From Frigoribacterium sp. VKM Ac-2836 (lineage in GTDB: Bacteria > Actinomycetota > Actinomycetes > Actinomycetales > Microbacteriaceae), in assembly GCF_013248995.1 (NCBI RefSeq), contig NZ_JABRPK010000002.1:992001-1056000 (forward strand): 64,000 bases of DNA, given 5' to 3'. The notes under the pieces are model-generated. The model was not told where the DNA came from. It searched no databases and saw only the letters and a list, made by a program, of their open reading frames with translations. Numbering within the stretch: the first letter of the stretch is position 1; each line of letters starts with the position of its first letter. The position numbers and the translations under genes were made by a program. Shown piece after piece: positions 1 through 64,000 of the stretch.

Positions 1-585
1 GAGATCGCGGAGGCGCGCGAAGAGGTACGCGACGACGATCACCTCCTCGGTCACCCCGGCCCGCATCGCCGAGAGCAACAGCACCGGCACGGTCCACCAG
101 TGCTCGCCGAGGTTCGTCGGCACGACCGTGACCGTCAGGTCGAGCGCTTTGCCCGCCAGGTAGAGACCGATACCCGGGATGCCGATCGCGAGGGCCAGGC
201 CGACGCCGCCGAGGGTGTCCCGTCCGGCACGGGAGAAGTCGACGCCGAGACGGCCCAGGTGGGGCCGCTCGGGTCGCCACAGCAGGAAGGCCACGAGCAG
301 CACCGGCACGAGGTCCGTCGCCACGCCGAGCACCTGGTAGGCGAGGTCGAACAGTTCGCGACTGCTCAGCGGGGAGTTGAGCGTGGCGGTCTGTCGCGAC
401 AGCGCGGTCTGCTGCGTGAGTCGGTTCACGATCGACAGCACGGAGTACACGGCCGAAGCGCCCAGCGACAGACCCAGCACGATCGCCACCTCGAGCCGGA
501 GGCGCCCTCGGGTCATCGGGGCCGAGGGCGGTACGAGGACCACGGGCGGTGTCGCGTCGGGGGCAGGGGCGTCGGGGCGGCTCAC
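1..585 (-). CDS. CPBP family intramembrane protease, 5' part (runs off the window)
   Basis: The reverse strand reads open from a GTG at 585 to the window edge, giving 195 residues without a stop. At least four hydrophobic segments are visible. The last residues contain MRAGVTEEVIVVAYLFARLR, which matches the first conserved motif (EExxxR-like) of CPBP/Abi-type intramembrane glutamic endopeptidases. The rest of the catalytic core lies outside the window. Its substrate cannot be told; actinobacterial members process membrane or secreted peptides (family knowledge). A TACGAT hexamer (593-598) ends 7 nt before the GTG and there is no Shine-Dalgarno, so the mRNA is probably leaderless. It diverges from the peptide importer operon. 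Confidence 0.8.
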   Translation of the reverse strand, partial: MSRPDAPAPDATPPVVLVPPSAPMTRGRLRLEVAIVLGLSLGASAVYSVLSIVNRLTQQTALSRQTATLNSPLSSRELFDLAYQVLGVATDLVPVLLVAFLLWRPERPHLGRLGVDFSRAGRDTLGGVGLALAIGIPGIGLYLAGKALDLTVTVVPTNLGEHWWTVPVLLLSAMRAGVTEEVIVVAYLFARLRDL

Positions 586-778
586 GGGGGTGATCGTACG
601 GGACCGGCGTGAGCGAGCCGACCCGCACCCCGAGGAGGTGGTGGCGAACAATACCTGCCAGGTGGCGGATTTCTCGCAGCCGATTCATGCGAACTTCAGG
701 CCCCTTGCGCAACGAACTGCATGCTGACGCAACGATCCGGCGAGTTGGTTTCCGTCGTGTAACCGTTGCCGTGGTGGT
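586..778. other. Divergent intergenic region with a spaced direct repeat
   Basis: This gap separates the CPBP gene from the oligopeptide importer and holds no ORF I would call. It contains the heptamer GCAACGA twice in the same orientation, at 709-715 and 729-735, exactly 20 bp (two helical turns) apart. That spacing would suit a dimeric regulator upstream of the importer promoter, but the role is speculative. Confidence 0.35.
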
Positions 779-808
779 TTGGTGATGCCCGAACCCGATG
801 CTTAGGCT
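779..808 (+). promoter_or_regulatory. Probable promoter of the oligopeptide importer operon
   Basis: TTGGTG (779-784) and TAGGCT (803-808) are 18 bp apart and match -35/-10 elements of the housekeeping sigma factor. A start a few bases after 810 would give an untranslated leader of about 60 nt before the TTG at 875. That fits the presence of a real Shine-Dalgarno there. Confidence 0.5.
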
Positions 809-874
809 CACTGCATCCAACGCGGCACGGCCCCTGGGCACAGTGCTGCGTCCTTTCCCGCATCAGGAGGAACA

Positions 875-2497
875 TTGAAGAAGACGCGCATGGGCCTGTC
901 GGCCGTCGCCGTCGTGGGGACGGCAGCACTCGTCCTCACCGGTTGCGCCAGCGGCAGCGGGGACGACAACTCGTCGTCCGGTGACGCTTCCGCCATCATC
1001 AAGACGAACGGAACCGAGCCCGAGAACCCGCTCGTCCCGTCGAACACCACCGAGACCGGCGGTGGCCGCATCGTCACCTCGATCTTCGCCGGTCTGGTCA
1101 GCTACAACGCCGACGGCACCACCAAGAACGAGGTCGCGGACAGCATCGAGAGCGACGACGCGACCGTGTGGACCGTCACGCTGAAGGACGGCTGGAAGTT
1201 CACCGACGGCACCGACGTCACGAGCGAGTCGTTCACCAAGGCCTGGAACTGGGCGGCCAGCTTCGACAACGTCGCGAACTCGTCCGGCAGCTCGTTCTTC
1301 GAGAACTTCAAGGGCTACAGCGACACCGAGCAGAGCGACCTCGACCTGACCGTCGAGAGCCCGACCGAGTTCACGGTCACGCTGAACACCCCCGAGGCCG
1401 ACTTCCCCCTGCGCCTCGGCTACTCGGCCTACTCGCCGCTGCCCGAGTCGTTCTACGCCGATCCCGCCGCGTTCGGCGAGAACCCGGTCGGCAACGGCCC
1501 GTACATGCTCGACGGTGAAGGCGCCTGGACCCACAACCAGGGCATCAAGCTCGTCACGAACCCCGACTACGACGGCAACCGCAAGCCGCAGAACGGCGGG
1601 CTCGACATCAGCTTCTACACCTCGCTCGACTCGGCCTACGCCGACGTGCAGGGTGGCAACCTCGACGTGCTCGACCAGATCGGCCCGGCGGCGTTCCAGA
1701 CGTACCAGAGCGACTTCCCGGACACGAACGTCAACCAGCCCGCCGCGGTCTTCCAGGGCATGACGATCCCGCAGTACCTCGCGCACTTCGGTGACGACGA
1801 AGAGGGCCAGCTGCGTCGCCAGGCGATCTCGATGTCGATCAACCGCGACGACGTGACCAAGGTCATCTTCCAGGGCACGCGCACGCCGGCCAAGGACTTC
1901 ACCTCGCCCGTCATCCCCGGCTACACCGACGAGCTCGAGGGTGAGAGCGTCCTGTCGTTCGACGCCGACAAGGCCAAGGACCTCTGGGACCAGGCCGACG
2001 CGATCTCGCCCTACGGCGACACGACGTTCACCATCGGCTACAACTCCGACGGTGGACACCAGGAGTGGGTGGACGCGGTCTCCGCGAACATCTCGTCGAC
2101 GCTGGGCATCAAGGCCGAGGGCAAGCCCTACCCGACCTTCGCCGAGTTCCGCACCGACGCCTCCGGTGGTGCCATGACCGGTGCCTTCCGCTCCGGCTGG
2201 CAGGCCGACTACCCGTCGCTGTACAACTTCCTGTACCCGACGATGGCCACCAACGGCAGCTCGAACGACGGCAAGTACTCGAACCCCGAGTTCGACGACC
2301 TGCTCGCCGAGGGCAGCGCCGCGAGCGACGTGGACGACGCCAACGCCTCGTACCAGAAGGCACAGGAGGTCCTGCTGAAGGACCTGCCCATCGTGCCGCT
2401 GTGGTACGCGAACGTCAACGGTGTCTGGGCCGACACGGTGAGCAACGTCGAGTACGGCTGGGACTCCGTGCCGATCTACGAGAACATCACCAAGTAA
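875..2497 (+). CDS. Peptide/oligopeptide ABC transporter substrate-binding lipoprotein
   Basis: A 540-aa extracytoplasmic solute-binding protein of family 5 (DppA/OppA type) that captures peptides for the permeases encoded downstream. The signal peptide ends in the lipobox LTGC with Cys24, so the mature protein should be lipid-anchored to the outer face of the membrane. The start is TTG at 875, set by a strong AGGAGG at 865-870; no better start lies nearby. The linker after Cys24 is rich in Gly, Ser and Asp. The length is typical of the family, and the C-terminal half shows the usual lobe sequence (for example VPLWYANVNGVW). It is the first gene of a five-domain importer operon. The ligand cannot be read from sequence. 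Confidence 0.93.
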   Translation: MKKTRMGLSAVAVVGTAALVLTGCASGSGDDNSSSGDASAIIKTNGTEPENPLVPSNTTETGGGRIVTSIFAGLVSYNADGTTKNEVADSIESDDATVWTVTLKDGWKFTDGTDVTSESFTKAWNWAASFDNVANSSGSSFFENFKGYSDTEQSDLDLTVESPTEFTVTLNTPEADFPLRLGYSAYSPLPESFYADPAAFGENPVGNGPYMLDGEGAWTHNQGIKLVTNPDYDGNRKPQNGGLDISFYTSLDSAYADVQGGNLDVLDQIGPAAFQTYQSDFPDTNVNQPAAVFQGMTIPQYLAHFGDDEEGQLRRQAISMSINRDDVTKVIFQGTRTPAKDFTSPVIPGYTDELEGESVLSFDADKAKDLWDQADAISPYGDTTFTIGYNSDGGHQEWVDAVSANISSTLGIKAEGKPYPTFAEFRTDASGGAMTGAFRSGWQADYPSLYNFLYPTMATNGSSNDGKYSNPEFDDLLAEGSAASDVDDANASYQKAQEVLLKDLPIVPLWYANVNGVWADTVSNVEYGWDSVPIYENITK

Positions 2498-2538
2498 CCA
2501 AGTAAGGTCGGCGCTCACGCGCTCGACCGACGCTCGAC

Positions 2539-2572
2539 GGGGTTCGGGCAGTGTTCGCACTGCTCGGACCCC
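2539..2572 (+). promoter_or_regulatory. Intercistronic hairpin between binding protein and permease genes
   Basis: A 15-bp stem (2539-2553 with 2558-2572, two G-T wobbles) is closed by a TTCG tetraloop and lies 41 bp after the binding-protein stop. There is no T-tract. This position in ABC operons commonly carries a partial terminator or RNA-stabilising stem, so the binding protein is made in excess over the permeases (known pattern; its use here is inferred). Confidence 0.7.
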
Positions 2573-2646
2573 TTCGGCGGGCCCACCCACCCCTCCCTCC
2601 ACACGATTGCGATAACGATGCACGCGCAGACGTCCGAGGAAGCCTG

Positions 2647-3576
2647 ATGCTCTGGTACACCGGACGCCGGCTCCTCCAACTGATCCCCGTCTTCTTCGGG
2701 GCGACGTTCCTCATCTACTTCATGGTCTTCGCGCTTCCCGGTGACCCCGTGGCGGCGCTCTTCGGCGACAAGACCCCGTCGCCGGCCGTCATCGAGGCCA
2801 TCCGCGCCGAGTACAACCTCGACCAGCCGTTCATCGTGCAGTACTTGCTGTACATCGGTGGTCTGTTCACCGGAGACCTCGGCACCACCTTCTCGGGTCG
2901 ACCCGTCGTCGACGAGTTGATCCGTGCGTTCCCCATCACGTTCCGACTGGCGATGCTCGCCCTGCTCTTCGAGGCCGTCGCCGGTATCGTGGTCGGCCTC
3001 ATCGCCGGCCTGCGCAAGGGCAAGCTCTTCGACACGAGCGCCCTCGTCGTCAGCCTCCTGCTCATCTCGGTGCCGACGTTCGTCATCGGCTTCCTGCTGC
3101 AGTACGTCTTCGGCATCCAGCTGGGCCTGTTCCGCACGACGGTCAGCTCGCAGGCACCGTGGGACGAGCTGGTCCTGCCGGCCATCGTCCTCGCCTCGGT
3201 GTCGTTCGCGTACATCGTCAGGCTGACCCGCGCCTCCGTGTCCGAGAACTCGAGCGCGGACTTCGTGCGCACCGCGTCGGCGAAGGGCCTCACCCGCAAC
3301 CGCGTCGTCACGGTGCACATCTTGCGCAACTCGCTCGTCCCCGTCGTCACCTACCTCGGTGTCGACATCGGTTCGCTGATGGTCGGTGCCATCGTGACCG
3401 AAGGCATCTTCAACATCCAGGGCGTCGGCGGCACCGTCTACCGGGCGATCACGCTCGGCGAGGGCCCCACCGTCGTCTCGTTCGTCGCCGTGATGGTGAT
3501 CATCTTCATGATCGCCAACCTCCTCGTCGACCTGCTGTACGCCCTTCTCGACCCGAGGATCCGCTATGCCAAGTAA
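2647..3576 (+). CDS. Peptide ABC transporter permease (DppB/OppB type)
   Basis: A 309-aa integral membrane subunit that forms half of the translocation channel. I start it at ATG 2647, preceded by GAGGAA, because it gives the standard N-terminus MLWYTGRRLLQLIPV. Upstream in-frame starts would add an unrelated proline-rich stretch. About six membrane segments are visible. The conserved cytoplasmic coupling loop reads ASAKGLTRNRVVTVHILRNS, the EAA-type motif that docks onto the ATPase. The following permease gene starts 11 nt before this gene's stop, which implies translational coupling. Confidence 0.93.
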   Translation: MLWYTGRRLLQLIPVFFGATFLIYFMVFALPGDPVAALFGDKTPSPAVIEAIRAEYNLDQPFIVQYLLYIGGLFTGDLGTTFSGRPVVDELIRAFPITFRLAMLALLFEAVAGIVVGLIAGLRKGKLFDTSALVVSLLLISVPTFVIGFLLQYVFGIQLGLFRTTVSSQAPWDELVLPAIVLASVSFAYIVRLTRASVSENSSADFVRTASAKGLTRNRVVTVHILRNSLVPVVTYLGVDIGSLMVGAIVTEGIFNIQGVGGTVYRAITLGEGPTVVSFVAVMVIIFMIANLLVDLLYALLDPRIRYAK

Positions 3577-4519
3577 CGACTCGTCGGCGTTGTCCGCCGA
3601 CCACTTCGTCGCCGATCTCGACGAGACGCCCATCAAGGCCGTCGACGCGATCGACGAATCCGAGAAACCCCGGAGCAGTTGGAGCGACGCCTGGGACGCC
3701 ATGAGACGACGACCGACCTTCTGGATCGCGGCGTTCCTAATCGTGGTCGTCGTCGTGGTCGCGGTCTTCCCTGGTCTGTTCACCAGCGTCGAACCGCGGG
3801 CCGCAGACCTCCCTCGAAGCAACGAGGGGCCGTCCGCCGGCCACCTCCTCGGCTTCACGTTCCAAGGGACGGACGTCTTCGCGCGGATCATCTGGGGCAC
3901 CAGGGCGTCACTCACGGTCGGCCTGCTGGCCACGATCATCGTGACCATCGTCGGCATCGTGATCGGCTCGCTGGCGGGGTTCTACGGCGGCTGGCTCGAC
4001 GCGATCGTCTCCCGAGTGGGTGACATCTTCTTCGCGATCCCCACCGTCCTCGGTGCCATCGTGCTGATGTCCATCCTCCCCACCCGCACGCCCTTGACCG
4101 TCGCGCTCGTCCTGTCGGTGTTCGCCTGGCCTCAGATCGCTCGCGTCATGCGCGGCTCCGTCCTGAGCGCACGGGCAGCCGACTACGTCACCGCGTCCGC
4201 CGCTCTGGGAGTCTCGCGTTTCCGCATCTTGGTTCGCCATGTCATCCCGAACGCCATCACGCCGGTGATCGTCGTGGCGACCGTCTCCTTGGGCACGTTC
4301 ATCGTCGCCGAAGCGACCCTGTCGTTCCTCGGCATCGGTCTGCCCACGAGCACCATGTCCTGGGGCAACGACATCAACGCCGCACGCAATTCGCTGCGCG
4401 TCGCCCCCATGCCCCTCTTCTGGCCCGCTGCGGCGCTGTCCGTGACGGTGCTGTCGTTCCTCCTCATGGGCGACGTCGTGCGCGACGCCCTCGACCCGAA
4501 GGCGAGGGCACGTCGATGA
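3566..4519 (+). CDS. Peptide ABC transporter permease (DppC/OppC type)
   Basis: The second membrane subunit, 317 aa. It has a cytoplasmic N-terminal tail of about 50 residues rich in Asp and Glu, a first membrane helix (FWIAAFLIVVVVVVAVF) and five more helices. The EAA-like loop is AASALGVSRFRILVRHVIPN. The ATG lies inside the end of the upstream permease gene, and its own TGA shares bases with the ATG of the ATPase gene (ATGA at 4516-4519), so the three genes are translated as a unit. Length and layout are normal for DppC. Confidence 0.93.
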   Translation: MPSNDSSALSADHFVADLDETPIKAVDAIDESEKPRSSWSDAWDAMRRRPTFWIAAFLIVVVVVVAVFPGLFTSVEPRAADLPRSNEGPSAGHLLGFTFQGTDVFARIIWGTRASLTVGLLATIIVTIVGIVIGSLAGFYGGWLDAIVSRVGDIFFAIPTVLGAIVLMSILPTRTPLTVALVLSVFAWPQIARVMRGSVLSARAADYVTASAALGVSRFRILVRHVIPNAITPVIVVATVSLGTFIVAEATLSFLGIGLPTSTMSWGNDINAARNSLRVAPMPLFWPAAALSVTVLSFLLMGDVVRDALDPKARARR

Positions 4520-6273
4520 CCGACACCTCCACCCGACCCGAGACGGCCGGTACCGCGTCGTCGTCGACCCCCTTGCTCGAGATCAAGGGCCTGAAGATCG
4601 GCTTCAAGACCCAGGCCGGCTACGTGGACGCCGTGCGCGGGGTCGACCTGACGATTCGACAGGGCGAGAGCCTCGCGATCGTGGGCGAGTCCGGCTCGGG
4701 CAAGTCGACGACCGCCACCTCGATCATCGACCTGCTGCCGGGCACCGGTGAGGTGACCGGTGGCCAGATCCTCTTCGAGGGAAAGGACCTGACCAAGGTC
4801 AGTGCCTCCGAGATGCAGGCCATCCGGGGTCGAGACATCGGCTACGTCCCGCAGGACCCCATGTCCAATCTCAACCCGGTCTGGAGCATCGGATTCCAGG
4901 TCGAGGAGGCGATCCGGGCCAACGGCGTCGCGACCGGCAAGAAGGCGATCCGTCAGCGGGCGATCGACGTCCTGAAAGAGGCGGGGCTCAACGACGCGGG
5001 AGACCGTCTCAAGCAGTTCCCGCATCAGTTCTCGGGCGGCATGCGTCAGCGGGTCCTGATCGGTATCGGCCTCTCGTCGAGGCCCAAGTTGCTGATCGCC
5101 GACGAGCCGACGTCGGCCCTCGACGTGACCGTGCAGCGGCGCATCCTCGACCACCTCGAGACGTTGACCCGCGACTACGGCACGTCGGTGCTCTTCATCA
5201 CGCACGACCTCGGCCTCGCCGCGGAGCGTGCCGAGAAACTCGTGGTCATGTACAAGGGCCGCGTCGTCGAGTCCGGGCCGTCGAAAGAGATCCTCGCCAA
5301 CCCTCAGCACCCGTACACGCAGCGTCTGGTCGCCGCGGCCCCCAGCCTCGCGAGCCAGCGCATCCAGTCGAGCATCGCGCCCTCGCATTCTCACGGACGC
5401 GTGATCTCCGACGAAGGGGCCGGCGACGTCGAGTTCATCGCTCGCGCCCGTCAGCGTGAAGAGGCCGGAAAGCAGGACGCCGAGTACATCTCGGTGACCA
5501 ACCTGTCGAAGGTCTACAAGATTCGTCAGGGCGGGTTCAAGACCAGCGAGCTCCGCGCCGTCGACGACGTGTCGTTCTCGATCCCGCGGGGCAAGACGAT
5601 GGCTCTCGTGGGCGAGTCCGGTTCGGGCAAGTCGACCGTGGCCAAGCTGGTGCTGCAGCTCGAGTCGATCACGTCGGGCACCGTGTCGGTCGGCGGCCAG
5701 AGCGTCGGGGCGTTGAAGGGCCGTGAGCTCTTCGACTTCCGTCGCCGGGTGCAGCCGGTCTTCCAGGACCCCTACGGTTCGCTCGACCCGATGTACAGCG
5801 TGGGCAACACGATCGCCGAACCGCTCGTGACCCACGGCATCGGTGATCGCACCAGTCGCCAGGCCCGGGTGCGCGAATTGCTCGACCAGGTGTCGCTGCC
5901 CGCGTCGACGGTGAACCGGTACCCGAACGAGCTCTCGGGCGGTCAGCGTCAGCGCATCGCCGTCGCGCGAGCCCTGGCGCTCAAGCCCGACGTGATCGTG
6001 CTCGACGAGGCCGTCTCGGCGCTCGACGTGCTCGTCCAGGGCCAGGTGCTCGACCTGCTGACCGACCTGCAGACCGAGCTCGGCCTGACCTACCTCTTCA
6101 TCACGCACGACCTCGCGGTCGTCCGCCTCATCGCGGACAACGTCAGCGTCATGCAGAAGGGGCGTGTCGTCGAGGCGGGCACGACCGACGACATCTTCGC
6201 GAACCCGGCGCAGCAGTACACGCGCGAGTTGCTCGAGGCGATCCCCGGCGCGCACTTCGAGTTCGGCCGGTAA
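4516..6273 (+). CDS. Fused double ATP-binding protein of the peptide ABC importer (DppD-DppF)
   Basis: A 585-aa protein with two complete ABC ATPase domains in one chain. Domain 1 has Walker [10 protein letters not shown] (residues 57-65), signature FSGGMRQRV and Walker [13 protein letters not shown]. Domain 2 has Walker [10 protein letters not shown] (366-374), signature LSGGQRQRI and [12 protein letters not shown], where Ala replaces the usual Pro after the catalytic Glu. Each half ends in the oligopeptide-family C-terminal region (HPYTQRL and [10 protein letters not shown]). In many bacteria these are two proteins; the fusion is common in actinobacteria. It powers import through the two permeases and is the last gene of the operon, followed by a strong terminator. 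Confidence 0.95.
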
Positions 6274-6274
6274 T

Positions 6275-6288
6275 CGACCCGCGCCTCC
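6275..6288 (+). repeat. Copy 1 of the 14-mer CGACCCGCGCCTCC
   Basis: An exact copy of a 14-mer that occurs five times in the window. This one lies just after the importer ATPase stop and ahead of the terminator stem. Its function is unknown; see the finding. Confidence 0.6.
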
Positions 6289-6296
6289 TGGTGTCG

Positions 6297-6341
6297 AAGG
6301 GGCCTCTGCGCCGTGCCGCGAGCACGGCGGAGGGGCCCCTT
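6297..6341 (+). terminator. Intrinsic-type terminator of the importer operon
   Basis: A two-part stem pairs 6297-6307 with 6331-6341 (first pair weak) and 6309-6316 with 6322-6329, with a CGCGA loop and one mismatch. It ends in TTTA. It isolates the ABC operon from typA. Confidence 0.8.
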
Positions 6342-6353
6342 TACCACGTGCCG

Positions 6354-6359
6354 TAGACT
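6354..6359 (+). promoter_or_regulatory. Probable -10 element of typA
   Basis: TAGACT lies directly after the upstream terminator. It would place transcription start near 6366, giving a leader of about 55 nt before typA. No convincing -35 is seen. Confidence 0.4.
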
Positions 6360-6419
6360 GTCTTCGCCGGGCTCTGACCCGACCACTTCCCCCTCTCTCT
6401 TCTCGTAAGGAATTCATCC

Positions 6420-8330
<1,911 letters not shown>

Positions 8331-8360
8331 GCGACACCGCACCACCGCACCACACGCCGA

Positions 8361-8392
8361 GGAGGCGGTCCGCATCATTGTGGGCCGCCTCC
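8361..8392 (+). terminator. Terminator after typA
   Basis: An 11-bp stem (8361-8371 with 8382-8392, one wobble) with a 10-nt loop, followed by TTCGT, lies 30 bp after the typA stop. Confidence 0.65.
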
Positions 8393-8451
8393 TTCGTGCA
8401 TCGTCGGCAGGTTCTGCGCGCACCCCCAGCGATGGCGGTTAACCTCGCGGG

Positions 8452-8967
8452 GTGCTGAACGAGAAGAAGACCTTCACCCGCTCCGCGGCCGCTGTGGCGC
8501 TGGCCCTCGGCCTCGTGACCGGTCTCACCGCCTGCGGCGAGGGCTCGCCCGTCGACAACATCGTGGGCGGTGCCGTCGACAGTGGCATCGAAAGTCTGAA
8601 GGGCACGGCTTTGAAGGCCGTCGAGGACGCCGCCGGCGAGGCCCTGAACGGTGCCGGCATCACGACGGACGGCACCTTGCCCTCGAGCTTCCCGGCCGAG
8701 GTGCCGCTCGTCACCGGGACGACCCGTGGTGGGGGAGCAGGCCCCGACGGCACCGGATGGGTCGCCCAGGTCGCCGTCTCGGGCGCTGACCAGTTCGCCG
8801 TGGCCCAACAGCAACTCGAAGCCGCCGGCTTCACGGCCTCGGGGGTCGACACCGACGCCGACAGCGGCTTCGGCACCTTCACGGGGGCCACGTACCGCGT
8901 CGTCCTGACGGTCTCGACCGACAGCGCGGGTCAGTCGATCGCCACCTACGTCGTCACGCCCGTCTGA
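8452..8967 (+). CDS. Small secreted lipoprotein of unknown function
   Basis: A 171-aa protein I do not recognise. Its signal peptide ends in the lipobox LTAC with Cys28, so it should be membrane-anchored on the outside. The mature part has a Gly/Ala helix-like region (residues 30-65) and then a compact beta-rich domain of about 100 residues with WVAQVAVSG and TYRVVLTVST. The start is GTG 8452. TAACCT (8440-8445) ends 6 nt before it and there is no Shine-Dalgarno, which fits leaderless expression. It stands alone between typA and the convergent efeB. Confidence 0.75.
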   Translation: MLNEKKTFTRSAAAVALALGLVTGLTACGEGSPVDNIVGGAVDSGIESLKGTALKAVEDAAGEALNGAGITTDGTLPSSFPAEVPLVTGTTRGGGAGPDGTGWVAQVAVSGADQFAVAQQQLEAAGFTASGVDTDADSGFGTFTGATYRVVLTVSTDSAGQSIATYVVTPV

Positions 8968-8980
8968 TCCGGCCATGGCG

Positions 8981-9003
8981 GGTCCGCCGTGCTCCGGCGG
9001 GCC
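8981..9003. terminator. Bidirectional hairpin between the lipoprotein gene and efeB
   Basis: A 9-bp stem (8981-8989 with 8995-9003, one wobble) with a TGCTC loop, in the short gap between two convergent genes. Confidence 0.55.
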
Positions 9004-9031
9004 TCCAGGTGGTGCCCCGACGCGCGTCCGG

Positions 9032-10315
9032 TCAGCCGAAGAGCGTCTCGCCGACCCAGCCGTCCTGCGACGCTCCCGGCGGCACGGCGAAGATCGCCGA
9101 TCCGACGTGCTTGACGTACTCGTTCATCCGATCGTTCCGCGAGAGCGCCTGCTGGATCGGCACGTACTGCTTGCGCGGGTCGCGGTTGAACGCGATGAAG
9201 AACAGCCCGGCGTTCAGACGGCCGAGGTCGTCGTTGCCGTCGACGAAGTTGTACCCGCGGCGCAGCAGCGTGGCCCCGTCGTTGTTCTGCGGATGAGCGA
9301 GGGCCACGTGCGAGTCGGGGGCGATGGCCGGGCCACCGCCGGTCGAGGCCACGGCGGCGAAGTCGGGCGCGGTGAACTCGGTGCCGCCCGAGAGTGGGGC
9401 CCCCTCGCCCTTGTCGCGGCCGACGACGGTCTGCTGTTCGCCGAGCGAGGCGTGGTCCCACGTCTCGACCGTCATGCGGATCTTGCGCGCGACGAGGTAC
9501 GACCCACCGCTCATCCAGCCCGCACCGTCCGACGCCGCCGCCCAGACCCCGTCGTCGACCGCGGCGACGTCCTCGGCCCGCACGTTGGCCGTGCCGTCCT
9601 TGAATCCGAACAAGTTGCGCGGTGTCGTCTGACCTCGGGTCGTCGACGAGGTGCGGCCGAAGCCCAATTGGGACCACCGCAAGGAGGCGCGACCGAAGGC
9701 GATCCGCGAGAGGTTACGGATCGCGTGCACCGCGACCTGCGGGTCGTCGCTGCAGGCCTGCACGCAGAGGTCGCCGCCGCTCGCGGCCGCCACGAGCTGG
9801 TCGCCCGAGAAGTGCGGTAGGTCCACGAGGGCCGGAGGTCGCGTCGAGGCGAGTCCGAAGCGGTCGGTGCCGTCGCTCGCGGTGAAGAGGGTCGGCCCGA
9901 AGCCGATCGTGACGGTGAGCCCGGCCGCGGGCAGGCCGGTGGCCTCACCGGTGTCGTCGGGTGGGGCCAGCAGCTCGCCGCCCGTGGCACCGGTGGGACT
10001 CACGTCGAGCCCGGCGGTCAGGCGTGAGGCCGCGTAGCTCCAGTCCTTCAGCAGGTCGACGAGCTCGGCGCGAGTGACCGCGTCCGCGACGTCGAACGAC
10101 GCGAAGTGCAGACGGTCCTGGGCCGCGGTGACGATGCCCGACTGGTGGCGAGCGAAGAACGGGTAGGCCGCGGCGGCCCCGGACGACCCGGAGGCGCGTG
10201 CCTGCGACGCGCGGTCGGTACCGATCCCGACGCCGACCCCCAGCACCCCTGCACCGACACCCGTGCCGACCAGGCCCAGAAGGCCGCGACGCGAGAGGCC
10301 GCCTCCGTCGGCCAC
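9032..10315 (-). CDS. efeB: EfeB, Dyp-type haem peroxidase/deferrochelatase of the iron uptake operon
   Basis: A 427-aa exported haem enzyme that oxidises ferrous iron outside the cell or releases iron from haem (family knowledge). The N-terminus carries a Tat signal, LSRRGLLGL at residues 7-15, followed by a hydrophobic stretch. The DyP family hallmark GXXDG appears as GFKDG, and the C-terminal region has HVALAHPQNND followed by RRGYNF, the haem-ligand and Arg region of EfeB. The GTG start at 10315 lies 2 bp after the efeO stop. It is the last gene of efeUOB. Confidence 0.94.
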   Translation of the reverse strand: MADGGGLSRRGLLGLVGTGVGAGVLGVGVGIGTDRASQARASGSSGAAAAYPFFARHQSGIVTAAQDRLHFASFDVADAVTRAELVDLLKDWSYAASRLTAGLDVSPTGATGGELLAPPDDTGEATGLPAAGLTVTIGFGPTLFTASDGTDRFGLASTRPPALVDLPHFSGDQLVAAASGGDLCVQACSDDPQVAVHAIRNLSRIAFGRASLRWSQLGFGRTSSTTRGQTTPRNLFGFKDGTANVRAEDVAAVDDGVWAAASDGAGWMSGGSYLVARKIRMTVETWDHASLGEQQTVVGRDKGEGAPLSGGTEFTAPDFAAVASTGGGPAIAPDSHVALAHPQNNDGATLLRRGYNFVDGNDDLGRLNAGLFFIAFNRDPRKQYVPIQQALSRNDRMNEYVKHVGSAIFAVPPGASQDGWVGETLFG

Positions 10316-10317
10316 CG

Positions 10318-11514
10318 TCAGGCGACCAGAGCCGCGGTCAGCTCGCTGAGCGGCTCGCTGAGGGCGTTCACGGCATCCGACAGCTTCTTCTTGTCGGCGT
10401 CGGTCAGCTCGGTGTACGAGGGGTAGCCCGCGTCGAGGCTGCCGTGGCCGGCGAGCAGGGTCTCGACCTTCGTCAGCTGGGTGTCGATCGAGGTGGCCAG
10501 CTCGGGGTCCTTCTGGTCGACGACGTCGCGCACGCCGTCGAAGGCGACGCGGGCACCCTCGAGGTTGCCCTGGAAGTCGTAGAGGTCCGTGTGCGACCAG
10601 ATCTCCTCTTCACCGGTGATCTTGCCGGTGGCGACCTCGTCCATCAGGCCCACCGCGCCGTTGGCGATCGTGTCGATGCCGACGGTGAAGTCGCTCGCGG
10701 TGACCTCGTCGTAGAGGTCTTTCGTGTCGCTCGTCAGCAGGTCGGCGTAGTGCCTGCGTTCGTCGGTGGTCAGGGGGACGTAGACCGCGCCTCCGTTCTG
10801 GGCCGCCTCGGGCTGCCAGAGGTCCTTCTCGATGCGGTGCCAGCCGGTCCACTCGGTGCCGGGTTCGACGTCGGCCTCGCGGAAATCGATCTTCGGGTCG
10901 AGATCACCGAACGACTCGGCCACCGGCTCGATGCGCTCGTAGTGCGCTCGGGCCGCCGGGTAGAGCGCTCGCGCCTTCTCGTCGTCGCCGGCCGTGTAGG
11001 CGGCGAGGAACTCGTCGGTGGCCGTCACGAGCTGCCCGGTCTGATCCTTGACGTAGGCCACGTAGGCGGTGGCCGCGGCGTCGATCTGCTCCTTCTCGCT
11101 GCCCGTCGCCTCGACGGCGGTGCCCGAGTCGGTCACCGTGAAGGAGGCGCGCACGCCCTCGCCGACGAGCCCGGGCACGCAGGCGGTGTAGTAGTCGCCG
11201 GCCGGCACCGAGACGGTCATCGAGCCCGACGTGCCGGGGCCGATGTTCTCCTTCTCGCTGACGATGCGCAGGCCGTCCTCGGCGAGCAGCTCGAACTCGC
11301 TGTTGTCGCTGCCGGTGTTCGTCATGGTGAACGTGATCGGACCGCTGGGCACCGAGGTCGTCGACACCGTGCACGAATCGTCCGAGCCGTCCACGGTCAC
11401 CGTGGTGGCCGCGGACCCACCGGCGGGGGCGTTGGCGACGCACCCGGTGAGGGCGAGGGCGAGGACGGCGACGCCCGAGGCGACGGCGAGGGGGTGGACG
11501 GTGCGGACGATCAT
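10318..11514 (-). CDS. efeO: EfeO, iron-binding lipoprotein with cupredoxin and M75 domains
   Basis: A 398-aa lipoprotein (lipobox LTGC near residue 25). Residues about 40-130 form a cupredoxin-like domain. The C-terminal part of about 250 residues is the M75 peptidase-like domain with its HxxE metal motif, HYERIEP. It is thought to bind extracytoplasmic iron and hand it to the EfeU permease (family knowledge). The ATG overlaps the efeU stop (ATGA), so the two are translationally coupled. The two-domain form matches the complete EfeO type rather than the shorter EfeM. Confidence 0.94.
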   Translation of the reverse strand: MIVRTVHPLAVASGVAVLALALTGCVANAPAGGSAATTVTVDGSDDSCTVSTTSVPSGPITFTMTNTGSDNSEFELLAEDGLRIVSEKENIGPGTSGSMTVSVPAGDYYTACVPGLVGEGVRASFTVTDSGTAVEATGSEKEQIDAAATAYVAYVKDQTGQLVTATDEFLAAYTAGDDEKARALYPAARAHYERIEPVAESFGDLDPKIDFREADVEPGTEWTGWHRIEKDLWQPEAAQNGGAVYVPLTTDERRHYADLLTSDTKDLYDEVTASDFTVGIDTIANGAVGLMDEVATGKITGEEEIWSHTDLYDFQGNLEGARVAFDGVRDVVDQKDPELATSIDTQLTKVETLLAGHGSLDAGYPSYTELTDADKKKLSDAVNALSEPLSELTAALVA

Positions 11515-12410
11515 CTTGGTGCTCCTACGGTGCGGGGGGACGACGTGGTCGAGGGGGCGGACGTGCCGGGGGTCGCGGACGCGTCGGTCCCGTCAGGGGT
11601 GCCGGGGCGACGGCGGCGAGTCGCCCGGACGAAGAGCGGGACGACGACGGCGAGGTACGCGACCCACACGACGACCTGCAGCCAGCTCGGCGTCGGTGTG
11701 AAGTTGACGAGTCCCTGCAGCAGGGTGCCGTACCAGCTGGTCGGCGGCACGGCCGCACTCACGTCGAAGGCCAGGGAGGCGCGGCCCGGCAGGACGGACG
11801 CCTCCTGCAGGTCACCCACCCCGTAGGCGAGGACGCCTGCCGCCACGACGACGAGGAAATACCCGGTCACCCGGAAGAACCGGGCGATGTCGAGGCGGAC
11901 GACGCCCCGGAAGATCGCGATCTGGATCACGACCGCCGTCACGATGCCGAGGACGGCACCGATCAGAGGCGTGGCTCCGCCGCCGGTCGACTGCACGGTG
12001 GCCCAGACGAAGAGGGCGGTCTCGATTCCCTCTCGTCCGACCGAGAGGAAGGCCAGGGCGACGACCGCCCAGGCCCCACCGGCGAGGGCGCGTTCGAGGC
12101 CCGACTCGAGCTCGCCCCGCAGACCGCGGGCGGTGCGGGCCATCCAGAAGACCATCCAGGTGACGAATGCCACCGCGACGATCGACAAGCCGCCACCGAT
12201 GATCTCTTGTGCCTGGAAGGACAGGCCGTAGGCGCCGAACGTCAGGACGGCACCGATGCCGAGCGAGAGCACGACGGCCACCCCCACGCCCGACCAGAGT
12301 CGGGGGAGGACGTCGCGTCGTCCGACCTTGACCACGTAGGCGACGAGGATGCCGACCACGAGAGCGGCCTCGAGGCCTTCTCGGAGTCCTATGAGGTAGT
12401 TCGCGAGCAC
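11511..12410 (-). CDS. efeU: EfeU, FTR1-family ferrous iron permease
   Basis: A 299-aa membrane protein with about seven helices. It contains the two REGLE-type iron-binding motifs of the Ftr1/EfeU family: REGLE at residues 10-14 and REGIE at 126-130. These Glu residues line the iron path. The start is GTG at 12410, giving MLANYLIGLREGLEA with the first motif at its normal distance from the N-terminus. It is the first gene of efeUOB, with a DtxR-like iron box about 105 bp upstream. The C-terminal 35 residues are a Thr/Pro/Ser-rich tail. Confidence 0.95.
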   Translation of the reverse strand: MLANYLIGLREGLEAALVVGILVAYVVKVGRRDVLPRLWSGVGVAVVLSLGIGAVLTFGAYGLSFQAQEIIGGGLSIVAVAFVTWMVFWMARTARGLRGELESGLERALAGGAWAVVALAFLSVGREGIETALFVWATVQSTGGGATPLIGAVLGIVTAVVIQIAIFRGVVRLDIARFFRVTGYFLVVVAAGVLAYGVGDLQEASVLPGRASLAFDVSAAVPPTSWYGTLLQGLVNFTPTPSWLQVVVWVAYLAVVVPLFVRATRRRRPGTPDGTDASATPGTSAPSTTSSPRTVGAPR

Positions 12411-12514
12411 GGTGACGGCTTTCTCGGAAGGGGGGAGCGGAGCTCGTCATCGAGCAGGGAGGAGCACAGGTGCGGGAGTGTGGCCGGTGCGGAGGGGAGT
12501 ACCGAACGGCCCGG

Positions 12515-12533
12515 TATGGTTAGGCTAACCTCA
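12515..12533. promoter_or_regulatory. DtxR/IdeR-type iron box upstream of efeUOB
   Basis: The 19-mer starting at 12515 has the palindromic core GGTTAGGCTAACCT and matches the classic DtxR consensus TTAGGTTAGSCTAACCTAA at 16 of 19 positions. It lies in the gap between efeU (-) and mshB (+), about 105 bp before the efeU start. The likely result is repression of iron uptake when iron is plentiful. The mshB -10 (12577-12582) is 44 bp away, so mshB need not be affected. Confidence 0.85.
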
Positions 12534-12576
12534 CTTAGGGCACCCTGAGTCAGACCGACAGTAGTGCGACGCGGCA

Positions 12577-12582
12577 TATCCT
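12577..12582 (+). promoter_or_regulatory. Probable -10 element of mshB
   Basis: TATCCT ends 5 nt before a GTG (12588) and 8 nt before ATG 12591, and no Shine-Dalgarno is present, so the transcript is probably leaderless. Confidence 0.55.
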
Positions 12583-12590
12583 GTCCAGTG

Positions 12591-13937
12591 ATGAACTTCT
12601 CCGCCTCGCCGACGTCCGCGTCGCCCTCGACCGTCGGCGACCCGCGGCTCGAGCGCGTGCTCTTCGTCCACGCCCACCCCGACGACGAGACCATCACGAC
12701 GGGTGGCACGATCGCCGCTCTGGTCGAGATGGGCGCCGCCGTCACCGTCGTGACCTGCACCCGCGGGGAACTGGGCGAGGTGATCCCGGACGACCTCGCG
12801 CCCCTCCGAGACGATCAGACCGCCCTGGCCGTGCACCGCGAGGGCGAGATCGCCTCGGCCATGGACGACCTCGGCGTCGGTGACCACCGGTTCCTCGGGT
12901 CGTCCGGTGCCCGGACCCCGGGCCTCCCCGAGCGGGCCTACCGTGACAGCGGCATGGTCTGGCGTTCCGACGGGGTGGCCGGGCCGACACCCGACCTGCA
13001 CCCCGCGGCGTTCTGCGCCGCCGAGTTCGGCGAGGTCGTCAGCGATCTGTCGGCCGTCGTCCAGTCCGTGCGACCCACCGCGATCGTCAGCTACGACGAG
13101 GACGGCGGCTACCACCACCCCGACCACGTCCGGGCCAACCGGGTCGCCGTGCGCGCCGCGCGACTCGTCGGCGTGCCGTTCTTCGCGATCGTGGCCGGTG
13201 CCGAATCGGCCGAGGGTCCGGAAGCCGAGGCCCTCGCCGCCGACGAGACGGTCCTCACGATGGACACGCGACACGTCGCACCGCGGAAGATCGCCGCGCT
13301 CCGCGACCACCGCAGCCAGGTAGAGGTCGTCGACCTCCCGGGCGGCCGGGCCGGCATCCGCTTCCCCCACGGGGTCGTCGAACCCGTGACGGTCCGCGAG
13401 TCCTTCCGCTTCGTCCCCGATCCGGCGGCCGACGAGGGTGGGTCCGAGATGGCCCAGCTGACGACGGGCGGTCGCGTCGCCGCGCTCGTGCTGGCGCTCG
13501 CGGCCGGGGCCGTCTTCGGCACCATCGGTACCGTGATGCACCAGTCGACGGTCACCGTCGCCGACTCGCCCGTCTGGTCCGGGCTCGTGCTCGCCCTGCT
13601 GATGTGCCTCGCCCTCCTGGCGGGCCTGCGCTCGGTCTTCGGCTCGCGGGCCATGGCCGGAGCCGCCTCCCTCGGGCTGGTCGGGGCGCTCGTCGTCCTG
13701 TGGCAGGCGAGTCCCGGGGGATCGGTCCTGTTGCCCGCCAACACGCCCGCCTACGTCTGGCTCGTGGGGGTGGCCGTGATCGTCACCCTGGTACTCGGGT
13801 GGCCGCGGCTGCGGGGCCTTCCGGGCAGGGACGCGACGCCGCCCGGCGACGCGACCCGTGCCTCCTCGGTCGGGGCGCAGCCGGCAGGCGATAAGCTGGA
13901 CGCCCTGCCCGACGCGAAGGGAACCCCCCAGACGTGA
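12591..13937 (+). CDS. mshB: Mycothiol deacetylase MshB fused to a C-terminal membrane domain
   Basis: Residues about 20-285 are a PIG-L/MshB zinc deacetylase with metal motif HAHPDDE (27-33) and a second-ligand region YHHPDHVRANR. MshB removes the acetyl group from GlcNAc-inositol in mycothiol synthesis, in the cytoplasm (family knowledge). Residues about 300-430 then form four hydrophobic segments, starting VAALVLALAAGAVFG. In several actinobacteria a small separate membrane protein gene follows mshB, so this looks like a fusion of the two. Total length is 448 aa against about 290-300 for MshB alone. ATG 12591 is preferred (GTG 12588 is equally possible). fdxA overlaps its stop. Confidence 0.87.
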   Translation: MNFSASPTSASPSTVGDPRLERVLFVHAHPDDETITTGGTIAALVEMGAAVTVVTCTRGELGEVIPDDLAPLRDDQTALAVHREGEIASAMDDLGVGDHRFLGSSGARTPGLPERAYRDSGMVWRSDGVAGPTPDLHPAAFCAAEFGEVVSDLSAVVQSVRPTAIVSYDEDGGYHHPDHVRANRVAVRAARLVGVPFFAIVAGAESAEGPEAEALAADETVLTMDTRHVAPRKIAALRDHRSQVEVVDLPGGRAGIRFPHGVVEPVTVRESFRFVPDPAADEGGSEMAQLTTGGRVAALVLALAAGAVFGTIGTVMHQSTVTVADSPVWSGLVLALLMCLALLAGLRSVFGSRAMAGAASLGLVGALVVLWQASPGGSVLLPANTPAYVWLVGVAVIVTLVLGWPRLRGLPGRDATPPGDATRASSVGAQPAGDKLDALPDAKGTPQT

Positions 13938-14260
13938 CGTACGTGATCGCACTTCCCTGTGTCGATGTCAAAGACCGTGCCTGCATCGACGAGTGCCCCG
14001 TCGACTGCATCTACGAGGGCGAACGCTCGCTCTACATCCACCCCGACGAATGCGTCGACTGCGGTGCGTGCGAGCCCGTCTGCCCGGTCGAGGCCATCTA
14101 CTACGAGGACGACCTGCCCGACAAGTGGGCCGAGTACTACAAGGCGAACGTCGAGTTCTTCGACGAGATCGGCTCGCCCGGCGGTGCGGCGAAGGTCGGA
14201 GTCATCGCCAAGGACCACCCCGTGATCTCGGCGCTGCCCCCTCAGGGCGCCGGCGCCTAG
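13934..14260 (+). CDS. fdxA: Ferredoxin FdxA (7Fe type)
   Basis: A 108-aa ferredoxin with the Cys pattern of actinobacterial FdxA/FdxC. An N-terminal group (CVDVKDRACIDECPVDC) serves the 3Fe-4S site, and a second group CVDCGACEPVCP serves the 4Fe-4S site. It transfers electrons to redox enzymes in the cytoplasm. GTG 13934 overlaps the mshB TGA, so the two are coupled. The mshB-fdxA-dapC order resembles M. tuberculosis. Confidence 0.96.
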   Translation: MTYVIALPCVDVKDRACIDECPVDCIYEGERSLYIHPDECVDCGACEPVCPVEAIYYEDDLPDKWAEYYKANVEFFDEIGSPGGAAKVGVIAKDHPVISALPPQGAGA

Positions 14261-14270
14261 GCCGAGCCCC

Positions 14271-15371
14271 GTGGCACTCGACCTGCCCGAGTTCCCCTGG
14301 GACGCGCTCGTACCGTACGCGGTCACCGCGCGCCGTCATCCGGGCGGCATCGTCGATCTCAGCGTCGGCTCGCCGGTCGACCCGACGCCCGACGTCGTGC
14401 GAGAGGCGCTGGCCGTCGCGACCGACGCCCACTCGTACCCCCAGGTGGCTGGCACCCCGGCCCTGAGGTCGGCGATCGCCGAGTGGTACGCGCGGCGACG
14501 GGGCGTCACCGGGCTCGGCGACGACAACGTGCTGCCGACCATCGGGTCGAAAGAGCTCATCGCCGGAATGGCGCTGTGGCTCGGCGTCGGTCCGGGCGAC
14601 ACGGTCGTGTACCCGACGAACGCCTACCCGACCTACGCGCTCGGTGCCGCCCTCGTGGGCGCGACGGCCCTGGCCTCCGACGATCCCGCCGAGTGGCCCG
14701 CGTCGACCAAACTCGTCTGGCTGAACAGCCCGGGCAACCCCGACGGTGCGGTCCTCGGCCTCGAGGCCCTGCGTGCCGCCGTCGCCCGCGCACGCGAACT
14801 CGGCGCCGTGATCGCCGGCGACGAGTGCTATGCCGAGCTCGGCTGGACGGGCGAGTGGGCCGACAGACCGACGCCGTGCATCCTCGACCCGCGAGTCGTC
14901 GGCGACGACCTCCGCGACGTCGTCTCGGTCTACTCGCTCAGCAAACAGTCGAACCTCGCCGGCTACCGCGCGGGATTCGTGGCGGGCTGCGACCACGTCC
15001 TCGGGCAGCTGCTCGCCGTCCGCAAGCACGCGGGTCTCATGCCTCCGGCCCCGGTGCAGCAGGCCATGGTGGTCACGTTGGCCGACGAGGCACACGTCAT
15101 CGAGCAGAAGGCGCGCTACGCGGCTCGCCGGGCGCGCCTCCTTCCGGCCCTCGAAGCGGCCGGCTTCCGCATCGACCGGAGCGAGGCCGGGCTGTATCTC
15201 TGGGCCACGCGCGACGAAGACGCGTGGGCCACCGTGGGCTGGCTCGCGGAGCGCGGCGTCCTGGTCGCCCCCGGGTCGTTCTACGGCCCGACCGGCGGCC
15301 GTCACGTGCGTGTCGCGCTCACGACGACGGACGAGCGTATCGAGGCGGCCGTGGGGCGACTCGGCGGCTGA
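14271..15371 (+). CDS. dapC: Succinyldiaminopimelate transaminase DapC
   Basis: A 366-aa class I/II PLP aminotransferase. The PLP lysine sits in SLSKQSNLAGYRAG, the substrate-side motif in WLNSPGNPDGAVLG, and the Asp/Tyr pair in GDECYAELGW. It lies directly after fdxA, the conserved actinobacterial location of DapC in the succinylase branch of lysine and diaminopimelate synthesis. dapD and dapE a few kb further on complete that branch. The start is GTG 14271, 10 bp after the fdxA stop. Confidence 0.9.
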   Translation: MALDLPEFPWDALVPYAVTARRHPGGIVDLSVGSPVDPTPDVVREALAVATDAHSYPQVAGTPALRSAIAEWYARRRGVTGLGDDNVLPTIGSKELIAGMALWLGVGPGDTVVYPTNAYPTYALGAALVGATALASDDPAEWPASTKLVWLNSPGNPDGAVLGLEALRAAVARARELGAVIAGDECYAELGWTGEWADRPTPCILDPRVVGDDLRDVVSVYSLSKQSNLAGYRAGFVAGCDHVLGQLLAVRKHAGLMPPAPVQQAMVVTLADEAHVIEQKARYAARRARLLPALEAAGFRIDRSEAGLYLWATRDEDAWATVGWLAERGVLVAPGSFYGPTGGRHVRVALTTTDERIEAAVGRLGG

Positions 15372-15375
15372 CCGC

Positions 15376-15381
15376 TAGGCT
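15376..15381 (+). promoter_or_regulatory. Leaderless-type -10 element of gltA
   Basis: TAGGCT ends 6 nt before the GTG at 15388. There is no Shine-Dalgarno between them. Confidence 0.6.
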
Positions 15382-15387
15382 GATCGG

Positions 15388-16683
15388 GTGACTGACACTG
15401 CCAACGACGCCCAGAAGGCCACGCTGCAGTTCCCGGGGGGAACAGCCGAGTTCCCGATCGTCGCGAGCACCGAGGGTGCCTCGTCGATCGACATCTCGAC
15501 GTTCACCAAGCAGACCGGTTACACGACGCTCGACACGGGATTCGTGAACACCTCCAACGCCCGAAGCACGATCACCTACATCGACGGTGATCAGGGCATC
15601 CTGCGCTACCGGGGCTACCCGATCGAACAAGTCGCCGAGAACTCGACCTACCTCGAGACGGCCTGGCTGTTGATCTACGGCGAACTGCCCACCCCCGACC
15701 AGCTCGCCGACTTCGACGCGCGCATCCGGCGGCACACGCTGCTGCACGAAGACCTGCGCCGCTTCTTCGACGCCCTGCCGCACAACGCGCACCCGATGTC
15801 GGTGCTGTCGAGTGCGGTCGGCGCCCTGTCGACGTTCTACGAAGACAGCATGAGCGTGCACGACCCCGAGCAGGTCGAGCTGCAGACCGTGCGACTGCTG
15901 GCGAAGCTGCCGGTCATCGCGGCCTACGCGCACAAGAAGAGCCTGGGCCAGGCCTTCCTCTACCCCGACAACTCGCTCAGCTTCGTCGACAACTTCCTCA
16001 AGCTGAACTTCGGCACGATGGCCGAGCCGTACGAGGTGAACCCCGTCCTCTCGAAGGCCCTCGAGCGTCTGCTCATCCTGCACGAGGACCACGAACAGAA
16101 CGCGTCCACGTCGACCGTCCGCCTCGTCGGCTCGACCCAGGCCAACATGTTCTCGTCGATCTCGGCCGGCATCAGCGCCCTCTACGGGCCGCTGCACGGT
16201 GGCGCCAACGAGGCCGTGTTGAAGATGCTCGCCGAGATCCGCGACAGCGGCCAGGGGGTGGAGCGTTTCGTCGAGCGCGTCAAGAACAAAGAAGCCGGCG
16301 TCAAGCTGATGGGCTTCGGCCACCGCGTGTACAAGAACTACGACCCGCGCGCCAAGCTGGTCAAAGAGAGCGCCACCGAAGTCCTCGAGTCCCTCGGCGT
16401 GAAAGACGACCTCCTCGACATCGCGATGGAACTCGAGGGCATAGCCCTCGCCGACGACTACTTCGTCGAGCGCAAGCTCTACCCGAACGTCGACTTCTAC
16501 ACCGGCGTCATCTACAAGGCGATGGGGTTCCCGCCCCGCATGTTCACCGTGCTCTTCGCGATCGGGCGCCTGCCCGGCTGGATCGCCCACTGGCGTGAGA
16601 TGAACACCGATCCGACCACCAAGATCGGTCGCCCGCAGCAGTTGTACCTGGGCGCGTCCGAACGCGACTGGCCGCAGCGCTAG
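15388..16683 (+). CDS. gltA: Citrate synthase
   Basis: A 431-aa type II (hexameric-length) citrate synthase that condenses acetyl-CoA and oxaloacetate at the entry of the TCA cycle. The catalytic residues are visible: His in GPLHGGANEAV, His in GFGHRVYKNYDPRA, and Asp in NVDFYTGVIY. The N-terminal beta domain of about 60 residues is typical of Gram-negative-like and actinobacterial GltA. The GTG start at 15388 is fixed by a leaderless -10. It is followed at once by an unusual 25-bp hairpin. Confidence 0.97.
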   Translation: MTDTANDAQKATLQFPGGTAEFPIVASTEGASSIDISTFTKQTGYTTLDTGFVNTSNARSTITYIDGDQGILRYRGYPIEQVAENSTYLETAWLLIYGELPTPDQLADFDARIRRHTLLHEDLRRFFDALPHNAHPMSVLSSAVGALSTFYEDSMSVHDPEQVELQTVRLLAKLPVIAAYAHKKSLGQAFLYPDNSLSFVDNFLKLNFGTMAEPYEVNPVLSKALERLLILHEDHEQNASTSTVRLVGSTQANMFSSISAGISALYGPLHGGANEAVLKMLAEIRDSGQGVERFVERVKNKEAGVKLMGFGHRVYKNYDPRAKLVKESATEVLESLGVKDDLLDIAMELEGIALADDYFVERKLYPNVDFYTGVIYKAMGFPPRMFTVLFAIGRLPGWIAHWREMNTDPTTKIGRPQQLYLGASERDWPQR

Positions 16684-16698
16684 ACCGTCGGGGTAGTT

Positions 16699-16761
16699 GG
16701 CACGACGCCAGAAGATGGGCACGACGCCAGGTTTCGACCTGGCGTCGTGCCCATCTTCTGG
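16699..16761. repeat. 25-bp perfect hairpin with TTCG loop plus an extra direct copy
   Basis: The arms 16708-16732 and 16737-16761 are perfectly complementary over 25 bp around a TTCG loop. The 13-mer GGCACGACGCCAG occurs at 16699-16711 and 16718-16730 and in inverted form at 16739-16751, so there are three copies in 53 bp. It lies between the convergent gltA and a membrane protein gene, so it can act as a bidirectional terminator. There is no T-run. The extra copy and the length suggest a REP-like or miniature mobile repeat (inference). Confidence 0.75.
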
Positions 16762-16789
16762 TGTGGTGACTCGACGAGTCCCTCGGTGT

Positions 16790-18175
16790 TCAGCCGGCGG
16801 GCGTGAAGAAGAGCGCCTCGGCTTTTATGCCGACGATGACAGCGGCGACCGTGATCGTCAGCGCGAGGACGACAGCCACGACGGCGCAGGTCCGTTTGGC
16901 GCCCCTTTGCTCGGAAGCGATCACCCGGCCTGCCACGATCAGGCCTAAGGGTGGGACCAATGCGCTGAGAATCACACCGATCCCCGAAACGATCGATGTC
17001 AGGAGCGGAGAGCGGGCACGGCTCGGGTCTCTGGGCGTCGACGTCATCCAGGATTCGAGTTTTCTCACGTATGCCTTCTCGCTCAGGCGCCGGCAGACCC
17101 CAGGAGCTGACCACCGGGGTGGTGGGCCGCTCGTCAAGGCCGCGCTGAGGGTCAGCAGCAGACAATCGAGTAGGAGAAGGACTAGGACCTGTACGGCTCC
17201 CGCGTTGGTCCGGACGTGATTCAGAGCGATCTGCCCCGTCACAAGGATGGTCACGATGCCGAAGACCAGACCGACCAAGATGTAGAAGGCCGTGGCCCAT
17301 CGCTCACGCAGCCGCGCGTGATGTCCGGCAAGACCGGCCGCCGCAGCCGTGGACACCACCCCGAAACCCAACGTCAAGAACGTTCCGAGCGCAAGGCGCC
17401 ACCAGGGCCTGCCGTCGTCGAACGCGAGGGCTGGAGCGACGCTGAGCGCGGCGACACAGACGGCGATGGCCACCCCCTGGCCCAGCTCTCCGAATGCGGG
17501 ACGCGTGGCGACAGTCGCGCGGTAGGACAGCTCGGTGCGCGCGGTCTCGTACCGCGCATACGTCTGTCGCAAGTACTCCGCCGACACGACCGGGCCGTAT
17601 CTGCTCTGGCTGGCCGTGGACGCGTCGGTCGCCACGGCGCACAGGAGTGACCCCACGGCGACGGGCCCGAAGAGATGCAAAGGGTGCGTCCATGCTGAGT
17701 CGAGCCCTACACGCAGTGCCCCGAACACTCCGGTCGCGACAGCCGCGAGGCCGGCCAGGAGCGCGAGACTCTCGAGAGCGCGAATGCGAGCGACTTGCTC
17801 TGCGAGGATGCCGTCCACGAACGACGTGCCCGGACGGACTGCCACTTGCAGGGCCACGATCACGGTCGCGAGGACGGCCAACGTTGACAAGCAGGTCGTC
17901 GACGAGAGCGACAGATCGACGTCCCACAAGTCCGGTGGCTGCATTGACGGAGGCGTGGTCGGACCGGGGCTGATGCGACTGATGAGCCCCGCGTACCACA
18001 AGCCGGCGATGGACAGGAGGGACAAAACCACTGCTCCCGCGGCGACACGCACGAATCGACGACGGATGCGCTGTTCCAAGCGGATGACGTCGCGGGCGAC
18101 GACACCATCGTCGCGAAACGGATCGTTCGCCTCGGACGCCGCCAGCAAGGCAGCCAGGTCCGCTTCCGCCGACAT
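16790..18175 (-). CDS. Unrecognised multi-pass membrane protein
   Basis: A 461-aa protein I cannot assign. It has a charged cytoplasmic-looking N-terminus of about 40 residues and then roughly eight to ten hydrophobic segments in three groups, near residues 43-63, 95-190 and 230-350. After a hydrophilic linker (about 355-395) a last pair follows. The final 70 residues (PPLGLIVAGRVI, then a second helix) resemble the two-helix DUF4190-like fold, a weak match. Codon choice looks less strongly GC-biased than in neighbours. It interrupts the gltA-dapD neighbourhood and is flanked by the hairpin repeat, so recent insertion is possible. ATG 18175 is the only plausible start. Confidence 0.75.
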   Translation of the reverse strand: MSAEADLAALLAASEANDPFRDDGVVARDVIRLEQRIRRRFVRVAAGAVVLSLLSIAGLWYAGLISRISPGPTTPPSMQPPDLWDVDLSLSSTTCLSTLAVLATVIVALQVAVRPGTSFVDGILAEQVARIRALESLALLAGLAAVATGVFGALRVGLDSAWTHPLHLFGPVAVGSLLCAVATDASTASQSRYGPVVSAEYLRQTYARYETARTELSYRATVATRPAFGELGQGVAIAVCVAALSVAPALAFDDGRPWWRLALGTFLTLGFGVVSTAAAAGLAGHHARLRERWATAFYILVGLVFGIVTILVTGQIALNHVRTNAGAVQVLVLLLLDCLLLTLSAALTSGPPPRWSAPGVCRRLSEKAYVRKLESWMTSTPRDPSRARSPLLTSIVSGIGVILSALVPPLGLIVAGRVIASEQRGAKRTCAVVAVVLALTITVAAVIVGIKAEALFFTPAG

Positions 18176-18184
18176 GGGCCGTGC

Positions 18185-19159
18185 CTAGGCGTGCAGCTGC
18201 GAGTTCAGCGTGATTCCGTGGCCCTTGCGGGGCAGCACCTCGACGGCGCCGGTCAACGAGTTGCGTCGGAAGAGCAAACCGGGTTGACCCGAGAGCTCGA
18301 CGGCCTTCACGGTCTGCGGCGACCCGTCGTTGGTCGGGGTGCCGCCCACGACGACGACCTTCGTGCCGGCCGTCACGTAAAGTCCGGCCTCGACGACGGT
18401 GTCGTCGCCGATCGCGATGCCGATGCCGGCATTGGCGCCGAGCAGGGCACGCGCACCGATGGTGACCCGCTGGGTGCCGCCGCCCGACAGCGTGCCCATG
18501 ATGGAGGCACCGCCGCCGATATCGGACCCGTCGCCGACCACGACACCCTGCGAGATGCGCCCCTCGACCATGGACGAACCGAGCGTGCCCGCGTTGAAGT
18601 TGACGAAGCCCTCGTGCATGACCGTGGTGCCCGGTGCCAGGTGCGCGCCGAGGCGCACCCGCGACGCGTCGGCGATGCGGACGCGGTCGGGCGAGACGTA
18701 GTCGAGCATGCGCGGGAACTTGTCGATGCCGGTCGCGACGATGCCCGCGCGTCGAAGCGTCGGACGCAGGCGCGCGAAGTCGTCGGGGTGGACGGGCCCG
18801 GCGTTGGTCCAGGTGACGATCGGCAGGTGCGCGAAGAGGCCCTCGAGGTTGATCGTGTTCGGCTTCACCAGCAGGTGGCTGAGCAGGTGCAGGCGCAGGT
18901 ACGCGTCCGGGGTGGACGCAGGAGGCGCGCTCAGGTCGATCTCGACGGTCACCGGGACGAGGTCCACCGCGCGACGCTCGTCGGGGCCGGCCGCGTCGGC
19001 CAGCTCGGCCGGGACGATCTCGGGGTCACGGTCGGCCGGCAGGGCGCCGAGTCGGGGGGAGGGGAACCAGGTGTCGAGCGTGGTGCCGTCGTGCGAGACG
19101 GTCGCGAGCCCGTACCCGTAGGCGTGGGTCGGGGCGGTGGCGGTGGCGTCGGAAGTCAT
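18185..19159 (-). CDS. dapD: 2,3,4,5-tetrahydropyridine-2,6-dicarboxylate N-succinyltransferase DapD
   Basis: A 324-aa acyltransferase of the actinobacterial DapD type, which adds succinyl-CoA to tetrahydrodipicolinate in lysine/diaminopimelate synthesis. The C-terminal half shows left-handed beta-helix hexapeptide character ([18 protein letters not shown], then [15 protein letters not shown]) and the segment [11 protein letters not shown] start at ATG 19159 (MTSDATATA); longer in-frame extensions would run through the promoter. GATACT lies 9 nt upstream. It diverges from dapE, and both probably share regulation. Confidence 0.94.
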
Positions 19160-19222
19160 GGACCAAAGAGTATCGGCAGCCGCCGACGACCCGGCTCGGA
19201 GGCGACCCGTGCCCGGGGCCCG

Positions 19223-19228
19223 TAAACT
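19223..19228 (+). promoter_or_regulatory. Leaderless-type -10 element of dapE
   Basis: TAAACT ends 7 nt before ATG 19236. On the other strand GATACT (19169-19174) ends 9 nt before the dapD ATG, so the 76-bp gap holds two divergent promoters. Confidence 0.6.
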
Positions 19229-19235
19229 CGCCCGC

Positions 19236-20309
19236 ATGGCACCGATCGACCTCTCCGTCTCTCCCGTCGACGTCACGAGGCAGCTCTGCGACATCCGTTC
19301 CGAGTCGGGCGACGAACGCCTGGTCGCCGACGAGATCTGGGCCACGCTCGAGGGGCGCGATCACCTCGAGTTGTTCCGTGACGGCGATGCGATCGTCGCC
19401 CGAACGCAGCTGGGCCGGGCGTCGAGGGTGGTCATCGCAGGGCACATCGACACCGTGCCGATCAACGACAACGTGCCCACGCGGTTCGAGACCGAGGGCG
19501 GTATCGACTACCTCTGGGGCCGCGGCACCGTCGACATGAAGGCCGGCTGCGCCGTGCACCTCCGGCTCGCGGTCGAGCTGACCGCCCCGACCGTCGACGT
19601 CACGTGGGTCTGGTACGACCACGAAGAGGTGTCCGACGCGCTGAACGGCCTGGGTCGCCTGGCGCGTGTCCGGCCCGATCTGCTCGCCGGCGACTTCGCC
19701 GTGCTGGGCGAACCGAGCAACAGCGGGGTCGAGGGCGGCTGCAACGGCAACCTCCGGGCCGAGATCCGCACCTTCGGTGCCCGCTCGCACAGCGCCCGCT
19801 CCTGGGTCGGCGACAACGCCATCCACAAGGCGGCGCCGATCCTCGACGTGCTCGCGGCGTACGAGGCGCGAGAGGTCGAAGTCGACGGTCTCGTCTACCG
19901 CGAGGGCCTGAACGCCGTCGGCATCACGGGGGGCGTGGCCGGCAACGTGATCCCGGACGAGTGCATGGTGCACGTCAACTACCGCTTCGCTCCGAGCCGC
20001 AGTGCCGACGAGGCCGTGGCGCACGTGCGTGAGCTCTTCCAGGACTTCGACGTCACGATCGTGGACCTCGCGCCGGGGGCCCGGCCCGGTCTGGACGCGC
20101 CGCTGGCGCAGCACTTCCTGCGCGCGGTCGGCGGCGAGGCCAAGCCGAAGTACGGCTGGACGGACGTGGCGCGCTTCTCGGCGCTCGGGGTCCCCGCCGT
20201 CAACTACGGTCCCGGCGACCCGATGCTGGCCCATCACGACGACGAGCGGGTGCCCGTGCAGCAGATCCTCGACAACGAGCGCGGACTGCGGGCGTGGCTG
20301 ACGGCCTGA
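19236..20309 (+). CDS. dapE: Succinyl-diaminopimelate desuccinylase DapE
   Basis: A 357-aa M20-family zinc hydrolase that removes the succinyl group from succinyl-diaminopimelate. The metal and catalytic motifs are [17 protein letters not shown] (bridging Asp) and WYDHEEV (catalytic Glu). The C-terminal His is in [11 protein letters not shown] 19236 is preferred over in-frame upstream starts because it follows a -10 hexamer directly and matches family N-termini. The next gene starts 16 nt inside its end. With dapC and dapD it forms the succinylase pathway. Confidence 0.95.
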
Positions 20310-21565
20310 CCGTCGACGAGGCGGGGCGCGCCTCCTCGTCCCTGCTCTCGCACCGTGACCTCCGACGCCCGATCCCGCCGTCGAGGTGGTTCCTGCTGCG
20401 CTATCGGATGACGCCGTGGTGGGTCAGGGTGCTCGGCGTCTTCGTGCTGTCGCGTGTCGCGAGCACGATCGCGTTGCTGACCTTCGCGGGCGCCCAACAG
20501 GCCAACGCGTGGACCCTCGCGAGCCCCGACTACGGCAGCTTCGCCACCATCTGGGACGGCCACTGGTACTACATCATCTCCGTGGTGGGGTATCCGAGCG
20601 AGCTACCGGTCACGGGAGACGGTCACGTGGGCGAGAACGCCTGGGCGTTCATGCCCGCCTATCCGTTCGTCGTCCGGGGGCTGATGACCCTCACAGGGCT
20701 TCCGTTCGCGACTCTGGCCGTGGCCGTGTCGGTCGTCTGCGCGGCGGGGACGGCCTTGGTGTTCTACCGACTCATGCGACACTCGCTGCCCGAATCGACC
20801 TCGTTGTTCGCGGTCGTGTTGTTCTGCGTCGCGCCCCTGTCGCCGCTGCTGCAGGTGGCGTACGCCGAGTCGATGTTCCTGTTGCTGCTCGGCGCGAGCC
20901 TCTTGATGCTGGTCCGTCGGCAGTACCTGGCGATGCTGCCGGTCGTGCTCGTTCTGTCGTTCACGCGGCCCGGTGCCCTTCCGCTCGCCCTGGCCATCGG
21001 TCTCCACGGGCTGCTGCGGTGGTGGCACCGGCGGGACGACCCCTTTCCGGTGCGCGAACGGGTCCGCGTGGTGGTGTCGGCGGCGGCCACGGCCGTCTTC
21101 GGCGTCGCGTGGCTCGTCGTCGCCGGTGCGGTGACGGGTGTGCCGGGCGCCTACACCGAGACCGAACTCGCCTGGCGCGCCCCGTACATCGGCTACGGGC
21201 CGCTCGTGCCCTTCACCCCATGGGTCGACGGGGCGAACTGGTGGTTTCCGGGTGGTTCGGGCGTCGCCCTGCTCGTCGTCGTCCTGCTCGCCTTCACCGC
21301 CCTGATGCTGTCGCCCTGGGCTCGGCGGACCCACGTCGACCTGAGGCTCTGGGTCGTCGCCTACACGCTGTATCTGCTGGCCGTGTTCTTCCCGCAGTCC
21401 AGCACCTGGCGGCTCCTGATGCCGCTCTTCCCCGTGCTGGGCGTGCTCGCGGTGCCGCGCTCGACGATCTACCGGGCGGTGCTCGTCGCCGTGTTCCTGG
21501 CGGCGCAATGGGTGTGGCTCTACTACTGCTGGTGGGTTAACGGGTATGACTGGACGCCGCCGTGA
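20294..21565 (+). CDS. PIG-V-like membrane mannosyltransferase
   Basis: A 423-aa polytopic membrane protein with about nine to ten helices. The first extracytoplasmic loop contains WDGHWYYIIS, the WDGxWY motif of PIG-V/GT-C type glycosyltransferases that use polyprenyl-phosphate sugars. Further loops contain AYPFVVRG and YAESMFLLLL, also typical (PIG-V proteins have a YTESLF-like motif). It probably transfers mannose to a lipid or surface glycan on the outer face; the acceptor is unknown. GTG 20294 overlaps dapE by 16 nt. Confidence 0.8.
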   Translation: MADGLTVDEAGRASSSLLSHRDLRRPIPPSRWFLLRYRMTPWWVRVLGVFVLSRVASTIALLTFAGAQQANAWTLASPDYGSFATIWDGHWYYIISVVGYPSELPVTGDGHVGENAWAFMPAYPFVVRGLMTLTGLPFATLAVAVSVVCAAGTALVFYRLMRHSLPESTSLFAVVLFCVAPLSPLLQVAYAESMFLLLLGASLLMLVRRQYLAMLPVVLVLSFTRPGALPLALAIGLHGLLRWWHRRDDPFPVRERVRVVVSAAATAVFGVAWLVVAGAVTGVPGAYTETELAWRAPYIGYGPLVPFTPWVDGANWWFPGGSGVALLVVVLLAFTALMLSPWARRTHVDLRLWVVAYTLYLLAVFFPQSSTWRLLMPLFPVLGVLAVPRSTIYRAVLVAVFLAAQWVWLYYCWWVNGYDWTPP

Positions 21566-21610
21566 TCGTCGACCGGACGGCGTCGTTTAGGTCGGGGGGA
21601 AGAAATCACG

Positions 21611-21616
21611 GATAAT
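21611..21616 (+). promoter_or_regulatory. Probable -10 element of the DUF3117 gene
   Basis: GATAAT is close to the consensus TATAAT and gives a leader of about 25-30 nt that contains the Shine-Dalgarno GAAAGGGG before ATG 21649. Confidence 0.5.
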
Positions 21617-21648
21617 AGGACCAGCATCTTGCGAAAGGGGACTATCTG

Positions 21649-21819
21649 ATGGCAGCCATGAAGCCGAGGACCGGCGACGGGCCTATGGAAGCTGTTAAGG
21701 AGGGCCGTCTCATCATCGTGCGTGTTCCGCTCGAAGGTGGGGGACGCCTCGTGGTGTCGGTCAACGACGACGAAGCCAAAGAGTTGCACGACGCCCTCGC
21801 CGGCGTCGTGAGCGCCTAG
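21649..21819 (+). CDS. DUF3117 family protein (56 aa)
   Basis: A 56-aa protein of the DUF3117 family, which is widespread and highly conserved in actinobacteria. The sequence opens MAAMKPRTGDGPMEA and contains GRLIIVRVPLEGGGRLVV, the family core. Function is unknown; the strong conservation and high expression signals suggest a basic role. A clear Shine-Dalgarno (GAAAGGGG) and near-consensus -10 precede it, so unlike many neighbours it has a proper leader. A strong terminator follows within 25 bp. Confidence 0.92.
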   Translation: MAAMKPRTGDGPMEAVKEGRLIIVRVPLEGGGRLVVSVNDDEAKELHDALAGVVSA

Positions 21820-21839
21820 TCGGCCACCTCCTCAACAAC

Positions 21840-21883
21840 CACGAACGCCCGCCCGTCGCACCTGCGACGGGCGGGCGTTCGTG
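21840..21883. terminator. Bidirectional terminator between DUF3117 and O-methyltransferase genes
   Basis: A 21-bp perfect inverted repeat (21840-21860 with 21863-21883) nearly closed on itself, between two convergent genes. Confidence 0.85.
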
Positions 21884-21915
21884 CACGCCACCCCGCTGCG
21901 GCCACGCGGGGTCGC

Positions 21916-22542
21916 TCAGCGTTTGACGAGCGAGAGCAGGCCGTCGCCCGCGGTCGAGAGCGAGCTGATCACGGCCGGTGAGGTCGAGACCTCGGTGAGC
22001 AGGGTGCGGAACCCTGTGGTGGTGCTGTCGCGGACCGCCGGGTTCGCCACCCGCCCGTGCCAGAGCGCGTGCGCGACGAGCACGAGCCCGCCGGGACGCG
22101 CGAGTCTCAGGCCGTGCTCGACGTACTCGATGACCGAGCCGGGGTCGGCGTCCACGAAGACGATGTCGTACGAGTTCTCGTTCATGCGGGGCAGCACGTC
22201 GATGGCGCGGCCGGCGATCAGGCGGAAGCGACCGGCCGGGATACCCGCCCGGAGGTACGCGTCACGGGCGGCCTGCTGGTGCTCGATCTCGCGGTCGATG
22301 GTCGTCAGGACGGCACCGGGGGCGCCCGAGAGCAGCCACAGCCCACTGACCCCCAGGCCCGTGCCGACCTCGATGATCGACGACGCGTTCGAGGCGGCGG
22401 CCACGACGGCGAGCTGAGCGCCGACCGCAGGCGACACGGCTTCGACACCCACCTCGAGCGAGTGCTGTCGAGCTTCGGCGATGACGTCGCTCTCGGCGGC
22501 GAGTTCTTCCGCGAACTTCCAACTTGACTCTATCTGCGACAC
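21916..22542 (-). CDS. Class I SAM-dependent O-methyltransferase (family 3 type)
   Basis: A 208-aa SAM methyltransferase of the catechol/caffeoyl-CoA O-methyltransferase family. The SAM motif IIEVGTGLGVSGLWLL is motif I, and DIVFVDADP is the metal/substrate Asp region. M. tuberculosis has a homologue near sigE and tatB (Rv1220c, from memory), matching the position next to tatB here. The start is GTG 22542, chosen because AGGAG lies 5 nt upstream; an alternative GTG at 22548 overlaps that Shine-Dalgarno. The substrate is unknown. Confidence 0.9.
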   Translation of the reverse strand: MSQIESSWKFAEELAAESDVIAEARQHSLEVGVEAVSPAVGAQLAVVAAASNASSIIEVGTGLGVSGLWLLSGAPGAVLTTIDREIEHQQAARDAYLRAGIPAGRFRLIAGRAIDVLPRMNENSYDIVFVDADPGSVIEYVEHGLRLARPGGLVLVAHALWHGRVANPAVRDSTTTGFRTLLTEVSTSPAVISSLSTAGDGLLSLVKR

Positions 22543-22593
22543 ACCCACTCCTCGAAAGGCCAACTCTAGGGGGTTCCCCGAGTCGTCACCGGT

Positions 22594-22599
22594 TAGTCT
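22594..22599 (+). promoter_or_regulatory. Leaderless-type -10 element of tatB
   Basis: TAGTCT ends 6 nt before GTG 22606. Confidence 0.5.
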
Positions 22600-22605
22600 G
22601 CATGC

Positions 22606-23019
22606 GTGTCCATGTTCGGTCTGACGTTCGACAAGCTGCTCATCATCGGTGTGCTCGCGGTCTTCCTGCTCGGTCCCGAACGTCTTCCCGGCTACGCCTC
22701 CAAGCTGGCGCAACTGGTCAGGACCGTCCGCGACATGGCCAACGGGGCGAAGACCCGCATGCGGGACGAGATGGGCCCCGAGTTCGACGACGTCGAGTGG
22801 CAGAAGCTCGACCCTCGGCAGTACGACCCGCGGCGCATCATCCGCGACGCGTTGCTCGACGGCCCGGACGCGGCTCCCAAGCCGTCGGCGCCGAGCATGG
22901 CGACGGCGGGTGCCGCCGCCGCTGCCGTGTCCGCGGGATTGCCCGGCGGCCGCTCGACGACCGAGGTCGTGCCGCTCGCGGCGGGCGAGGTGCCGCCCTA
23001 CGACTCCGAGGCGACCTGA
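22606..23019 (+). CDS. tatB: Twin-arginine translocase subunit TatB
   Basis: A 137-aa protein with one N-terminal membrane helix (LTFDKLLIIGVLAVFLLGPERLP), the conserved GPERLP hinge and then an amphipathic helix with QLVRTVRDMANGAKTRMRDE, the TatB pattern. It forms the receptor complex with TatC for folded proteins such as EfeB in this window. The C-terminal 50 residues are Ala/Pro-rich and not conserved. GTG 22606 is set by a leaderless -10. Confidence 0.92.
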   Translation: MSMFGLTFDKLLIIGVLAVFLLGPERLPGYASKLAQLVRTVRDMANGAKTRMRDEMGPEFDDVEWQKLDPRQYDPRRIIRDALLDGPDAAPKPSAPSMATAGAAAAAVSAGLPGGRSTTEVVPLAAGEVPPYDSEAT

Positions 23020-23046
23020 CGCGACTGGTGCGCCGCGCCTCCTGGG

Positions 23047-23063
23047 CCCTCGTGCCCCGAGGG
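23047..23063. terminator. Small hairpin between convergent tatB and the LysR gene
   Basis: A 6-bp stem (CCCTCG with CGAGGG) and a TGCCC loop. It is a weak candidate, but the only structure in this 67-bp gap. Confidence 0.35.
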
Positions 23064-23086
23064 GTGCCGATCGACGAATCGACGGG

Positions 23087-24001
23087 TCAGACGCCGCCGT
23101 GCAGAGCCGCGACACGCGAGGCCTCGGCCCGGAGGGCGTCGACGACCCGTCGAACCGAGGGGCGCTCGGCCCGGTCGCGGCGCAGCAGGGCGGACACCCA
23201 CCGCACGGCCCGGATGCTCTCGAGGGGCACGAGCACCATGTCGTCGCGGGCGTCCTTGGCGGTGAAGCGTGGCAGGACGGCGATGCCGAGACCGGCTCCG
23301 ACGAGGGACTCCGTCACCTTGGTGTCGCTGAAGCGCTGGGCCACGCGCACGGGGCTGCCGGTCACGCGCTCGATCTCGCGGTAGACCCATTCGAACGGGA
23401 AGTCGTGGGGGACGCCGATCCAGTTCTCGCCCTCGAGGTCGCCGGGCGCGAGCGAGGCGCGGCCGGCCAGACGGTGGTCGGCGGGAAGGGCGATGTCGAG
23501 GGGTTCGGTCAACAGCGGGACGGTGACGAGTCCGCGGCCGGGCCAGGGCTTGTCGTCGGACGAGTGTGCGACGACGACGTCGTGATCGGCAGCCAGTTCG
23601 GGGAACTCCCGGATCGACGGGTCGTGGTCGCTGGCGACGACCACCAGGCCCGGGGTCTCGGCCACCGTGCGCAGCAGCCCCGGCAGCAGCATCTGCCCGC
23701 CCGTGGGGAAGGTGGCCAGCGTGACCTCACCCTGAGGAGTCGCGACGAAGTCGTCCCAGACCGCCTGGGCGCGTTCGAGGGCCACGGCGACGTCGGTGGC
23801 CGTCTGGGCCAGCACGCGCCCGGAGCCGGTGAGCACGATGCCGCGTCCCACCCGCTCGGTCAGCGCGACGCCGGCCTCGCGCTCGAGCACCTTGAGTTGC
23901 TGCGAGACGGCGCTCGGGGTGCGGTGGGTGGCCCGCGCGACGGCGGCCACGCTGCCCCGTTCGGCGAGTTCGCGAAGCAGTTCGAGACGCTTGACATCCA
24001 T
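23087..24001 (-). CDS. LysR-type transcriptional regulator
   Basis: A 304-aa regulator with an N-terminal winged helix (residues 1-60; VAAVARATHRTPSAVSQQLK is the HTH) and a type 2 periplasmic-binding-like effector domain (about 88-290). The effector is unknown. It is divergent from a 40-aa membrane peptide gene, and an inverted repeat CTACC-N7-GGTAG sits 9 bp upstream of its ATG. This is the usual arrangement for a LysR protein that regulates itself and its divergent neighbour, so the small gene is the likely target. Confidence 0.93.
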   Translation of the reverse strand: MDVKRLELLRELAERGSVAAVARATHRTPSAVSQQLKVLEREAGVALTERVGRGIVLTGSGRVLAQTATDVAVALERAQAVWDDFVATPQGEVTLATFPTGGQMLLPGLLRTVAETPGLVVVASDHDPSIREFPELAADHDVVVAHSSDDKPWPGRGLVTVPLLTEPLDIALPADHRLAGRASLAPGDLEGENWIGVPHDFPFEWVYREIERVTGSPVRVAQRFSDTKVTESLVGAGLGIAVLPRFTAKDARDDMVLVPLESIRAVRWVSALLRRDRAERPSVRRVVDALRAEASRVAALHGGV

Positions 24002-24010
24002 GTAGCAAAA

Positions 24011-24027
24011 CTACCCTGTTTCGGTAG
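24011..24027. promoter_or_regulatory. Candidate LysR operator
   Basis: The inverted repeat CTACC (24011-24015) and GGTAG (24023-24027) with a 7-bp centre lies between the LysR ATG and the divergent small gene. A further CTACC occurs at about 24043. The size fits the T-N11-A type LysR box (family knowledge); binding here is inferred. Confidence 0.5.
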
Positions 24028-24189
24028 GAACGTGAGATTGATCTACCGCTTCCCACGGCGCATGATTGAGAAGTCCCCGGAGCGCGCCGTAGCGCTCCCG
24101 AGCTCCGGTCGACCTGGTCCCGGGCTCGGTGGCGAATCCATCCCACCACGCAGAACCGCGCGTCCAATCGCGCCAGAAAAGAGTCCCCC

Positions 24190-24312
24190 ATGCTCACCGG
24201 AATCATCGTCCTCGCCATCGCCGCAGTCGTCGGAATCGCCGGCTCGCTCGTCTCGGTCGCCCGTGACGGCTTCCGCGCCATCCCGACCAAGACCTACAAC
24301 CGCTGGTCGTAG
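24190..24312 (+). CDS. 40-aa single-helix membrane peptide divergent from LysR
   Basis: A 40-residue ORF: an N-terminal hydrophobic helix (LTGIIVLAIAAVVGIAGSLV), then VARDGFRAIPTKTYNRWS. The basic Arg/Lys tail after the helix suggests a single-pass protein with the C-terminus in the cytoplasm. GAAAAGAGTC upstream is a poor Shine-Dalgarno. Codon use is typical of the genome, and two hairpins follow, as expected for a real gene. I do not recognise a family. Its only context is the LysR gene. Confidence 0.65.
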   Translation: MLTGIIVLAIAAVVGIAGSLVSVARDGFRAIPTKTYNRWS

Positions 24313-24363
24313 TCGTCTTCGCGGTGGTCGGTCCGTCTCCCTCCTGAGCGCACCGACACCGCG

Positions 24364-24391
24364 TGTGCCGCCCCTGTGCTGGGGTGCGGCA
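24364..24391 (+). terminator. First hairpin after the 40-aa peptide gene
   Basis: A stem GTGCCGC/GCGGCAC extended by CCC/GGG with one bulged base and a 6-nt loop. Confidence 0.5.
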
Positions 24392-24427
24392 CGAGCGCGT
24401 CGCCGCCCTCGGGCGAGACGCCGTGAC

Positions 24428-24460
24428 GAAAGGGCACCTCGCCACGCGAGGTGCCCTTTC
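24428..24460. terminator. Bidirectional terminator before mrp (convergent)
   Basis: A 14-bp perfect stem (24428-24441 with 24447-24460) with a CCACG loop and a TTTC end on the + strand. It serves the small peptide gene and the convergent mrp operon. Confidence 0.85.
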
Positions 24461-24485
24461 TGCACGTCCGGAGGTCTCGACCCCG

Positions 24486-25658
24486 TCAGGTGACGCTGAG
24501 GCCGAGTTTCCGGCCGGCGAGACCCCGGGCACGCACCGCCAGTCGGCCTGCCAGTTCGTCGATGGCCGTGGCCGCGGGATCGTCGGGAGCAGCGAGCACG
24601 ACCGGGACGCCGTCATCGCCGCCCTGTCGCAGGCCCAGGCTGAGCGGCACGCTGGCGAGCAGCGGGACCTCGGCCTCTTGGCCGGCCGACAAGCGACGCG
24701 CCGTCTCGGAGCCACCGCCCGAGCCGAACAGCTCGAGCACGCTGCCGTCGGCTTGGGGAAGGCCCGCCATGTTCTCGACCACGCCGAGGAGGCGCTGACC
24801 CGTCTGACGCGCGACGAGCCCACTGCGCTCGGCGACGTCGGCGGCGGCCGGCTGGGGCGTCGTGACGACGAGCACCTCGGCGTGGGGCAGCAACTGTCCC
24901 ACCGAGATGGCGACGTCTCCCGTGCCGGGGGGTAGGTCGAGCAGCAACACGTCGAGGTCGCCGAAGTACACGTCGGTGAGGAACTGCTGGATCGTCCTGT
25001 GCAGCATGGGTCCGCGCCAGGCCACGGCCGTCGAGGCGTCGTCGACGAACATGCCGATCGAGATGACCTTCACGCCGTGTGCGACGGGCGGCAGGATCAT
25101 GTCGTCGACGCGGGTCGGTTTGACGGACGCTCCGTCGGGGCCGACCAGGCCGAGCAACCCGGGGATGCTGAAGCCGTAGACATCGGCGTCGACGATGCCG
25201 ACCGCCAGGCCCCGGGCAGCGAGGGCGACGGCGAGATTGGCGGTCACGGTGGATTTGCCGACTCCACCCTTGCCACTCGTGACGGCGTAGACCCGGGTCA
25301 GGGTCTCGGGCCCGAACTGCATGCCCCGCGCGGCCCGACCGGCCCGGAGCTTCTCGGTGAGGGCGTGCCGCTCGTCCTTCGTCATGACGGTCACCTCGAC
25401 GGTCACCTCGGTGATGCCGGCCACCGAGGCCGTGGCCTCGCGGACGTCGCGTTCGATCGTGTCGGCGGCGGGGCAGCCCACGATGGTGAGCTTGACGGCC
25501 ACGGTCGCCGCGCCTCCCGGGCCGACGACGACGTCGCCGATCATGTCGAGCTCGGTGACGGGTTTGCGGATCTCGGGGTCGAGCACCCGGCCGAGCGCAC
25601 GGCGCACGTCGTCCGGCGTCGGCACCGGTGGTCGGGTCGGGGCGGACGGCTCAGCCAC
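24486..25658 (-). CDS. mrp: Mrp/NBP35-family iron-sulfur carrier ATPase (ApbC)
   Basis: A P-loop ATPase that binds and transfers Fe-S clusters in the cytoplasm. Residues about 10-90 form the MIP18/DUF59 domain (VLDPEIRKPVTELDMIG). The deviant Walker A is TSGKGGVGKSTVTANLA, and DLPPGTGDVAIS is a family signature. No C-terminal CxxC pair is evident, so this is a Mrp variant without the canonical cluster site. I choose GTG 25658, which overlaps the upstream DUF1003 stop (translational coupling); GTG 25682 is an alternative. 390 aa. Operon: MgtE-like, DUF1003, mrp. Confidence 0.92.
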   Translation of the reverse strand: MAEPSAPTRPPVPTPDDVRRALGRVLDPEIRKPVTELDMIGDVVVGPGGAATVAVKLTIVGCPAADTIERDVREATASVAGITEVTVEVTVMTKDERHALTEKLRAGRAARGMQFGPETLTRVYAVTSGKGGVGKSTVTANLAVALAARGLAVGIVDADVYGFSIPGLLGLVGPDGASVKPTRVDDMILPPVAHGVKVISIGMFVDDASTAVAWRGPMLHRTIQQFLTDVYFGDLDVLLLDLPPGTGDVAISVGQLLPHAEVLVVTTPQPAAADVAERSGLVARQTGQRLLGVVENMAGLPQADGSVLELFGSGGGSETARRLSAGQEAEVPLLASVPLSLGLRQGGDDGVPVVLAAPDDPAATAIDELAGRLAVRARGLAGRKLGLSVT

Positions 25659-26232
25659 GGTGGCCGTCGTGCCGGGCTTCACGCCGTGACGGAGACGAGG
25701 AGGCGCGGGTCGTCTCGACCCCGGAGGCCTCGTCGTCGTCGCGCCGGTCGAGTTCGTCGAGCAGCGAGCGCAGCTCGGCCCGGATGAAGTCCTTGCTGGC
25801 CATGTCACGGATCGCGATGCGGAGGGCGACGACCTCGCGGGCCAGGTACTCGGTGTCGGCCAGGTTGCGCTCGGCGCGCTGACGATCTTGTTCGAACTGC
25901 ACGCGATCGCGGTCGTCCTGTCGGTTCTGCGCGAGCAGGATCAAGGGCGCGGCGTACGAGGCCTGAAGCGACAGGATCAGTGTCAGTGCCGTGAAGCCGA
26001 TGGCGGCGCTGTCGAAGCGGATGGCCTCGGGCGCGGCCGTGTTGTAGATCATCCAGACGACGCAGAACAGGGTCAAAGCGATCAGGAAGTACGGCGTGCC
26101 CATGCCCCGCGCGATGGACTCGGTGGCCCGCCCGAAGCGGTCACTGCTGACCCGTTTGCGACCGGGCAGCACCCTGGTGCGCAGGCCCTTCGGGGCGTCG
26201 AGGCGGACGTCGTTGCGGTTATCGCGTGCCAT
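25651..26232 (-). CDS. DUF1003 membrane protein
   Basis: A 193-aa protein with two membrane helices near residues 55-75 and 85-105 (FLIALTLFCVVWMIYNT and IGFTALTLILSLQASYAAPLILLAQNRQ). A basic, coiled-coil-like region follows (RDRVQFEQDRQRAERNLADTEYL). This is the DUF1003 architecture; function is unknown. ATG 26232 has the Shine-Dalgarno GAGGAG 6 nt upstream. The MgtE-like gene's stop lies inside its first codons, and mrp starts inside its end. The C-terminal tail carries one copy of the 14-mer repeat in its DNA. Confidence 0.9.
   Translation of the reverse strand: MARDNRNDVRLDAPKGLRTRVLPGRKRVSSDRFGRATESIARGMGTPYFLIALTLFCVVWMIYNTAAPEAIRFDSAAIGFTALTLILSLQASYAAPLILLAQNRQDDRDRVQFEQDRQRAERNLADTEYLAREVVALRIAIRDMASKDFIRAELRSLLDELDRRDDDEASGVETTRASSSPSRREARHDGHRG
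25699..25712 (-). repeat. Copy 2 of the 14-mer CGACCCGCGCCTCC (reverse)
   Basis: An exact copy on the - strand, inside the 3' end of the DUF1003 gene, where it encodes a TRASS peptide segment. Confidence 0.6.
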
Positions 26233-27541
26233 CGTCGCTCCTCGTGCTCTGGCCGATCGACGGGCGACGGGTGCGGCCACGTGGTCGGGTGGGGGTCAGG
26301 GGCTGATCGGGGTCTTGACTGCGCCAGTCGTCGGGCAAAACGTGGTCGAGCACGTCGTCGATGGTGACGACTCCGACCAGGCGGTGTGCCGAATCGACGA
26401 CGGGCACCGAGACGAGGTTGTACGTCGCCATGACACGCGTGACCTCGAGGGCCGTGGCGTCGACGCGCACCGGCTCGGTGGTCTGGTCGAGGATGGTTCC
26501 CAGGCGCTCGTTCGGCGGGTATCGGAGCATGCGCTGGAAGTGCACCATCCCCAGGAACCGCCCGGTGGGCGGCTCGTAGGGCGGGAGGACGACGCAGACG
26601 GCGGCACCGAGCGCCGGGGCCAACTCGTGGCGCCGGATCAGCGCGAGACCCTCGGCGACGGTCGCGTCGGCCGAGACGATGACGGGTTCGGTGGTCATGA
26701 GGCCACCGGCGGTGTCGGAGTCGTAGCTGAGCAGCATGCGCACGTCGTCGGCCTCGTCGGGCTCCATCAGCGTGAGCAGTTGCTCGGTGCGCTCGTCGGG
26801 CAGCTGCGCGATGAGGTCGGCCGCGTCGTCGGGCTGCATCTGGTCGAGGACGCTCGCCGCGCGGTGGTCGTCGAGACCGGTGAAGATCTCGACCTGCTCG
26901 GCCTCGGGCAGCTCTTCGAGCACGTCGGCGAGGCGGTCGTCGGACAGTTCGCCGGCGACCTCGAGCCGTCGCTCGGGCGTCAGGTCGAGGAGGGTGTTCG
27001 CGAGGTCGGCGGGTACGAGGTCGGAGTACGCGGCGATCAGGTGCTCGGCGCTCTGCGCCTCGCCCGGCCCGGCTTCTTCGACGACGTCGTCCCACGCCGC
27101 GAACGCGGTGGGCGCCTTGACGAAGGGGGACGGCGACGTCTTGGGCTTGCGAAGGAAGAGCTGGCCGACCTCCCAGTCGCCCTCGCGCACCTCGTCGATC
27201 GCGACGTCCTCGATGGTGGCCTGCCCGCCGGCGTGCCGGAACGACACCCGTCGACCGAGCAGATCGGCGATGACCCGGGTCTCGCCTCCCCGCTGCTCGA
27301 AACGACGGAGCGTGATGACCCCGTTCGTGATGATCTGGCCCGAACCGATGCTCGTGACGCGGCCGATGCCCACGAAGACCCGGCGCTTGCCGGGGACCTC
27401 GACCACGAGTCCCACGACACGGGGGGCGCCCGTCCGCCGGTAGACGACGAGGACGTCACGCACCTTGCCGACCTTGTCCCCTGCGGGGTCGAAGACGGAG
27501 CAACCGGCCAGCCGGGCGACGAAGACTCTGGTTGCACTCAC
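26219..27541 (-). CDS. Soluble MgtE-N/CBS protein with PRC-barrel-like N-terminus
   Basis: A 440-aa protein. Residues about 1-110 look like a PRC-barrel-type domain. Residues about 165-285 are the MgtE intracellular N domain (repeated LxELPxxExxEIF-like helices), and residues about 290-415 a CBS pair (AGGLMTTEPVIVSADATVAEG; VPVVDSAHRLVGVVTIDDVLDHV). True MgtE magnesium channels continue into a five-helix membrane domain, and this one stops before it. The family is conserved in actinobacteria (Rv1232c-like, from memory). It may sense Mg or nucleotide for the co-transcribed DUF1003 membrane protein (inference). GTG 27541 follows AATTTA (reverse TAAATT, 27548-27553) by 6 nt: leaderless. Confidence 0.88.
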   Translation of the reverse strand: MSATRVFVARLAGCSVFDPAGDKVGKVRDVLVVYRRTGAPRVVGLVVEVPGKRRVFVGIGRVTSIGSGQIITNGVITLRRFEQRGGETRVIADLLGRRVSFRHAGGQATIEDVAIDEVREGDWEVGQLFLRKPKTSPSPFVKAPTAFAAWDDVVEEAGPGEAQSAEHLIAAYSDLVPADLANTLLDLTPERRLEVAGELSDDRLADVLEELPEAEQVEIFTGLDDHRAASVLDQMQPDDAADLIAQLPDERTEQLLTLMEPDEADDVRMLLSYDSDTAGGLMTTEPVIVSADATVAEGLALIRRHELAPALGAAVCVVLPPYEPPTGRFLGMVHFQRMLRYPPNERLGTILDQTTEPVRVDATALEVTRVMATYNLVSVPVVDSAHRLVGVVTIDDVLDHVLPDDWRSQDPDQPLTPTRPRGRTRRPSIGQSTRSDDGTR

Positions 27542-27547
27542 GCGTCC

Positions 27548-27606
27548 AATTTAGTCGCTCGCACCGTCCCCGCCGTCGGGGGCTCGGCAGGCACACCGTG
27601 TTTAAT
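27548..27606. promoter_or_regulatory. Two back-to-back leaderless promoters
   Basis: The reverse-strand TAAATT (27548-27553) ends 6 nt before GTG 27541. The forward-strand TTTAAT (27601-27606) ends 6 nt before ATG 27613. The gap between the two genes is only 71 bp. Confidence 0.6.
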
Positions 27607-27612
27607 GCAGGG

Positions 27613-28113
27613 ATGACGAACCCGGGCCCCGTGGGGCGACGCTCGCCGATGGTGCCCACCCTGCCGCGGGGCGACGTCCTCGGCACCTACGACACGTATC
27701 CCGAGGCCCAGCGCGTGGTGGACCGGCTGTCGCAGGCCGAGTTCCCGATCAAGAGGGTGGCCATCATCGGCAACGACCTCAAGACGGTCGAACGCGTCAC
27801 CGGTCGGCTGAGCTACGGGCGTGCCGCGCTGGCGGGGGCCGTGACCGGACTCTGGCTCGGAGTCTTCTTCGGGCTCGTCATGGTGGTCTTCGCGACCGAG
27901 ACCGCCACCGCGGCCACCGTGGGAGCAGCCGCCCTGCTCGGTGCGGGATTCGGCATGCTCTACGGGATCGTCAGTTTCGCGATCACGCGTCGCCGCCGCG
28001 ACTTCACCTCGACCCACCAGGTGCTCGCGTCGAACTACCAGATCGTGGTCGATCCCGAGGTCTCCGGCCGGGCGCACGAGATCCTCGCCCGTCCCGAGGG
28101 CCCACGCCGCTGA
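27613..28113 (+). CDS. GSP17M-like (general stress protein) membrane protein
   Basis: A 166-aa protein. Residues about 22-75 form a domain of the general-stress-protein 17M type (GTYDTYPEAQRVVDRLSQAEFPIKRVAIIGNDLKTVERVTGRL in shorter pieces). Two adjacent membrane helices (about 85-125) and a basic tail follow. Function is unknown. ATG 27613 directly follows TTTAAT plus 6 nt, so the transcript should be leaderless. It diverges from the MgtE-like gene, as I remember for the mycobacterial homologue (Rv1234). Confidence 0.85.
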   Translation: MTNPGPVGRRSPMVPTLPRGDVLGTYDTYPEAQRVVDRLSQAEFPIKRVAIIGNDLKTVERVTGRLSYGRAALAGAVTGLWLGVFFGLVMVVFATETATAATVGAAALLGAGFGMLYGIVSFAITRRRRDFTSTHQVLASNYQIVVDPEVSGRAHEILARPEGPRR

Positions 28114-28130
28114 CGTACCCTGGTGTCGAC

Positions 28131-28769
28131 ATGGCACCCCGCGACCCCTCCACGACGGCCACCCGCGCCGAGCGTTTCGCGCGGGGGTGGGTGATCGCCG
28201 TGGCATCGACCCTGGTCGCTGCCTCCTCGCACGTGGCCGGTGGCGGAATGCAGCCGGGCGTGCTGGGCGTGGTGCTCGCACTCGCCGTGGCGGTGCCCGT
28301 CTCGATCGCCCTGGCCGGGGTCCATCTCTCGACGGTGCGGCTGGCCATCGCGGTCACGGTCAGCCAGGTGGCGTTCCACCTGCTCTTCTTCCTCGGCGCC
28401 TCGGACGGTGGCGGCGCCTCCGCCTCGGGTGGGCACCACTCCGCGCTCGTGATCTCGACGATCGCCGACGGGGCGGCGTCCGGTGGTGTCGGCCCGGTCA
28501 TGGTCATGGGCGGCCCCGCCATGTGGCTGGCGCACGCCCTCGCAGCCCTCGTCACGGTCGTCGCCCTGCGGAGGGGTGAGGGCGTCGCGTGGGCACTCCT
28601 CCGACTGGCCGTCCGCGGTCTGAGCGTCGCGCGCCTCCTGACGGCCGGGTACCGACCCGAGGCGCCCGTCCTCCGTCGCCCGCCGATGTCGGTCGGGGTC
28701 CGTCCGCTTCCGCCCGGTCGACGACATCTCACGGCCCGGCCCCGTCGCGGCCCTCCCTGCCCTGCCTGA
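28131..28769 (+). CDS. Unknown membrane protein upstream of ycnI-copC
   Basis: A 212-aa protein with about four to five hydrophobic segments, near residues 20-38, 42-62, 66-86, 112-130 and 134-150. Loops contain His and Met residues (ASGGHHSALV, VMVMGGPAMWLAHA), which are possible copper ligands. It precedes ycnI and copC, so a role in copper uptake is a reasonable guess. I do not recognise the family, and the basic C-terminal tail of about 50 residues looks disordered. TACCCT (28116-28121) ends 9 nt before ATG 28131. Confidence 0.72.
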   Translation: MAPRDPSTTATRAERFARGWVIAVASTLVAASSHVAGGGMQPGVLGVVLALAVAVPVSIALAGVHLSTVRLAIAVTVSQVAFHLLFFLGASDGGGASASGGHHSALVISTIADGAASGGVGPVMVMGGPAMWLAHALAALVTVVALRRGEGVAWALLRLAVRGLSVARLLTAGYRPEAPVLRRPPMSVGVRPLPPGRRHLTARPRRGPPCPA

Positions 28770-28887
28770 CCCCACACGCCGGCGACCCTCGTCGTCGACG
28801 TACCCGACGTGCACGTCCACCGTGCCCTCGGGGCCCATCGTCATGCACCGCAGACCGATCGCCTTCGCGATCGAGAGGACCAGATCC

Positions 28888-29715
28888 ATGAACCGCAGCA
28901 CCACCCCCGCATCCGTCGCGACCCGCCGAGGACGGCCGTCCGCCGTCGTCGCCCGTTCGGCCGCCGCCCTCGGCGCCGCCGCCCTGCTCGCGGTGGCCGC
29001 GCCCCTCGCGGCCTCGGCCCACGTGCACGTCGAGCCCGGTCAGGCCGAGGCCGGCTCGTACGCCACCCTGACCTTCAAGGTGCCGAACGAGTCGGCGACG
29101 GCGGGCACCGTCGGGCTCGTCGTCGACCTGCCCACCGACACGCCCTTCACCTCGGTCTCGTACCAGCCCCTTCCGGGGTGGACGACCGAGGTGACCACCA
29201 GCACGTTGCCCGAGCCCGTCGAGCTCGACGGCACGACGATCACCGAGGCGCCGACCCAGGTGACCTGGACGGCCGAGGGCGACTCGCAGATCGCACCGGG
29301 CCAGTTCCAGCAGTTCGTCATCTCGGCCGGTGCCGTCCCCGACACCGGGTCCATCGCCCTGCCGACCCACCAGCGTTATTCGGATGGATCGGTCGTCGAC
29401 TGGGCCGACGCCACGCCGGCCTCGGGAGAAGAGCCGGAGCACCCCGCACCGACCCTCTACGTCAACGACGCCCCTCCGGCCGACGAGCACGCCGGTCACA
29501 CGACGGGCGAGGACGCCACGACCGCGGGCGTCAGCGCCTCCGGCGACTCGGCGTCGGGCTCGGGTGACGGCGCGGTCGGGCCGCTCTCCGTCGGCCTCGG
29601 CATCGGGGGCCTCGCCCTGGGTGCCCTGGCACTCGTGGTCTCGGTCGTGGCGCTGACCCGTCGGCCCCGTGCCACGGCGTCCGGTGCCTCGGGCCGCGAT
29701 GGGGTGGACGCGTGA
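28888..29715 (+). CDS. ycnI: YcnI-family (DUF1775) copper-binding membrane-anchored protein
   Basis: A 275-aa protein with a signal peptide (cleavage after AASA) that leaves the mature N-terminus HVHVEPGQA. The N-terminal His begins the copper site of YcnI proteins (mono-histidine brace, family knowledge). Residues about 40-170 are the DUF1775 beta-sandwich, with LPGWTTEV and VTWTAEGDSQIAPGQF. A disordered Gly/Ser/Thr linker and a C-terminal helix (VGLGIGGLALGALALVVSVVAL) anchor it outside the membrane. ATG 28888 has GAGAGGA upstream; longer in-frame starts are less likely. copC overlaps its stop. Confidence 0.9.
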   Translation: MNRSTTPASVATRRGRPSAVVARSAAALGAAALLAVAAPLAASAHVHVEPGQAEAGSYATLTFKVPNESATAGTVGLVVDLPTDTPFTSVSYQPLPGWTTEVTTSTLPEPVELDGTTITEAPTQVTWTAEGDSQIAPGQFQQFVISAGAVPDTGSIALPTHQRYSDGSVVDWADATPASGEEPEHPAPTLYVNDAPPADEHAGHTTGEDATTAGVSASGDSASGSGDGAVGPLSVGLGIGGLALGALALVVSVVALTRRPRATASGASGRDGVDA

Positions 29716-30491
29716 CCGCCGCCCTGCTGCGGACACCGCGCCTCCTCGGGGTCCTCGCGATCGCGGGCCTCGGCGCCGCGACCGGGGCCCTCGCCCTCGC
29801 CCCGGCAGGACCAGCGTCGGCGCACGACTACGTCGTGAGCAGCACGCCGGCCGCCGGCTCGACCGTCGACTCGCCTCCGACGGCGGCGTCGATCACCTTC
29901 AACGACGTCATCCTCGATCTCTCGGGCACCGGCAGTTCGAACGTGCTCGAGGTGACGGACGCCGCCGGCCTGCACTACGAGGACGGTTGCTCGACCACCT
30001 CGGGGCCGACCCTCACGGCGGGCGTCGCACTCGGCGCACCCGGTGACTACACGATGACCTACCAGGCGGTGTCCGCCGACGGCCACACCGTGTCGGACGC
30101 CGTCCCGTTCACCTACGCCCCCGCGGCCGGCGCCGCCGAGGGGGTCGGCTCGCCGACCCGTCCGAGCTGCGACAGCGCAGGAGGCGCGGGTGGCGACTCC
30201 GGCGCCACCACCGGCGACGAGACCGACGCGGCCTCGGCCTCGTCCGAACCCCAGGTGACGACCATGGCGACCCCGAGTGACGACGTCGCGGCACCGACGG
30301 CCACGGAGCCCGGGTCGGGTTCGGTGAACACGGGCCTCGTCATCGGGATCGCCGTCGCGATCGTCGTCCTCGCCGTGGCCGGGGTCGCCGTGGCGATCGT
30401 CACGGGCCGGCGACGCGACGCGACGGCCGCCGAGCCCGAGGGCGAGGGACGGTCGGCCCCGCACGAGGACGAGCCGTCCGACGGGCGGTGA
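29712..30491 (+). CDS. copC: CopC-domain copper-binding protein with C-terminal anchor
   Basis: A 259-aa exported protein. Signal cleavage after ASA leaves HDYVVSSTPAAGSTV, the CopC fold with an N-terminal His for Cu(II). The other ligand region is SADGHTVSD. The CopC domain ends near residue 137. A long Ala/Thr/Ser linker containing Cys and a C-terminal helix (GLVIGIAVAIVVLAVAGVAVAIV) follow. The CopD partner is absent here, so the upstream 28131 membrane gene is a candidate substitute (inference). GTG 29712 shares bases with the ycnI stop (GTGA). Confidence 0.9.
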   Translation: MTAALLRTPRLLGVLAIAGLGAATGALALAPAGPASAHDYVVSSTPAAGSTVDSPPTAASITFNDVILDLSGTGSSNVLEVTDAAGLHYEDGCSTTSGPTLTAGVALGAPGDYTMTYQAVSADGHTVSDAVPFTYAPAAGAAEGVGSPTRPSCDSAGGAGGDSGATTGDETDAASASSEPQVTTMATPSDDVAAPTATEPGSGSVNTGLVIGIAVAIVVLAVAGVAVAIVTGRRRDATAAEPEGEGRSAPHEDEPSDGR

Positions 30492-30521
30492 CCGCGCCCC
30501 GCTGAGCGGGACGTGGACCGA

Positions 30522-30558
30522 CGAAGGGCCCCGGGTGCATCGCGCCCGGGGCCCTTCG
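30522..30558. terminator. Bidirectional terminator between copC and pepP
   Basis: A 14-bp perfect stem (30522-30535 with 30545-30558) and a 9-nt loop between convergent genes. Confidence 0.85.
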
Positions 30559-30568
30559 CCGACGGACC

Positions 30569-32074
30569 TCAGTCGCGCGAGATCCAGGTCTCGACGTCGG
30601 CGACCGTGCGGGGGATGCCCACCGAGAGGTTCTCGGCACCGTCGGCGGTCACGAGGATGTCGTCCTCGATGCGGACGCCGATGCCGCGGAACTCCTCGGG
30701 CACGGTGAGGTCGTCGGGCTGGAAGTACAGGCCGGGCTCGATGGTGAACACCATGCCGGGCTCGAGCACCCCGTCGAGGTAGAGGTCACGACGCGCGGCG
30801 GCGCAGTCGTGCACGTCGATGCCGAGGTGATGGCTCGTGCCGTGCACCATGTAGCGACGGTGGTACTGGTGGTCGGGCTTCAGCGACTCGTCGGCCGAGA
30901 CCGGCAGGAAGCCCCACTCGGCCGTGCGTTCGGCGATGACCCTCATGGCCGTCGCGTGGATCTCGCGGAACGCGATGCCCGGGCGCACGATCGCGAACGC
31001 CGCGTCGGCCGCGTCGAGCACGGCCTCGTAGACGAGGCGCTGCACATCGGTGAACCGGCCCGAGACGGGCAGCGTGCGGGTGATGTCGGCCGTGTAGAGG
31101 CTGTCGAGCTCGATTCCGGCGTCGATCAGGATCAGGTCGCCGTCGCGCACGACACCGTCGTTGCGCGTCCAGTGAAGGACGCAGGCGTGGTCGCCCGACG
31201 CGGCGATCGTGTCGTAGCCGACCGTGTTCCCGTCGGCGCGGGCGCGACGGTTGAAGGTGCCCTCGACGAGCCGCTCGCCGCGGGGGTGGGCGACGATGTC
31301 GTCGAAGTCGGCGATCACGTCGGTGAAGCCCCGGCCGGTGACCGTGACGGCCTGTCGCATCTGGGCGACCTCGTAGGCGTCCTTCACGAGCCGCAGCTCG
31401 CTCAGATCACGAGCGAGGTCGGCGGAGGTCGCCCGGGCAGGGGAGGTGTCGTCTGCGTCCGTGGCGGCCGAGGCGGGGCTCTGTTCGGCCGCGGCCTCGA
31501 CCACGGCGTCGAGACGGCGGGTGAGGTCGGGGTCGGCTTCACGGACGACGAGGGTCTCGGCGTCGACCGTGCTGACCACGGCCTCGAAGTCGGCCAGGTC
31601 CCGCGTCGGGAGCCCCAGGTCGGCGGCGACCTGCGTCAACGACGGACGGGGCCCGATCCAGAACTCGCCGATCTCGGGGTTGGCATAGAACTCGTCCGAA
31701 TCGCGTCCGGCGCTCGCGCGCAGGTAGAGGGTGGCGTCGTGACCGTCGGTCGTGGGCTCGAGCACGAGCACCGATCCGGGAACGGTGTCGGAACCCCAGC
31801 CCGTCAGGTGGGAGAACGCCGAATGGGCGCGGAAGGGATAGTCGCAGTCGTTCGACCGGACCTTGGCGGAGCCGGCCGGCACGACCAGACGAGTGCCCGG
31901 GTGCAGCGCGGACAGCCGCGCGCGGCGGTCGGCGGCGAACGGGGCCTGCTCGCGCGGCTCGGGCAGGACGTCGGGGCGGTCGGCCCATTGCGACGAGATG
32001 TAGTCCTTGAACGTGTCCGACCCCGGGGTGGTGGAGCGGTTGGTGGTCGCGCGCGGCGCCTTCTGATCTGCCAT
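30569..32074 (-). CDS. pepP: Xaa-Pro aminopeptidase (aminopeptidase P type)
   Basis: A 501-aa M24B metallopeptidase that removes the N-terminal residue before proline. The N-terminal AMP_N domain (about 45-190) is followed by a linker rich in Ala and Asp, then the pita-bread catalytic domain. The metal ligands are visible: Asp in LIDAGIE, Asp in DITRTLPV, His in HGTSHHLGIDVHD, Glu in TIEPGLYF and Glu in VRIEDDI. ATG 32074 (MADQKAP) is preferred; ATG 32083 is an in-frame alternative. The strand is opposite to copC. Confidence 0.94.
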   Translation of the reverse strand: MADQKAPRATTNRSTTPGSDTFKDYISSQWADRPDVLPEPREQAPFAADRRARLSALHPGTRLVVPAGSAKVRSNDCDYPFRAHSAFSHLTGWGSDTVPGSVLVLEPTTDGHDATLYLRASAGRDSDEFYANPEIGEFWIGPRPSLTQVAADLGLPTRDLADFEAVVSTVDAETLVVREADPDLTRRLDAVVEAAAEQSPASAATDADDTSPARATSADLARDLSELRLVKDAYEVAQMRQAVTVTGRGFTDVIADFDDIVAHPRGERLVEGTFNRRARADGNTVGYDTIAASGDHACVLHWTRNDGVVRDGDLILIDAGIELDSLYTADITRTLPVSGRFTDVQRLVYEAVLDAADAAFAIVRPGIAFREIHATAMRVIAERTAEWGFLPVSADESLKPDHQYHRRYMVHGTSHHLGIDVHDCAAARRDLYLDGVLEPGMVFTIEPGLYFQPDDLTVPEEFRGIGVRIEDDILVTADGAENLSVGIPRTVADVETWISRD

Positions 32075-32121
32075 GCCCACCATTGTCCCGCCAAACGGGC
32101 CGCAGGCCCAGTCGGCGGGGG

Positions 32122-33153
32122 TCAGGCCCCCGTGCGACTGAGTTGGGCGACGACGGGACGGTGGTCGCTGCCGGCGTCGTCGAGTTCGGTCACGACCCGG
32201 AATCCGGTCGGCAACCACTGTTCGGTGGCCATGACGTGGTCGATCGGGGCGCCCAGCAGGGGCGGGACGTCGGTCGGCCAGGTGCCGACCCCGGCATTGG
32301 CGGTCGCCTCCGCGGCGTCGCGGCAGGCGCCGAGGGCTCCACCGTCCGAGCCGAGCCCGGCCATGTGGTCGAGCGTGGCGTTGAAGTCGCCCGCCATGAT
32401 CACGTCGCCCGACCGGCAGATGTCCGCGAGGTAGCCGAGACCGGCCCGCCACTGCCCCATGTGGTCGGGGGTCGGTGAGACGGGGTGGGCGGCGACGATC
32501 GTGGGGCCCTCGCCCGAGACGGGCGTCGCGACGACCGTGGGGAGCACGGGCGTCGTCCGGGCGTCGGTCGTGCCGTCGTCGCCGATCGCGACCTGGTAGT
32601 CGCCGAGGGCAGCGCTGATCAGGAGGGTCGTCGAGCGGCCACTCGCGATCTGGTCGTAGGCCACCGTGTGCACCCACATGGGCTTGCCGGCGGCACCCAT
32701 GGCCTCGGCGACGGCGACGCCGACCTCTCGTCGGGTCTCGGGCAGGGCGATGACGTCGGCACCGACTTCGGTCGCGAGAGCGACGACGGCCTCGGCCCCC
32801 GTCGCCGCGCCGAGCGTGTTCCACGACAGGACGGTGACGTCGGTGGGGGTCTTCTCGACGAAGTCGGTGCGGCCCAGGCCGCGAGCCGTGACGACGCCGG
32901 CCGACAGGACGGCGAACACGAGCAGTAGCACGGCCGCACTGGCCGTCAACGACCGGATCGGTCGTGCGACCAGTCCGAGGACGAGCAGCAGGACCACGAG
33001 CACGCCCGCCACGGCGGCGGCGACGAGCCGGAACGACACCACCTGGCCGACCGGGAAGACGCGCTGCAGCCCGATGGCCTGGGGCCAGAGCGCCAGCAGC
33101 AGGAGGCCGGCGACGGCGAGGACGAAGACGAGGGCGACGAGACGACGGATCAT
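32122..33153 (-). CDS. Membrane-anchored endonuclease/exonuclease/phosphatase (EEP) family protein
   Basis: A 343-aa protein with three N-terminal membrane helices (residues about 5-95) and an EEP domain. Catalytic motifs are LSWNTLG, LPETRREVG, GDFNATLDH, PIDHVM and GSDHRPVVA. The topology places the EEP domain outside the membrane if the N-terminus is inside. Such proteins hydrolyse phosphodiesters (nucleic acids, lipids or phospho-sugars); the substrate is unknown. A TAGGCT on the reverse strand (33163-33168) ends 9 nt before ATG 33153. The pepP start is about 40 bp beyond its stop, so the two may be co-transcribed. Confidence 0.87.
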   Translation of the reverse strand: MIRRLVALVFVLAVAGLLLLALWPQAIGLQRVFPVGQVVSFRLVAAAVAGVLVVLLLVLGLVARPIRSLTASAAVLLLVFAVLSAGVVTARGLGRTDFVEKTPTDVTVLSWNTLGAATGAEAVVALATEVGADVIALPETRREVGVAVAEAMGAAGKPMWVHTVAYDQIASGRSTTLLISAALGDYQVAIGDDGTTDARTTPVLPTVVATPVSGEGPTIVAAHPVSPTPDHMGQWRAGLGYLADICRSGDVIMAGDFNATLDHMAGLGSDGGALGACRDAAEATANAGVGTWPTDVPPLLGAPIDHVMATEQWLPTGFRVVTELDDAGSDHRPVVAQLSRTGA

Positions 33154-33223
33154 GGCCCTTGGAGCCTAGGGGAACCCGACCGCACGCCGTGCGACCGCAC
33201 GGACGGCTCGGATGCCCGCCGCC

Positions 33224-33229
33224 TACGAT
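33224..33229 (+). promoter_or_regulatory. Leaderless-type -10 of the PHP gene
   Basis: TACGAT ends 6 nt before ATG 33236, with only a G-run between. Confidence 0.5.
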
Positions 33230-33235
33230 GGGGGG

Positions 33236-34090
33236 ATGCCCCAGCGTCTGGTCGATCTGCACACTCACTCGAGCGTGTCCGACGGCACCGAGGCACCCGC
33301 CGCCCTCATCGCGTCGGCCGTGCGGGCGGGGCTCGACACGGTCGCCTTGACCGATCACGACAGCACCGCCGGGTGGTCCGAGGCCTCGGCCGCCGTCGCC
33401 GGGACGGGGCTCACCCTCGTGCCCGGCATGGAGCTCAGCACCCGACTGGGCTTGAACAGCGTCCACATGCTCGGTTATCTCTTCGACCCCGCGCACCCGG
33501 GTCTCGTCGCCGAGACGGCCCGCCTCCGCGAGAGTCGCCTCCACCGGGCCGAGCGCATCGTCGAGCGCATCGCCGCGGACTACGACCTCACCTGGGGCGA
33601 CGTCCTCGCGCAGGCCAGTTCGGGGGCGACCCTCGGCAGACCCCACATCGCCGACGCCCTCGTCGCGAAGGGGTACGCCCCCGACCGCAGCGCCGCCTTC
33701 GCGGGCATCCTGCACTGGCGGTCCGGGTACTACGAGCCACACGAGGCACCGAGCCCCCTCATCGGCGTGAGACTCATCCGCGAGGCGGGGGGAGTCCCCG
33801 TCATCGCCCACCCGGCGACGCGGGGCCGTGAGCCCAACGTCTCGAGCGAAGGTTTCGAGGCCCTCGTCGACGCCGGTCTGCTCGGCGTCGAGATCCACCA
33901 CCGTGAGAACACCACCGCGGGCAAGGCCCGACTGCTCGAGCTCGCCCGGCGACACGACCTGATCGTGACCGGGTCGAGCGACTACCACGGCGACGGCAAA
34001 CCCAACCGCCTGGGGGAGAACGGCACCGCCCCCGAGCAACTCGACCGGATCGTCGACGCGGCGACCGGGTGGGTGCCCATCCGCGGCTGA
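33236..34090 (+). CDS. PHP-domain phosphoesterase
   Basis: A 284-aa PHP hydrolase. The metal motifs are DLHTHSSVSDG (N-terminal HxH), LTDHDST, PGMELS, VIAHPA, EIHHREN and GSSDYHG. This is the stand-alone YciV/RnaAM-like or PHP phosphatase type, with proposed substrates 3',5'-nucleoside bisphosphates or short RNAs (family knowledge). The longer in-frame start at 33212 is rejected because a -10 hexamer lies between it and ATG 33236. Confidence 0.91.
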   Translation: MPQRLVDLHTHSSVSDGTEAPAALIASAVRAGLDTVALTDHDSTAGWSEASAAVAGTGLTLVPGMELSTRLGLNSVHMLGYLFDPAHPGLVAETARLRESRLHRAERIVERIAADYDLTWGDVLAQASSGATLGRPHIADALVAKGYAPDRSAAFAGILHWRSGYYEPHEAPSPLIGVRLIREAGGVPVIAHPATRGREPNVSSEGFEALVDAGLLGVEIHHRENTTAGKARLLELARRHDLIVTGSSDYHGDGKPNRLGENGTAPEQLDRIVDAATGWVPIRG

Positions 34091-34137
34091 GCCGCCCTGC
34101 GCCTCTTCGTCCCCGTCGACGGCGGGCCGCACGCGCA

Positions 34138-34174
34138 CGAGACCCCCTCGCCGCGGACGGTCGAGGGGGTCTCG
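34138..34174. terminator. Bidirectional terminator between PHP and DEAD helicase genes
   Basis: A 13-bp perfect stem (34138-34150 with 34162-34174) and an 11-nt loop in the convergent gap. Confidence 0.8.
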
Positions 34175-34188
34175 GTGACGATCGGGTG

Positions 34189-35652
34189 TCAGCCCTGAGG
34201 CTGCGACGACGAGTCGCCCGCGGGGCGGCGGCGTCGGTTACGGCTGCGCTTGCGCGGGACTTCACCCGTGCCGTCGGTGGACGGCGTCGTCGCATCGGAC
34301 GCCTGAGCGGCGCCACGACCCGTGGCCGACGGCTCGCCCGAGGTGCGGACGGGCGCGTCGCCACGACCACGCCCGCGGCCTCGGTCGCCCTGGGGGCCGC
34401 CGGTCCGCTCGCGCGAGCCGGCCGATCCCGCCTTGACCGCCGACAGCGAGGTCGCACGCAGGCGCCCCTTGGTGCCCGCCGGGATGTCGAGGTCGGCGAA
34501 GAGGTGGGGGCTCGACGAGTACGTCTCGACCGGTTCGGGCTGGCCCATGTCGAGGGCCCGGTTGATCAGGGCCCACTTGTGCAGGTCGTCCCAGTCGACG
34601 AACGTCACGGCGATGCCGGTCTTGCCCGCGCGGCCGGTGCGGCCGGCTCGGTGCAGGTAGGTGTCGTGGTCGTCGGGCACGGTGTGGTTGATCACGTGCG
34701 TCACGTCGTTCACGTCGATGCCCCGGGCCGCGACGTCCGTCGCGATCAGGATGTCTTTCTTGCCGGCCTTGAAGGCGGCCATGGCGCGCTCGCGCTGCTC
34801 TTGGTTGAGGTCGCCGTGGACGGCCGCCGCGTTGAAGCCGCGGTCGTTCAACTCTTCGACCAGCTTGGCGGCGGCGCGCTTCGTGCGAGTGAAGACGACG
34901 GTCTTGCCGCGGCCCTCGGCCTGCAGGATGCGGGCGATCACCTCGTCTTTGTCGAGCGAGTGGGCCCGGTACACGACGTGCTTGATGTTCGCCTGCGTCA
35001 GGCCCTCGTCGGGGTCGGTCGCGCGGATGTGGATCGGCTTCGACATGAAGCGGCGGGCCAGTGCCACGATCGGCCCGGGCATGGTCGCCGAGAAGAGCAT
35101 GGTGTGACGTGTGGCCGGCACCTGCTGGAAGATCTTCTCGATGTCGCTGAGGAAGCCCAGGTCGAGCATCTTGTCGGCCTCGTCGAGCACGACCTCTTGC
35201 ACCTCTTTGAGGTTCAGGAGGCGCTGGCCGGCCAGGTCGAGGAGGCGCCCGGGAGTGCCCACGACGATCTGCGCGCCGGCCTTGAGCTGCTCGACCTGGC
35301 CCTCGTAGGCCTTGCCGCCGTAGATGCTGACGATCTTCGTGGCTCGGTTCGAGGTCGCGATCTCGAGGTCGTCGGCCACCTGGACGCAGAGTTCACGGGT
35401 GGGGACGACGACGAGGACCTTGACGCCGGGCGCGGGGTCGAGGCCGATCCGCTGGATGATCGGGAGGCCGAAGCCGAAGGTCTTGCCGGTACCCGTCTTG
35501 GCCTGGCCGATGATGTCTTGGCCGGCGAGGGCGAGGGGAATGGTCTGGGTCTGGATGGGGAAAGGTTCGAGGATCCCCTTCGACGCCAGAGCGTCGACCA
35601 TGTCGGGGTCGATCGCGAGGTCAGTGAATGTCAAAGTGTTGCCCTGTCTCAT
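34189..35652 (-). CDS. DEAD-box RNA helicase (RhlE type)
   Basis: A 487-aa helicase. Motifs in order are Q motif region PFPIQTQTIPLAL, Walker A AKTGTGKT, PTREL, TPGRLLDL, DEAD (VLDEADKML), SAT (LFSATMPG), ATDVAARGID and HRAGRTGRAGKTG. The C-terminal 120 residues are Arg/Gly/Ser-rich and end in RKRSRNRRRRPAGD, a basic RNA-binding tail. It unwinds structured RNA for ribosome assembly or mRNA decay. ATG 35652 follows the upstream TAAACT by 16 nt, and a 16-bp palindrome lies just before that. Confidence 0.94.
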   Translation of the reverse strand: MRQGNTLTFTDLAIDPDMVDALASKGILEPFPIQTQTIPLALAGQDIIGQAKTGTGKTFGFGLPIIQRIGLDPAPGVKVLVVVPTRELCVQVADDLEIATSNRATKIVSIYGGKAYEGQVEQLKAGAQIVVGTPGRLLDLAGQRLLNLKEVQEVVLDEADKMLDLGFLSDIEKIFQQVPATRHTMLFSATMPGPIVALARRFMSKPIHIRATDPDEGLTQANIKHVVYRAHSLDKDEVIARILQAEGRGKTVVFTRTKRAAAKLVEELNDRGFNAAAVHGDLNQEQRERAMAAFKAGKKDILIATDVAARGIDVNDVTHVINHTVPDDHDTYLHRAGRTGRAGKTGIAVTFVDWDDLHKWALINRALDMGQPEPVETYSSSPHLFADLDIPAGTKGRLRATSLSAVKAGSAGSRERTGGPQGDRGRGRGRGDAPVRTSGEPSATGRGAAQASDATTPSTDGTGEVPRKRSRNRRRRPAGDSSSQPQG

Positions 35653-35674
35653 ATAGGGGGATGCCAGGAGTTTA

Positions 35675-35690
35675 GCCCGTCGCGACGGGC
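35675..35690. promoter_or_regulatory. 16-bp perfect palindrome between divergent helicase and ferritin-like genes
   Basis: GCCCGTCGCGACGGGC is a perfect 8+8 palindrome. It lies 22 bp upstream of the helicase ATG, next to its TAAACT, and 17 bp before the TAAGAT of the divergent gene, so a bound dimer could control both. Confidence 0.5.
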
Positions 35691-35718
35691 ACCCTCTCGG
35701 ACCCCGTAAGATGTGGGC

Positions 35719-36438
35719 GTGGTGTCCTGGCCCGGTCGAGGTGCGAAACGCGGCGTCCCGTCCCTGCAGTGGCCGCGGCCCGCCGCGAAGGCGACCCCCG
35801 CGGCGCGGGTCGAGCTCGATCAGTTCACCCCCGACCTGCTGGTCTTCCTGGGGCACGCGGCCTACCTCGAGTTGGCCCTCTTCGAGACGTTGGGTCGTTC
35901 GTCGGCCTTCGCCCCGGACGTCCGCGCGAAAGAGACCACCGGGCGGATCGCGGAGACGACGCTCGCACGGCACCGTGGTCTCGTGGCCGAGATCGAACGC
36001 TCGGGCCACGACGCCACCGAGTCGATGGAGCCCCACATCGCCGCGATCGACGAGTTCCGGGCTCGCACCGAGGGCACCGACTGGTTCGAGGCGATCCTCG
36101 CCGACTACGTCGCGGCCGGACTGCTCAACGACGTGTTCGTGCGATTGGCGGCGGGGTTGCCCGCCGACCACCACAAGCGCATCGTCTCGGTCATCAAGGC
36201 CCACGACGACGCGCCGCTCGTCGTCCGAGAACTCTCGGCCGCCATCGAGGCCGACCCGCGGCTCGCCTCTCGCCTGGCTCTCTGGGGACGCAGGCTCGTG
36301 GGCGACACTCTGCTCGTGGCCCGGGCTGCCGTCGCCGCGTCGCACGTCTCGGCCGACGACGAACGCCTCGAGCCGGTCTTCACCGAGTTGATCGCCGCTC
36401 ATACCCGACGCATGGATGCGCTCGGACTGACCGCCTGA
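35719..36438 (+). CDS. Ferritin-like-fold protein (MiaE-like/tRNA hydroxylase relative)
   Basis: A 239-aa helical protein. The actinobacterial family next to RhlE has a ferritin-like four-helix bundle. Candidate metal residues include Glu in YLELALFETLG, Glu/His in ETTLARHRGLVAEIE, and Glu/His near the end (EPVFTELIAAHTRRMDAL). Function is unknown; a di-iron hydroxylase is only suggested. GTG 35719 is chosen because TAAGAT (35707-35712) ends 6 nt before it; GTG 35713 or 35722 are alternatives. It diverges from the DEAD helicase as in M. tuberculosis (Rv3210c, from memory). Confidence 0.8.
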   Translation: MVSWPGRGAKRGVPSLQWPRPAAKATPAARVELDQFTPDLLVFLGHAAYLELALFETLGRSSAFAPDVRAKETTGRIAETTLARHRGLVAEIERSGHDATESMEPHIAAIDEFRARTEGTDWFEAILADYVAAGLLNDVFVRLAAGLPADHHKRIVSVIKAHDDAPLVVRELSAAIEADPRLASRLALWGRRLVGDTLLVARAAVAASHVSADDERLEPVFTELIAAHTRRMDALGLTA

Positions 36439-36496
36439 CCCACGCCACCCGACGACCTCGTCCTTTGTGGGGACGAGCGCGGTTTCGGGTCTCGTG

Positions 36497-36793
36497 TCAG
36501 GACGTGGAGCGCACCAGGCGGGCGAACTGCTCGCTGTCGCTCGCCCGACGGCGAACGGCCGCGACACGGCAGACGACGATCGCGACGACGGCCGGCAGCA
36601 CGAGTGCGACCACCCAGATCCAGCCACCGTCGGCGGGCCAACCCGCCCAGGTGAGAGCCTCCCAGACGATCGCGGCCACGGTCGCACCGGAGGCCGGCGC
36701 GAGCAGCACGCCGCGCGTGTCGGCCTCGGGCAGCGCGTAGTGGAAGACGAATCCGAGGATGGCGCCGCCCAGGACGACGAAGAGGAGTTCCAC
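36497..36793 (-). CDS. Small membrane protein (98 aa) of unknown function
   Basis: Three hydrophobic segments: residues 2-22 (LLFVVLGGAILGFVFHYALP), about 30-48, and 55-78 (GGWIWVVALVLPAVVAIVVC). A basic tail follows. It begins 2 bp after the DUF3107 stop with a GTG and is surely co-transcribed and coupled with it. No family is recognised; it may assist or anchor the DUF3107 protein. Confidence 0.75.
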   Translation of the reverse strand: MELLFVVLGGAILGFVFHYALPEADTRGVLLAPASGATVAAIVWEALTWAGWPADGGWIWVVALVLPAVVAIVVCRVAAVRRRASDSEQFARLVRSTS

Positions 36794-36795
36794 GG

Positions 36796-37020
36796 CTAGC
36801 TGACGAACCCGACCTTGCGGCTCTCTTCGCTGCCGACCTCGACGTAGGCGAGCGACGCGGTGGGGACGAGGTAGGTCTTGCCCTTGGAGTCGGCGAGGGT
36901 GACGTACGACTTGCCGCCGTCGAGCGCGTCGCCGACGACCTTCTCGACCTCGTCGGCGGTCTGCGCCGTCTCGAAGCTGATCTCACGGGGGCTGTTGGTG
37001 ATGCCGATGCGAATGTCCAC
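36796..37020 (-). CDS. DUF3107 protein (74 aa)
   Basis: A 74-aa protein of the actinobacterial DUF3107 family (TB9.4-like in M. tuberculosis, from memory). It opens MDIRIGITNSPREISFET and ends VEVGSEESRKVGFVS. Function is unknown; it appears as an ATP-binding-like or structural conserved hypothetical. GTG 37020 follows a reverse-strand TATCGT (37027-37032) by 6 nt, so the mRNA is leaderless. It is divergent from adnA. Confidence 0.92.
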   Translation of the reverse strand: MDIRIGITNSPREISFETAQTADEVEKVVGDALDGGKSYVTLADSKGKTYLVPTASLAYVEVGSEESRKVGFVS

Positions 37021-37148
37021 GTGGTCACGATAACCGACCGTGCGGCCCTCGGGTCGTCGCGTTCACTGTCGGCGCACACGAGGTGATCGGGTCCGCCCTC
37101 CACGACTCCCCGCCCCGTCCGTCCGACCTCGATGTCGGTGCGAGCCGA

Positions 37149-37154
37149 TAGCGT
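37149..37154 (+). promoter_or_regulatory. Leaderless-type -10 of adnA
   Basis: TAGCGT ends 7 nt before ATG 37162. Confidence 0.45.
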
Positions 37155-37161
37155 CGGGGGC

Positions 37162-40100
37162 ATGGCCCCGACCGTCTCCCCGCCCTCGTCGGGCCCGACG
37201 CGACCCGTGGTCCGGCCGGCCCTCGACGACTCGCAACGGGCCGTGCTCGATCTGCCCGACGGTCGGTCGGCGGCGGTCCTGGGTGCCCCCGGCTCCGGCA
37301 AGACCCGCACGCTCGTCGAGTTCGTGGTGGACCGTGTCGAGATGCGGGGGTGGGGTCCGGCCGCCGTCATGGCGCTCGCGCCGACCCGGTCGACGGCCAC
37401 GACCCTCCGAGACGTCATCGCGTCGAGGCTCACCGTGCCGACCCCGGGCCCCCTGGCCCGCACCGTCTCGTCCCTCGCGTTCGACGTCGTCGGACACGCG
37501 GCGCGACTCGTGGGCCTCCCGGCGCCGACCCTGCTGACCGGCGGCGACCAGGACAGCATCGTCCGATCCTTGCTCGAGGGGCACGAGCTCGACGGCACGG
37601 GCCCGTCCTGGCCCGACGGGCTGGGCCCCACGGTGCGGCGGCTCCGCGGGTTCCGCACCGAGCTGCGCGAGGTGCTCATGCGATCGACCGAGCATCGCAT
37701 CGGGTCGGACGGGCTGAGACGGGCCGCGGACCGTGCCGACCGACCCGAGTGGGCGGCGGTCGCGGACTTCCGGGACGAGTACCTGAGCGTCCTCGACGCG
37801 GCACGGGGGCGGCACCTCGACTCGGCCGACCTCGTCGACCACGCCGTGGCCGCGCTCGACCGCGGCGAGACATCCCCGGTCGTCGACGGACTGCGCGTCG
37901 TGCTCGTCGACGACGCGCAAGAAGCGACCGAGTCGACCCTGGCGCTGCTGAGGGCCCTGACGCGACGCGGCGTCGCCGTGATCGCGTTCGGAGACCCCGA
38001 CCTGTCGACCAGCGCCTTCCGGGGCGGCACCCCCGACGTGCTCGGCCGACTCGGTCCCCGGCTCGGCCTGTCGGACGTCGAGACCCTGTACCTCTCGACT
38101 GCCCACCGCCACCACCCACCGTTGCGTGACCTCGTGCAGCGGGTCACCTCGAAGATCGGTACGGCCGGCGCCGGTCGCCAACACGCCGCGACGGCGGCCC
38201 CGGTCGCCGAGATCCTGCAGGCGGGGGGCGCGTCCGACTCCACGGTGCCCCCGATCGTCACCGTCCGGGCCGACAGTCCGACCCACGAAGTGGCGGCGGT
38301 CGCCCGGCTGCTGCGCGAGCACCACCTGGTGCGCCGGGTGCCGTGGTCGCGCATGATGGTCGTCGTCCGCAGCGGTGGGCAGGTGGCCGGCGTCGCCCGA
38401 GGGCTGCAACTGGCCGAGGTGCCGACCCGCACCTCCGTCGCCGGACGCGCCGTACGGGACGAGCACGCGGCGCGCCATCTGCTGCTCGCCGCCTCGGTGG
38501 CGGTGGGGCGCGACGAGCTCACCGTCGATCTCGCGACCGAGTTGCTGCTCGGGCCCCTGGCCGGGTTCGACGCCCTCTCGTTGAGACGGCTGAGGCTCGC
38601 CTTGCGTGCCGACGAGCTCGGGGCGGGCGGGGCCCGCTCGGCGGACGACCTGCTGGTCGAGGCCCTCGAGGGTGCCGGTCGGTTCGTCACGATCGACTCG
38701 CGGTTCGCGGCCCGTGCCGGGCGCTTCTCGACCAGCCTCGACGCCGCCCGTCGCGCCGCCGCCACGGGCGCCAGCATCGAAGAGGTGCTCTGGGGTCTGT
38801 GGGAGCGCAGCGGTCTTGCGGCCGAGTGGTCCGCCCAGAGCGACGGTCGCGGCATCGTGGCCGCCGAGGCCGACCGCCACCTCGACGGCGTCGTCGCCCT
38901 GTTCACCGCCGCCAAGCGGTTCGTCGAGCGCACCCCCGAGGCGCCGGCCGGTGCCTTCCTCGATTCGCTGCTCGGGGCCGAGGTCCCCGAAGACACGCTC
39001 TCACCGCAGGCGACGGCCGAGACAGTGCTGGTGTGCTCGCCGTCCAACGCCGTGGGCGTCGAGGTCGACGTCGTCGTCGCCGCTCGCCTGCAGGACGGCG
39101 TCTGGCCCAACCTCCGCGTCCGTGGCGGGCTCCTCGCTCCCGACGAGCTCGTGGCCCTGGCCGAACGCGGCCTGCTCGAGGACCGATCCGATCGGCACGG
39201 TGGGGGCGACGGCCGTGACGACGAACCGGCCGCCCCCTCCGATGCCCGGGCCGCCGTGCTGTCCGACGAGCTGCGCATGTTCGCGCTCACGGTGTCACGG
39301 GCCACGCGCCAGGTCGTGCTCTCGTGCACGTCCAACGACGACGAAGGCCCTTCACCGTTCTTCCGGCTGCTGCCCGCCGACTGCCCCGAGGCCCCCGCCG
39401 GGCATCCCCTGTCGCTCAGGGGGCTCGTCGGGCACCTTCGACACGTGCTCGTCTCGTCGCCCCACGGTCCGCGGGCGGACGACGCGGTCGACGCGTTGGC
39501 CAGGCTCGCCGGCGAGGGAGTGGCCGGAGCATCGCCCGACGATTGGTACGGACTGCTCGACCCGACCACCACCGAACCGCTCATCGACCTCGACGACCCC
39601 GAGGCCCGCGTCCCGGTCTCGCCGTCGCAGCTCGGGTCGTTCGAAGAGTGTCCGTTGCACTGGTTCGTCGATCGGTTCGGCGGGTCCCCTCCCAACGCGG
39701 CCATGGGCCTGGGCACGGTGTTGCACGACGTCATGGAGCACGCCGAGGGCACCGACGTCGACTCGCTCTGGCAAGCAGTCGAGGCACGCTGGCCCGAGCT
39801 CCAGTTCGAGTCGGCCTGGATCGCCGAGTCCGAGAGACGCCGGGCGCTCGCCATGACCGAGAGCCTCTCCGCCTACCTCCGGGACTTCGATGCGTCGGGC
39901 GGCAGCCTGCTCGGCGCCGAGTCGACCTTCACGCTCGACGTCGGGCCGGCGCGCCTGCGAGGCTCGATCGACCGGGTGGAGCGCACCCGCGACGGCGCCG
40001 CCGTCATCGTCGACCTCAAGACGGGACGGTCGGCCCCGACCTCGCCGCAGGCCGTCGCCGAGCACCCCCAGCTGGGCACCTATCAGGTCGCCCTCGCCGA

Positions 40101-40368
40101 CGGCGCGGTCGACGCCGTGCCCGAAGGCACGCCGCCCGGCGGGGCGAAGCTCGTCATCGTGTCGTCGGGGGTGCGGGGCAAGCTCTACCGCGAACCCGCG
40201 CAAGGCGCCTTCGACGACGCGCAACTCGCCGCCTTTCGCGCTCGGGTCGTGGACGCCGCCGAGCACATGGCGGGCCGGGTCTTCGTCGGCCGCCTCGACG
40301 ACCACTGCGAAGGGCGGCACGGCGGGTCGTGCCGCATCCACGTGGTGGGCGAGGTGAGCGGCTCGTGA
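37162..40368 (+). CDS. adnA: AdnA, helicase-nuclease subunit with degenerate motor
   Basis: A 1068-aa protein with a UvrD-like motor N-terminal and a RecB-type nuclease C-terminal. Walker A GAPGSGKTRT is near residues 41-50. The Walker B site reads VLVDDAQEATE instead of the usual DEFQD, and motif III reads GDPDLSTSAFRGG, so ATPase activity is probably weak or absent. This matches AdnA of mycobacterial AdnAB. The nuclease core VIVDLKTGRS (D-x-K) looks intact. With AdnB it forms a DNA end-resection motor-nuclease for double-strand-break repair, in place of AddAB/RecBCD. ATG 37162 is used rather than the longer in-frame GTG 37132. Confidence 0.9.
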   Translation: MAPTVSPPSSGPTRPVVRPALDDSQRAVLDLPDGRSAAVLGAPGSGKTRTLVEFVVDRVEMRGWGPAAVMALAPTRSTATTLRDVIASRLTVPTPGPLARTVSSLAFDVVGHAARLVGLPAPTLLTGGDQDSIVRSLLEGHELDGTGPSWPDGLGPTVRRLRGFRTELREVLMRSTEHRIGSDGLRRAADRADRPEWAAVADFRDEYLSVLDAARGRHLDSADLVDHAVAALDRGETSPVVDGLRVVLVDDAQEATESTLALLRALTRRGVAVIAFGDPDLSTSAFRGGTPDVLGRLGPRLGLSDVETLYLSTAHRHHPPLRDLVQRVTSKIGTAGAGRQHAATAAPVAEILQAGGASDSTVPPIVTVRADSPTHEVAAVARLLREHHLVRRVPWSRMMVVVRSGGQVAGVARGLQLAEVPTRTSVAGRAVRDEHAARHLLLAASVAVGRDELTVDLATELLLGPLAGFDALSLRRLRLALRADELGAGGARSADDLLVEALEGAGRFVTIDSRFAARAGRFSTSLDAARRAAATGASIEEVLWGLWERSGLAAEWSAQSDGRGIVAAEADRHLDGVVALFTAAKRFVERTPEAPAGAFLDSLLGAEVPEDTLSPQATAETVLVCSPSNAVGVEVDVVVAARLQDGVWPNLRVRGGLLAPDELVALAERGLLEDRSDRHGGGDGRDDEPAAPSDARAAVLSDELRMFALTVSRATRQVVLSCTSNDDEGPSPFFRLLPADCPEAPAGHPLSLRGLVGHLRHVLVSSPHGPRADDAVDALARLAGEGVAGASPDDWYGLLDPTTTEPLIDLDDPEARVPVSPSQLGSFEECPLHWFVDRFGGSPPNAAMGLGTVLHDVMEHAEGTDVDSLWQAVEARWPELQFESAWIAESERRRALAMTESLSAYLRDFDASGGSLLGAESTFTLDVGPARLRGSIDRVERTRDGAAVIVDLKTGRSAPTSPQAVAEHPQLGTYQVALADGAVDAVPEGTPPGGAKLVIVSSGVRGKLYREPAQGAFDDAQLAAFRARVVDAAEHMAGRVFVGRLDDHCEGRHGGSCRIHVVGEVSGS

Positions 40369-43300
40369 CCGCGGTGGAGCGCGCGCGGGACGCGAGTGAC
40401 CCCGGCGACCCGACCCGCGCCTCCTCGTCGCTCCTCGGCGCTGCCGAGATCGCCGACGCGCTGGGGCTGCCCACGCCGACCCCCGAGCAGCAGGCCGTCA
40501 TCGAGGCGCCACTCGAGCCCGCCCTCGTGGTGGCGGGCGCAGGCAGCGGTAAGACCGAGACGATGGCGAACCGCGTGGTCTGGCTGCTCGCCAACCGTCT
40601 CGTCGGCGTCTCGCAGGTCTTGGGGCTCACCTTCACCCGCAAGGCCGCCGGCGAGCTCGGTGAGCGCATCGAACGGCGGATCGCCCAGCTAGCGGCCGTC
40701 GGGCTGCTCGGCGACGAGGTCGATCCGTTCGACGTGCCCACCGTCTCGACCTACAACGCGTTCGCCAACGGCATCTTCCGTGACAACGCCTTGCGCGTAG
40801 GGCGCGAGAGCGAGTCGCAGGTGCTCGGCGACGCGTCCGCCTGGCAGCTGGCGCGCTCACTCGTCGTGGCCAGCCATGACGCACGCCTCGCCGGGCTCGG
40901 TCGGAGCGTCGACGGCATCACCGAGGCAGTCCTCCGTCTGAGCCACGCCCTGAGCGAGAACGTCACCGGGCCCGAGCCCGTGGCGCGGCTGGCCGACCGG
41001 TTCGTCGATCTCGCGAGCCTGCCGTCGACCAAGGGCAGCGCCTACAAGTCGGTCGTCGACGCCGTCGGTGCGGTGTCGGCTCTGCCTCCGCTGCTCGAAC
41101 TCGCCGCGGCCTTCGCCGACGAGAAGGCTCGCCGCGGCCTCGTCGAGTACTCGGACCAGGTGGCCCTCGCGCTCGAGGTCTGCGACACCGCACCGGGCGT
41201 CGTGGCCGATCTGCGCGACCGGTACCGTGTCGTGCTGCTGGACGAGTACCAGGACACCAGCGTCGTGCAGACCACCTTGCTGTCCCGTCTCTTCGAGGGC
41301 ACCGGGGTCATGGCGGTCGGCGACCCCCACCAGTCGATCTACGGATTCCGTGGCGCGAGTGCTGCGAACCTCGGCCGGTTCCCGGCGGACTTCGGTGCTC
41401 GGCCCGACGCCGTGTTCAGCCTCTCGACGAGCTGGCGCAACGCGTCGCGCGTGCTCGACGCCGCGAACACCGTCGTGGCCGAGCTCGCCCGCACCTCCGG
41501 TGCGGTCGTGGGTGAGCTGCGCCCTCGGCCCGGCGCTCCCGAGGGCCGCGTCGACCTGCTCTTCGACCAGACACTGCCGGGCGAGGCCGATCAGGTGGCG
41601 GCCTGGCTGCAGGACGAGTTGGCCGTCCCCACGGTCGTCGACGGCGAGCCCGCCCGCCGCACGGCCGCCTTGCTCTTCCGGTCGAAGAAGACCATGCCCG
41701 TGTTCGTCGAGGCACTCGAGGCACGTGGCGTGAAGTACCACGTCCTCGGCGTCGGCGGGCTGCTCCGACGACCCGAGGTCGTCGACCTCGTGTCCTGCCT
41801 CCGGGTGTTGCACGACCCCTCGGCCGGTTCCGAGGCCATCCGGCTGATGGCCGGGGCCCGTTGGCGCATCGGTGTGCGCGACATCGCGCGGCTGCGCGAC
41901 GTCGCGTCGTGGCTCTTCTCGCACGACCACGCTCAACAGCGTCTCGACGACCAGGTGGCCGCCGGATTCCGGGCGTCGGTGGCGGTCGGAGAGCACGGGT
42001 CCATCGTCGACGCCCTCGACTTCGTGGCCACCGCGCCCGTGACCCACCGCCAGCTCGCCGAGTTCAGCGCCGAGGGACTCACCCGCCTGCGGACGTTGGG
42101 CTCGCAGCTGGCTTTCCTCCGAGGCCGCACGGGGCTCGACCTCGTCGATCTGGTCACCCTGGTCGAGCACGAGATGCTGCTCGACGTCGAGGTCGCAGCG
42201 GCCACCGGGGCGCCCTCGGGCGGTGCGTGGCTGCAGGCCTTCGAAGACGAACTGGCCGGGTACGTCGCCACCGACGAGAACGCGGGGCTCGGAGGCTTCC
42301 TGTCATGGCTGGAGGCGGCCGAGCGTCGCGACGACATGGGGCCGCGGTCCGAGCAGGCCGAGCGGGGCACCGTGCAGCTGCTGACCATCCACGGCTCCAA
42401 GGGGCTCGAGTGGGACGTCGTGGCAGTGCCGCGGATGGTCGAGGGCGAGCTGCCGGGCACGTCTCGCGAGGGTGTGGGGTGGCTCGGTTTCGGCGAGCTG
42501 CCCTACGAGTTCCGCGGCGACGCGGCCGAGCTGCCCGTGCTCGGCTGGCGGGGCGTGGCCGACCAGAAGGAGTTCGACCAGGCGCTGAAAGCGTTCAAGG
42601 ACGAGCTGGTCGTCCGCCATCAGGCCGAGGAGCGACGGCTGGCCTACGTCGCCCTGACCCGTTCTCGTGACGCCCTGCTCGTCAGCGGTTCCTTCTGGAC
42701 GAGCGCCGTCCGCCCACGTCCGGCGAGCCGGTTCGTCGTCGAACTGGCCCAGGGCGGGCTCGTCCCGCCCGGTGACCTGCCCGAGCGACCGGACGACGAC
42801 GAGAACCCCCTCGCCTCCGCGTCACGCGAGCTCAGCTGGCCCCTCGACCCGCTGGGTCAGCGCCGCGCGGTCGTCGAGGACGCGGCGGCCCGGGTCGCCG
42901 CAGCGATCGACCGACCCTCAGCAGAGGAGTCCGTGGGAGCGAGGCGACCGGGGCCCCGGTCGAGATGGTCGACCGACATCGACCTGCTGCTGCTCGAACG
43001 CGACGCCGCACGGTCGGCAACGGCGCTGGCGCCCTTGCCGCAGCGCATCCCCGCCTCCCGTTTCAAGGACTACGTCGACGACCCGGCAGCGGTCGCTGCA
43101 GCACTCCGTCGTCCGCTCCCCGAACGGCCCTACCGGGCCACCCGCCTCGGCACGTTGTTCCACGAGTGGGTCGAAGAGCGTTTCCGGCCGACGGGGCGCG
43201 CCGAGACCCTCGACGCCTGGACGGACGAGAGCGACCTGGACGACGAACGCATCGGCTCGCCCGGGTCGGGCCCGGTCGATCCCGACGACGCCAGGCGGTT

Positions 43301-43688
43301 CGAGCACCTGGTCGCGACCTTCGAGCGATCGGCCTGGGCGTCGCTCGAGCCGACGGACGTCGAACTCGAGATCCACCTCCCGCTCGGCAGCCGGACCGTC
43401 ATCTGCAAGATCGATGCGGTGTTCGCACGCGACGGCCGGTTCGAGGTCGTCGACTGGAAGACCGGCAAGGCACCCACGGACGACGCCGATCTCGAGCTCA
43501 AACAGCTCCAGCTGGCCCTCTACCGCGAGGCCTACGCACGCTTCAAGGGCATCCCCGCCGAGAGCATCGACGCCGCGTTCTACTTCGTCGCGGACGACGT
43601 GGTCCTGCGCCCACGTCACGTGGCCGACCGCGACGAGCTCGTCGACCTCTGGCAACGGGTCGAGGCGGGGGCCTCACCTCAGACGTGA
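40365..43688 (+). CDS. adnB: AdnB, active helicase-nuclease subunit
   Basis: A 1107-aa UvrD-family helicase plus C-terminal PD-(D/E)XK nuclease. Motor motifs are complete: AGAGSGKTET, LGLTFTRKAA, LLDEYQDTSVVQ, GDPHQSIYGFRGA, LSTSWRN, LTIHGSKGLEWD and VALTRSRDAL. The nuclease site is CKIDAVFARDGRFEVVDWKTGK. GTG 40365 shares bases with the adnA TGA (GTGA). Long in-frame upstream extensions are shadow reading frames across adnA. It is the lead motor of the DNA end-processing machine. Its end overlaps the next, convergent gene by 10 nt. Confidence 0.93.
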   Translation: MTAVERARDASDPGDPTRASSSLLGAAEIADALGLPTPTPEQQAVIEAPLEPALVVAGAGSGKTETMANRVVWLLANRLVGVSQVLGLTFTRKAAGELGERIERRIAQLAAVGLLGDEVDPFDVPTVSTYNAFANGIFRDNALRVGRESESQVLGDASAWQLARSLVVASHDARLAGLGRSVDGITEAVLRLSHALSENVTGPEPVARLADRFVDLASLPSTKGSAYKSVVDAVGAVSALPPLLELAAAFADEKARRGLVEYSDQVALALEVCDTAPGVVADLRDRYRVVLLDEYQDTSVVQTTLLSRLFEGTGVMAVGDPHQSIYGFRGASAANLGRFPADFGARPDAVFSLSTSWRNASRVLDAANTVVAELARTSGAVVGELRPRPGAPEGRVDLLFDQTLPGEADQVAAWLQDELAVPTVVDGEPARRTAALLFRSKKTMPVFVEALEARGVKYHVLGVGGLLRRPEVVDLVSCLRVLHDPSAGSEAIRLMAGARWRIGVRDIARLRDVASWLFSHDHAQQRLDDQVAAGFRASVAVGEHGSIVDALDFVATAPVTHRQLAEFSAEGLTRLRTLGSQLAFLRGRTGLDLVDLVTLVEHEMLLDVEVAAATGAPSGGAWLQAFEDELAGYVATDENAGLGGFLSWLEAAERRDDMGPRSEQAERGTVQLLTIHGSKGLEWDVVAVPRMVEGELPGTSREGVGWLGFGELPYEFRGDAAELPVLGWRGVADQKEFDQALKAFKDELVVRHQAEERRLAYVALTRSRDALLVSGSFWTSAVRPRPASRFVVELAQGGLVPPGDLPERPDDDENPLASASRELSWPLDPLGQRRAVVEDAAARVAAAIDRPSAEESVGARRPGPRSRWSTDIDLLLLERDAARSATALAPLPQRIPASRFKDYVDDPAAVAAALRRPLPERPYRATRLGTLFHEWVEERFRPTGRAETLDAWTDESDLDDERIGSPGSGPVDPDDARRFEHLVATFERSAWASLEPTDVELEIHLPLGSRTVICKIDAVFARDGRFEVVDWKTGKAPTDDADLELKQLQLALYREAYARFKGIPAESIDAAFYFVADDVVLRPRHVADRDELVDLWQRVEAGASPQT
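40411..40424 (+). repeat. Copy 3 of the 14-mer CGACCCGCGCCTCC
   Basis: An exact copy inside the adnB 5' end, where it encodes a TRASS peptide segment. Confidence 0.6.
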
Positions 43689-44680
43689 CGGCGTTCGGTC
43701 GCCTCGAGCAGGTCTTCGACGCCGTCGACGTCGAGGGCGGCGGTCGAGCCCGAGCCGATACCGGCGCGGCGATCACCGGGCAACGAGTCGACGAGCTTCG
43801 TCATCATCTCGACGGCGTCGTCGACGACCGAGGTGTTCTTCGTGCCGGTGCCGTGCAACAGCCACTTCGCCAGGTCGAGTTCGCGGTACAGGGTGGCCCG
43901 GTGCCGCAACTGGTGGTCGCTCGTGCCTCGAGCGGTGTTGTAGGCCTCGAAAGCCGTGTCGATCGCCTCGGGGCTCGGAGCGCCGAGCAACCAGGCGAGG
44001 TCACGGGCGGGATCGCCGACCTGCAGATCGTGCCAGCCGAGCACTCCGCTGACCGTGTCACCGAGGACGAGCACCGAACCGGCGTCGAGGGAGCCGTTGA
44101 CGACCGTGGGCTGGAACTGCCACAGCACCGAGTCCTGGATCGCCGCCTCCCAGCGCTCGAGCAGCGCCGCCGGCAGCAGGCGCGTCGAGGCGGCGCGGTC
44201 GACCAGCGCCGCCGAGGACCGCATGGCCTCGAACGGGGTGTGGCTGGTCAGGCCTGCGTCGGTCACGAAGCTCGTCGGCAGCGAGTGGATCGCCGCCACG
44301 GCGCGACCGAGGGCCGTCGGCAGATCGCTGGTGGCGGTGAGCCGTGCGACCGAGAGGTGCTCGCCGGGGACGACGTCGTAGACGATTCCGCGCGTGCGAC
44401 CGATGGGGGCCTGGCCCCGGTAGGTGGGTACGTCGAAGGACAGCCGCCCGCGGACGCCGGCGCTCAGGGCGCGCAGGGCGACGAGGTCGGCCGACTGCTC
44501 GGCCTCGGCTCGTTGCGAGCGGGGGACGCGGATGATGCAGTGCTCGCCGGCGCGCCCGTCGACGAGCGCGGAGTCGAAGTCGCCACCCGTCTCGCTGCCG
44601 TGGCGTGACGCGCGCGTGACGTCCAGGTCCGCGACGGCGGCCGTGGCCAGCGCGGCTAGAGTGAGATGAGATCTGGCCAT
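43679..44680 (-). CDS. APH-fold protein with degenerate kinase active site
   Basis: A 333-aa protein of the aminoglycoside-phosphotransferase (choline kinase-like) fold. The catalytic loop normally HGDxxxxN reads NGSLDAGS (about 195-202), losing His, Asp and Asn. The usual Asp of the metal motif (IDW) is replaced in VLGWHDLQVGDPARDLAW. It is therefore probably a pseudo-kinase. The N-terminal lobe Lys/Arg positions are unclear. ATG 44680 follows a reverse-strand TACCCT (44687-44692) by 6 nt. It sits between adnB and the divergent nudC. Where M. tuberculosis has a potassium-channel gene (from memory), this locus has this protein. Confidence 0.8.
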   Translation of the reverse strand: MARSHLTLAALATAAVADLDVTRASRHGSETGGDFDSALVDGRAGEHCIIRVPRSQRAEAEQSADLVALRALSAGVRGRLSFDVPTYRGQAPIGRTRGIVYDVVPGEHLSVARLTATSDLPTALGRAVAAIHSLPTSFVTDAGLTSHTPFEAMRSSAALVDRAASTRLLPAALLERWEAAIQDSVLWQFQPTVVNGSLDAGSVLVLGDTVSGVLGWHDLQVGDPARDLAWLLGAPSPEAIDTAFEAYNTARGTSDHQLRHRATLYRELDLAKWLLHGTGTKNTSVVDDAVEMMTKLVDSLPGDRRAGIGSGSTAALDVDGVEDLLEATERRHV

Positions 44681-44739
44681 GCCCTCAGGGTAGGCCGCCG
44701 CACGCGATGCCCTGCCGTGCGCCACGCTGTCAACTCGCG

Positions 44740-45687
44740 ATGAATGGTCGTCCGATGTCCACGCCTCTCACGTCCCGCCTCCCGCTGTCGCGCCACCAGG
44801 TCGACCGGGACTACCTCACCCGTGAGCGTGACGGAGTCGTCGGCGAGCTCCTCGCGTCGGCCGCGACCCGCGTGCTGCCGGTGTGGCGGGGACGCACGCT
44901 CATGGCGTCGGCCGGTTCCCTGGCCCTCTTGCCCGCTGCCTCGGTTCCGACCGCCGACGAATACGTCTACCTCGGCGTCTCGAAGGACCCCTCGGCTGCC
45001 GAGCCGGTGGGCACCCCCGTCCTCGCGGCGCTGCTCGACGACGAGCGCGCCCGTTCGCTGGCCGCCGACGACTCGGCCTGGGGCAGCCCGCGGGTGTCGG
45101 GCCCGGCACTGAGCGCTCGCGACGTGGGCCTGGCCGTCGAGGCCGTGGCCGTGGCGAACTGGCACGACTCGCACCGGTTCTCGCCCCGCACCGGGCGCCG
45201 CCTGGTGACCGAGAAGGCGGGCTGGGTCCGTCGCGACCCGGACGACGGCCACGAGATCTTCCCGCGGACCGACCCCGCGATCATCGTCGGCGTGACGGAT
45301 GCCGACGACCGCCTCCTTCTCGGCTCGAACGCTCTGTGGGAGCAGAACCGCTACTCGTTGCTCGCCGGTTTCGTCGAACCCGGCGAGTCCCTCGAGCACG
45401 CCGTCCAGCGCGAGATCTTCGAGGAGTCCGGCATCAACGTCGTGTCGCCTCGCTACCTGGGCTCGCAGCCGTGGCCGTTCCCGGCGAGCCTGATGGTCGG
45501 CTTCCGGGCCGAGGTCGACGCCGACGATCCCGGCACGCTCACCCCCGACGGGGCCGAGATCCTCGACCTGCGCTGGTTCAGCCGTGACGACCTCGTCGCC
45601 GGCCTGGGCGAGATCGTCCTGCCCGGTCGGACGTCGATCGCCCGCGCGATCATCGAGGACTGGTTCGGCGGCGAGATCGACCAGTGA
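44740..45687 (+). CDS. nudC: NudC-like NAD(H) pyrophosphatase lacking the zinc ribbon cysteines
   Basis: A 315-aa Nudix hydrolase. The Nudix box GFVEPGESLEHAVQREIFEESG (shown by its ends GFVEPGES and REIFEESG, about 210-231) is complete, and SQPWPFP (242-248) is the NudC signature for NADH diphosphatase and RNA NAD-decapping activity. Where NudC proteins have the CxxC zinc ribbon, this one reads HRFSPRTGRRL and RRDPDDG, so all zinc Cys are lost. It should fold without zinc or be altered in substrate. ATG 44740 or 44755 are possible starts. The uvrD2 gene overlaps its stop (GTGA). Confidence 0.88.
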   Translation: MNGRPMSTPLTSRLPLSRHQVDRDYLTRERDGVVGELLASAATRVLPVWRGRTLMASAGSLALLPAASVPTADEYVYLGVSKDPSAAEPVGTPVLAALLDDERARSLAADDSAWGSPRVSGPALSARDVGLAVEAVAVANWHDSHRFSPRTGRRLVTEKAGWVRRDPDDGHEIFPRTDPAIIVGVTDADDRLLLGSNALWEQNRYSLLAGFVEPGESLEHAVQREIFEESGINVVSPRYLGSQPWPFPASLMVGFRAEVDADDPGTLTPDGAEILDLRWFSRDDLVAGLGEIVLPGRTSIARAIIEDWFGGEIDQ

Positions 45688-47396
45688 CCGAGGCCGCCGA
45701 CCTGATCGCGGGGCTCGACGAGCAGCAGCGCCGGGCGGCGTCGAAGCTGCTCGGCCCCGTGTGCTTGCTCGCCGGGGCCGGTACGGGCAAGACCCGTGCC
45801 ATCACCCATCGGATCGCGTACGGGGTGGCCACGGGCGTCTACGCCCCGAACCGCGTCATGGCGCTCACCTTCACCTCGCGAGCGGCCGCCGAACTGCGGG
45901 GCCGGCTGCGCCACCTGGGCGCCGGGGGAGTCTCGGCGCGCACTTTTCACGCCTCGGCGCTGTCCCAGCTGTCGTACTTCTGGCCGCAGACGATGGGCGG
46001 TCAGATGCCCCGCCTCCTCGACAGCAAGGCCAAGGCGCTCGCCCACGCGGCCGAATCGTTGAGGCTCAAGATCGACACGGCGGCCCTCAGAGACCTGGCG
46101 GGCGAGATCGAGTGGCGCAAGGTCTCCCGCCTGACGCTCGAGGAGTACGCGAAGGCCTTGCCGGGCAGATCGCTGCCGCCCTCGATCAGCGTCGAGAAGG
46201 CCGTCGACCTGCATCGTGCCTACGAGGCCGTGAAGGACGAACGACGTCAACTCGACTTCGAGGACGTGTTGCTGGCCACGGTCGGCATGCTCGAACTCGA
46301 GCCGCGGGTGGCTCAGCAGGTGCACGAGCAGTACCGCTTCTTCGTCGTGGACGAGTACCAGGACGTCTCGCCTCTCCAACAGGATCTGCTCGACCTGTGG
46401 CTGGGCGGCCGGAACGACCTCTGCGTCGTCGGTGACGCCAGCCAGACCATCTACTCGTTCGCAGGTGCGTCGTCGGACTACCTGCTCGGGTTCGGCGCTC
46501 GGTACGACGACGCCACGGTCGTCCGTCTCGAGCAGAACTACCGCTCGTCGCGGCAGATCGTCGACACCGCGAACCAGCTCATGCGTGGTCGGCCGGGTGC
46601 GTTGCACCTCCACCCGGCCGTCGAGACGACGGGCCCCGTGCCGCCGGTGACCGAGTACGTCAGCGACTCGGCCGAGGCCAGGGGCATCGCCGAGACGATC
46701 GCCGACGAGATCCGGTCGGGCGTGGCCCCCGAGGAGATCGCGGTCCTCTACCGGGTCAACGTGCAGGCCGCCGCCATCGAGCGTGCGCTCGCCGACGTCG
46801 GCGTGTCGACCCGCATCCACGGCGCGACACGGTTCTTCGAACTGCGCGAGGTGAAGGAGGCCCTGATGATGATGAAGGGAGCCGCGGTCAGCATCGTGGG
46901 CGAGCCGCTCTTCAAGACCGTCAGCGACGTGCTGCGATCGCTCGGCTGGACGCAGGACGCTCCTGACCAGAGAGGCGCGATCCGCGACCGCTGGGAGTCC
47001 TTGAACACGATCATGGGCCTGGCCGAGGCGTCGGCCCCCGAGACGACCCTGCGTCAGTTCGTCGACGAACTCTTCGCGCGGCAGGCCGGGCAGCACGAGC
47101 CGACCATGGCGGCGGTCACCCTGGCGACCCTCCACTCCGCCAAGGGTCTCGAGTGGCGCAGTGTCTACCTGATCGGCCTCAGCGAGGGGCTCGTCCCGAT
47201 CAGCTACGCCAAGGACGATGCGGCGATCGACGAAGAACGCCGCCTCCTCTACGTCGGCGTCACCAGGGCGCGTGAGCGGCTCCGTCTGTCGTGGAGCCGG
47301 TCGGGGCAGGGCCGCGGCGGCGAACGACGGGTGAGTCGCTTCGTGGAAGAGCTGCGCACCCGCACTCCGGGTGGGGCGTCACGCTCGCGCGAGTGA
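45684..47396 (+). CDS. UvrD-family (UvrD2-like) DNA helicase, short form
   Basis: A 570-aa superfamily 1 helicase. Motifs: AGAGTGKTRAI, ALTFTSRAAAEL, FVVDEYQDVSPLQ, GDASQTIYSFAGA, LEQNYRSS, TLHSAKGLEW and LLYVGVTRARERL. Mycobacterial UvrD2 continues with an HRDC domain and a tetra-cysteine module; here the protein ends soon after the motor, with a Gly/Arg tail, so it is the short version. GTG 45684 overlaps nudC. The order adnA-adnB-nudC-uvrD2 is conserved in actinobacteria. Its last 137 nt are overlapped by the convergent ThiF-like gene. Confidence 0.9.
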   Translation: MTEAADLIAGLDEQQRRAASKLLGPVCLLAGAGTGKTRAITHRIAYGVATGVYAPNRVMALTFTSRAAAELRGRLRHLGAGGVSARTFHASALSQLSYFWPQTMGGQMPRLLDSKAKALAHAAESLRLKIDTAALRDLAGEIEWRKVSRLTLEEYAKALPGRSLPPSISVEKAVDLHRAYEAVKDERRQLDFEDVLLATVGMLELEPRVAQQVHEQYRFFVVDEYQDVSPLQQDLLDLWLGGRNDLCVVGDASQTIYSFAGASSDYLLGFGARYDDATVVRLEQNYRSSRQIVDTANQLMRGRPGALHLHPAVETTGPVPPVTEYVSDSAEARGIAETIADEIRSGVAPEEIAVLYRVNVQAAAIERALADVGVSTRIHGATRFFELREVKEALMMMKGAAVSIVGEPLFKTVSDVLRSLGWTQDAPDQRGAIRDRWESLNTIMGLAEASAPETTLRQFVDELFARQAGQHEPTMAAVTLATLHSAKGLEWRSVYLIGLSEGLVPISYAKDDAAIDEERRLLYVGVTRARERLRLSWSRSGQGRGGERRVSRFVEELRTRTPGGASRSRE

Positions 47397-48135
47397 CGAG
47401 GCCGTCGCCGATCGAGACCGACTCGACCTCGGCGTCCTCGGGCGTCGCGGCCGCATCGACCAAGCGTGACCACACGCGACGGGCGGCTCTCGTGGCGATC
47501 TCGTGGATCGACAGCAGAGGAGGCGCGCTGAGGGGCCGAGTGCTCAGCTGACCGGCGATCGCGGGCCAGGCCGCGTCGGCCTCGCCGGCGTGGAGGTCGA
47601 GGCAGCGGGCACAGGCCGTCGTCCCGGGCACCGTCACGGGACCGATCCGCGCCTGACGATCGCCCACGCGCACCACGAGGTGTGTGAGGTCGGATCGCAC
47701 CCACTCGCGCACCACCGTGGGATCGAGGACGTGCCCGCCCACGAGGACACCCGTGGCGTGCCTCGGTGGGGGCAGGTCGCGGCTGGCCCGGCGGACGTCG
47801 GCACCGCAGGAGCTCAGGAGGCGCGCGACGGCATCGGTCACGGGGCCCGGCCCGGCGACGACGACGACGGGTGGCGGTCCACTCTCGGGGTGCTCACGGA
47901 CCAGGGCCGGCCGCAAGCGTTCCACGCAGGTCTCGACCGCCGTGTGATCGACTCCGAGATGGGCGACCAGCGTGGGTAGCCCACCGGCGCCGTGCCCGGC
48001 GGCGACGGCGGCGACCACCCGTTCGTCGAGCCTGCTGACCGGACTCAGGACGAGGGCCGGACGGTCGACGCCGACCTGGAGGGTCGCCGGATCACGCCAG
48101 ACGACGGGTGCGCGGGGATCGAGGACGAGGTGCAT
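47260..48135 (-). CDS. ThiF-like cyclodehydratase-type protein with zinc cysteines
   Basis: A 291-aa protein. The centre (VVVVAGPGPVTDAVARLL) resembles a weak nucleotide-binding fold of E1/ThiF-like proteins, and the cysteine pairs CARCLDLH and HPECGC would bind a structural zinc, as in the TOMM cyclodehydratase or ThiF family. No peptide substrate gene is seen, so a RiPP role is unsupported. M. tuberculosis has a similar gene in this position (Rv3196, from memory). ATG 48135 is chosen; the longer start adds a basic tail. The 3' end overlaps uvrD2 by 137 nt, and the conserved HPECGC cysteines are encoded inside that overlap. Confidence 0.72.
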   Translation of the reverse strand: MHLVLDPRAPVVWRDPATLQVGVDRPALVLSPVSRLDERVVAAVAAGHGAGGLPTLVAHLGVDHTAVETCVERLRPALVREHPESGPPPVVVVAGPGPVTDAVARLLSSCGADVRRASRDLPPPRHATGVLVGGHVLDPTVVREWVRSDLTHLVVRVGDRQARIGPVTVPGTTACARCLDLHAGEADAAWPAIAGQLSTRPLSAPPLLSIHEIATRAARRVWSRLVDAAATPEDAEVESVSIGDGLVTRASVTPHPECGCAALPRSDSPVVRRRGPAPTGSTTDGAAHAPW

Positions 48136-48211
48136 CGTCCGATCATGTCGGGGGGTCCGGCGGGATCGGAGGTTGTCCACAGGCGACCGCCCGCGGACGA
48201 GACGCGATCGG

Positions 48212-49606
48212 TCAGGCCCGGGGTGCGTCCGAGTCGGGCCCCGACTCGCCGGGCTCGGTGGCCGAACCGTCCTCGCCCTCGCGCGGGCGGTCGTCGGTCG
48301 TGTCGTCCAGCAGGTCTCGGATCGCCTGGTCGACGTCGTCGAACGCGGGCTCGTCGGACGTCAGTCGAGCCACCAAGGCCTCGGGGGCGTCGATGTCTGC
48401 GCTGGTCGGCACGATGTCCGGGTGCGACCAGAGGTCGTCTCGACGTTCGGCCCCGACGGCGTCGGACACGGTCTGCCAGAGGGCGGCCGCCTCGCGAAGG
48501 CGACGCGGGCGGAGTTCGAGGCCGACCAGTGTCGAGAAGGCCGACTCGGCGGGCCCACCGGCAGCTCGGCGACGACGCACCGTCTCGGCGATCGCCGCGG
48601 ACTTCGGGAGGCGCGCCGTGGCCTGGGCGGTCACGACGTCGACCCAGCCCTCGATCAGCGCCAGGGTCGTCTCGAGCCGGGCGAGCGCGGCGAGCTGCTC
48701 GTCGGTCTTCGGAGGAATGAGCGCGCCGCTCTTCATCGCTTCTTGCAGCTCGCCCGGGTTCGAGGGATCGAAGTCCACAGCGAGCTCTTCGAGTCGGGAC
48801 GTGTCGATGCGGATTCCTTGGGCGAACTCGCGGATGGACGAGATCAGGTGCAGGCGCAGCCAGCGGGCGTGGCGGAACAGGCGGGCATGCGCGAGTTCTC
48901 GCACCGCCAGATAGATCTGCACCTGGTCGATCTCGATGTCGAGACCCTCGCCGAAGGCGGCGACGTTCTGGGGGAGCAGGGCGGCCTGTTGCTCGTCGAG
49001 CAACGGGATGCCGACGTCTCCGCCGGACACCACCTCGGTCGAGAGCTGACCGACCACCTGGCCGAGCTGCATGGCGAACAAGGTGCCGCCGACGCTCCGC
49101 ATGACCTGGCTGGCCCCCGCGAGCATCGAGCGCATCTCTTCGGGGGCTTGGTCGCTGAGCACCCCGGTGAGGGAGTCGGCGATCGAGGTGGCCACCGGCT
49201 CGGCGAGCTGGCTCCACACGGGCATCGTGAGGCGGGCCCACTCGGCCCGTGTCACCAGGCGGGGGGTGGCGGTGAGTTCGGCGACGAACGTGACGTCGTC
49301 GAGCCACAGCGCAGCGACGTGGAAGGCCTGTTCGAGGGCTGCGGTCTCGGTCGCCGACGGGGCCACGGCCGTCTGTGCCCCGACGGCCGAGGCCTGCTCG
49401 GTCGCGATCGACCAGTCGATCCCGTCGCCGCTGCTGTTGACGGCGTTCTGCAACTGGCTCATGAGACGTGCCACGAAGGCGGGATCGTTCGGCAACCCTG
49501 CGGCCCCGGCCAACTGGGACGGATCGATCTCGGAACCGCCGGACAGGAACTGCCGCAGCATGTCACGGAACTCGTCCTCAGGCCCGCGCGGCGAATCATC
49601 GGTCAT
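48212..49606 (-). CDS. DUF2342-type zincin-like metallopeptidase
   Basis: A 464-aa mainly helical protein. The zincin-like motif is VRELAHARLFRHARWLRLHL, in which Glu and His (xExxH) match the family pattern, followed by ISSIREFAQGIRID. It is known as a zinc-dependent peptidase-like family in actinobacteria; some members are annotated as F420-associated. The substrate is unknown. The first 40 residues are acidic and the last 60 disordered. ATG 49606 follows a reverse-strand TAGCGT (49614-49619) by 7 nt: leaderless. It diverges from the PDZ-Lon gene, as in M. tuberculosis. Confidence 0.87.
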   Translation of the reverse strand: MTDDSPRGPEDEFRDMLRQFLSGGSEIDPSQLAGAAGLPNDPAFVARLMSQLQNAVNSSGDGIDWSIATEQASAVGAQTAVAPSATETAALEQAFHVAALWLDDVTFVAELTATPRLVTRAEWARLTMPVWSQLAEPVATSIADSLTGVLSDQAPEEMRSMLAGASQVMRSVGGTLFAMQLGQVVGQLSTEVVSGGDVGIPLLDEQQAALLPQNVAAFGEGLDIEIDQVQIYLAVRELAHARLFRHARWLRLHLISSIREFAQGIRIDTSRLEELAVDFDPSNPGELQEAMKSGALIPPKTDEQLAALARLETTLALIEGWVDVVTAQATARLPKSAAIAETVRRRRAAGGPAESAFSTLVGLELRPRRLREAAALWQTVSDAVGAERRDDLWSHPDIVPTSADIDAPEALVARLTSDEPAFDDVDQAIRDLLDDTTDDRPREGEDGSATEPGESGPDSDAPRA

Positions 49607-49727
49607 GCTGACTACGCTAGCTGCTGGCCGCACGAAGATCCTGGGATTCGGCCACCGCTCAGGGGCCTCCGCTCCGCTCGTGGCGAACGCCACCCGCGCC
49701 TCCCCGGCCGATCCCGAAAGGACCCCC

Positions 49728-50840
49728 GTGGCCTTCTTCACGCCCCCGCGCACCGCACCGTCCTCCGCCCGTCGTGCGAGTCGGGTCGGCTGGCCCCTGC
49801 TGGGCGTGGCCGTCGTGTCGGCCGTCGCCCTGAGCCTGTTGCCGGGGCCCTACCTGATCGAACAGCCCGGCCCCGTCTTCGACACCCTCGGGAGTGCCGA
49901 TTACGAGGGGTCGTCTCAGCCACTCATCACGGTGTCCGGTCACGAGACCTACCCCACCGCCGGCTCGCTCGACCTTCTGACGGTCAGCGTGCAGGGCAAC
50001 CAGGACGTCCGCCCGGGGTGGGTCGACGTCGTCCGAGCCTGGGCGGATCGCAGTCGTTCGGTGATACCGGTCGAGGCCGTGTACCCGTCGGGGGTGTCGA
50101 ACGACCAGGTCGACGAGCAGAACGCCGTCGACATGCAGAACTCGCAGAAGTCGGCGATCGCGGCGGCACTCATCCACGAGGGCTACGCCATCCCGAGTGC
50201 CGTCACCGTCAGCCAGGTGTCCGAGGGCAGCCCTGCCGAGGGTGTCCTGCGCGAAGGCGACGTCCTGGTCAGCGTCAACGGCACGAGCCTCGCCACGGAC
50301 GCCGACGTGGACGTCCTCCGCGCCCTCGTCGCGGCGAACGGAGCCTCCACGCCGGCCGAGGTCGTCGTGGACCGCGCGGGCACGACAACGACCGAGCAGG
50401 TCACCCCGCAGGAGGTCGGCGGAACGCCGCTTCTCGGGGTCGGGGTCAGCGTGGACTACACCTACCCCTTCGACGTCACGCTCAAGCTCGACCAGGTCGG
50501 AGGGCCGAGCGCGGGCATGATGTTCGCGCTCGGGATCATCGACAAGACGACGCCGGGCGAGCTCAACGGCGGAGAGAAGGTCGCCGGCACGGGGACCATC
50601 ACGGCCTCGGGTGAGGTCGGCGCCATCGGAGGCATCCGCCAGAAGCTCTACGGCGCTCGCGACGCCGGGGCGACCGTCTTCCTGGCGCCGGCGTCCAATT
50701 GCTCGGACGTCGTCGGGAACGTCCCGTCGGGCCTGGACGTCTATTCCGTCGCCACGCTGGACGACGCGGTCACGGCTCTCGAGACCGTCGCGGACGACGG
50801 CGACACGTCGTCCCTGCCCACCTGCACGGCCGGTCGATAG
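49728..50840 (+). CDS. Membrane-anchored PDZ-Lon serine protease
   Basis: A 370-aa protein. One N-terminal membrane helix (residues about 21-40) anchors it outside. A PDZ domain spans about 160-245 (SEGSPAEGVLREGDVLVSVNG) and a Lon-type protease domain about 255-370. The catalytic Ser is in GGPSAGMMFAL and the Lys in IRQKLYGARDAGA. It probably degrades membrane or secreted proteins. GTG 49728 has a Shine-Dalgarno (AAAGGA). The next gene is co-directional with its own TAGGAT (50900-50905). Confidence 0.92.
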   Translation: MAFFTPPRTAPSSARRASRVGWPLLGVAVVSAVALSLLPGPYLIEQPGPVFDTLGSADYEGSSQPLITVSGHETYPTAGSLDLLTVSVQGNQDVRPGWVDVVRAWADRSRSVIPVEAVYPSGVSNDQVDEQNAVDMQNSQKSAIAAALIHEGYAIPSAVTVSQVSEGSPAEGVLREGDVLVSVNGTSLATDADVDVLRALVAANGASTPAEVVVDRAGTTTTEQVTPQEVGGTPLLGVGVSVDYTYPFDVTLKLDQVGGPSAGMMFALGIIDKTTPGELNGGEKVAGTGTITASGEVGAIGGIRQKLYGARDAGATVFLAPASNCSDVVGNVPSGLDVYSVATLDDAVTALETVADDGDTSSLPTCTAGR

Positions 50841-50940
50841 GGTTCGTGCAGCTCGCGCAAAGCTGAGAAGGGGACGCTCGGACGACCAGGCTCGACACGT
50901 AGGATGGCCGTCCACGTCCCCGTCAGCCAGGAGCACACCC

Positions 50941-53886
50941 TTGACGTCACCCGCATCGTCGCGAACCGCACGACGCTCGCCCCGATTGCCCGTCCTGGTC
51001 ACGGTGGCCGTCCTCGCCGCCCTGGTCATCGCCTTCTTCATCTTCTCGTCGCTGCTCACGGACTACCTCTGGTACGAGCAGCTCGGGTTCACGGGTGTCT
51101 TGACGACGCAGTGGATCTCGCGCCTCGTGATGTTCGCCGTCGGGTTCGTCGCCATGGCCGTGCCCGTCTACGTCAGCATCGAGGTGGCCTTCCGGTTCCG
51201 CCCGGTCTACGCGAAGCTCAACTCGCAGCTCGATCGCTATCAGCAGGTCATCGAGCCGCTGCGTCGTGCCGTCGTGATCGGCGTCCCTGCCGTGCTCGGT
51301 CTCTTCGCCGGCATCGCCACGTCGACCCAGTGGCAGACCGTCCTCGAGTGGTTCAACCGGACCCCCTTCGGTCAGACCGACGCGCAGTTCGGGCTCGACA
51401 TCGGTTTCTACGTCTTCGAACTGCCCCTGTACCAGGCCGCGGTCGGCTTCGCGTCGGCCGTCGTGCTCATCGCCGGCATCGCCGCCGTCGCCACGAGCTA
51501 TCTCTACGGGGCCCTGCGCTTCACGGGTCGTGAGGTCCGCATCTCGAAGGTCGCCCGCATCCAGCTCGCGATCACCGCTGCGATCTACCTGCTCCTCCAG
51601 GGCGTCAGCCTCTGGCTCGACCAGTACGCGACCCTGTCCGACGGCACCAACAAGCTCCTCACGGGTGCCACGTACACCGACGTCAACGCCGGCATCCCCG
51701 GCAAGCAGATCCTCGCGGGCATCGCCGTCGTCGTGGCCGTCCTCTTCATCGTGACCGCGATCGTGGGCCGCTGGCGCCTCCCGGTCATCGGTACGGCCGC
51801 ACTCATCATCATCAGCATCATCGTGGGCGGCATCTACCCCTGGATCGTCCAGCGCTTCACGGTCGAGCCCAGCGAGCGGACGGTCGAATCGACCTACATC
51901 GAGCGCAACATCCAGGCGACCCGCGATGCGTACGGCGTGGCCGACGTCGAAGAGCAGACCTACGACGCCCAGTCCAACACCCAGGCGGGTGCCCTGGCCG
52001 GAGACGCCGTCACCACGGCGAACATCCGCATCATCGACCCCGCGCTCGTGACCGATGCCTTCGCTCAGCTGCAGCAGTACCGCCAGTACTACAGCTTCCC
52101 CGAACAGCTCGCGGTCGACCGGTACACGATCGACGGCAACGTCCAGGACACCGTCATCGCCGTGCGCGAGCTGAACACCTCCCAGCTCGGCAACTCGGCA
52201 ACCCCCTACAACACGACGTTCGTCTACACGCACGGTTACGGCGTGGTCGCGGCCTACGGCAACCAGCGCTCGGCCGACGGTCAGCCCGTCTTCCTCGAGT
52301 CCGGCATCCCGGTGACGGGCGCCCTCGGCGACGCCGGGGACTACGAGCCGCGGATCTACTTCGGCCAGGAGTCGCCGACCTACTCCATCGTCGGTGGCGA
52401 CGGTCAGAACAACATCGAGCTCGACTACCCGTCGGGCAGCAACGACAACGGCACCAACGAGACGACCACCTTCGAGGGCAACGGCGGGCCCAAGCTCGAC
52501 AACGTCTTCAAGAAGCTCATCTACGCCATCAAGTTCCAGTCCGAGCAGATCTTCTTGTCCGATGCGGTGAACGACCGGTCGCAGATCCTCTACGACCGCG
52601 ACCCGACCGAGCGCGTCCAGAAGGTGGCCCCCTACCTCACCATCGACAGCGCGCCCTACCCGTCGGTGGTCGATGGCAAGGTCGTCTGGATCGTCGACGG
52701 CTACACCACGACGAACGAGTACCCGTACGCCAAGCCGCAGGCCCTGTCGGACGCGATCGCCGACACCTACAACGACCGCCCGGTGTACTCGTCGAACAAC
52801 ATCAACTACATCCGCAACTCGGTCAAGGCCACGGTCGACGCCTACGACGGTTCGGTCAAGCTCTACGCGTGGGACACCAGCGACCCGATCCTGCAGACCT
52901 ACGACAAGATCTTCCCGTCCACCCTGTCGCCGCTCAGTGACATGTCCGCCGAGCTCCTCCAGCACGTGCGTTACCCACAAGACATGTTCAAGGTGCAGCG
53001 AGCCATCCTCGGCACCTATCACGTGACCGACTCCGACTCGTTCTACTCGAGCGACGACGCGTGGGTCACCCCTAACGAGCCGACGAGCAACGCCCAGAAC
53101 CCCCCGCTTCAGCCGCCGTACTACTTGACTCTGCAGCTGCCCGATCAAGACCCGGCGTTCTCGATCTATTCGACGTACATTCCGCAGCAGTCGGGTGAGA
53201 ACGCGCGGAACGTCCTCACGGGGTATCTGGCCGCCAACGCCGATGCCGGGTCGACGCCCGGTGAGATCTCGTCGGACTACGGCAAGCTCACCCTGCTGGC
53301 CCTACCTCGCACCGAGACGTTGCCCGGCCCCGGGCAGGTGCAGAACAACTTCAACACCGACACCGCGGTGGCGAACCAGCTCGCCCTGCTCACGCGCGGT
53401 GACACGAGTGTCGTGCGCGGCAACCTTCTGACCTTGCCGGTCGGTGGTGGTCTGCTCTACGTCCAGCCGATCTACGTCAAGTCGACCTCCGAGACCTCGT
53501 ACCCGGTGCTGCAGCGAATCCTCGTGTCGTTCGGTGACAAGATCGCTTTCGAGGACACCCTCGACGGCGCGCTCAACTCGCTGTTCGACGGGAACTCGGG
53601 AGCGACCGCCGGTGACAACGGGGTGCCGACGACCGGCGACGGCACCGACACGGGCGACGGCACCGACACCGGTGACGAGGCGACCGACGGGGGCACGACG
53701 GCCCCTGACGCCGGCACGGGCACGGGCACCGACAACGCTGCTCTCGACCAGGCTCTCGCCGATGCTCAGCAAGCTTTGAATGATCGAGCTGCGGCCTACG
53801 CCGAGAACGACCTGGTGCAGGCGGCCGAGGCCGATGCACGCCTGCAGACCGCCCTCGAGGACGCGGTCGCGGCCAGCGGCCAGTAG
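50941..53886 (+). CDS. UPF0182 membrane protein
   Basis: A 981-aa protein of the UPF0182 family (COG1615). It has seven N-terminal membrane helices (residues about 20-300), then a large extracytoplasmic region. The start is TTG 50941, preceded by CCAGGAG with 7 nt spacing, and no better ATG or GTG exists before the first helix. The C-terminal 120 residues are an acidic Thr/Gly/Asp linker built from an 18-bp tandem repeat and then an Ala-rich helical end (NAALDQALADAQQALNDRAA). Function is unknown. A terminator follows at 20 bp. Confidence 0.93.
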   Translation: MTSPASSRTARRSPRLPVLVTVAVLAALVIAFFIFSSLLTDYLWYEQLGFTGVLTTQWISRLVMFAVGFVAMAVPVYVSIEVAFRFRPVYAKLNSQLDRYQQVIEPLRRAVVIGVPAVLGLFAGIATSTQWQTVLEWFNRTPFGQTDAQFGLDIGFYVFELPLYQAAVGFASAVVLIAGIAAVATSYLYGALRFTGREVRISKVARIQLAITAAIYLLLQGVSLWLDQYATLSDGTNKLLTGATYTDVNAGIPGKQILAGIAVVVAVLFIVTAIVGRWRLPVIGTAALIIISIIVGGIYPWIVQRFTVEPSERTVESTYIERNIQATRDAYGVADVEEQTYDAQSNTQAGALAGDAVTTANIRIIDPALVTDAFAQLQQYRQYYSFPEQLAVDRYTIDGNVQDTVIAVRELNTSQLGNSATPYNTTFVYTHGYGVVAAYGNQRSADGQPVFLESGIPVTGALGDAGDYEPRIYFGQESPTYSIVGGDGQNNIELDYPSGSNDNGTNETTTFEGNGGPKLDNVFKKLIYAIKFQSEQIFLSDAVNDRSQILYDRDPTERVQKVAPYLTIDSAPYPSVVDGKVVWIVDGYTTTNEYPYAKPQALSDAIADTYNDRPVYSSNNINYIRNSVKATVDAYDGSVKLYAWDTSDPILQTYDKIFPSTLSPLSDMSAELLQHVRYPQDMFKVQRAILGTYHVTDSDSFYSSDDAWVTPNEPTSNAQNPPLQPPYYLTLQLPDQDPAFSIYSTYIPQQSGENARNVLTGYLAANADAGSTPGEISSDYGKLTLLALPRTETLPGPGQVQNNFNTDTAVANQLALLTRGDTSVVRGNLLTLPVGGGLLYVQPIYVKSTSETSYPVLQRILVSFGDKIAFEDTLDGALNSLFDGNSGATAGDNGVPTTGDGTDTGDGTDTGDEATDGGTTAPDAGTGTGTDNAALDQALADAQQALNDRAAAYAENDLVQAAEADARLQTALEDAVAASGQ
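53641..53676 (+). repeat. 18-bp tandem repeat in the UPF0182 gene
   Basis: Two copies of GGCACCGACACGGGCGAC (the second with two changes) at 53641-53658 and 53659-53676, encoding a GTDTGD-GTDTGD linker. Confidence 0.75.
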
Positions 53887-53903
53887 CCGGTCTGCCACGA
53901 GCA

Positions 53904-53945
53904 CGACGAACCCCCCTCTCGATCGGTCGAGAGGGGGGTTCGTCG
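53904..53945 (+). terminator. Strong terminator after the UPF0182 gene
   Basis: A 19-bp perfect stem (53904-53922 with 53927-53945) and a TCGG loop, with T-rich 3' flank. Confidence 0.88.
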
Positions 53946-53983
53946 TCCGACCGATGGATCGGCGGCAGCGTCTGCGGGCTCGA

Positions 53984-54013
53984 TTGGACGGCGACCGAAT
54001 GGCGTGCTAGATT
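53984..54013 (+). promoter_or_regulatory. Promoter of the initiator tRNA
   Basis: TTGGAC (53984-53989) and TAGATT (54008-54013) are 18 bp apart. The transcript would begin a few bases before the mature tRNA end at 54026. Confidence 0.65.
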
Positions 54014-54025
54014 TACTTCTTGTGC

Positions 54026-54099
54026 CGCGGGGTGGAGCAGTTCGGTAGCTCGCTGGGCTCATAACCCAGAGGTCGTAGGTTCAAATCCTGCCCCCGCAA
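54026..54099 (+). tRNA. Initiator tRNA-fMet (CAT anticodon)
   Basis: A 74-nt cloverleaf. Acceptor stem CGCGGGG/CCCCGCA leaves position 1 C opposite A72, the unpaired first base that marks initiators. The anticodon stem has three consecutive G-C pairs (GGG/CCC) around CTCATAA, also diagnostic. The anticodon is at 54060-54062. The discriminator is A (54099) and the CCA end is not encoded. A terminator stem with a GAGA loop follows directly. Confidence 0.97.
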
Positions 54100-54106
54100 C
54101 AAGAAA

Positions 54107-54142
54107 GACGAAAGCCCCGGTCGAGAGACCGGGGCTTTCGTC
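54107..54142 (+). terminator. Terminator of the initiator tRNA
   Basis: A 16-bp perfect stem (54107-54122 with 54127-54142) closed by a GAGA loop, followed by TTG. Confidence 0.9.
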
Positions 54143-54238
54143 TTGTCACGGTGCGGGCGACCCGACCGACTCGATCCGTCGGTGTCTCTTCGCAGACGGG
54201 CCCGTGCCCTCACCTCCCGGGCATGCCAAGGTTGAGAC

Positions 54239-55333
54239 ATGTCGAGACTCCGGGTGGTCCTCGCGCCCGATTCGTTCAAGGGAAGCCTCGGCGCATCACA
54301 CGTGACGGCCGCCCTCGCCGCGGGGTGGTCGCGGTCGCGGCCCGACGACCAGATCGTCGCGCTGCCGCTCGCCGACGGCGGAGAGGGCACCCTCGACGCG
54401 TTCGAGCGGGTCGTTCCCGGCAGCATGCGCCACGAGGTCGTCGTGGAGGGCCCCGACGGGCGACCGGTCACGGCTCCGTGGCTCGAGCTGCCCGACGGCA
54501 CGGCCGTGGTCGAACTGGCCTCGTCCTGCGGCCTCGGCCTCATGGGCGCGCCCGCGCCGCACGACGCGAACACCCGGGGCCTGGGCGGGGTCATCCGTGC
54601 GGCAGTCGACGCAGGTGCCGAACGGCTGCTCGTCGGCCTCGGTGGCAGCGCATCGACGGACGGGGGAGCGGGTGCCCTGGCGGCCCTCGGAGCTCGTGTC
54701 GTCGACTCGCTCGGCGAGCCCGTGGTCCCCGGCAATCGCGGGCTCAGCACGGCTGCCCGGGTCGATCTCTCGGGCCTGATGGCCCTGCCGGCCGATGGGG
54801 TGACCCTGTTGGTCGACGTGGACAGTCCGCTGCTCGGATACACGGGGGCCGCTGTCGTCTTCGGGCCGCAGAAGGGCGCATCGGCCGACGACGTCCTCGC
54901 GCTGGAACGAGGTCTCGAGCGCTTCGCGAGCCTCCTGGACGTCGATCCCGCGACGCCGGGGGCGGGGGCCGCGGGTGGGGCGGGGTTCGGCCTGCTCGCC
55001 TGGGGTGCCCGTCTCGAGCCCGGGGCCGTCGCCGTCGCGGACGCCGTCCGTCTGTCGGACGCCCTGACGGGTGCCGACGTCGTCGTCACCGGGGAGGGGC
55101 GTTTCGACGGTCAGACCGCGGCGGGCAAGACCGTGTCGGTCGTGCGCCGCTGGGCCGACGGGCAGGGAGTCCCGGTCGTCCTCGTCGCCGGTGTCGTCGA
55201 GGCGCCCACGGACGGCTTCGCCGACGTCGTGTCGACGACGCAGCTGGCGGGGGACGTCCTCGAATCGACGACCCGCGCCTCCTTCTGGCTGGAAGAGGCT
55301 GCCGCGCTGGTGGCCGGGCGGTGGGCGCGATGA
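54239..55333 (+). CDS. glxK: Glycerate 2-kinase
   Basis: A 364-aa kinase of the GlxK/GarK family, which phosphorylates D-glycerate to 2-phosphoglycerate. The N-terminus LAPDSFKGSLGA and the loop LADGGEGTLDAF are hallmark motifs, and GLGGSASTDGGAGAL forms the nucleotide site. Family length. ATG 54239 is used. The downstream amidohydrolase starts inside its stop codon (ATGA), suggesting co-expression. The upstream gap holds nothing else. Confidence 0.95.
   Translation: MSRLRVVLAPDSFKGSLGASHVTAALAAGWSRSRPDDQIVALPLADGGEGTLDAFERVVPGSMRHEVVVEGPDGRPVTAPWLELPDGTAVVELASSCGLGLMGAPAPHDANTRGLGGVIRAAVDAGAERLLVGLGGSASTDGGAGALAALGARVVDSLGEPVVPGNRGLSTAARVDLSGLMALPADGVTLLVDVDSPLLGYTGAAVVFGPQKGASADDVLALERGLERFASLLDVDPATPGAGAAGGAGFGLLAWGARLEPGAVAVADAVRLSDALTGADVVVTGEGRFDGQTAAGKTVSVVRRWADGQGVPVVLVAGVVEAPTDGFADVVSTTQLAGDVLESTTRASFWLEEAAALVAGRWAR
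55269..55282 (+). repeat. Copy 4 of the 14-mer CGACCCGCGCCTCC
   Basis: An exact copy near the 3' end of the glycerate kinase gene, where it encodes part of STTRASF. Confidence 0.6.
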
Positions 55334-56196
55334 GCGGCGGCACGGCCACCGACGTCGTCGTGGCGGTCGTCCAGACCGCCCCCGGTGGCGACCCGGCCCG
55401 CAACCGGCTGACGATCACGGAGCTCGCCGAGGAGGCCGCGCGCCGAGGCGCGCGGGTGGCCGTCTTCCCCGAGTACTCGTCGTTCTTCGCGGCTGAGCTG
55501 GGGCCCGCGTACCTCGACGCCGCAGAATCGACGGACGGTCCCTTCGTGCGGCACCTCGGAGCACTGGCCGATCGTCTCGATCTCGTGATCGTCGCGGGCC
55601 TGGTCGCCGTCTCGCCCGATCCGGCACGGTTCGAGAACCTGCTCGTGGCCGTGGCACCCGGTCGTGGCGTCGTCGCCACCTACTCGAAGCAGCACCTCTA
55701 CGACGCGTTCGGCGGGCAAGAGTCGCGGTGGATCGTGCCGGGCCCGGTGGCCGTCGCCGCGACCTTCGAGCTCGACGGGCTCGTCTTCGGCCTGCAGACC
55801 TGTTACGATCTGAGGTTCCCCGAGGTCACACGGACTCTCGTCGACGCCGGCACCGACGTGGTCCTCATGCCGGCCGAGTGGGTGCGGGGTCCGCTCAAGC
55901 AGCACCACTGGACCACCTTGCTGACTGCCCGCGCCCTCGAGAACACCGTGTACGTCGCGGCGGCGGACCACGCACCCCCCGTGGGAGTCGGCTGCAGCAC
56001 CATCATCGACCCGACGGGTGTGGCTCTCGCCTCGGTCGGCGACGAGGTCGACGTGATGGCGCTGGCCAGGGTCTCCTCCGCCCGGATCGAGGCCGTCCGT
56101 CGTACGAATCCGTCACTGGCCCTCCGCCGGTACGACGTGGTCCCGCGCCGCCCTCGACGTGGTCCGTCCGAGGTGGCGGGCTCAGACCGAGAGTGA
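55330..56196 (+). CDS. Nitrilase-superfamily carbon-nitrogen hydrolase
   Basis: A 288-aa amidohydrolase. The triad is Glu48 (FPEYSSF), Lys120 (ATYSKQHLYD) and Cys158 (LQTCYDLRFPE), with a further Glu in MPAEWVRG. The YDLRFPE form resembles the Nit1/Nit2 and omega-amidase branch, which hydrolyses deaminated glutathione or alpha-keto acid amides; a repair role is likely, but the substrate is not proven. ATG 55330 overlaps the kinase TGA. Its 3' end overlaps the convergent aminotransferase gene by 15 nt. Confidence 0.9.
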   Translation: MSGGTATDVVVAVVQTAPGGDPARNRLTITELAEEAARRGARVAVFPEYSSFFAAELGPAYLDAAESTDGPFVRHLGALADRLDLVIVAGLVAVSPDPARFENLLVAVAPGRGVVATYSKQHLYDAFGGQESRWIVPGPVAVAATFELDGLVFGLQTCYDLRFPEVTRTLVDAGTDVVLMPAEWVRGPLKQHHWTTLLTARALENTVYVAAADHAPPVGVGCSTIIDPTGVALASVGDEVDVMALARVSSARIEAVRRTNPSLALRRYDVVPRRPRRGPSEVAGSDRE

Positions 56197-57381
56197 CGCG
56201 AGCTGCGCCGAGGCGCGTTCGAGCACCTCGATGCGCTTGCAGAAGGCGAAGCGGACGAGCGACGACTGCTCGGCGGCGAACCCGGGGTGGCAGAAGGCAC
56301 TGATCGGCACCCCGACGACACCGGCGAGCTCCGGGAGGCGTCGGCACAGGTCAGCAGCGTCGTCGAAGCCCAGGGGGGCGGCGTCGGCGACCACGAAGTA
56401 CGAGCCGTGGCTCGGGCGCACCGCGAACCCGGCGCGACGAAGCCCCTCGGACAGCACGTCACGCTTGTGGGCGAGCGAACGGGCCAAGCCGTCGAAGTAC
56501 GAGTCGGGCAACCCCAGGCCGACGGCCATCGCAGGCTGGAAGACCGAGCCGTTCACGAACGTCAGGTACTGCTTCACGGCGACGATGCGGTCGACGAGAT
56601 CCGCCGGACCGCTCAACCAGCCGATCTTCCACCCCGTCGTGTTGAAGGTCTTGCCGCCGGACGAGATGCTGATCGTGCGACCGGCCGCACCCGGCAGGGT
56701 CGCGAACGGCACGTGGCTCGCACCGTCGAAGAGCAGGTGCTCGTAGACCTCGTCGGTGACGACGAGCGCATCGTGCTCGACGGCGAGTTCGAGCAGGAGG
56801 CGCTTGGTGGCGTCGTCGAGGATGCTTCCCGTCGGATTGTGCGGGTCGTTGAGCACGACGAGGCGGGTGCGGGGTCCGAAAGCGCGGCGCAGCTCGTCCG
56901 GGTCGACCGTCGCATCGGGACCCCGCAGCGGGACGGTGACGTGGACGCCGCCCGCGAGGCCGATCACGGCACCGTAGGCGTCGTAGAACGGTTCGAGGGT
57001 GACGACCTCGTCGCCCCGGTCGACGAAGGCCAGGATGGTCGCCGCGAGTGCCTCGGTCGCGCCCGCGGTCACCAGCACCTCGCGTCGTGGGTCGAGGTCG
57101 ATGCCGTAGAACCGCCGTTGGTGCGCGGCGACGGCCTCGAGCAGGACGGGCATGCCGCGACCCGGCGGGTACTGGTTCAGGCCGGAGCGCATCGCCTCGT
57201 GCGCGGCGTCCAGGACCTCGGCCGGGCCGTCCTCGTCAGGGAAGCCCTGACCGAGGTTGATGCTGTCGGTCGCCGTGGCGAGTGCCGACATCTCGGCGAA
57301 GATCGTCGGGGCGAGTCGGCCCTCGGCGTCGAGGAGCATGGCGCCGCTCGCCGCGCGCTGCCAGGGTGCTGGAGGAGTCAT
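56182..57381 (-). CDS. PLP-dependent aminotransferase (class I, KAT/methionine type)
   Basis: A 399-aa fold type I aminotransferase. PLP Lys is in SSGGKTFNTTGWKIGW, with DPHNPTGSIL and TDEVYEHLLF. The NLGQGFPDEDGP start and GMPVLLEAVAAHQRRFYGID match the kynurenine/methionine-glutamine transaminase branch. That branch forms keto-acid amides, which the adjacent omega-amidase-like gene could hydrolyse, giving a salvage pair (inference). ATG 57381; a reverse-strand TACGGT (57391-57396) ends 9 nt before it. Confidence 0.9.
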   Translation of the reverse strand: MTPPAPWQRAASGAMLLDAEGRLAPTIFAEMSALATATDSINLGQGFPDEDGPAEVLDAAHEAMRSGLNQYPPGRGMPVLLEAVAAHQRRFYGIDLDPRREVLVTAGATEALAATILAFVDRGDEVVTLEPFYDAYGAVIGLAGGVHVTVPLRGPDATVDPDELRRAFGPRTRLVVLNDPHNPTGSILDDATKRLLLELAVEHDALVVTDEVYEHLLFDGASHVPFATLPGAAGRTISISSGGKTFNTTGWKIGWLSGPADLVDRIVAVKQYLTFVNGSVFQPAMAVGLGLPDSYFDGLARSLAHKRDVLSEGLRRAGFAVRPSHGSYFVVADAAPLGFDDAADLCRRLPELAGVVGVPISAFCHPGFAAEQSSLVRFAFCKRIEVLERASAQLASLSV

Positions 57382-57444
57382 GGTCCCGACACCGTATCGC
57401 CGCCGCACCGGGGCCGGGGTGCGCGTGTCCAGGCGGCGCATAAG

Positions 57445-57463
57445 GTGAGTGCAGTCCGCTCAC
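57445..57463. promoter_or_regulatory. Inverted repeat upstream of the HtrA-like gene
   Basis: GTGAG-N9-CTCAC (57445-57449 and 57459-57463) sits 10 bp before a TATGTT -10-like hexamer (57474-57479). It may be a regulator site for the protease gene; this is a weak prediction. Confidence 0.3.
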
Positions 57464-57525
57464 AGGCTCGCCGTATGTTCCGCCCAGCTTGGGCGACCAG
57501 GCTGTCAGGGCTTGGAAGGAGCACC

Positions 57526-59295
57526 ATGACCGACACCCCCCGCCACGACGGCACCGACGACGGCACCGACGAGGGCGCGCAGCGCACGCCCGACGGCACG
57601 GCCGACGGTTCCCAGGGCGCCACGGGCGACGACCGGGGCGCACACCCCGGCGTCTCGCCCACGACGCCGTACCCGGCCGATCAGGGCGTCACCTACGGTG
57701 CACCGCCACTGCCCGGCAGCACCCCGCAGGCCGGGGCGTTCGGGGCGGGCTCCGAGCACCAGGGTCCCGACCAGACGCAGCCGTACCCCGGCTCGTACCA
57801 GCAGCCCTCGACGTACCAGCAGCCAGGTGTCCATCCGCAGCCCGGGTCGTACCAGCAGCCGTCGTCCCACCACGATGCCGGCTCGTACCCACAGACCGGC
57901 TCGTACCAGAACCCCGCTTCGTACCAACAGCCCGGCTCGTACCAGCAGCCCGGCTCGTACCAGCAGCCGCCCGCCTACCAGCAGCCCGGTTCGTACGACC
58001 ACGCAGGCACCGATCCCTACCGTCAGTCGACCTCCGACCCGTCGGCGTTCGCGTACGACACCACGGCCTCGTACGGGGCAGCCGGATGGCAGGCGCCGCC
58101 GCAGAAGCCCAAGAAGAATCGCCGGGGTGTCGGTTCGGTCGCCGCGGCCCTCCTGGTGGGGGTGCTCGTGGGCGGTGCGGCGGGCGGTGGTGTGGCCGCC
58201 GTGCTCTCGCGCGATTCCGGGTCAGGGGTCTCGGCGACGGGGCAGTCCCGCGACCTCACGGTGAACGACTACGACGACGCGACGGTCGTCACCGCGGTGG
58301 CGGCGAAGGCGACGAAGTCGGTCGTCACGATCAACGTGACGGCGGGCGAGTCCGGCGGAACCGGTTCGGGAGTCATCCTCAGCGACGACGGCTTCATCGT
58401 GACGAACACACACGTGGTCACGCTGGACGGCGCGAGCGCGTCGGGCACCATCACGGTCACCCTCAGCGACGGCAGCATCCTGCCCGCCGAGGTCGTGGGC
58501 CTCGACCCGACCGTCGACCTCGCCGTTCTGAAGGTCGACGCGACCGGGCTCACCCCCATCGAGTTCGCCGACTCGTCGGCGTTGAACGTCGGCGACACGG
58601 CCGTCGCGATCGGGGCGCCGCTCGGGCTCTCGAACACGGTGACCGACGGAATCGTCTCGACCCTGAACCGCAGCATCACGGTGCAGTCCTCGGCGGCGCC
58701 GAGCGACGGCAGTGACCAGGGGCAGCAGAACGACAACAACGGCCAGGGCCCTTTCTCGTTCAACAACGGTGACGGCAGCACGCAGAACCAGGCCAGTTCG
58801 GTCATCTCGCTGCCGGTCATCCAGACCGACGCGTCGATCAACCCGGGAAACTCCGGTGGGGCGCTGCTCAACTCGCAGGGCGAGCTGATCGGCCTCAACG
58901 TCGCGATCGCGAGCTCGGGTGAGTCCTCCGGCAGCATCGGTGTCGGGTTCTCGGTGCCGTCCAACCTGGTGCAGCGGGTCGCGAAAGAGATCATGGCGAA
59001 CGGCAAGGCCAGTCACGGCCTGCTCGGGGCCAGCGTCAACGATGCGACGAGCGATGCGTCCGCCACCCGCGTCGGTGCCCTCATCGTGCAGCTCAGCCCC
59101 GGTGGTGCGGCCCAGAACGCCGGCCTGCGTCAAGGCGACGTCGTGACCGAGTTCAACGGCGTGCCGATCAGCGACCGGACGGACCTCACCGCTCAGGTCA
59201 GATTCCTCGCCGGAGGGGCGACGGCCGAGCTGACCTACGTCCGCGACGGGAAGACCGACAAGGCGAACGTCACCCTCGACACCCTGACCAGCTGA
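57526..59295 (+). CDS. HtrA/DegP-like serine protease with YQQP-repeat N-terminus
   Basis: A 589-aa protein. Residues 1-195 are a disordered cytoplasmic tail with repeated SYQQP-like units. One membrane helix (about 205-228) is followed by a trypsin-like domain: His in TNTHVVTL, Asp in TVDLAVLKV, Ser in GNSGGALLN. A PDZ domain ends the chain (LGASVNDATSDAS to LTAQVRFL). Protease and PDZ are outside the cell. It probably handles envelope stress. ATG 57526 has AAGGAG (57516-57521). A Gly/Asn/Gln-rich insert near residues 400-425 is unusual. The -10 candidate is TATGTT at 57474. Confidence 0.93.
   Translation: MTDTPRHDGTDDGTDEGAQRTPDGTADGSQGATGDDRGAHPGVSPTTPYPADQGVTYGAPPLPGSTPQAGAFGAGSEHQGPDQTQPYPGSYQQPSTYQQPGVHPQPGSYQQPSSHHDAGSYPQTGSYQNPASYQQPGSYQQPGSYQQPPAYQQPGSYDHAGTDPYRQSTSDPSAFAYDTTASYGAAGWQAPPQKPKKNRRGVGSVAAALLVGVLVGGAAGGGVAAVLSRDSGSGVSATGQSRDLTVNDYDDATVVTAVAAKATKSVVTINVTAGESGGTGSGVILSDDGFIVTNTHVVTLDGASASGTITVTLSDGSILPAEVVGLDPTVDLAVLKVDATGLTPIEFADSSALNVGDTAVAIGAPLGLSNTVTDGIVSTLNRSITVQSSAAPSDGSDQGQQNDNNGQGPFSFNNGDGSTQNQASSVISLPVIQTDASINPGNSGGALLNSQGELIGLNVAIASSGESSGSIGVGFSVPSNLVQRVAKEIMANGKASHGLLGASVNDATSDASATRVGALIVQLSPGGAAQNAGLRQGDVVTEFNGVPISDRTDLTAQVRFLAGGATAELTYVRDGKTDKANVTLDTLTS
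57786..58010 (+). repeat. Imperfect repeats encoding SYQQPG-type units
   Basis: At least nine imperfect copies of a unit such as GGCTCGTACCAGCAGCCC, encoding Y-Q-Q-P, in the HtrA-like N-terminal tail. Repeats of this kind vary in number between strains by slippage (inference). Confidence 0.8.
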
Positions 59296-59363
59296 GGGCC
59301 GACCTCGGCCGGTGCGGCGGGGGTCGGGTCGCGAAGGCGTCCCGGCCCCCGTTCGCGTGTTGC

Positions 59364-59369
59364 TAAGCT
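59364..59369 (+). promoter_or_regulatory. Candidate -10 of the surface-polymer cluster
   Basis: TAAGCT would put the start near 59376, giving a leader of about 70 nt before ATG 59445. One copy of the 14-mer lies in this leader. Confidence 0.4.
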
Positions 59370-59399
59370 CGCCACGATCCCTGCGGACGTCCGCAGTCC

Positions 59400-59413
59400 C
59401 GACCCGCGCCTCC
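59400..59413 (+). repeat. Copy 5 of the 14-mer CGACCCGCGCCTCC
   Basis: An exact copy in the 5' leader of the first glycosyltransferase gene. Confidence 0.6.
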
Positions 59414-59444
59414 CCGGCGCTCACGAGCCCGAGGAACGCGATCC

Positions 59445-60488
59445 ATGCAAGCAGGCGACGCCACCCGGCCCGGGGTCTCGTACGTCATGCCCGTCCTCAA
59501 TGAAGAGCGTGAGATCCGGGCGGCGGTCGAGAGTCTGCTCGCCCAGGACTACGAAGGCCCGTTCGAGGTGATCCTGGCCCTCGGGCCGAGCGTCGACCGC
59601 ACGAACGAGGTCGTCGCCGAGATGTCGGCCGTCGATCCCCGGGTCCGCAGCATCCCCAACCCGGTGGGTTCGACCCCCGCCGGGCTCAACGTGGCCATCC
59701 GGGCCTCGATCCACCCGATCACGGTGCGTGTCGACGCCCATTCGGTGCTCCCGAGCGACTACACGCGCATCGCCGTCGAGACGCTCGAGCGCAGCGGGGC
59801 CGACAACGTGGGCGGCATCATGGCGGCCGTGGGTCGCACCCCGTTCGAGAAGGCCGTGGCGCGGGCCTACGGCAGCCGGGTGGGCCTCGGCGGTACCCCC
59901 CATCACGTCGGCGGCGCCGAGGGGCCGACCGACACGGCCTACCTGGGTGTGTTCCTTCGGCACCGACTGGTCGAGGTCGGGCTCTTCGACGAGGACGTCA
60001 AGCGTGGCCAGGACTGGGAGCTGAACCGTCGGCTCCGGGCCACGGGCGGGACGGTCTGGTTCACTCCGCGGCTCGTGGTCACCTACCGGCCCCGCCCGAG
60101 CCTGCCCAAGCTGGCGCGTCAGTTCGTGGCCACCGGGTTGTGGCGCGGAGAGTTGGCCCGGCGGTTCCCCAAGGCGAACACGCTGAGGTACCTGGTGCCA
60201 CCGGCCATGGTGCTCGGCGTGGCCCTCGGCCTGGTGGTCGGCCTGGTCGGCGTCGTCGGACTCGTGCTCGGCAGCCCGCTCGGGTGGGCGACGTGGGCCC
60301 TCGTCGTGCCCGGCGTGTACGTCGCGTTCGTCCTCGCGGCCGCACTGCTCGCCGCCCGGGGTGACGACCTCCCCACCCGCCTCTGGTTTCTCGTAGTCTT
60401 GCCTTCCATCCACTTCGGGTGGGGCGTCGGCTTCGTGCTCGGCTTCCTCGACCTCACGAAGAACATCACCGCCCAGACCGGAAGGTAG
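59445..60488 (+). CDS. GT2 family glycosyltransferase with membrane helices
   Basis: A 347-aa protein. Residues about 10-230 form a GT-A domain (VSYVMPVLNEEREI, then RVDAHS as the DxD-like site, and DEDVKRGQDWELNRRLR). Three C-terminal membrane helices follow (about 245-330). It resembles glycosyltransferases that add sugars to lipid-linked surface polymer precursors. The Shine-Dalgarno CGAGGAA lies 8 nt before ATG 59445. It is the first gene of a four-gene cluster with a CDP-alcohol transferase. Confidence 0.9.
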   Translation: MQAGDATRPGVSYVMPVLNEEREIRAAVESLLAQDYEGPFEVILALGPSVDRTNEVVAEMSAVDPRVRSIPNPVGSTPAGLNVAIRASIHPITVRVDAHSVLPSDYTRIAVETLERSGADNVGGIMAAVGRTPFEKAVARAYGSRVGLGGTPHHVGGAEGPTDTAYLGVFLRHRLVEVGLFDEDVKRGQDWELNRRLRATGGTVWFTPRLVVTYRPRPSLPKLARQFVATGLWRGELARRFPKANTLRYLVPPAMVLGVALGLVVGLVGVVGLVLGSPLGWATWALVVPGVYVAFVLAAALLAARGDDLPTRLWFLVVLPSIHFGWGVGFVLGFLDLTKNITAQTGR

Positions 60489-60494
60489 CCGCCG

Positions 60495-61301
60495 ATGACC
60501 GCGCTGCCCACCAGACCGAGCTCGATCGCCGAGTTGCGACGTGTCGCCCAGCCGCCCGAGGTGCGCAGCCGGGCGAACGCCGAGCATTGGACGGCGTCGC
60601 TGTACCTGCGCGACGTCTCGCCCTACCTGACCTGGTGGCTGCTCAAGACGAGCGTCTCGGCGAACGGCGTGACGGGCCTGATGATCCTCGTCGGCTGGTG
60701 CACGGCCCTGTCGTTGCTCGTGCCGGGCATCACCGGGGCTCTGTTGGCCCTGGTGCTCGGTCAGCTGCAGATGCTCGTCGACTGCTGCGACGGCGAGGTC
60801 GCCCGCTGGCGCGGCACGAGTTCACCGGCCGGGGTCTTCCTCGACAAGGTCGGCCACTACTCGACCGAGGCCCTCATCCCGATCGTGCTCGGCATCCGCG
60901 CGGCGGGCTTCCCTTTCGAGACTCCGGCCGACTTCGCGTGGACGACCGCGGGCTTCGCCCTGGCCCTCGTGATCGTCCTGAACAAGGCCCTCAACGACAT
61001 GGTCCACGTGGCCCGCGCGAACGCGGGCCTCGACCGACTCGAAGACAAACGAGGAGGCGCCACGCAGCCGAGCGGGCGTCTTCTGTCGCGACTCCGCAGC
61101 GCCGCGCGGTTCGTGCCGTTCCATCGGCTCTACCACTCGGTCGAGTTGACCATGCTCGTCTTCGCCGCCGCGATCGTGGGTCTCGTCGTCGGCGGGGTCA
61201 CCGCCGACCGGGTCCTGCTCGTCGCCCTGCTGCCTCTCTCGGTGCTGGCGTTGGTGGGCCACTTCGTGGCGATCATGGCCTCGAAGCGGGTGCGCTCCTG
61301 A
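60495..61301 (+). CDS. CDP-alcohol phosphatidyltransferase family protein with variant motif
   Basis: A 268-aa membrane protein with about six helices. The family motif D-x2-DG-x2-AR-x8-G-x3-D-x3-D reads D96, D99, G100, A103, R104, G113, D117 and then His121 in place of the last Asp, which is the proposed catalytic base. The variant may mark a subfamily specific for polyol-phosphate surface polymers. It lies between two glycosyltransferases, so its product is probably a membrane-anchored polyol-phosphate lipid. ATG 60495 is 6 nt after the upstream stop. Confidence 0.87.
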   Translation: MTALPTRPSSIAELRRVAQPPEVRSRANAEHWTASLYLRDVSPYLTWWLLKTSVSANGVTGLMILVGWCTALSLLVPGITGALLALVLGQLQMLVDCCDGEVARWRGTSSPAGVFLDKVGHYSTEALIPIVLGIRAAGFPFETPADFAWTTAGFALALVIVLNKALNDMVHVARANAGLDRLEDKRGGATQPSGRLLSRLRSAARFVPFHRLYHSVELTMLVFAAAIVGLVVGGVTADRVLLVALLPLSVLALVGHFVAIMASKRVRS

Positions 61302-61309
61302 ACGAGGCC

Positions 61310-62185
61310 GTGCCCCGGATCGGAGTCGTCAGCCTGACCCAGGGGCGGCGTCCCGCCGACCTGCGTCGAGGGTTGGACTCGCTGCTGGCCCAGCGCGACG
61401 TCGAACTGGACGTCGTGTGCGTCGTCAACGGTCGCGACGCGGAGGCCGCGGCCGTCGAGGTGCCGACCGCGGTCCGGATTCTCGAACTCCCCGAGAACGT
61501 GGGCATCCCCGCCGGCCGCAACCGGGGGGCCGAGACGGTCTCGGGCGAGTGGATCTTCTTCCTCGACGACGACGCCAGCCTGCCCTCCGAGCGATTCCTC
61601 GCCGACGCCGTCGCCGTGATGCGCGCCGATCCCGAGATCGGACTCCTCCAGCCGCGCGTGGTGGACCCGGACGGCGCCGTCAACCCACGTCGGTGGACGC
61701 CGCGCCTTCGCAAGGGCGACCCCCGTCGGTCGAGCGACGTCTTCTCCGTCTGGGAGGGCGCGACCTTGCTGCCCCGCGACGTCTTCGACGGCTGCGCCGG
61801 CTGGGGTGAACCGTACTTCTATGCGCACGAGGGCATCGAGCTGGCCTGGCGTGTCTGGGCCCAGGGCAGACGGACGTGGTACGAGGGCTCGCTCGTGGCG
61901 AACCACCCGGCGATCGATCCCGCTCGGCATGCCGAGTACTACCGCCTCAACGCCCGCAATCGGGTCTGGTTGGCCAAGCGCAACCTGCCCTGGCCGCTCG
62001 TCCCCGTCTACGTCGCGTCCTGGACGGCGGTGCAACTGCTGCGCTGGGCTCGCACCCCGCAGCGGCTGCGGCCGTGGTTCGCGGGCTGGGTCGAGGGCTG
62101 GCGCGAGGCGCCGGGCGGTCGTCGGTCCATCGGTTGGGTAACGGTCCTGCGGATGTCCAGGGCGGGCCGTCCTCCGGTCCTCTAG
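61310..62185 (+). CDS. GT2 family glycosyltransferase (cytoplasmic)
   Basis: A 291-aa GT-A enzyme. N-terminus PRIGVVSLTQGRRP; DDD motif FFLDDDASLPS; acceptor region GEPYFYAHEGIELAWRVWAQG. It lacks obvious membrane helices apart from one weak segment near the C-terminus, and resembles rhamnosyl- or galactosyltransferases that extend surface glycans. The start is GTG 61310, 9 nt after the previous stop; a CTG or upstream extension would run into the CDP-alcohol gene. Substrates are unknown. Confidence 0.87.
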   Translation: MPRIGVVSLTQGRRPADLRRGLDSLLAQRDVELDVVCVVNGRDAEAAAVEVPTAVRILELPENVGIPAGRNRGAETVSGEWIFFLDDDASLPSERFLADAVAVMRADPEIGLLQPRVVDPDGAVNPRRWTPRLRKGDPRRSSDVFSVWEGATLLPRDVFDGCAGWGEPYFYAHEGIELAWRVWAQGRRTWYEGSLVANHPAIDPARHAEYYRLNARNRVWLAKRNLPWPLVPVYVASWTAVQLLRWARTPQRLRPWFAGWVEGWREAPGGRRSIGWVTVLRMSRAGRPPVL

Positions 62186-62239
62186 GCTTTCGGGGGTCCG
62201 GCGTCGATCGGGGCGACGGACTCCATCCGAGGAGGGCAT

Positions 62240-63535
62240 GTGCCGCTGACCCGAGACCTGGGGCTCGCCTGGAGCCTCGCCCGCCGGGCCATCCGTTCGC
62301 GCAGCAGCCGACGTCGGCTCGAGCGAGACCCGCGGGCCACGGCGACGCCCGCCCCGGGTACGGTGCGTGTCGCCGTCTACTTCGCCGACACGACCGTGAA
62401 CATGTACCAGATCCGTCAGTGGTACGCCCCCCTCGCCCGCCTGGCCGAGACCTTCCCGGTCGCCGTCGTCGTCCGGTCGCCGGGCACGATGGTCACCATG
62501 CTCGACGAGTGCCCCGTCCCTCTCGTCTATGCCCGCAAGGTCGCCGATCTCGAGGATTTCGTCGCCGCCCAGCCCCTCGCTCTGACGTTGTACGTCAACC
62601 AGAACGCCAAGAACTTCCAGATGATGCGTTACGGACGCATGTGGCACGTCTTCGTCAACCACGGCGAGAGCGACAAGATGTACATGACCACGAACCAGTT
62701 CAAGGCCTACGACTACGCCTTCGTCGCGGGCGACGCCGCGCGCGACCGACTCGCCGCCAAGCTCTGGGACTACGACCTCGACAAGCGAGCCGTGCCCATC
62801 GGGCGGCCACAGGCCGACCACTTCTCGGGCGACGTGCCCTACCCCGTCGACGATCGACTGGTGGTGCTGTACGCCCCCACCTGGGAGGGCGACCGTCCCG
62901 CGGCCGCTTACGGGTCGATCGCGACGCACGGCCTCGCCCTGGTCAAGGCCTTGGTGGCGTCGGGGCGACATCGGGTCGTCTATCGGGCCCACCCCCGCAG
63001 CGGGGTGCTCGACCCCGAGTACCGGCGAGCCCACGAGTCGATCATCCGGACCCTCGCCGACGCCAACACGCGTGACCCTGCCGCGCACCATGTCCACGAC
63101 CAGGGGCCCGAGCTGGGCTGGCAGCTGTCGTCGGCGGACGTCGCCGTGACCGACATCTCGGCGATGGTCTACGACCGACTCGCGACCGGGCGGCCGATCA
63201 TCGTGACACGCCCGGTGGCCGCCGAGGCGGACGTCGACGAGTCGGGGTACCTCGGCGACGCCGAATGGTTGACCGCCGAAAGGTCGGACGACATCGTCGC
63301 CCTGGTCGAGCGTGTCGTCGACGACCCGGAGGCGCAGAGCCGTCTCGAGCACTGGGTCCGTCGATACTTCGGTGACACGTCGCCCGGTGCTGCCACGCGT
63401 CGGTTCGAGACCGCGGTGGCGGATCTCGTCCGACTGCGCGACGACTACGCCGCACGCCGTCCTGCCCTCGACGAACCGCGCTCCGCGGGTGTGACCGGTG
63501 ACGCCGACAACGAGGACGCCGAGGCAGACCTCTGA
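62240..63535 (+). CDS. CDP-glycerol glycerophosphotransferase family protein (TagB/TagF-like)
   Basis: A 431-aa protein of the family that links or polymerises glycerol-phosphate or similar polyol-phosphates, as in teichoic acid synthesis. Motifs include NHGESDKMY, GRPQADHF, APTWEGDRP, RAHPRSG and TDISAMVYDRLATGRPII, all typical. GTG 62240 follows GGAGG with correct spacing. In a four-gene set with CDP-alcohol and sugar transferases it likely completes a phosphopolyol surface polymer. The C-terminal 30 residues are acidic and disordered. Confidence 0.92.
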   Translation: MPLTRDLGLAWSLARRAIRSRSSRRRLERDPRATATPAPGTVRVAVYFADTTVNMYQIRQWYAPLARLAETFPVAVVVRSPGTMVTMLDECPVPLVYARKVADLEDFVAAQPLALTLYVNQNAKNFQMMRYGRMWHVFVNHGESDKMYMTTNQFKAYDYAFVAGDAARDRLAAKLWDYDLDKRAVPIGRPQADHFSGDVPYPVDDRLVVLYAPTWEGDRPAAAYGSIATHGLALVKALVASGRHRVVYRAHPRSGVLDPEYRRAHESIIRTLADANTRDPAAHHVHDQGPELGWQLSSADVAVTDISAMVYDRLATGRPIIVTRPVAAEADVDESGYLGDAEWLTAERSDDIVALVERVVDDPEAQSRLEHWVRRYFGDTSPGAATRRFETAVADLVRLRDDYAARRPALDEPRSAGVTGDADNEDAEADL

Positions 63536-63579
63536 CCCCCGTCACCCACAGGAAGGCATCAGGTATCGAGGCACGAATG

Positions 63580-63593
63580 TCTCAGCGCTGAGA
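63580..63593. promoter_or_regulatory. 14-bp palindrome upstream of the XRE regulator
   Basis: TCTCAGCGCTGAGA is a perfect palindrome 27 bp upstream of the TATCCA -10 (63621-63626) of the XRE gene, near the -35 position. It is a natural candidate for an autoregulatory operator. Confidence 0.5.
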
Positions 63594-63632
63594 ACTCTGG
63601 ATCTTGGTCGCCGAGTCGCGTATCCATGAGGC

Positions 63633-63938
63633 ATGCCTGATCCGACGTCCGCCGCCGCCCACCTCTTCGGAGAACGCATCCGGGACGAGCGGCTGCGGCT
63701 CGGACTGAGCCAGGACGAGGTCGCGCACCTCGCGGGCATGAACGTGTCGAACTACGGCAAGATCGAGCGCGGCATCGGCAATCCCGTCCTGCACACGATC
63801 GTCCGCCTCGCCGTGGTGCTGGGGGTCGACCCGGCCGTCCTGGTCACAGGACTCGGGGCAGACCACCTGCCGCCCGTCCTCGAGGCCTTCACGGCCGCGG
63901 ATTACGTCGCCGAGAGACGCGCCCGCCTCAGCAGCTGA
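63633..63938 (+). CDS. XRE-family HTH transcriptional regulator (101 aa)
   Basis: A 101-aa regulator. The Cro/C1-type HTH spans about residues 12-65 (GERIRDERLRLGLSQDEVAHLAG, NVSNYGKIERG). The rest is a short tail (VLEAFTAADYVAERRARLSS) with no effector domain. ATG 63633 follows TATCCA by 6 nt (leaderless). A 14-bp palindrome lies upstream. Target genes are unknown; the surface-polymer cluster just before it is one possibility. Confidence 0.9.
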   Translation: MPDPTSAAAHLFGERIRDERLRLGLSQDEVAHLAGMNVSNYGKIERGIGNPVLHTIVRLAVVLGVDPAVLVTGLGADHLPPVLEAFTAADYVAERRARLSS

Positions 63939-64000
63939 CGTCCTCGGCCACCGTGGGGGCCGACGACGTCGAGCGGTCAGAAGCTGAAACGCCAGAGGTA
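63939..64000. other. Window end; possible tail of a reverse-strand gene
   Basis: On the - strand the sequence from 64000 to 63977 reads YLWRFSF and a stop. This could be the end of a gene outside the window, but seven residues are too few to call. Confidence 0.3.

Follow-up and report, generated by a model that had tools for sequence, protein, structure and literature searches.

Why does one 14-mer, CGACCCGCGCCTCC, recur along a single stretch of an actinobacterial chromosome? The window, the whole 64-kb stretch of Frigoribacterium sp. VKM Ac-2836 DNA that was analysed (genome GC around 70%), holds five exact copies, at the coordinates and on the strands that an earlier note had given for them (Table 1). 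No other 14-mer is as frequent in the window. The rough expectation of 0.01 copies agreed with base composition alone (0.010), and Markov models of orders 1-7 trained on the window predicted 0.007-0.36 copies. The two near-copies listed in that note are both one-mismatch copies, although they extend over 30180-30193 (-) and 49690-49703 (+) and not over 30180-30192 and 49692-49703, and three further one-mismatch copies on the + strand (3224, 13852, and 38423) had been overlooked. Ten copies with at most one mismatch were thus present against a shuffle mean of 0.6, and none of 100 shuffles reached 10. The core 9-mer CGCGCCTCC occurred 24 times, against 5.4 in shuffles.

Table 1: Copies of the 14-mer, its one-mismatch forms, and the core 9-mer in the 64-kb window.
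Feature	Positions	Strand	Context
Exact 14-mer	6275..6288	+	intergenic; 1 base past TAA stop codon; flanked by ABC transporter gene and TypA/BipA gene
Exact 14-mer	25699..25712	-	within DUF1003 gene, on the gene's own strand
Exact 14-mer	40411..40424	+	within UvrD-helicase/PD-(D/E)XK nuclease gene
Exact 14-mer	55269..55282	+	within glycerate kinase gene
Exact 14-mer	59400..59413	+	intergenic; unchanged in 6/6 compared siblings
One-mismatch TGACCCGCGCCTCC	3224..3237	+	genic
One-mismatch CGACCCGTGCCTCC	13852..13865	+	genic; exact form in siblings G008 and G009
One-mismatch CCACCCGCGCCTCC	30180..30193	-	within opposite-strand gene
One-mismatch CGACCCGCACCTCC	38423..38436	+	genic
One-mismatch CCACCCGCGCCTCC	49690..49703	+	between called genes; exact form in 6/6 compared siblings
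Core 9-mer CGCGCCTCC	9..17	-	
Core 9-mer CGCGCCTCC	9683..9691	-	
Core 9-mer CGCGCCTCC	10190..10198	-	
Core 9-mer CGCGCCTCC	10786..10794	+	
Core 9-mer CGCGCCTCC	11143..11151	-	
Core 9-mer CGCGCCTCC	11775..11783	-	
Core 9-mer CGCGCCTCC	15133..15141	+	
Core 9-mer CGCGCCTCC	18921..18929	-	
Core 9-mer CGCGCCTCC	20327..20335	+	
Core 9-mer CGCGCCTCC	23034..23042	+	
Core 9-mer CGCGCCTCC	25509..25517	+	
Core 9-mer CGCGCCTCC	28630..28638	+	
Core 9-mer CGCGCCTCC	29737..29745	+	
Core 9-mer CGCGCCTCC	47519..47527	-	
Core 9-mer CGCGCCTCC	47817..47825	-	
Core 9-mer CGCGCCTCC	48607..48615	-	

The suspicion that the word is genome-wide was borne out. The 3.27-Mb genome carries 260 exact copies of CGACCCGCGCCTCC (129 forward, 131 reverse), and the reversed-pattern control gave 0. 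Genome-scaled Markov models trained on 464 kb of the genome predicted 0.35-4.1 copies at orders 3-6; the order-6 value of 4.1 leaves an excess of about 60-fold, so the equality with an order-6 background that would have spoken against the motif does not hold. All 16 searched genomes of the genus, taken to be Frigoribacterium, have it, with 93-442 copies each. A looser, genus-specific, non-palindromic motif, with the core CGCGCCTCCT and a left flank that is preferably GACC, has CGACCCGCGCCTCC as its best form; neither the 14-mer nor the core equals its own reverse complement, as read off the sequence. Counts of CGCGCCTCCT against its reversed form were 1214 and 18 in the source genome and 730/48, 952/38, and 892/29 in the other three Frigoribacterium genomes of the same search, a large genome-wide excess with the hundreds to thousands of copies that characterise DUS and USS.

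Codon usage, amino-acid repeats, or mutational bias, which a genome as GC-rich as this one (about 70%) might bring to mind, would not yield the motif as a by-product in these numbers. Coding copies of CCGCGCCTCC numbered 88 against 10.3 (max 16) across 20 synonymous-codon shuffles, and those of the exact 14-mer 19 against 1.2 (max 4). Genic copies run in both orientations and encode varied peptides (TRAS, GGAx, EEAR, PRLL, and TAPP), reversed controls are near zero, and other genera of similar GC lack the Frigoribacterium word. A codon or peptide signal, which the earlier note had also discounted, was therefore dropped, and a by-product has a negligible probability; in our view the shuffle, reversed-pattern, and other-genera controls refute it.

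Intergenic DNA makes up 9% of the 464-kb sample yet holds 52 of its 140 CCGCGCCTCC copies, a four-fold excess between genes. This enrichment, together with genic copies in both orientations, is what DUS and USS display. Core density peaks between convergent genes (2.9/kb) and is lowest between divergent ones (0.70/kb), as would suit a transcription terminator, an RNA hairpin, or a REP-type mobile element. However, 136 of 205 core copies lie within genes, 82 along the gene direction and 54 opposite to it, and 44 of the 55 intergenic intervals that hold the core have a single copy, with only 7 showing an inverted pair in the terminator-type order. A terminator hairpin fails to explain the single and intragenic copies in Frigoribacterium. 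It is possible in Curtobacterium, where the words are different (CACCGCGCCTCC/CCGCGCCTCCAG): the sampled genome has 31 of its 39 copies in intergenic DNA, frequently as close inverted pairs, such a pair occupies 12 of the 23 core-bearing intergenic intervals, and its 16 coding copies are barely above the codon-shuffle mean (10.8, max 17). The Curtobacterium form may therefore be a terminator or REP-like element.

The Frigoribacterium sites also stay where they are, which bears on mobility. At orthologous places gaps were found in 0 of 224 pairs for the 14-mer and in 15 of 997 pairs for the core, and change was mostly by substitution. Mobile insertion (REP/MITE) was dropped for Frigoribacterium, the genus compared, because its orthologous sites are nearly gapless. 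With both kinds of evidence taken together, a terminator, hairpin, or REP-type element is a highly improbable account of the Frigoribacterium motif.

The motif is conserved beyond its surroundings. In 37 ortholog groups from 7 species, the core was kept at 0.70 against 0.35 for matched words and was the better kept in 29 groups (one-sided p=2e-6). For the exact 14-mer, 9 ortholog groups gave 0.63 against 0.28, the word being better kept than its controls in 7 groups (one-sided p=0.02) and worse in the other 2. These figures supersede a pairwise one (75% against 24%, 224 pairs), which overstates the evidence because the 224 pairs collapse to 9 ortholog groups. Conservation above surroundings, as known for DUS and USS, is thus seen in the core groups and, with 2 of 9 contrary, in the exact-14-mer groups. 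The copy in the glycerate kinase gene, for instance, is unchanged in 6 of 6 compared siblings while the flanking DNA is 78-88% identical. Flank identity round the motif was 0.84-0.95 with no trend; no drop in conservation was visible in its surroundings, which differs from the 'permissive region' result in Neisseria. A binding site for a nucleoid-associated or chromosome-architecture protein, selected site by site, would likewise be genome-wide and conserved in place. We consider it quite unlikely, since selection on more than 1000 sites, many of them genic, and genus-specific words would be unexpected for a structural protein.

The earlier note had also listed replication polarity among its readings and had remarked that four of five copies lie on the + strand. 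That count holds for the window, but the strands are balanced over the genome (129/131) and the bias is an accident of the window. In the single-contig genome G015, no origin choice was biased beyond chance (best 58/93, against a random-strand best mean of 55; P=0.18), and strand preference was not consistent across 20 sampled blocks of contig C1. The replication-linked strand bias expected of Chi or KOPS was therefore not found and replication polarity was dropped. Spacing in G015 is random (CV 1.09). A non-palindromic, very frequent, DNA-level motif could be a Chi-, KOPS-, or SRS-like signal with polarity, recognised by a translocase or helicase-nuclease in recombination or segregation, and the window itself encodes a UvrD/PD-(D/E)XK helicase-nuclease. 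Against such a role stand the strand results and the preference for intergenic DNA; with about ten fixed bases and this preference, the motif is unlike Chi. We regard such a signal as very unlikely.

Two prophage stretches (23.8 kb), both with phage genes, contain 0 motif copies against 11.1 expected from the density elsewhere, although both were picked because their blocks were motif-poor, and their lower GC (0.62) by itself makes the word less probable. Absence from recently acquired genes, another property of DUS and USS, was thus observed in the two stretches examined. In a virus collection, at least 120 stretches have the word; among the 80 listed, 79 have one copy and 1 has two. Missing prophage copies also bear on the reading as a highly iterated motif with no uptake role that is linked with a DNA methyltransferase, with replication, or with repair, as in cyanobacterial HIP1 (GCGATCGC). 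Related genomes share HIP1 as an extremely abundant short word, parts of which are recognised by orphan methyltransferases (PMC4390886). Frigoribacterium shows similar abundance and genic presence, and one other genus, g47, has a palindromic word (GCAGGATCCTGC). In contrast to the palindrome HIP1, the Frigoribacterium motif is non-palindromic, over-represented intergenically, variable between genera, and missing from the two prophage stretches, so that this alternative seems to us unlikely.

Enriched motifs differ among related genera. In about 27 of 85 genera, forms of GGCATCCG reach an enrichment of 8-fold or higher; this is a hand count in which a single such genome sufficed for its genus. 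CGCAGGATCCG is the word of a near genus. In each of the four tested genera, coding copies of the GGCATCCG forms outnumbered those in codon shuffles (79/12.7, 59/8.3, 61/9.6, and 42/7.8). For the pattern GGCATCCGN{0,1}C, which counts some minus-strand places twice, the excess over the reversed control ranged from <1 to 37 with no clean gap, and a roughly two-fold excess is common in genera without a visible motif. Within some genera single genomes disagree (17-fold and 2.3-fold in g85; 17-fold, 3.5-fold, and 3.2-fold in g18). An 80-kb word survey gave no clear motif in g35, g15, g22, and g8; for g8 and the first genome of g22, however, whole-genome counts of GGCATCCG(N)C exceeded control 5- to 7-fold, so the survey can overlook moderate cases. 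For g49, an automatic motif fit was discarded after it had drifted into codon periodicity, and the over-represented words of g18 and g84 were set aside as codon- or protein-driven, almost all lying in a single frame. A putative shared homologous core, C[A/C]TCC, comes from alignment by eye.

Among the readings offered in the earlier note, an uptake site fits these measurements best. What we infer beyond the counts is an uptake function, the homology of the genera's motifs as one system, and the way in which copies spread. For the first of these, that the Frigoribacterium motif is a DNA uptake sequence, we see about even chances, judging from sequence. The motif would be a self-recognition tag favoured by a putative surface DNA receptor of a natural-transformation machinery, and this preference would lead to uptake and recombination of own-kind DNA. 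Copies would arise through mutation and then be copied and maintained via transformation (biased conversion), tolerated wherever gene function permits and densest between genes, and other Microbacteriaceae genera would use different 'dialects'. The source genome has comEA adjoining comEC and a cluster encoding T2SSE, T2SSF, DUF4244, and TadE proteins (Tad/Flp-type). TadE was found in 9 of 16 genomes, 8 above the family cut-off, and 2 genomes of the 16, the source genome among them, have dprA split into two, with the motif plentiful in both. Because comEC is near-universal whatever the motif (98 of 100 family genomes, with an enriched motif or not), the machinery is no predictor of the motif and was dropped as such.

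More tentatively, with somewhat less than an even chance, there may be family-wide DNA self-recognition in Actinobacteria, with genus-specific Microbacteriaceae dialects (CGCGCCTCCT, the GGCATCCG forms, and CGCAGGATCCG), a putative receptor on a Gram-positive Tad/ComEA machine, and dialect switches that aid the sexual isolation of genera. Uptake sequences with dialects have been described from the Gram-negative Neisseriaceae and Pasteurellaceae, and targeted searches, covering part of the literature, found no uptake-sequence system of this sort for Actinobacteria. If the proposal is true, sequence-tagged transformation evolved anew or is much older, a receptor is implied in cells without an outer membrane, and competence is predicted in bacteria for which no report of it came up. 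Whatever the function, more than 1000 conserved, genus-specific copies per genome call for an explanation in a family that has been sampled well.

Neisseriaceae DUS occur as dialects with a common core (PMC3630211), and DUS are conserved above their surroundings, located in the core genome, and missing from recently acquired genes (PMC2397512). The Frigoribacterium motif is similar in being numerous, non-palindromic, both genic and intergenic, sometimes present as inverted pairs near gene ends, conserved beyond its surroundings, and replaced in related genera by other words that may have a short core in common (PMC3630211, PMC2397512). In contrast with Neisseriaceae DUS, Frigoribacterium has few inverted pairs, though in Curtobacterium they are common, and the host family is Gram-positive and high-GC. 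The Neisseriaceae receptor is ComP, a type IV minor pilin; the Frigoribacterium likeness is one of sequence.

The USS of Pasteurellaceae possesses flanking AT-rich helper tracts, whereas the Frigoribacterium motif has no visible strong AT-rich helper flanks, another sequence, and hosts of another phylum. The two are alike as abundant motifs, in Pasteurellaceae of competent relatives, and in their unequal orientation to the reading frame, here 82 same and 54 opposite (PMC2346458, PMC1626085). Closest in phylogeny is the Tad/Flp-pilus-dependent transformation of Micrococcus luteus, an actinobacterium with comEA/comEC and tad clusters similar to those of the source genome (PMC4322843); the term 'uptake sequence' is absent from the main text of that paper and of PMC8467076. 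By these analogies, the anatomy of the Frigoribacterium motif matches that of the published DNA uptake sequences and dialects of Neisseriaceae and Pasteurellaceae.

The repetition of CGACCCGCGCCTCC is real and large. The five exact copies that the earlier note had described in the window were all recovered at their places, and this word is the most frequent 14-mer of the window, where five one-mismatch copies lie besides the exact ones (mean for such matches in shuffled sequence, 0.6). The whole genome holds 260 exact copies against 0.35 to 4.1 expected from Markov backgrounds of orders 3 to 6, and 0 copies of the reversed word. The strand bias that the earlier note had suspected disappeared genome-wide (129 and 131 copies on the two strands), and G015, a genome assembled as one contig (93 copies), shows no replication polarity whichever origin is assumed.

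The motif proper is looser than the 14-mer. Over 464 kb of this genome, CCGCGCCTCC was the most enriched 10-mer (140 versus 10), the base after the exact 14-mer was T in 24/30 cases, and the differing base of one-mismatch copies fell within the first three positions in 24/37. This genome contains 1214 matches to the pattern CGCGCCTCCT versus 18 to the same pattern reversed, and three siblings contain 730/48, 952/38 and 892/29. In the others of the 179 genomes counted, the pattern stayed near the reversed control, save for a few mild exceptions: G176 (genus g32, 90/46), G023 (g9, 52/14), G132 (g49, 41/13) and G069 (g55), which has the largest excess outside genus g1 (216/75). Two other g55 genomes show no such excess (G138, 65/58; G190, 49/76).

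The exact 14-mer was present in all 16 searched genomes of genus g1, with 93-442 copies each and 0-2 of the reversed control. In a count over 85 genera (299 genomes), g1 and g32 alone were conspicuous, g32 with 9-56 copies in six genomes; the others had 0-6. Named stretches carrying it were 13 from Frigoribacterium and 3 from Curtobacterium among the 80 matches listed, with very near genomes left out. We infer that g1 is Frigoribacterium; g32 was taken as Curtobacterium because the best stretch of a Curtobacterium oceanosedimentum contig was 93% and 89% identical to the two g32 genomes tested, versus 79-83% for seven other genera tested.

Ortholog pairs were drawn from syntenic stretches in six siblings, each 60 kb long save one of 40 kb. 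Of 224 pairs for the 14-mer, 168 were identical, 48 had one substitution, 8 had two or three and 0 were gapped; 15/997 pairs of the core 9-mer were gapped. Since the 224 pairs belong to just nine groups, the test was redone by group: the exact 14-mer was kept at 0.63 versus 0.28 for matched flanking 14-mers (higher in 7/9 groups, one-sided p=0.02), and the core at 0.70 versus 0.35 (29/37 groups, one-sided p=2e-6). Of the 20-kb blocks sampled, two in which the core is scarce (0 and 2 copies) carry integrase, terminase, portal and head protein genes of prophage. The 23.8 kb taken as prophage contained 0 core copies, where the density in the remaining sequence would give 11.1, a deficit due in part to the choice of blocks for scarcity and to their lower GC (0.62).

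With genes from a simple purpose-built caller (430 genes, 91% coding, 464-kb sample), CCGCGCCTCC was intergenic in 52/140 copies, and the core in intergenic DNA reached 2.9/kb where the neighbouring genes converge, 1.9 where they lie in tandem and 0.70 where they diverge. Coding copies use all six placements, unequally, and encode peptides such as TRAS, GGAx, EEAR, PRLL, TAPP and others. They number 88 versus 10.3 in synonymous-codon shuffles, and coding exact 14-mers 19 versus 1.2. The GGCTGCTGGTACGAGCCGG array of the window (see table) is likely a protein repeat.

Features with coordinates or stretch handles (G, genome; C, contig; L, sequence stretch)
Feature	Location	Observation
Near-copy of CGACCCGCGCCTCC	window, 49690	exact in 6/6 siblings
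Near-copy of CGACCCGCGCCTCC	window, 13852	exact in two siblings
Seven GGCTGCTGGTACGAGCCGG copies	window, 57788-57968 (-)	0-3 mismatches; spacing multiples of 18 bases; within trypsin-like/PDZ protease gene
Split dprA	G000 (genome of the window), C1:604243-622724 (left end L157 ~10240)	pieces ~18 kb apart
Gap in dprA, part	G000, up to C1:614000	serine integrase, terminase, portal, head genes
Split dprA	G002, C1 between 170430 and 188500	two pieces ~18 kb apart
Long hairpins, e.g. GGCCTGGAGGCGCGGTGCCAGCTGGCACCGCGCCTCCAGGCC	G119 (Curtobacterium), L201-L210	intergenic; densest between convergent genes
Palindrome TGCCAGCTGGCA	G119	8 strand-wise matches = 4 places, vs 0.02
Palindrome GCAGGATCCTGC	G061 (g47), L249-L252	10 strand-wise matches (5 places)/80 kb vs 0.16 expected
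Repeat around GCGGGAGGGGACGGG	G093 (g79), L261-L264	intergenic; its 9-mer GGGGACGGG intergenic in 7/7 places

One Curtobacterium genome, sampled over 200 kb, favours CACCGCGCCTCC and CCGCGCCTCCAG, with identical core and differing flanks. The form there may have a different role, since core copies are mostly intergenic (31/39), a close inverted pair occurs in 12/23 intergenic intervals that carry the core, and coding copies scarcely exceed codon shuffles. A second Curtobacterium genome (40 kb only) had few core copies and favoured GGCCGGGAGGCC-like words, 4-5 copies each. Hairpins and a palindrome of G119 are tabulated.

A survey of 15 further genera (80 kb each) found GGCATCCG-type words in g2, g7, g63, g79 and g80; g49 favours GACGCATCCG. 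Some of these genera have left flanks of their own. Genus g5, near Frigoribacterium in LepA trees, favours CGCAGGATCCG. By eye, the genus words can be aligned on C[A/C]TCC or ATCC. Whole-genome counts of GGCATCCG(N)C, in which some places are counted twice, were 2830 versus 77 reversed in G071 (g57) and 3236 versus 200 in G155 (g79). It is at least 8-fold over control in at least one genome of about 27/85 genera by hand count, below which the excess forms a continuum over genera; Frigoribacterium lies at 1.4- to 1.8-fold. Coding copies of GGCATCCG-form words were five- to seven-fold above codon shuffles in 4/4 such genera tested. Genus g51 does the opposite of most genera, GGCATCCG(N)C being rarer than its reversed control (G065, 26 versus 70; G134, 23 versus 76). 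The finding widens into a question about the whole family.

Among the causes listed by the earlier note an uptake site is the best candidate, and the chances that the motif is a DNA uptake sequence (DUS) seem to us evenly balanced. In the genome, comEA adjoins comEC, and a gene cluster encodes T2SSE, T2SSF, TadE and DUF4244 proteins, the last a small protein with a Flp-like TAEYA stretch. Such comEA/comEC and Tad-type machinery is required for transformation of the actinobacterium Micrococcus luteus, according to an excerpt of PMC4322843. Against uptake stand the presence of comEC in 98/100 family genomes and the detection of TadE in 9/16 Frigoribacterium genomes. The natural transformation gene dprA gave one nearly full-length match in 14/16 genomes, all but G000 and G002 (see table). 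No uptake sequence or repeated motif in Actinobacteria, Microbacteriaceae or Gram-positives was described among the matches listed in the open literature (titles and abstract starts); this supports novelty weakly, because the search covered open-access journal papers alone. The DUS known from Neisseriaceae form dialects with a common short core and are found in inverted pairs at terminators as well, as excerpted from PMC3630211.
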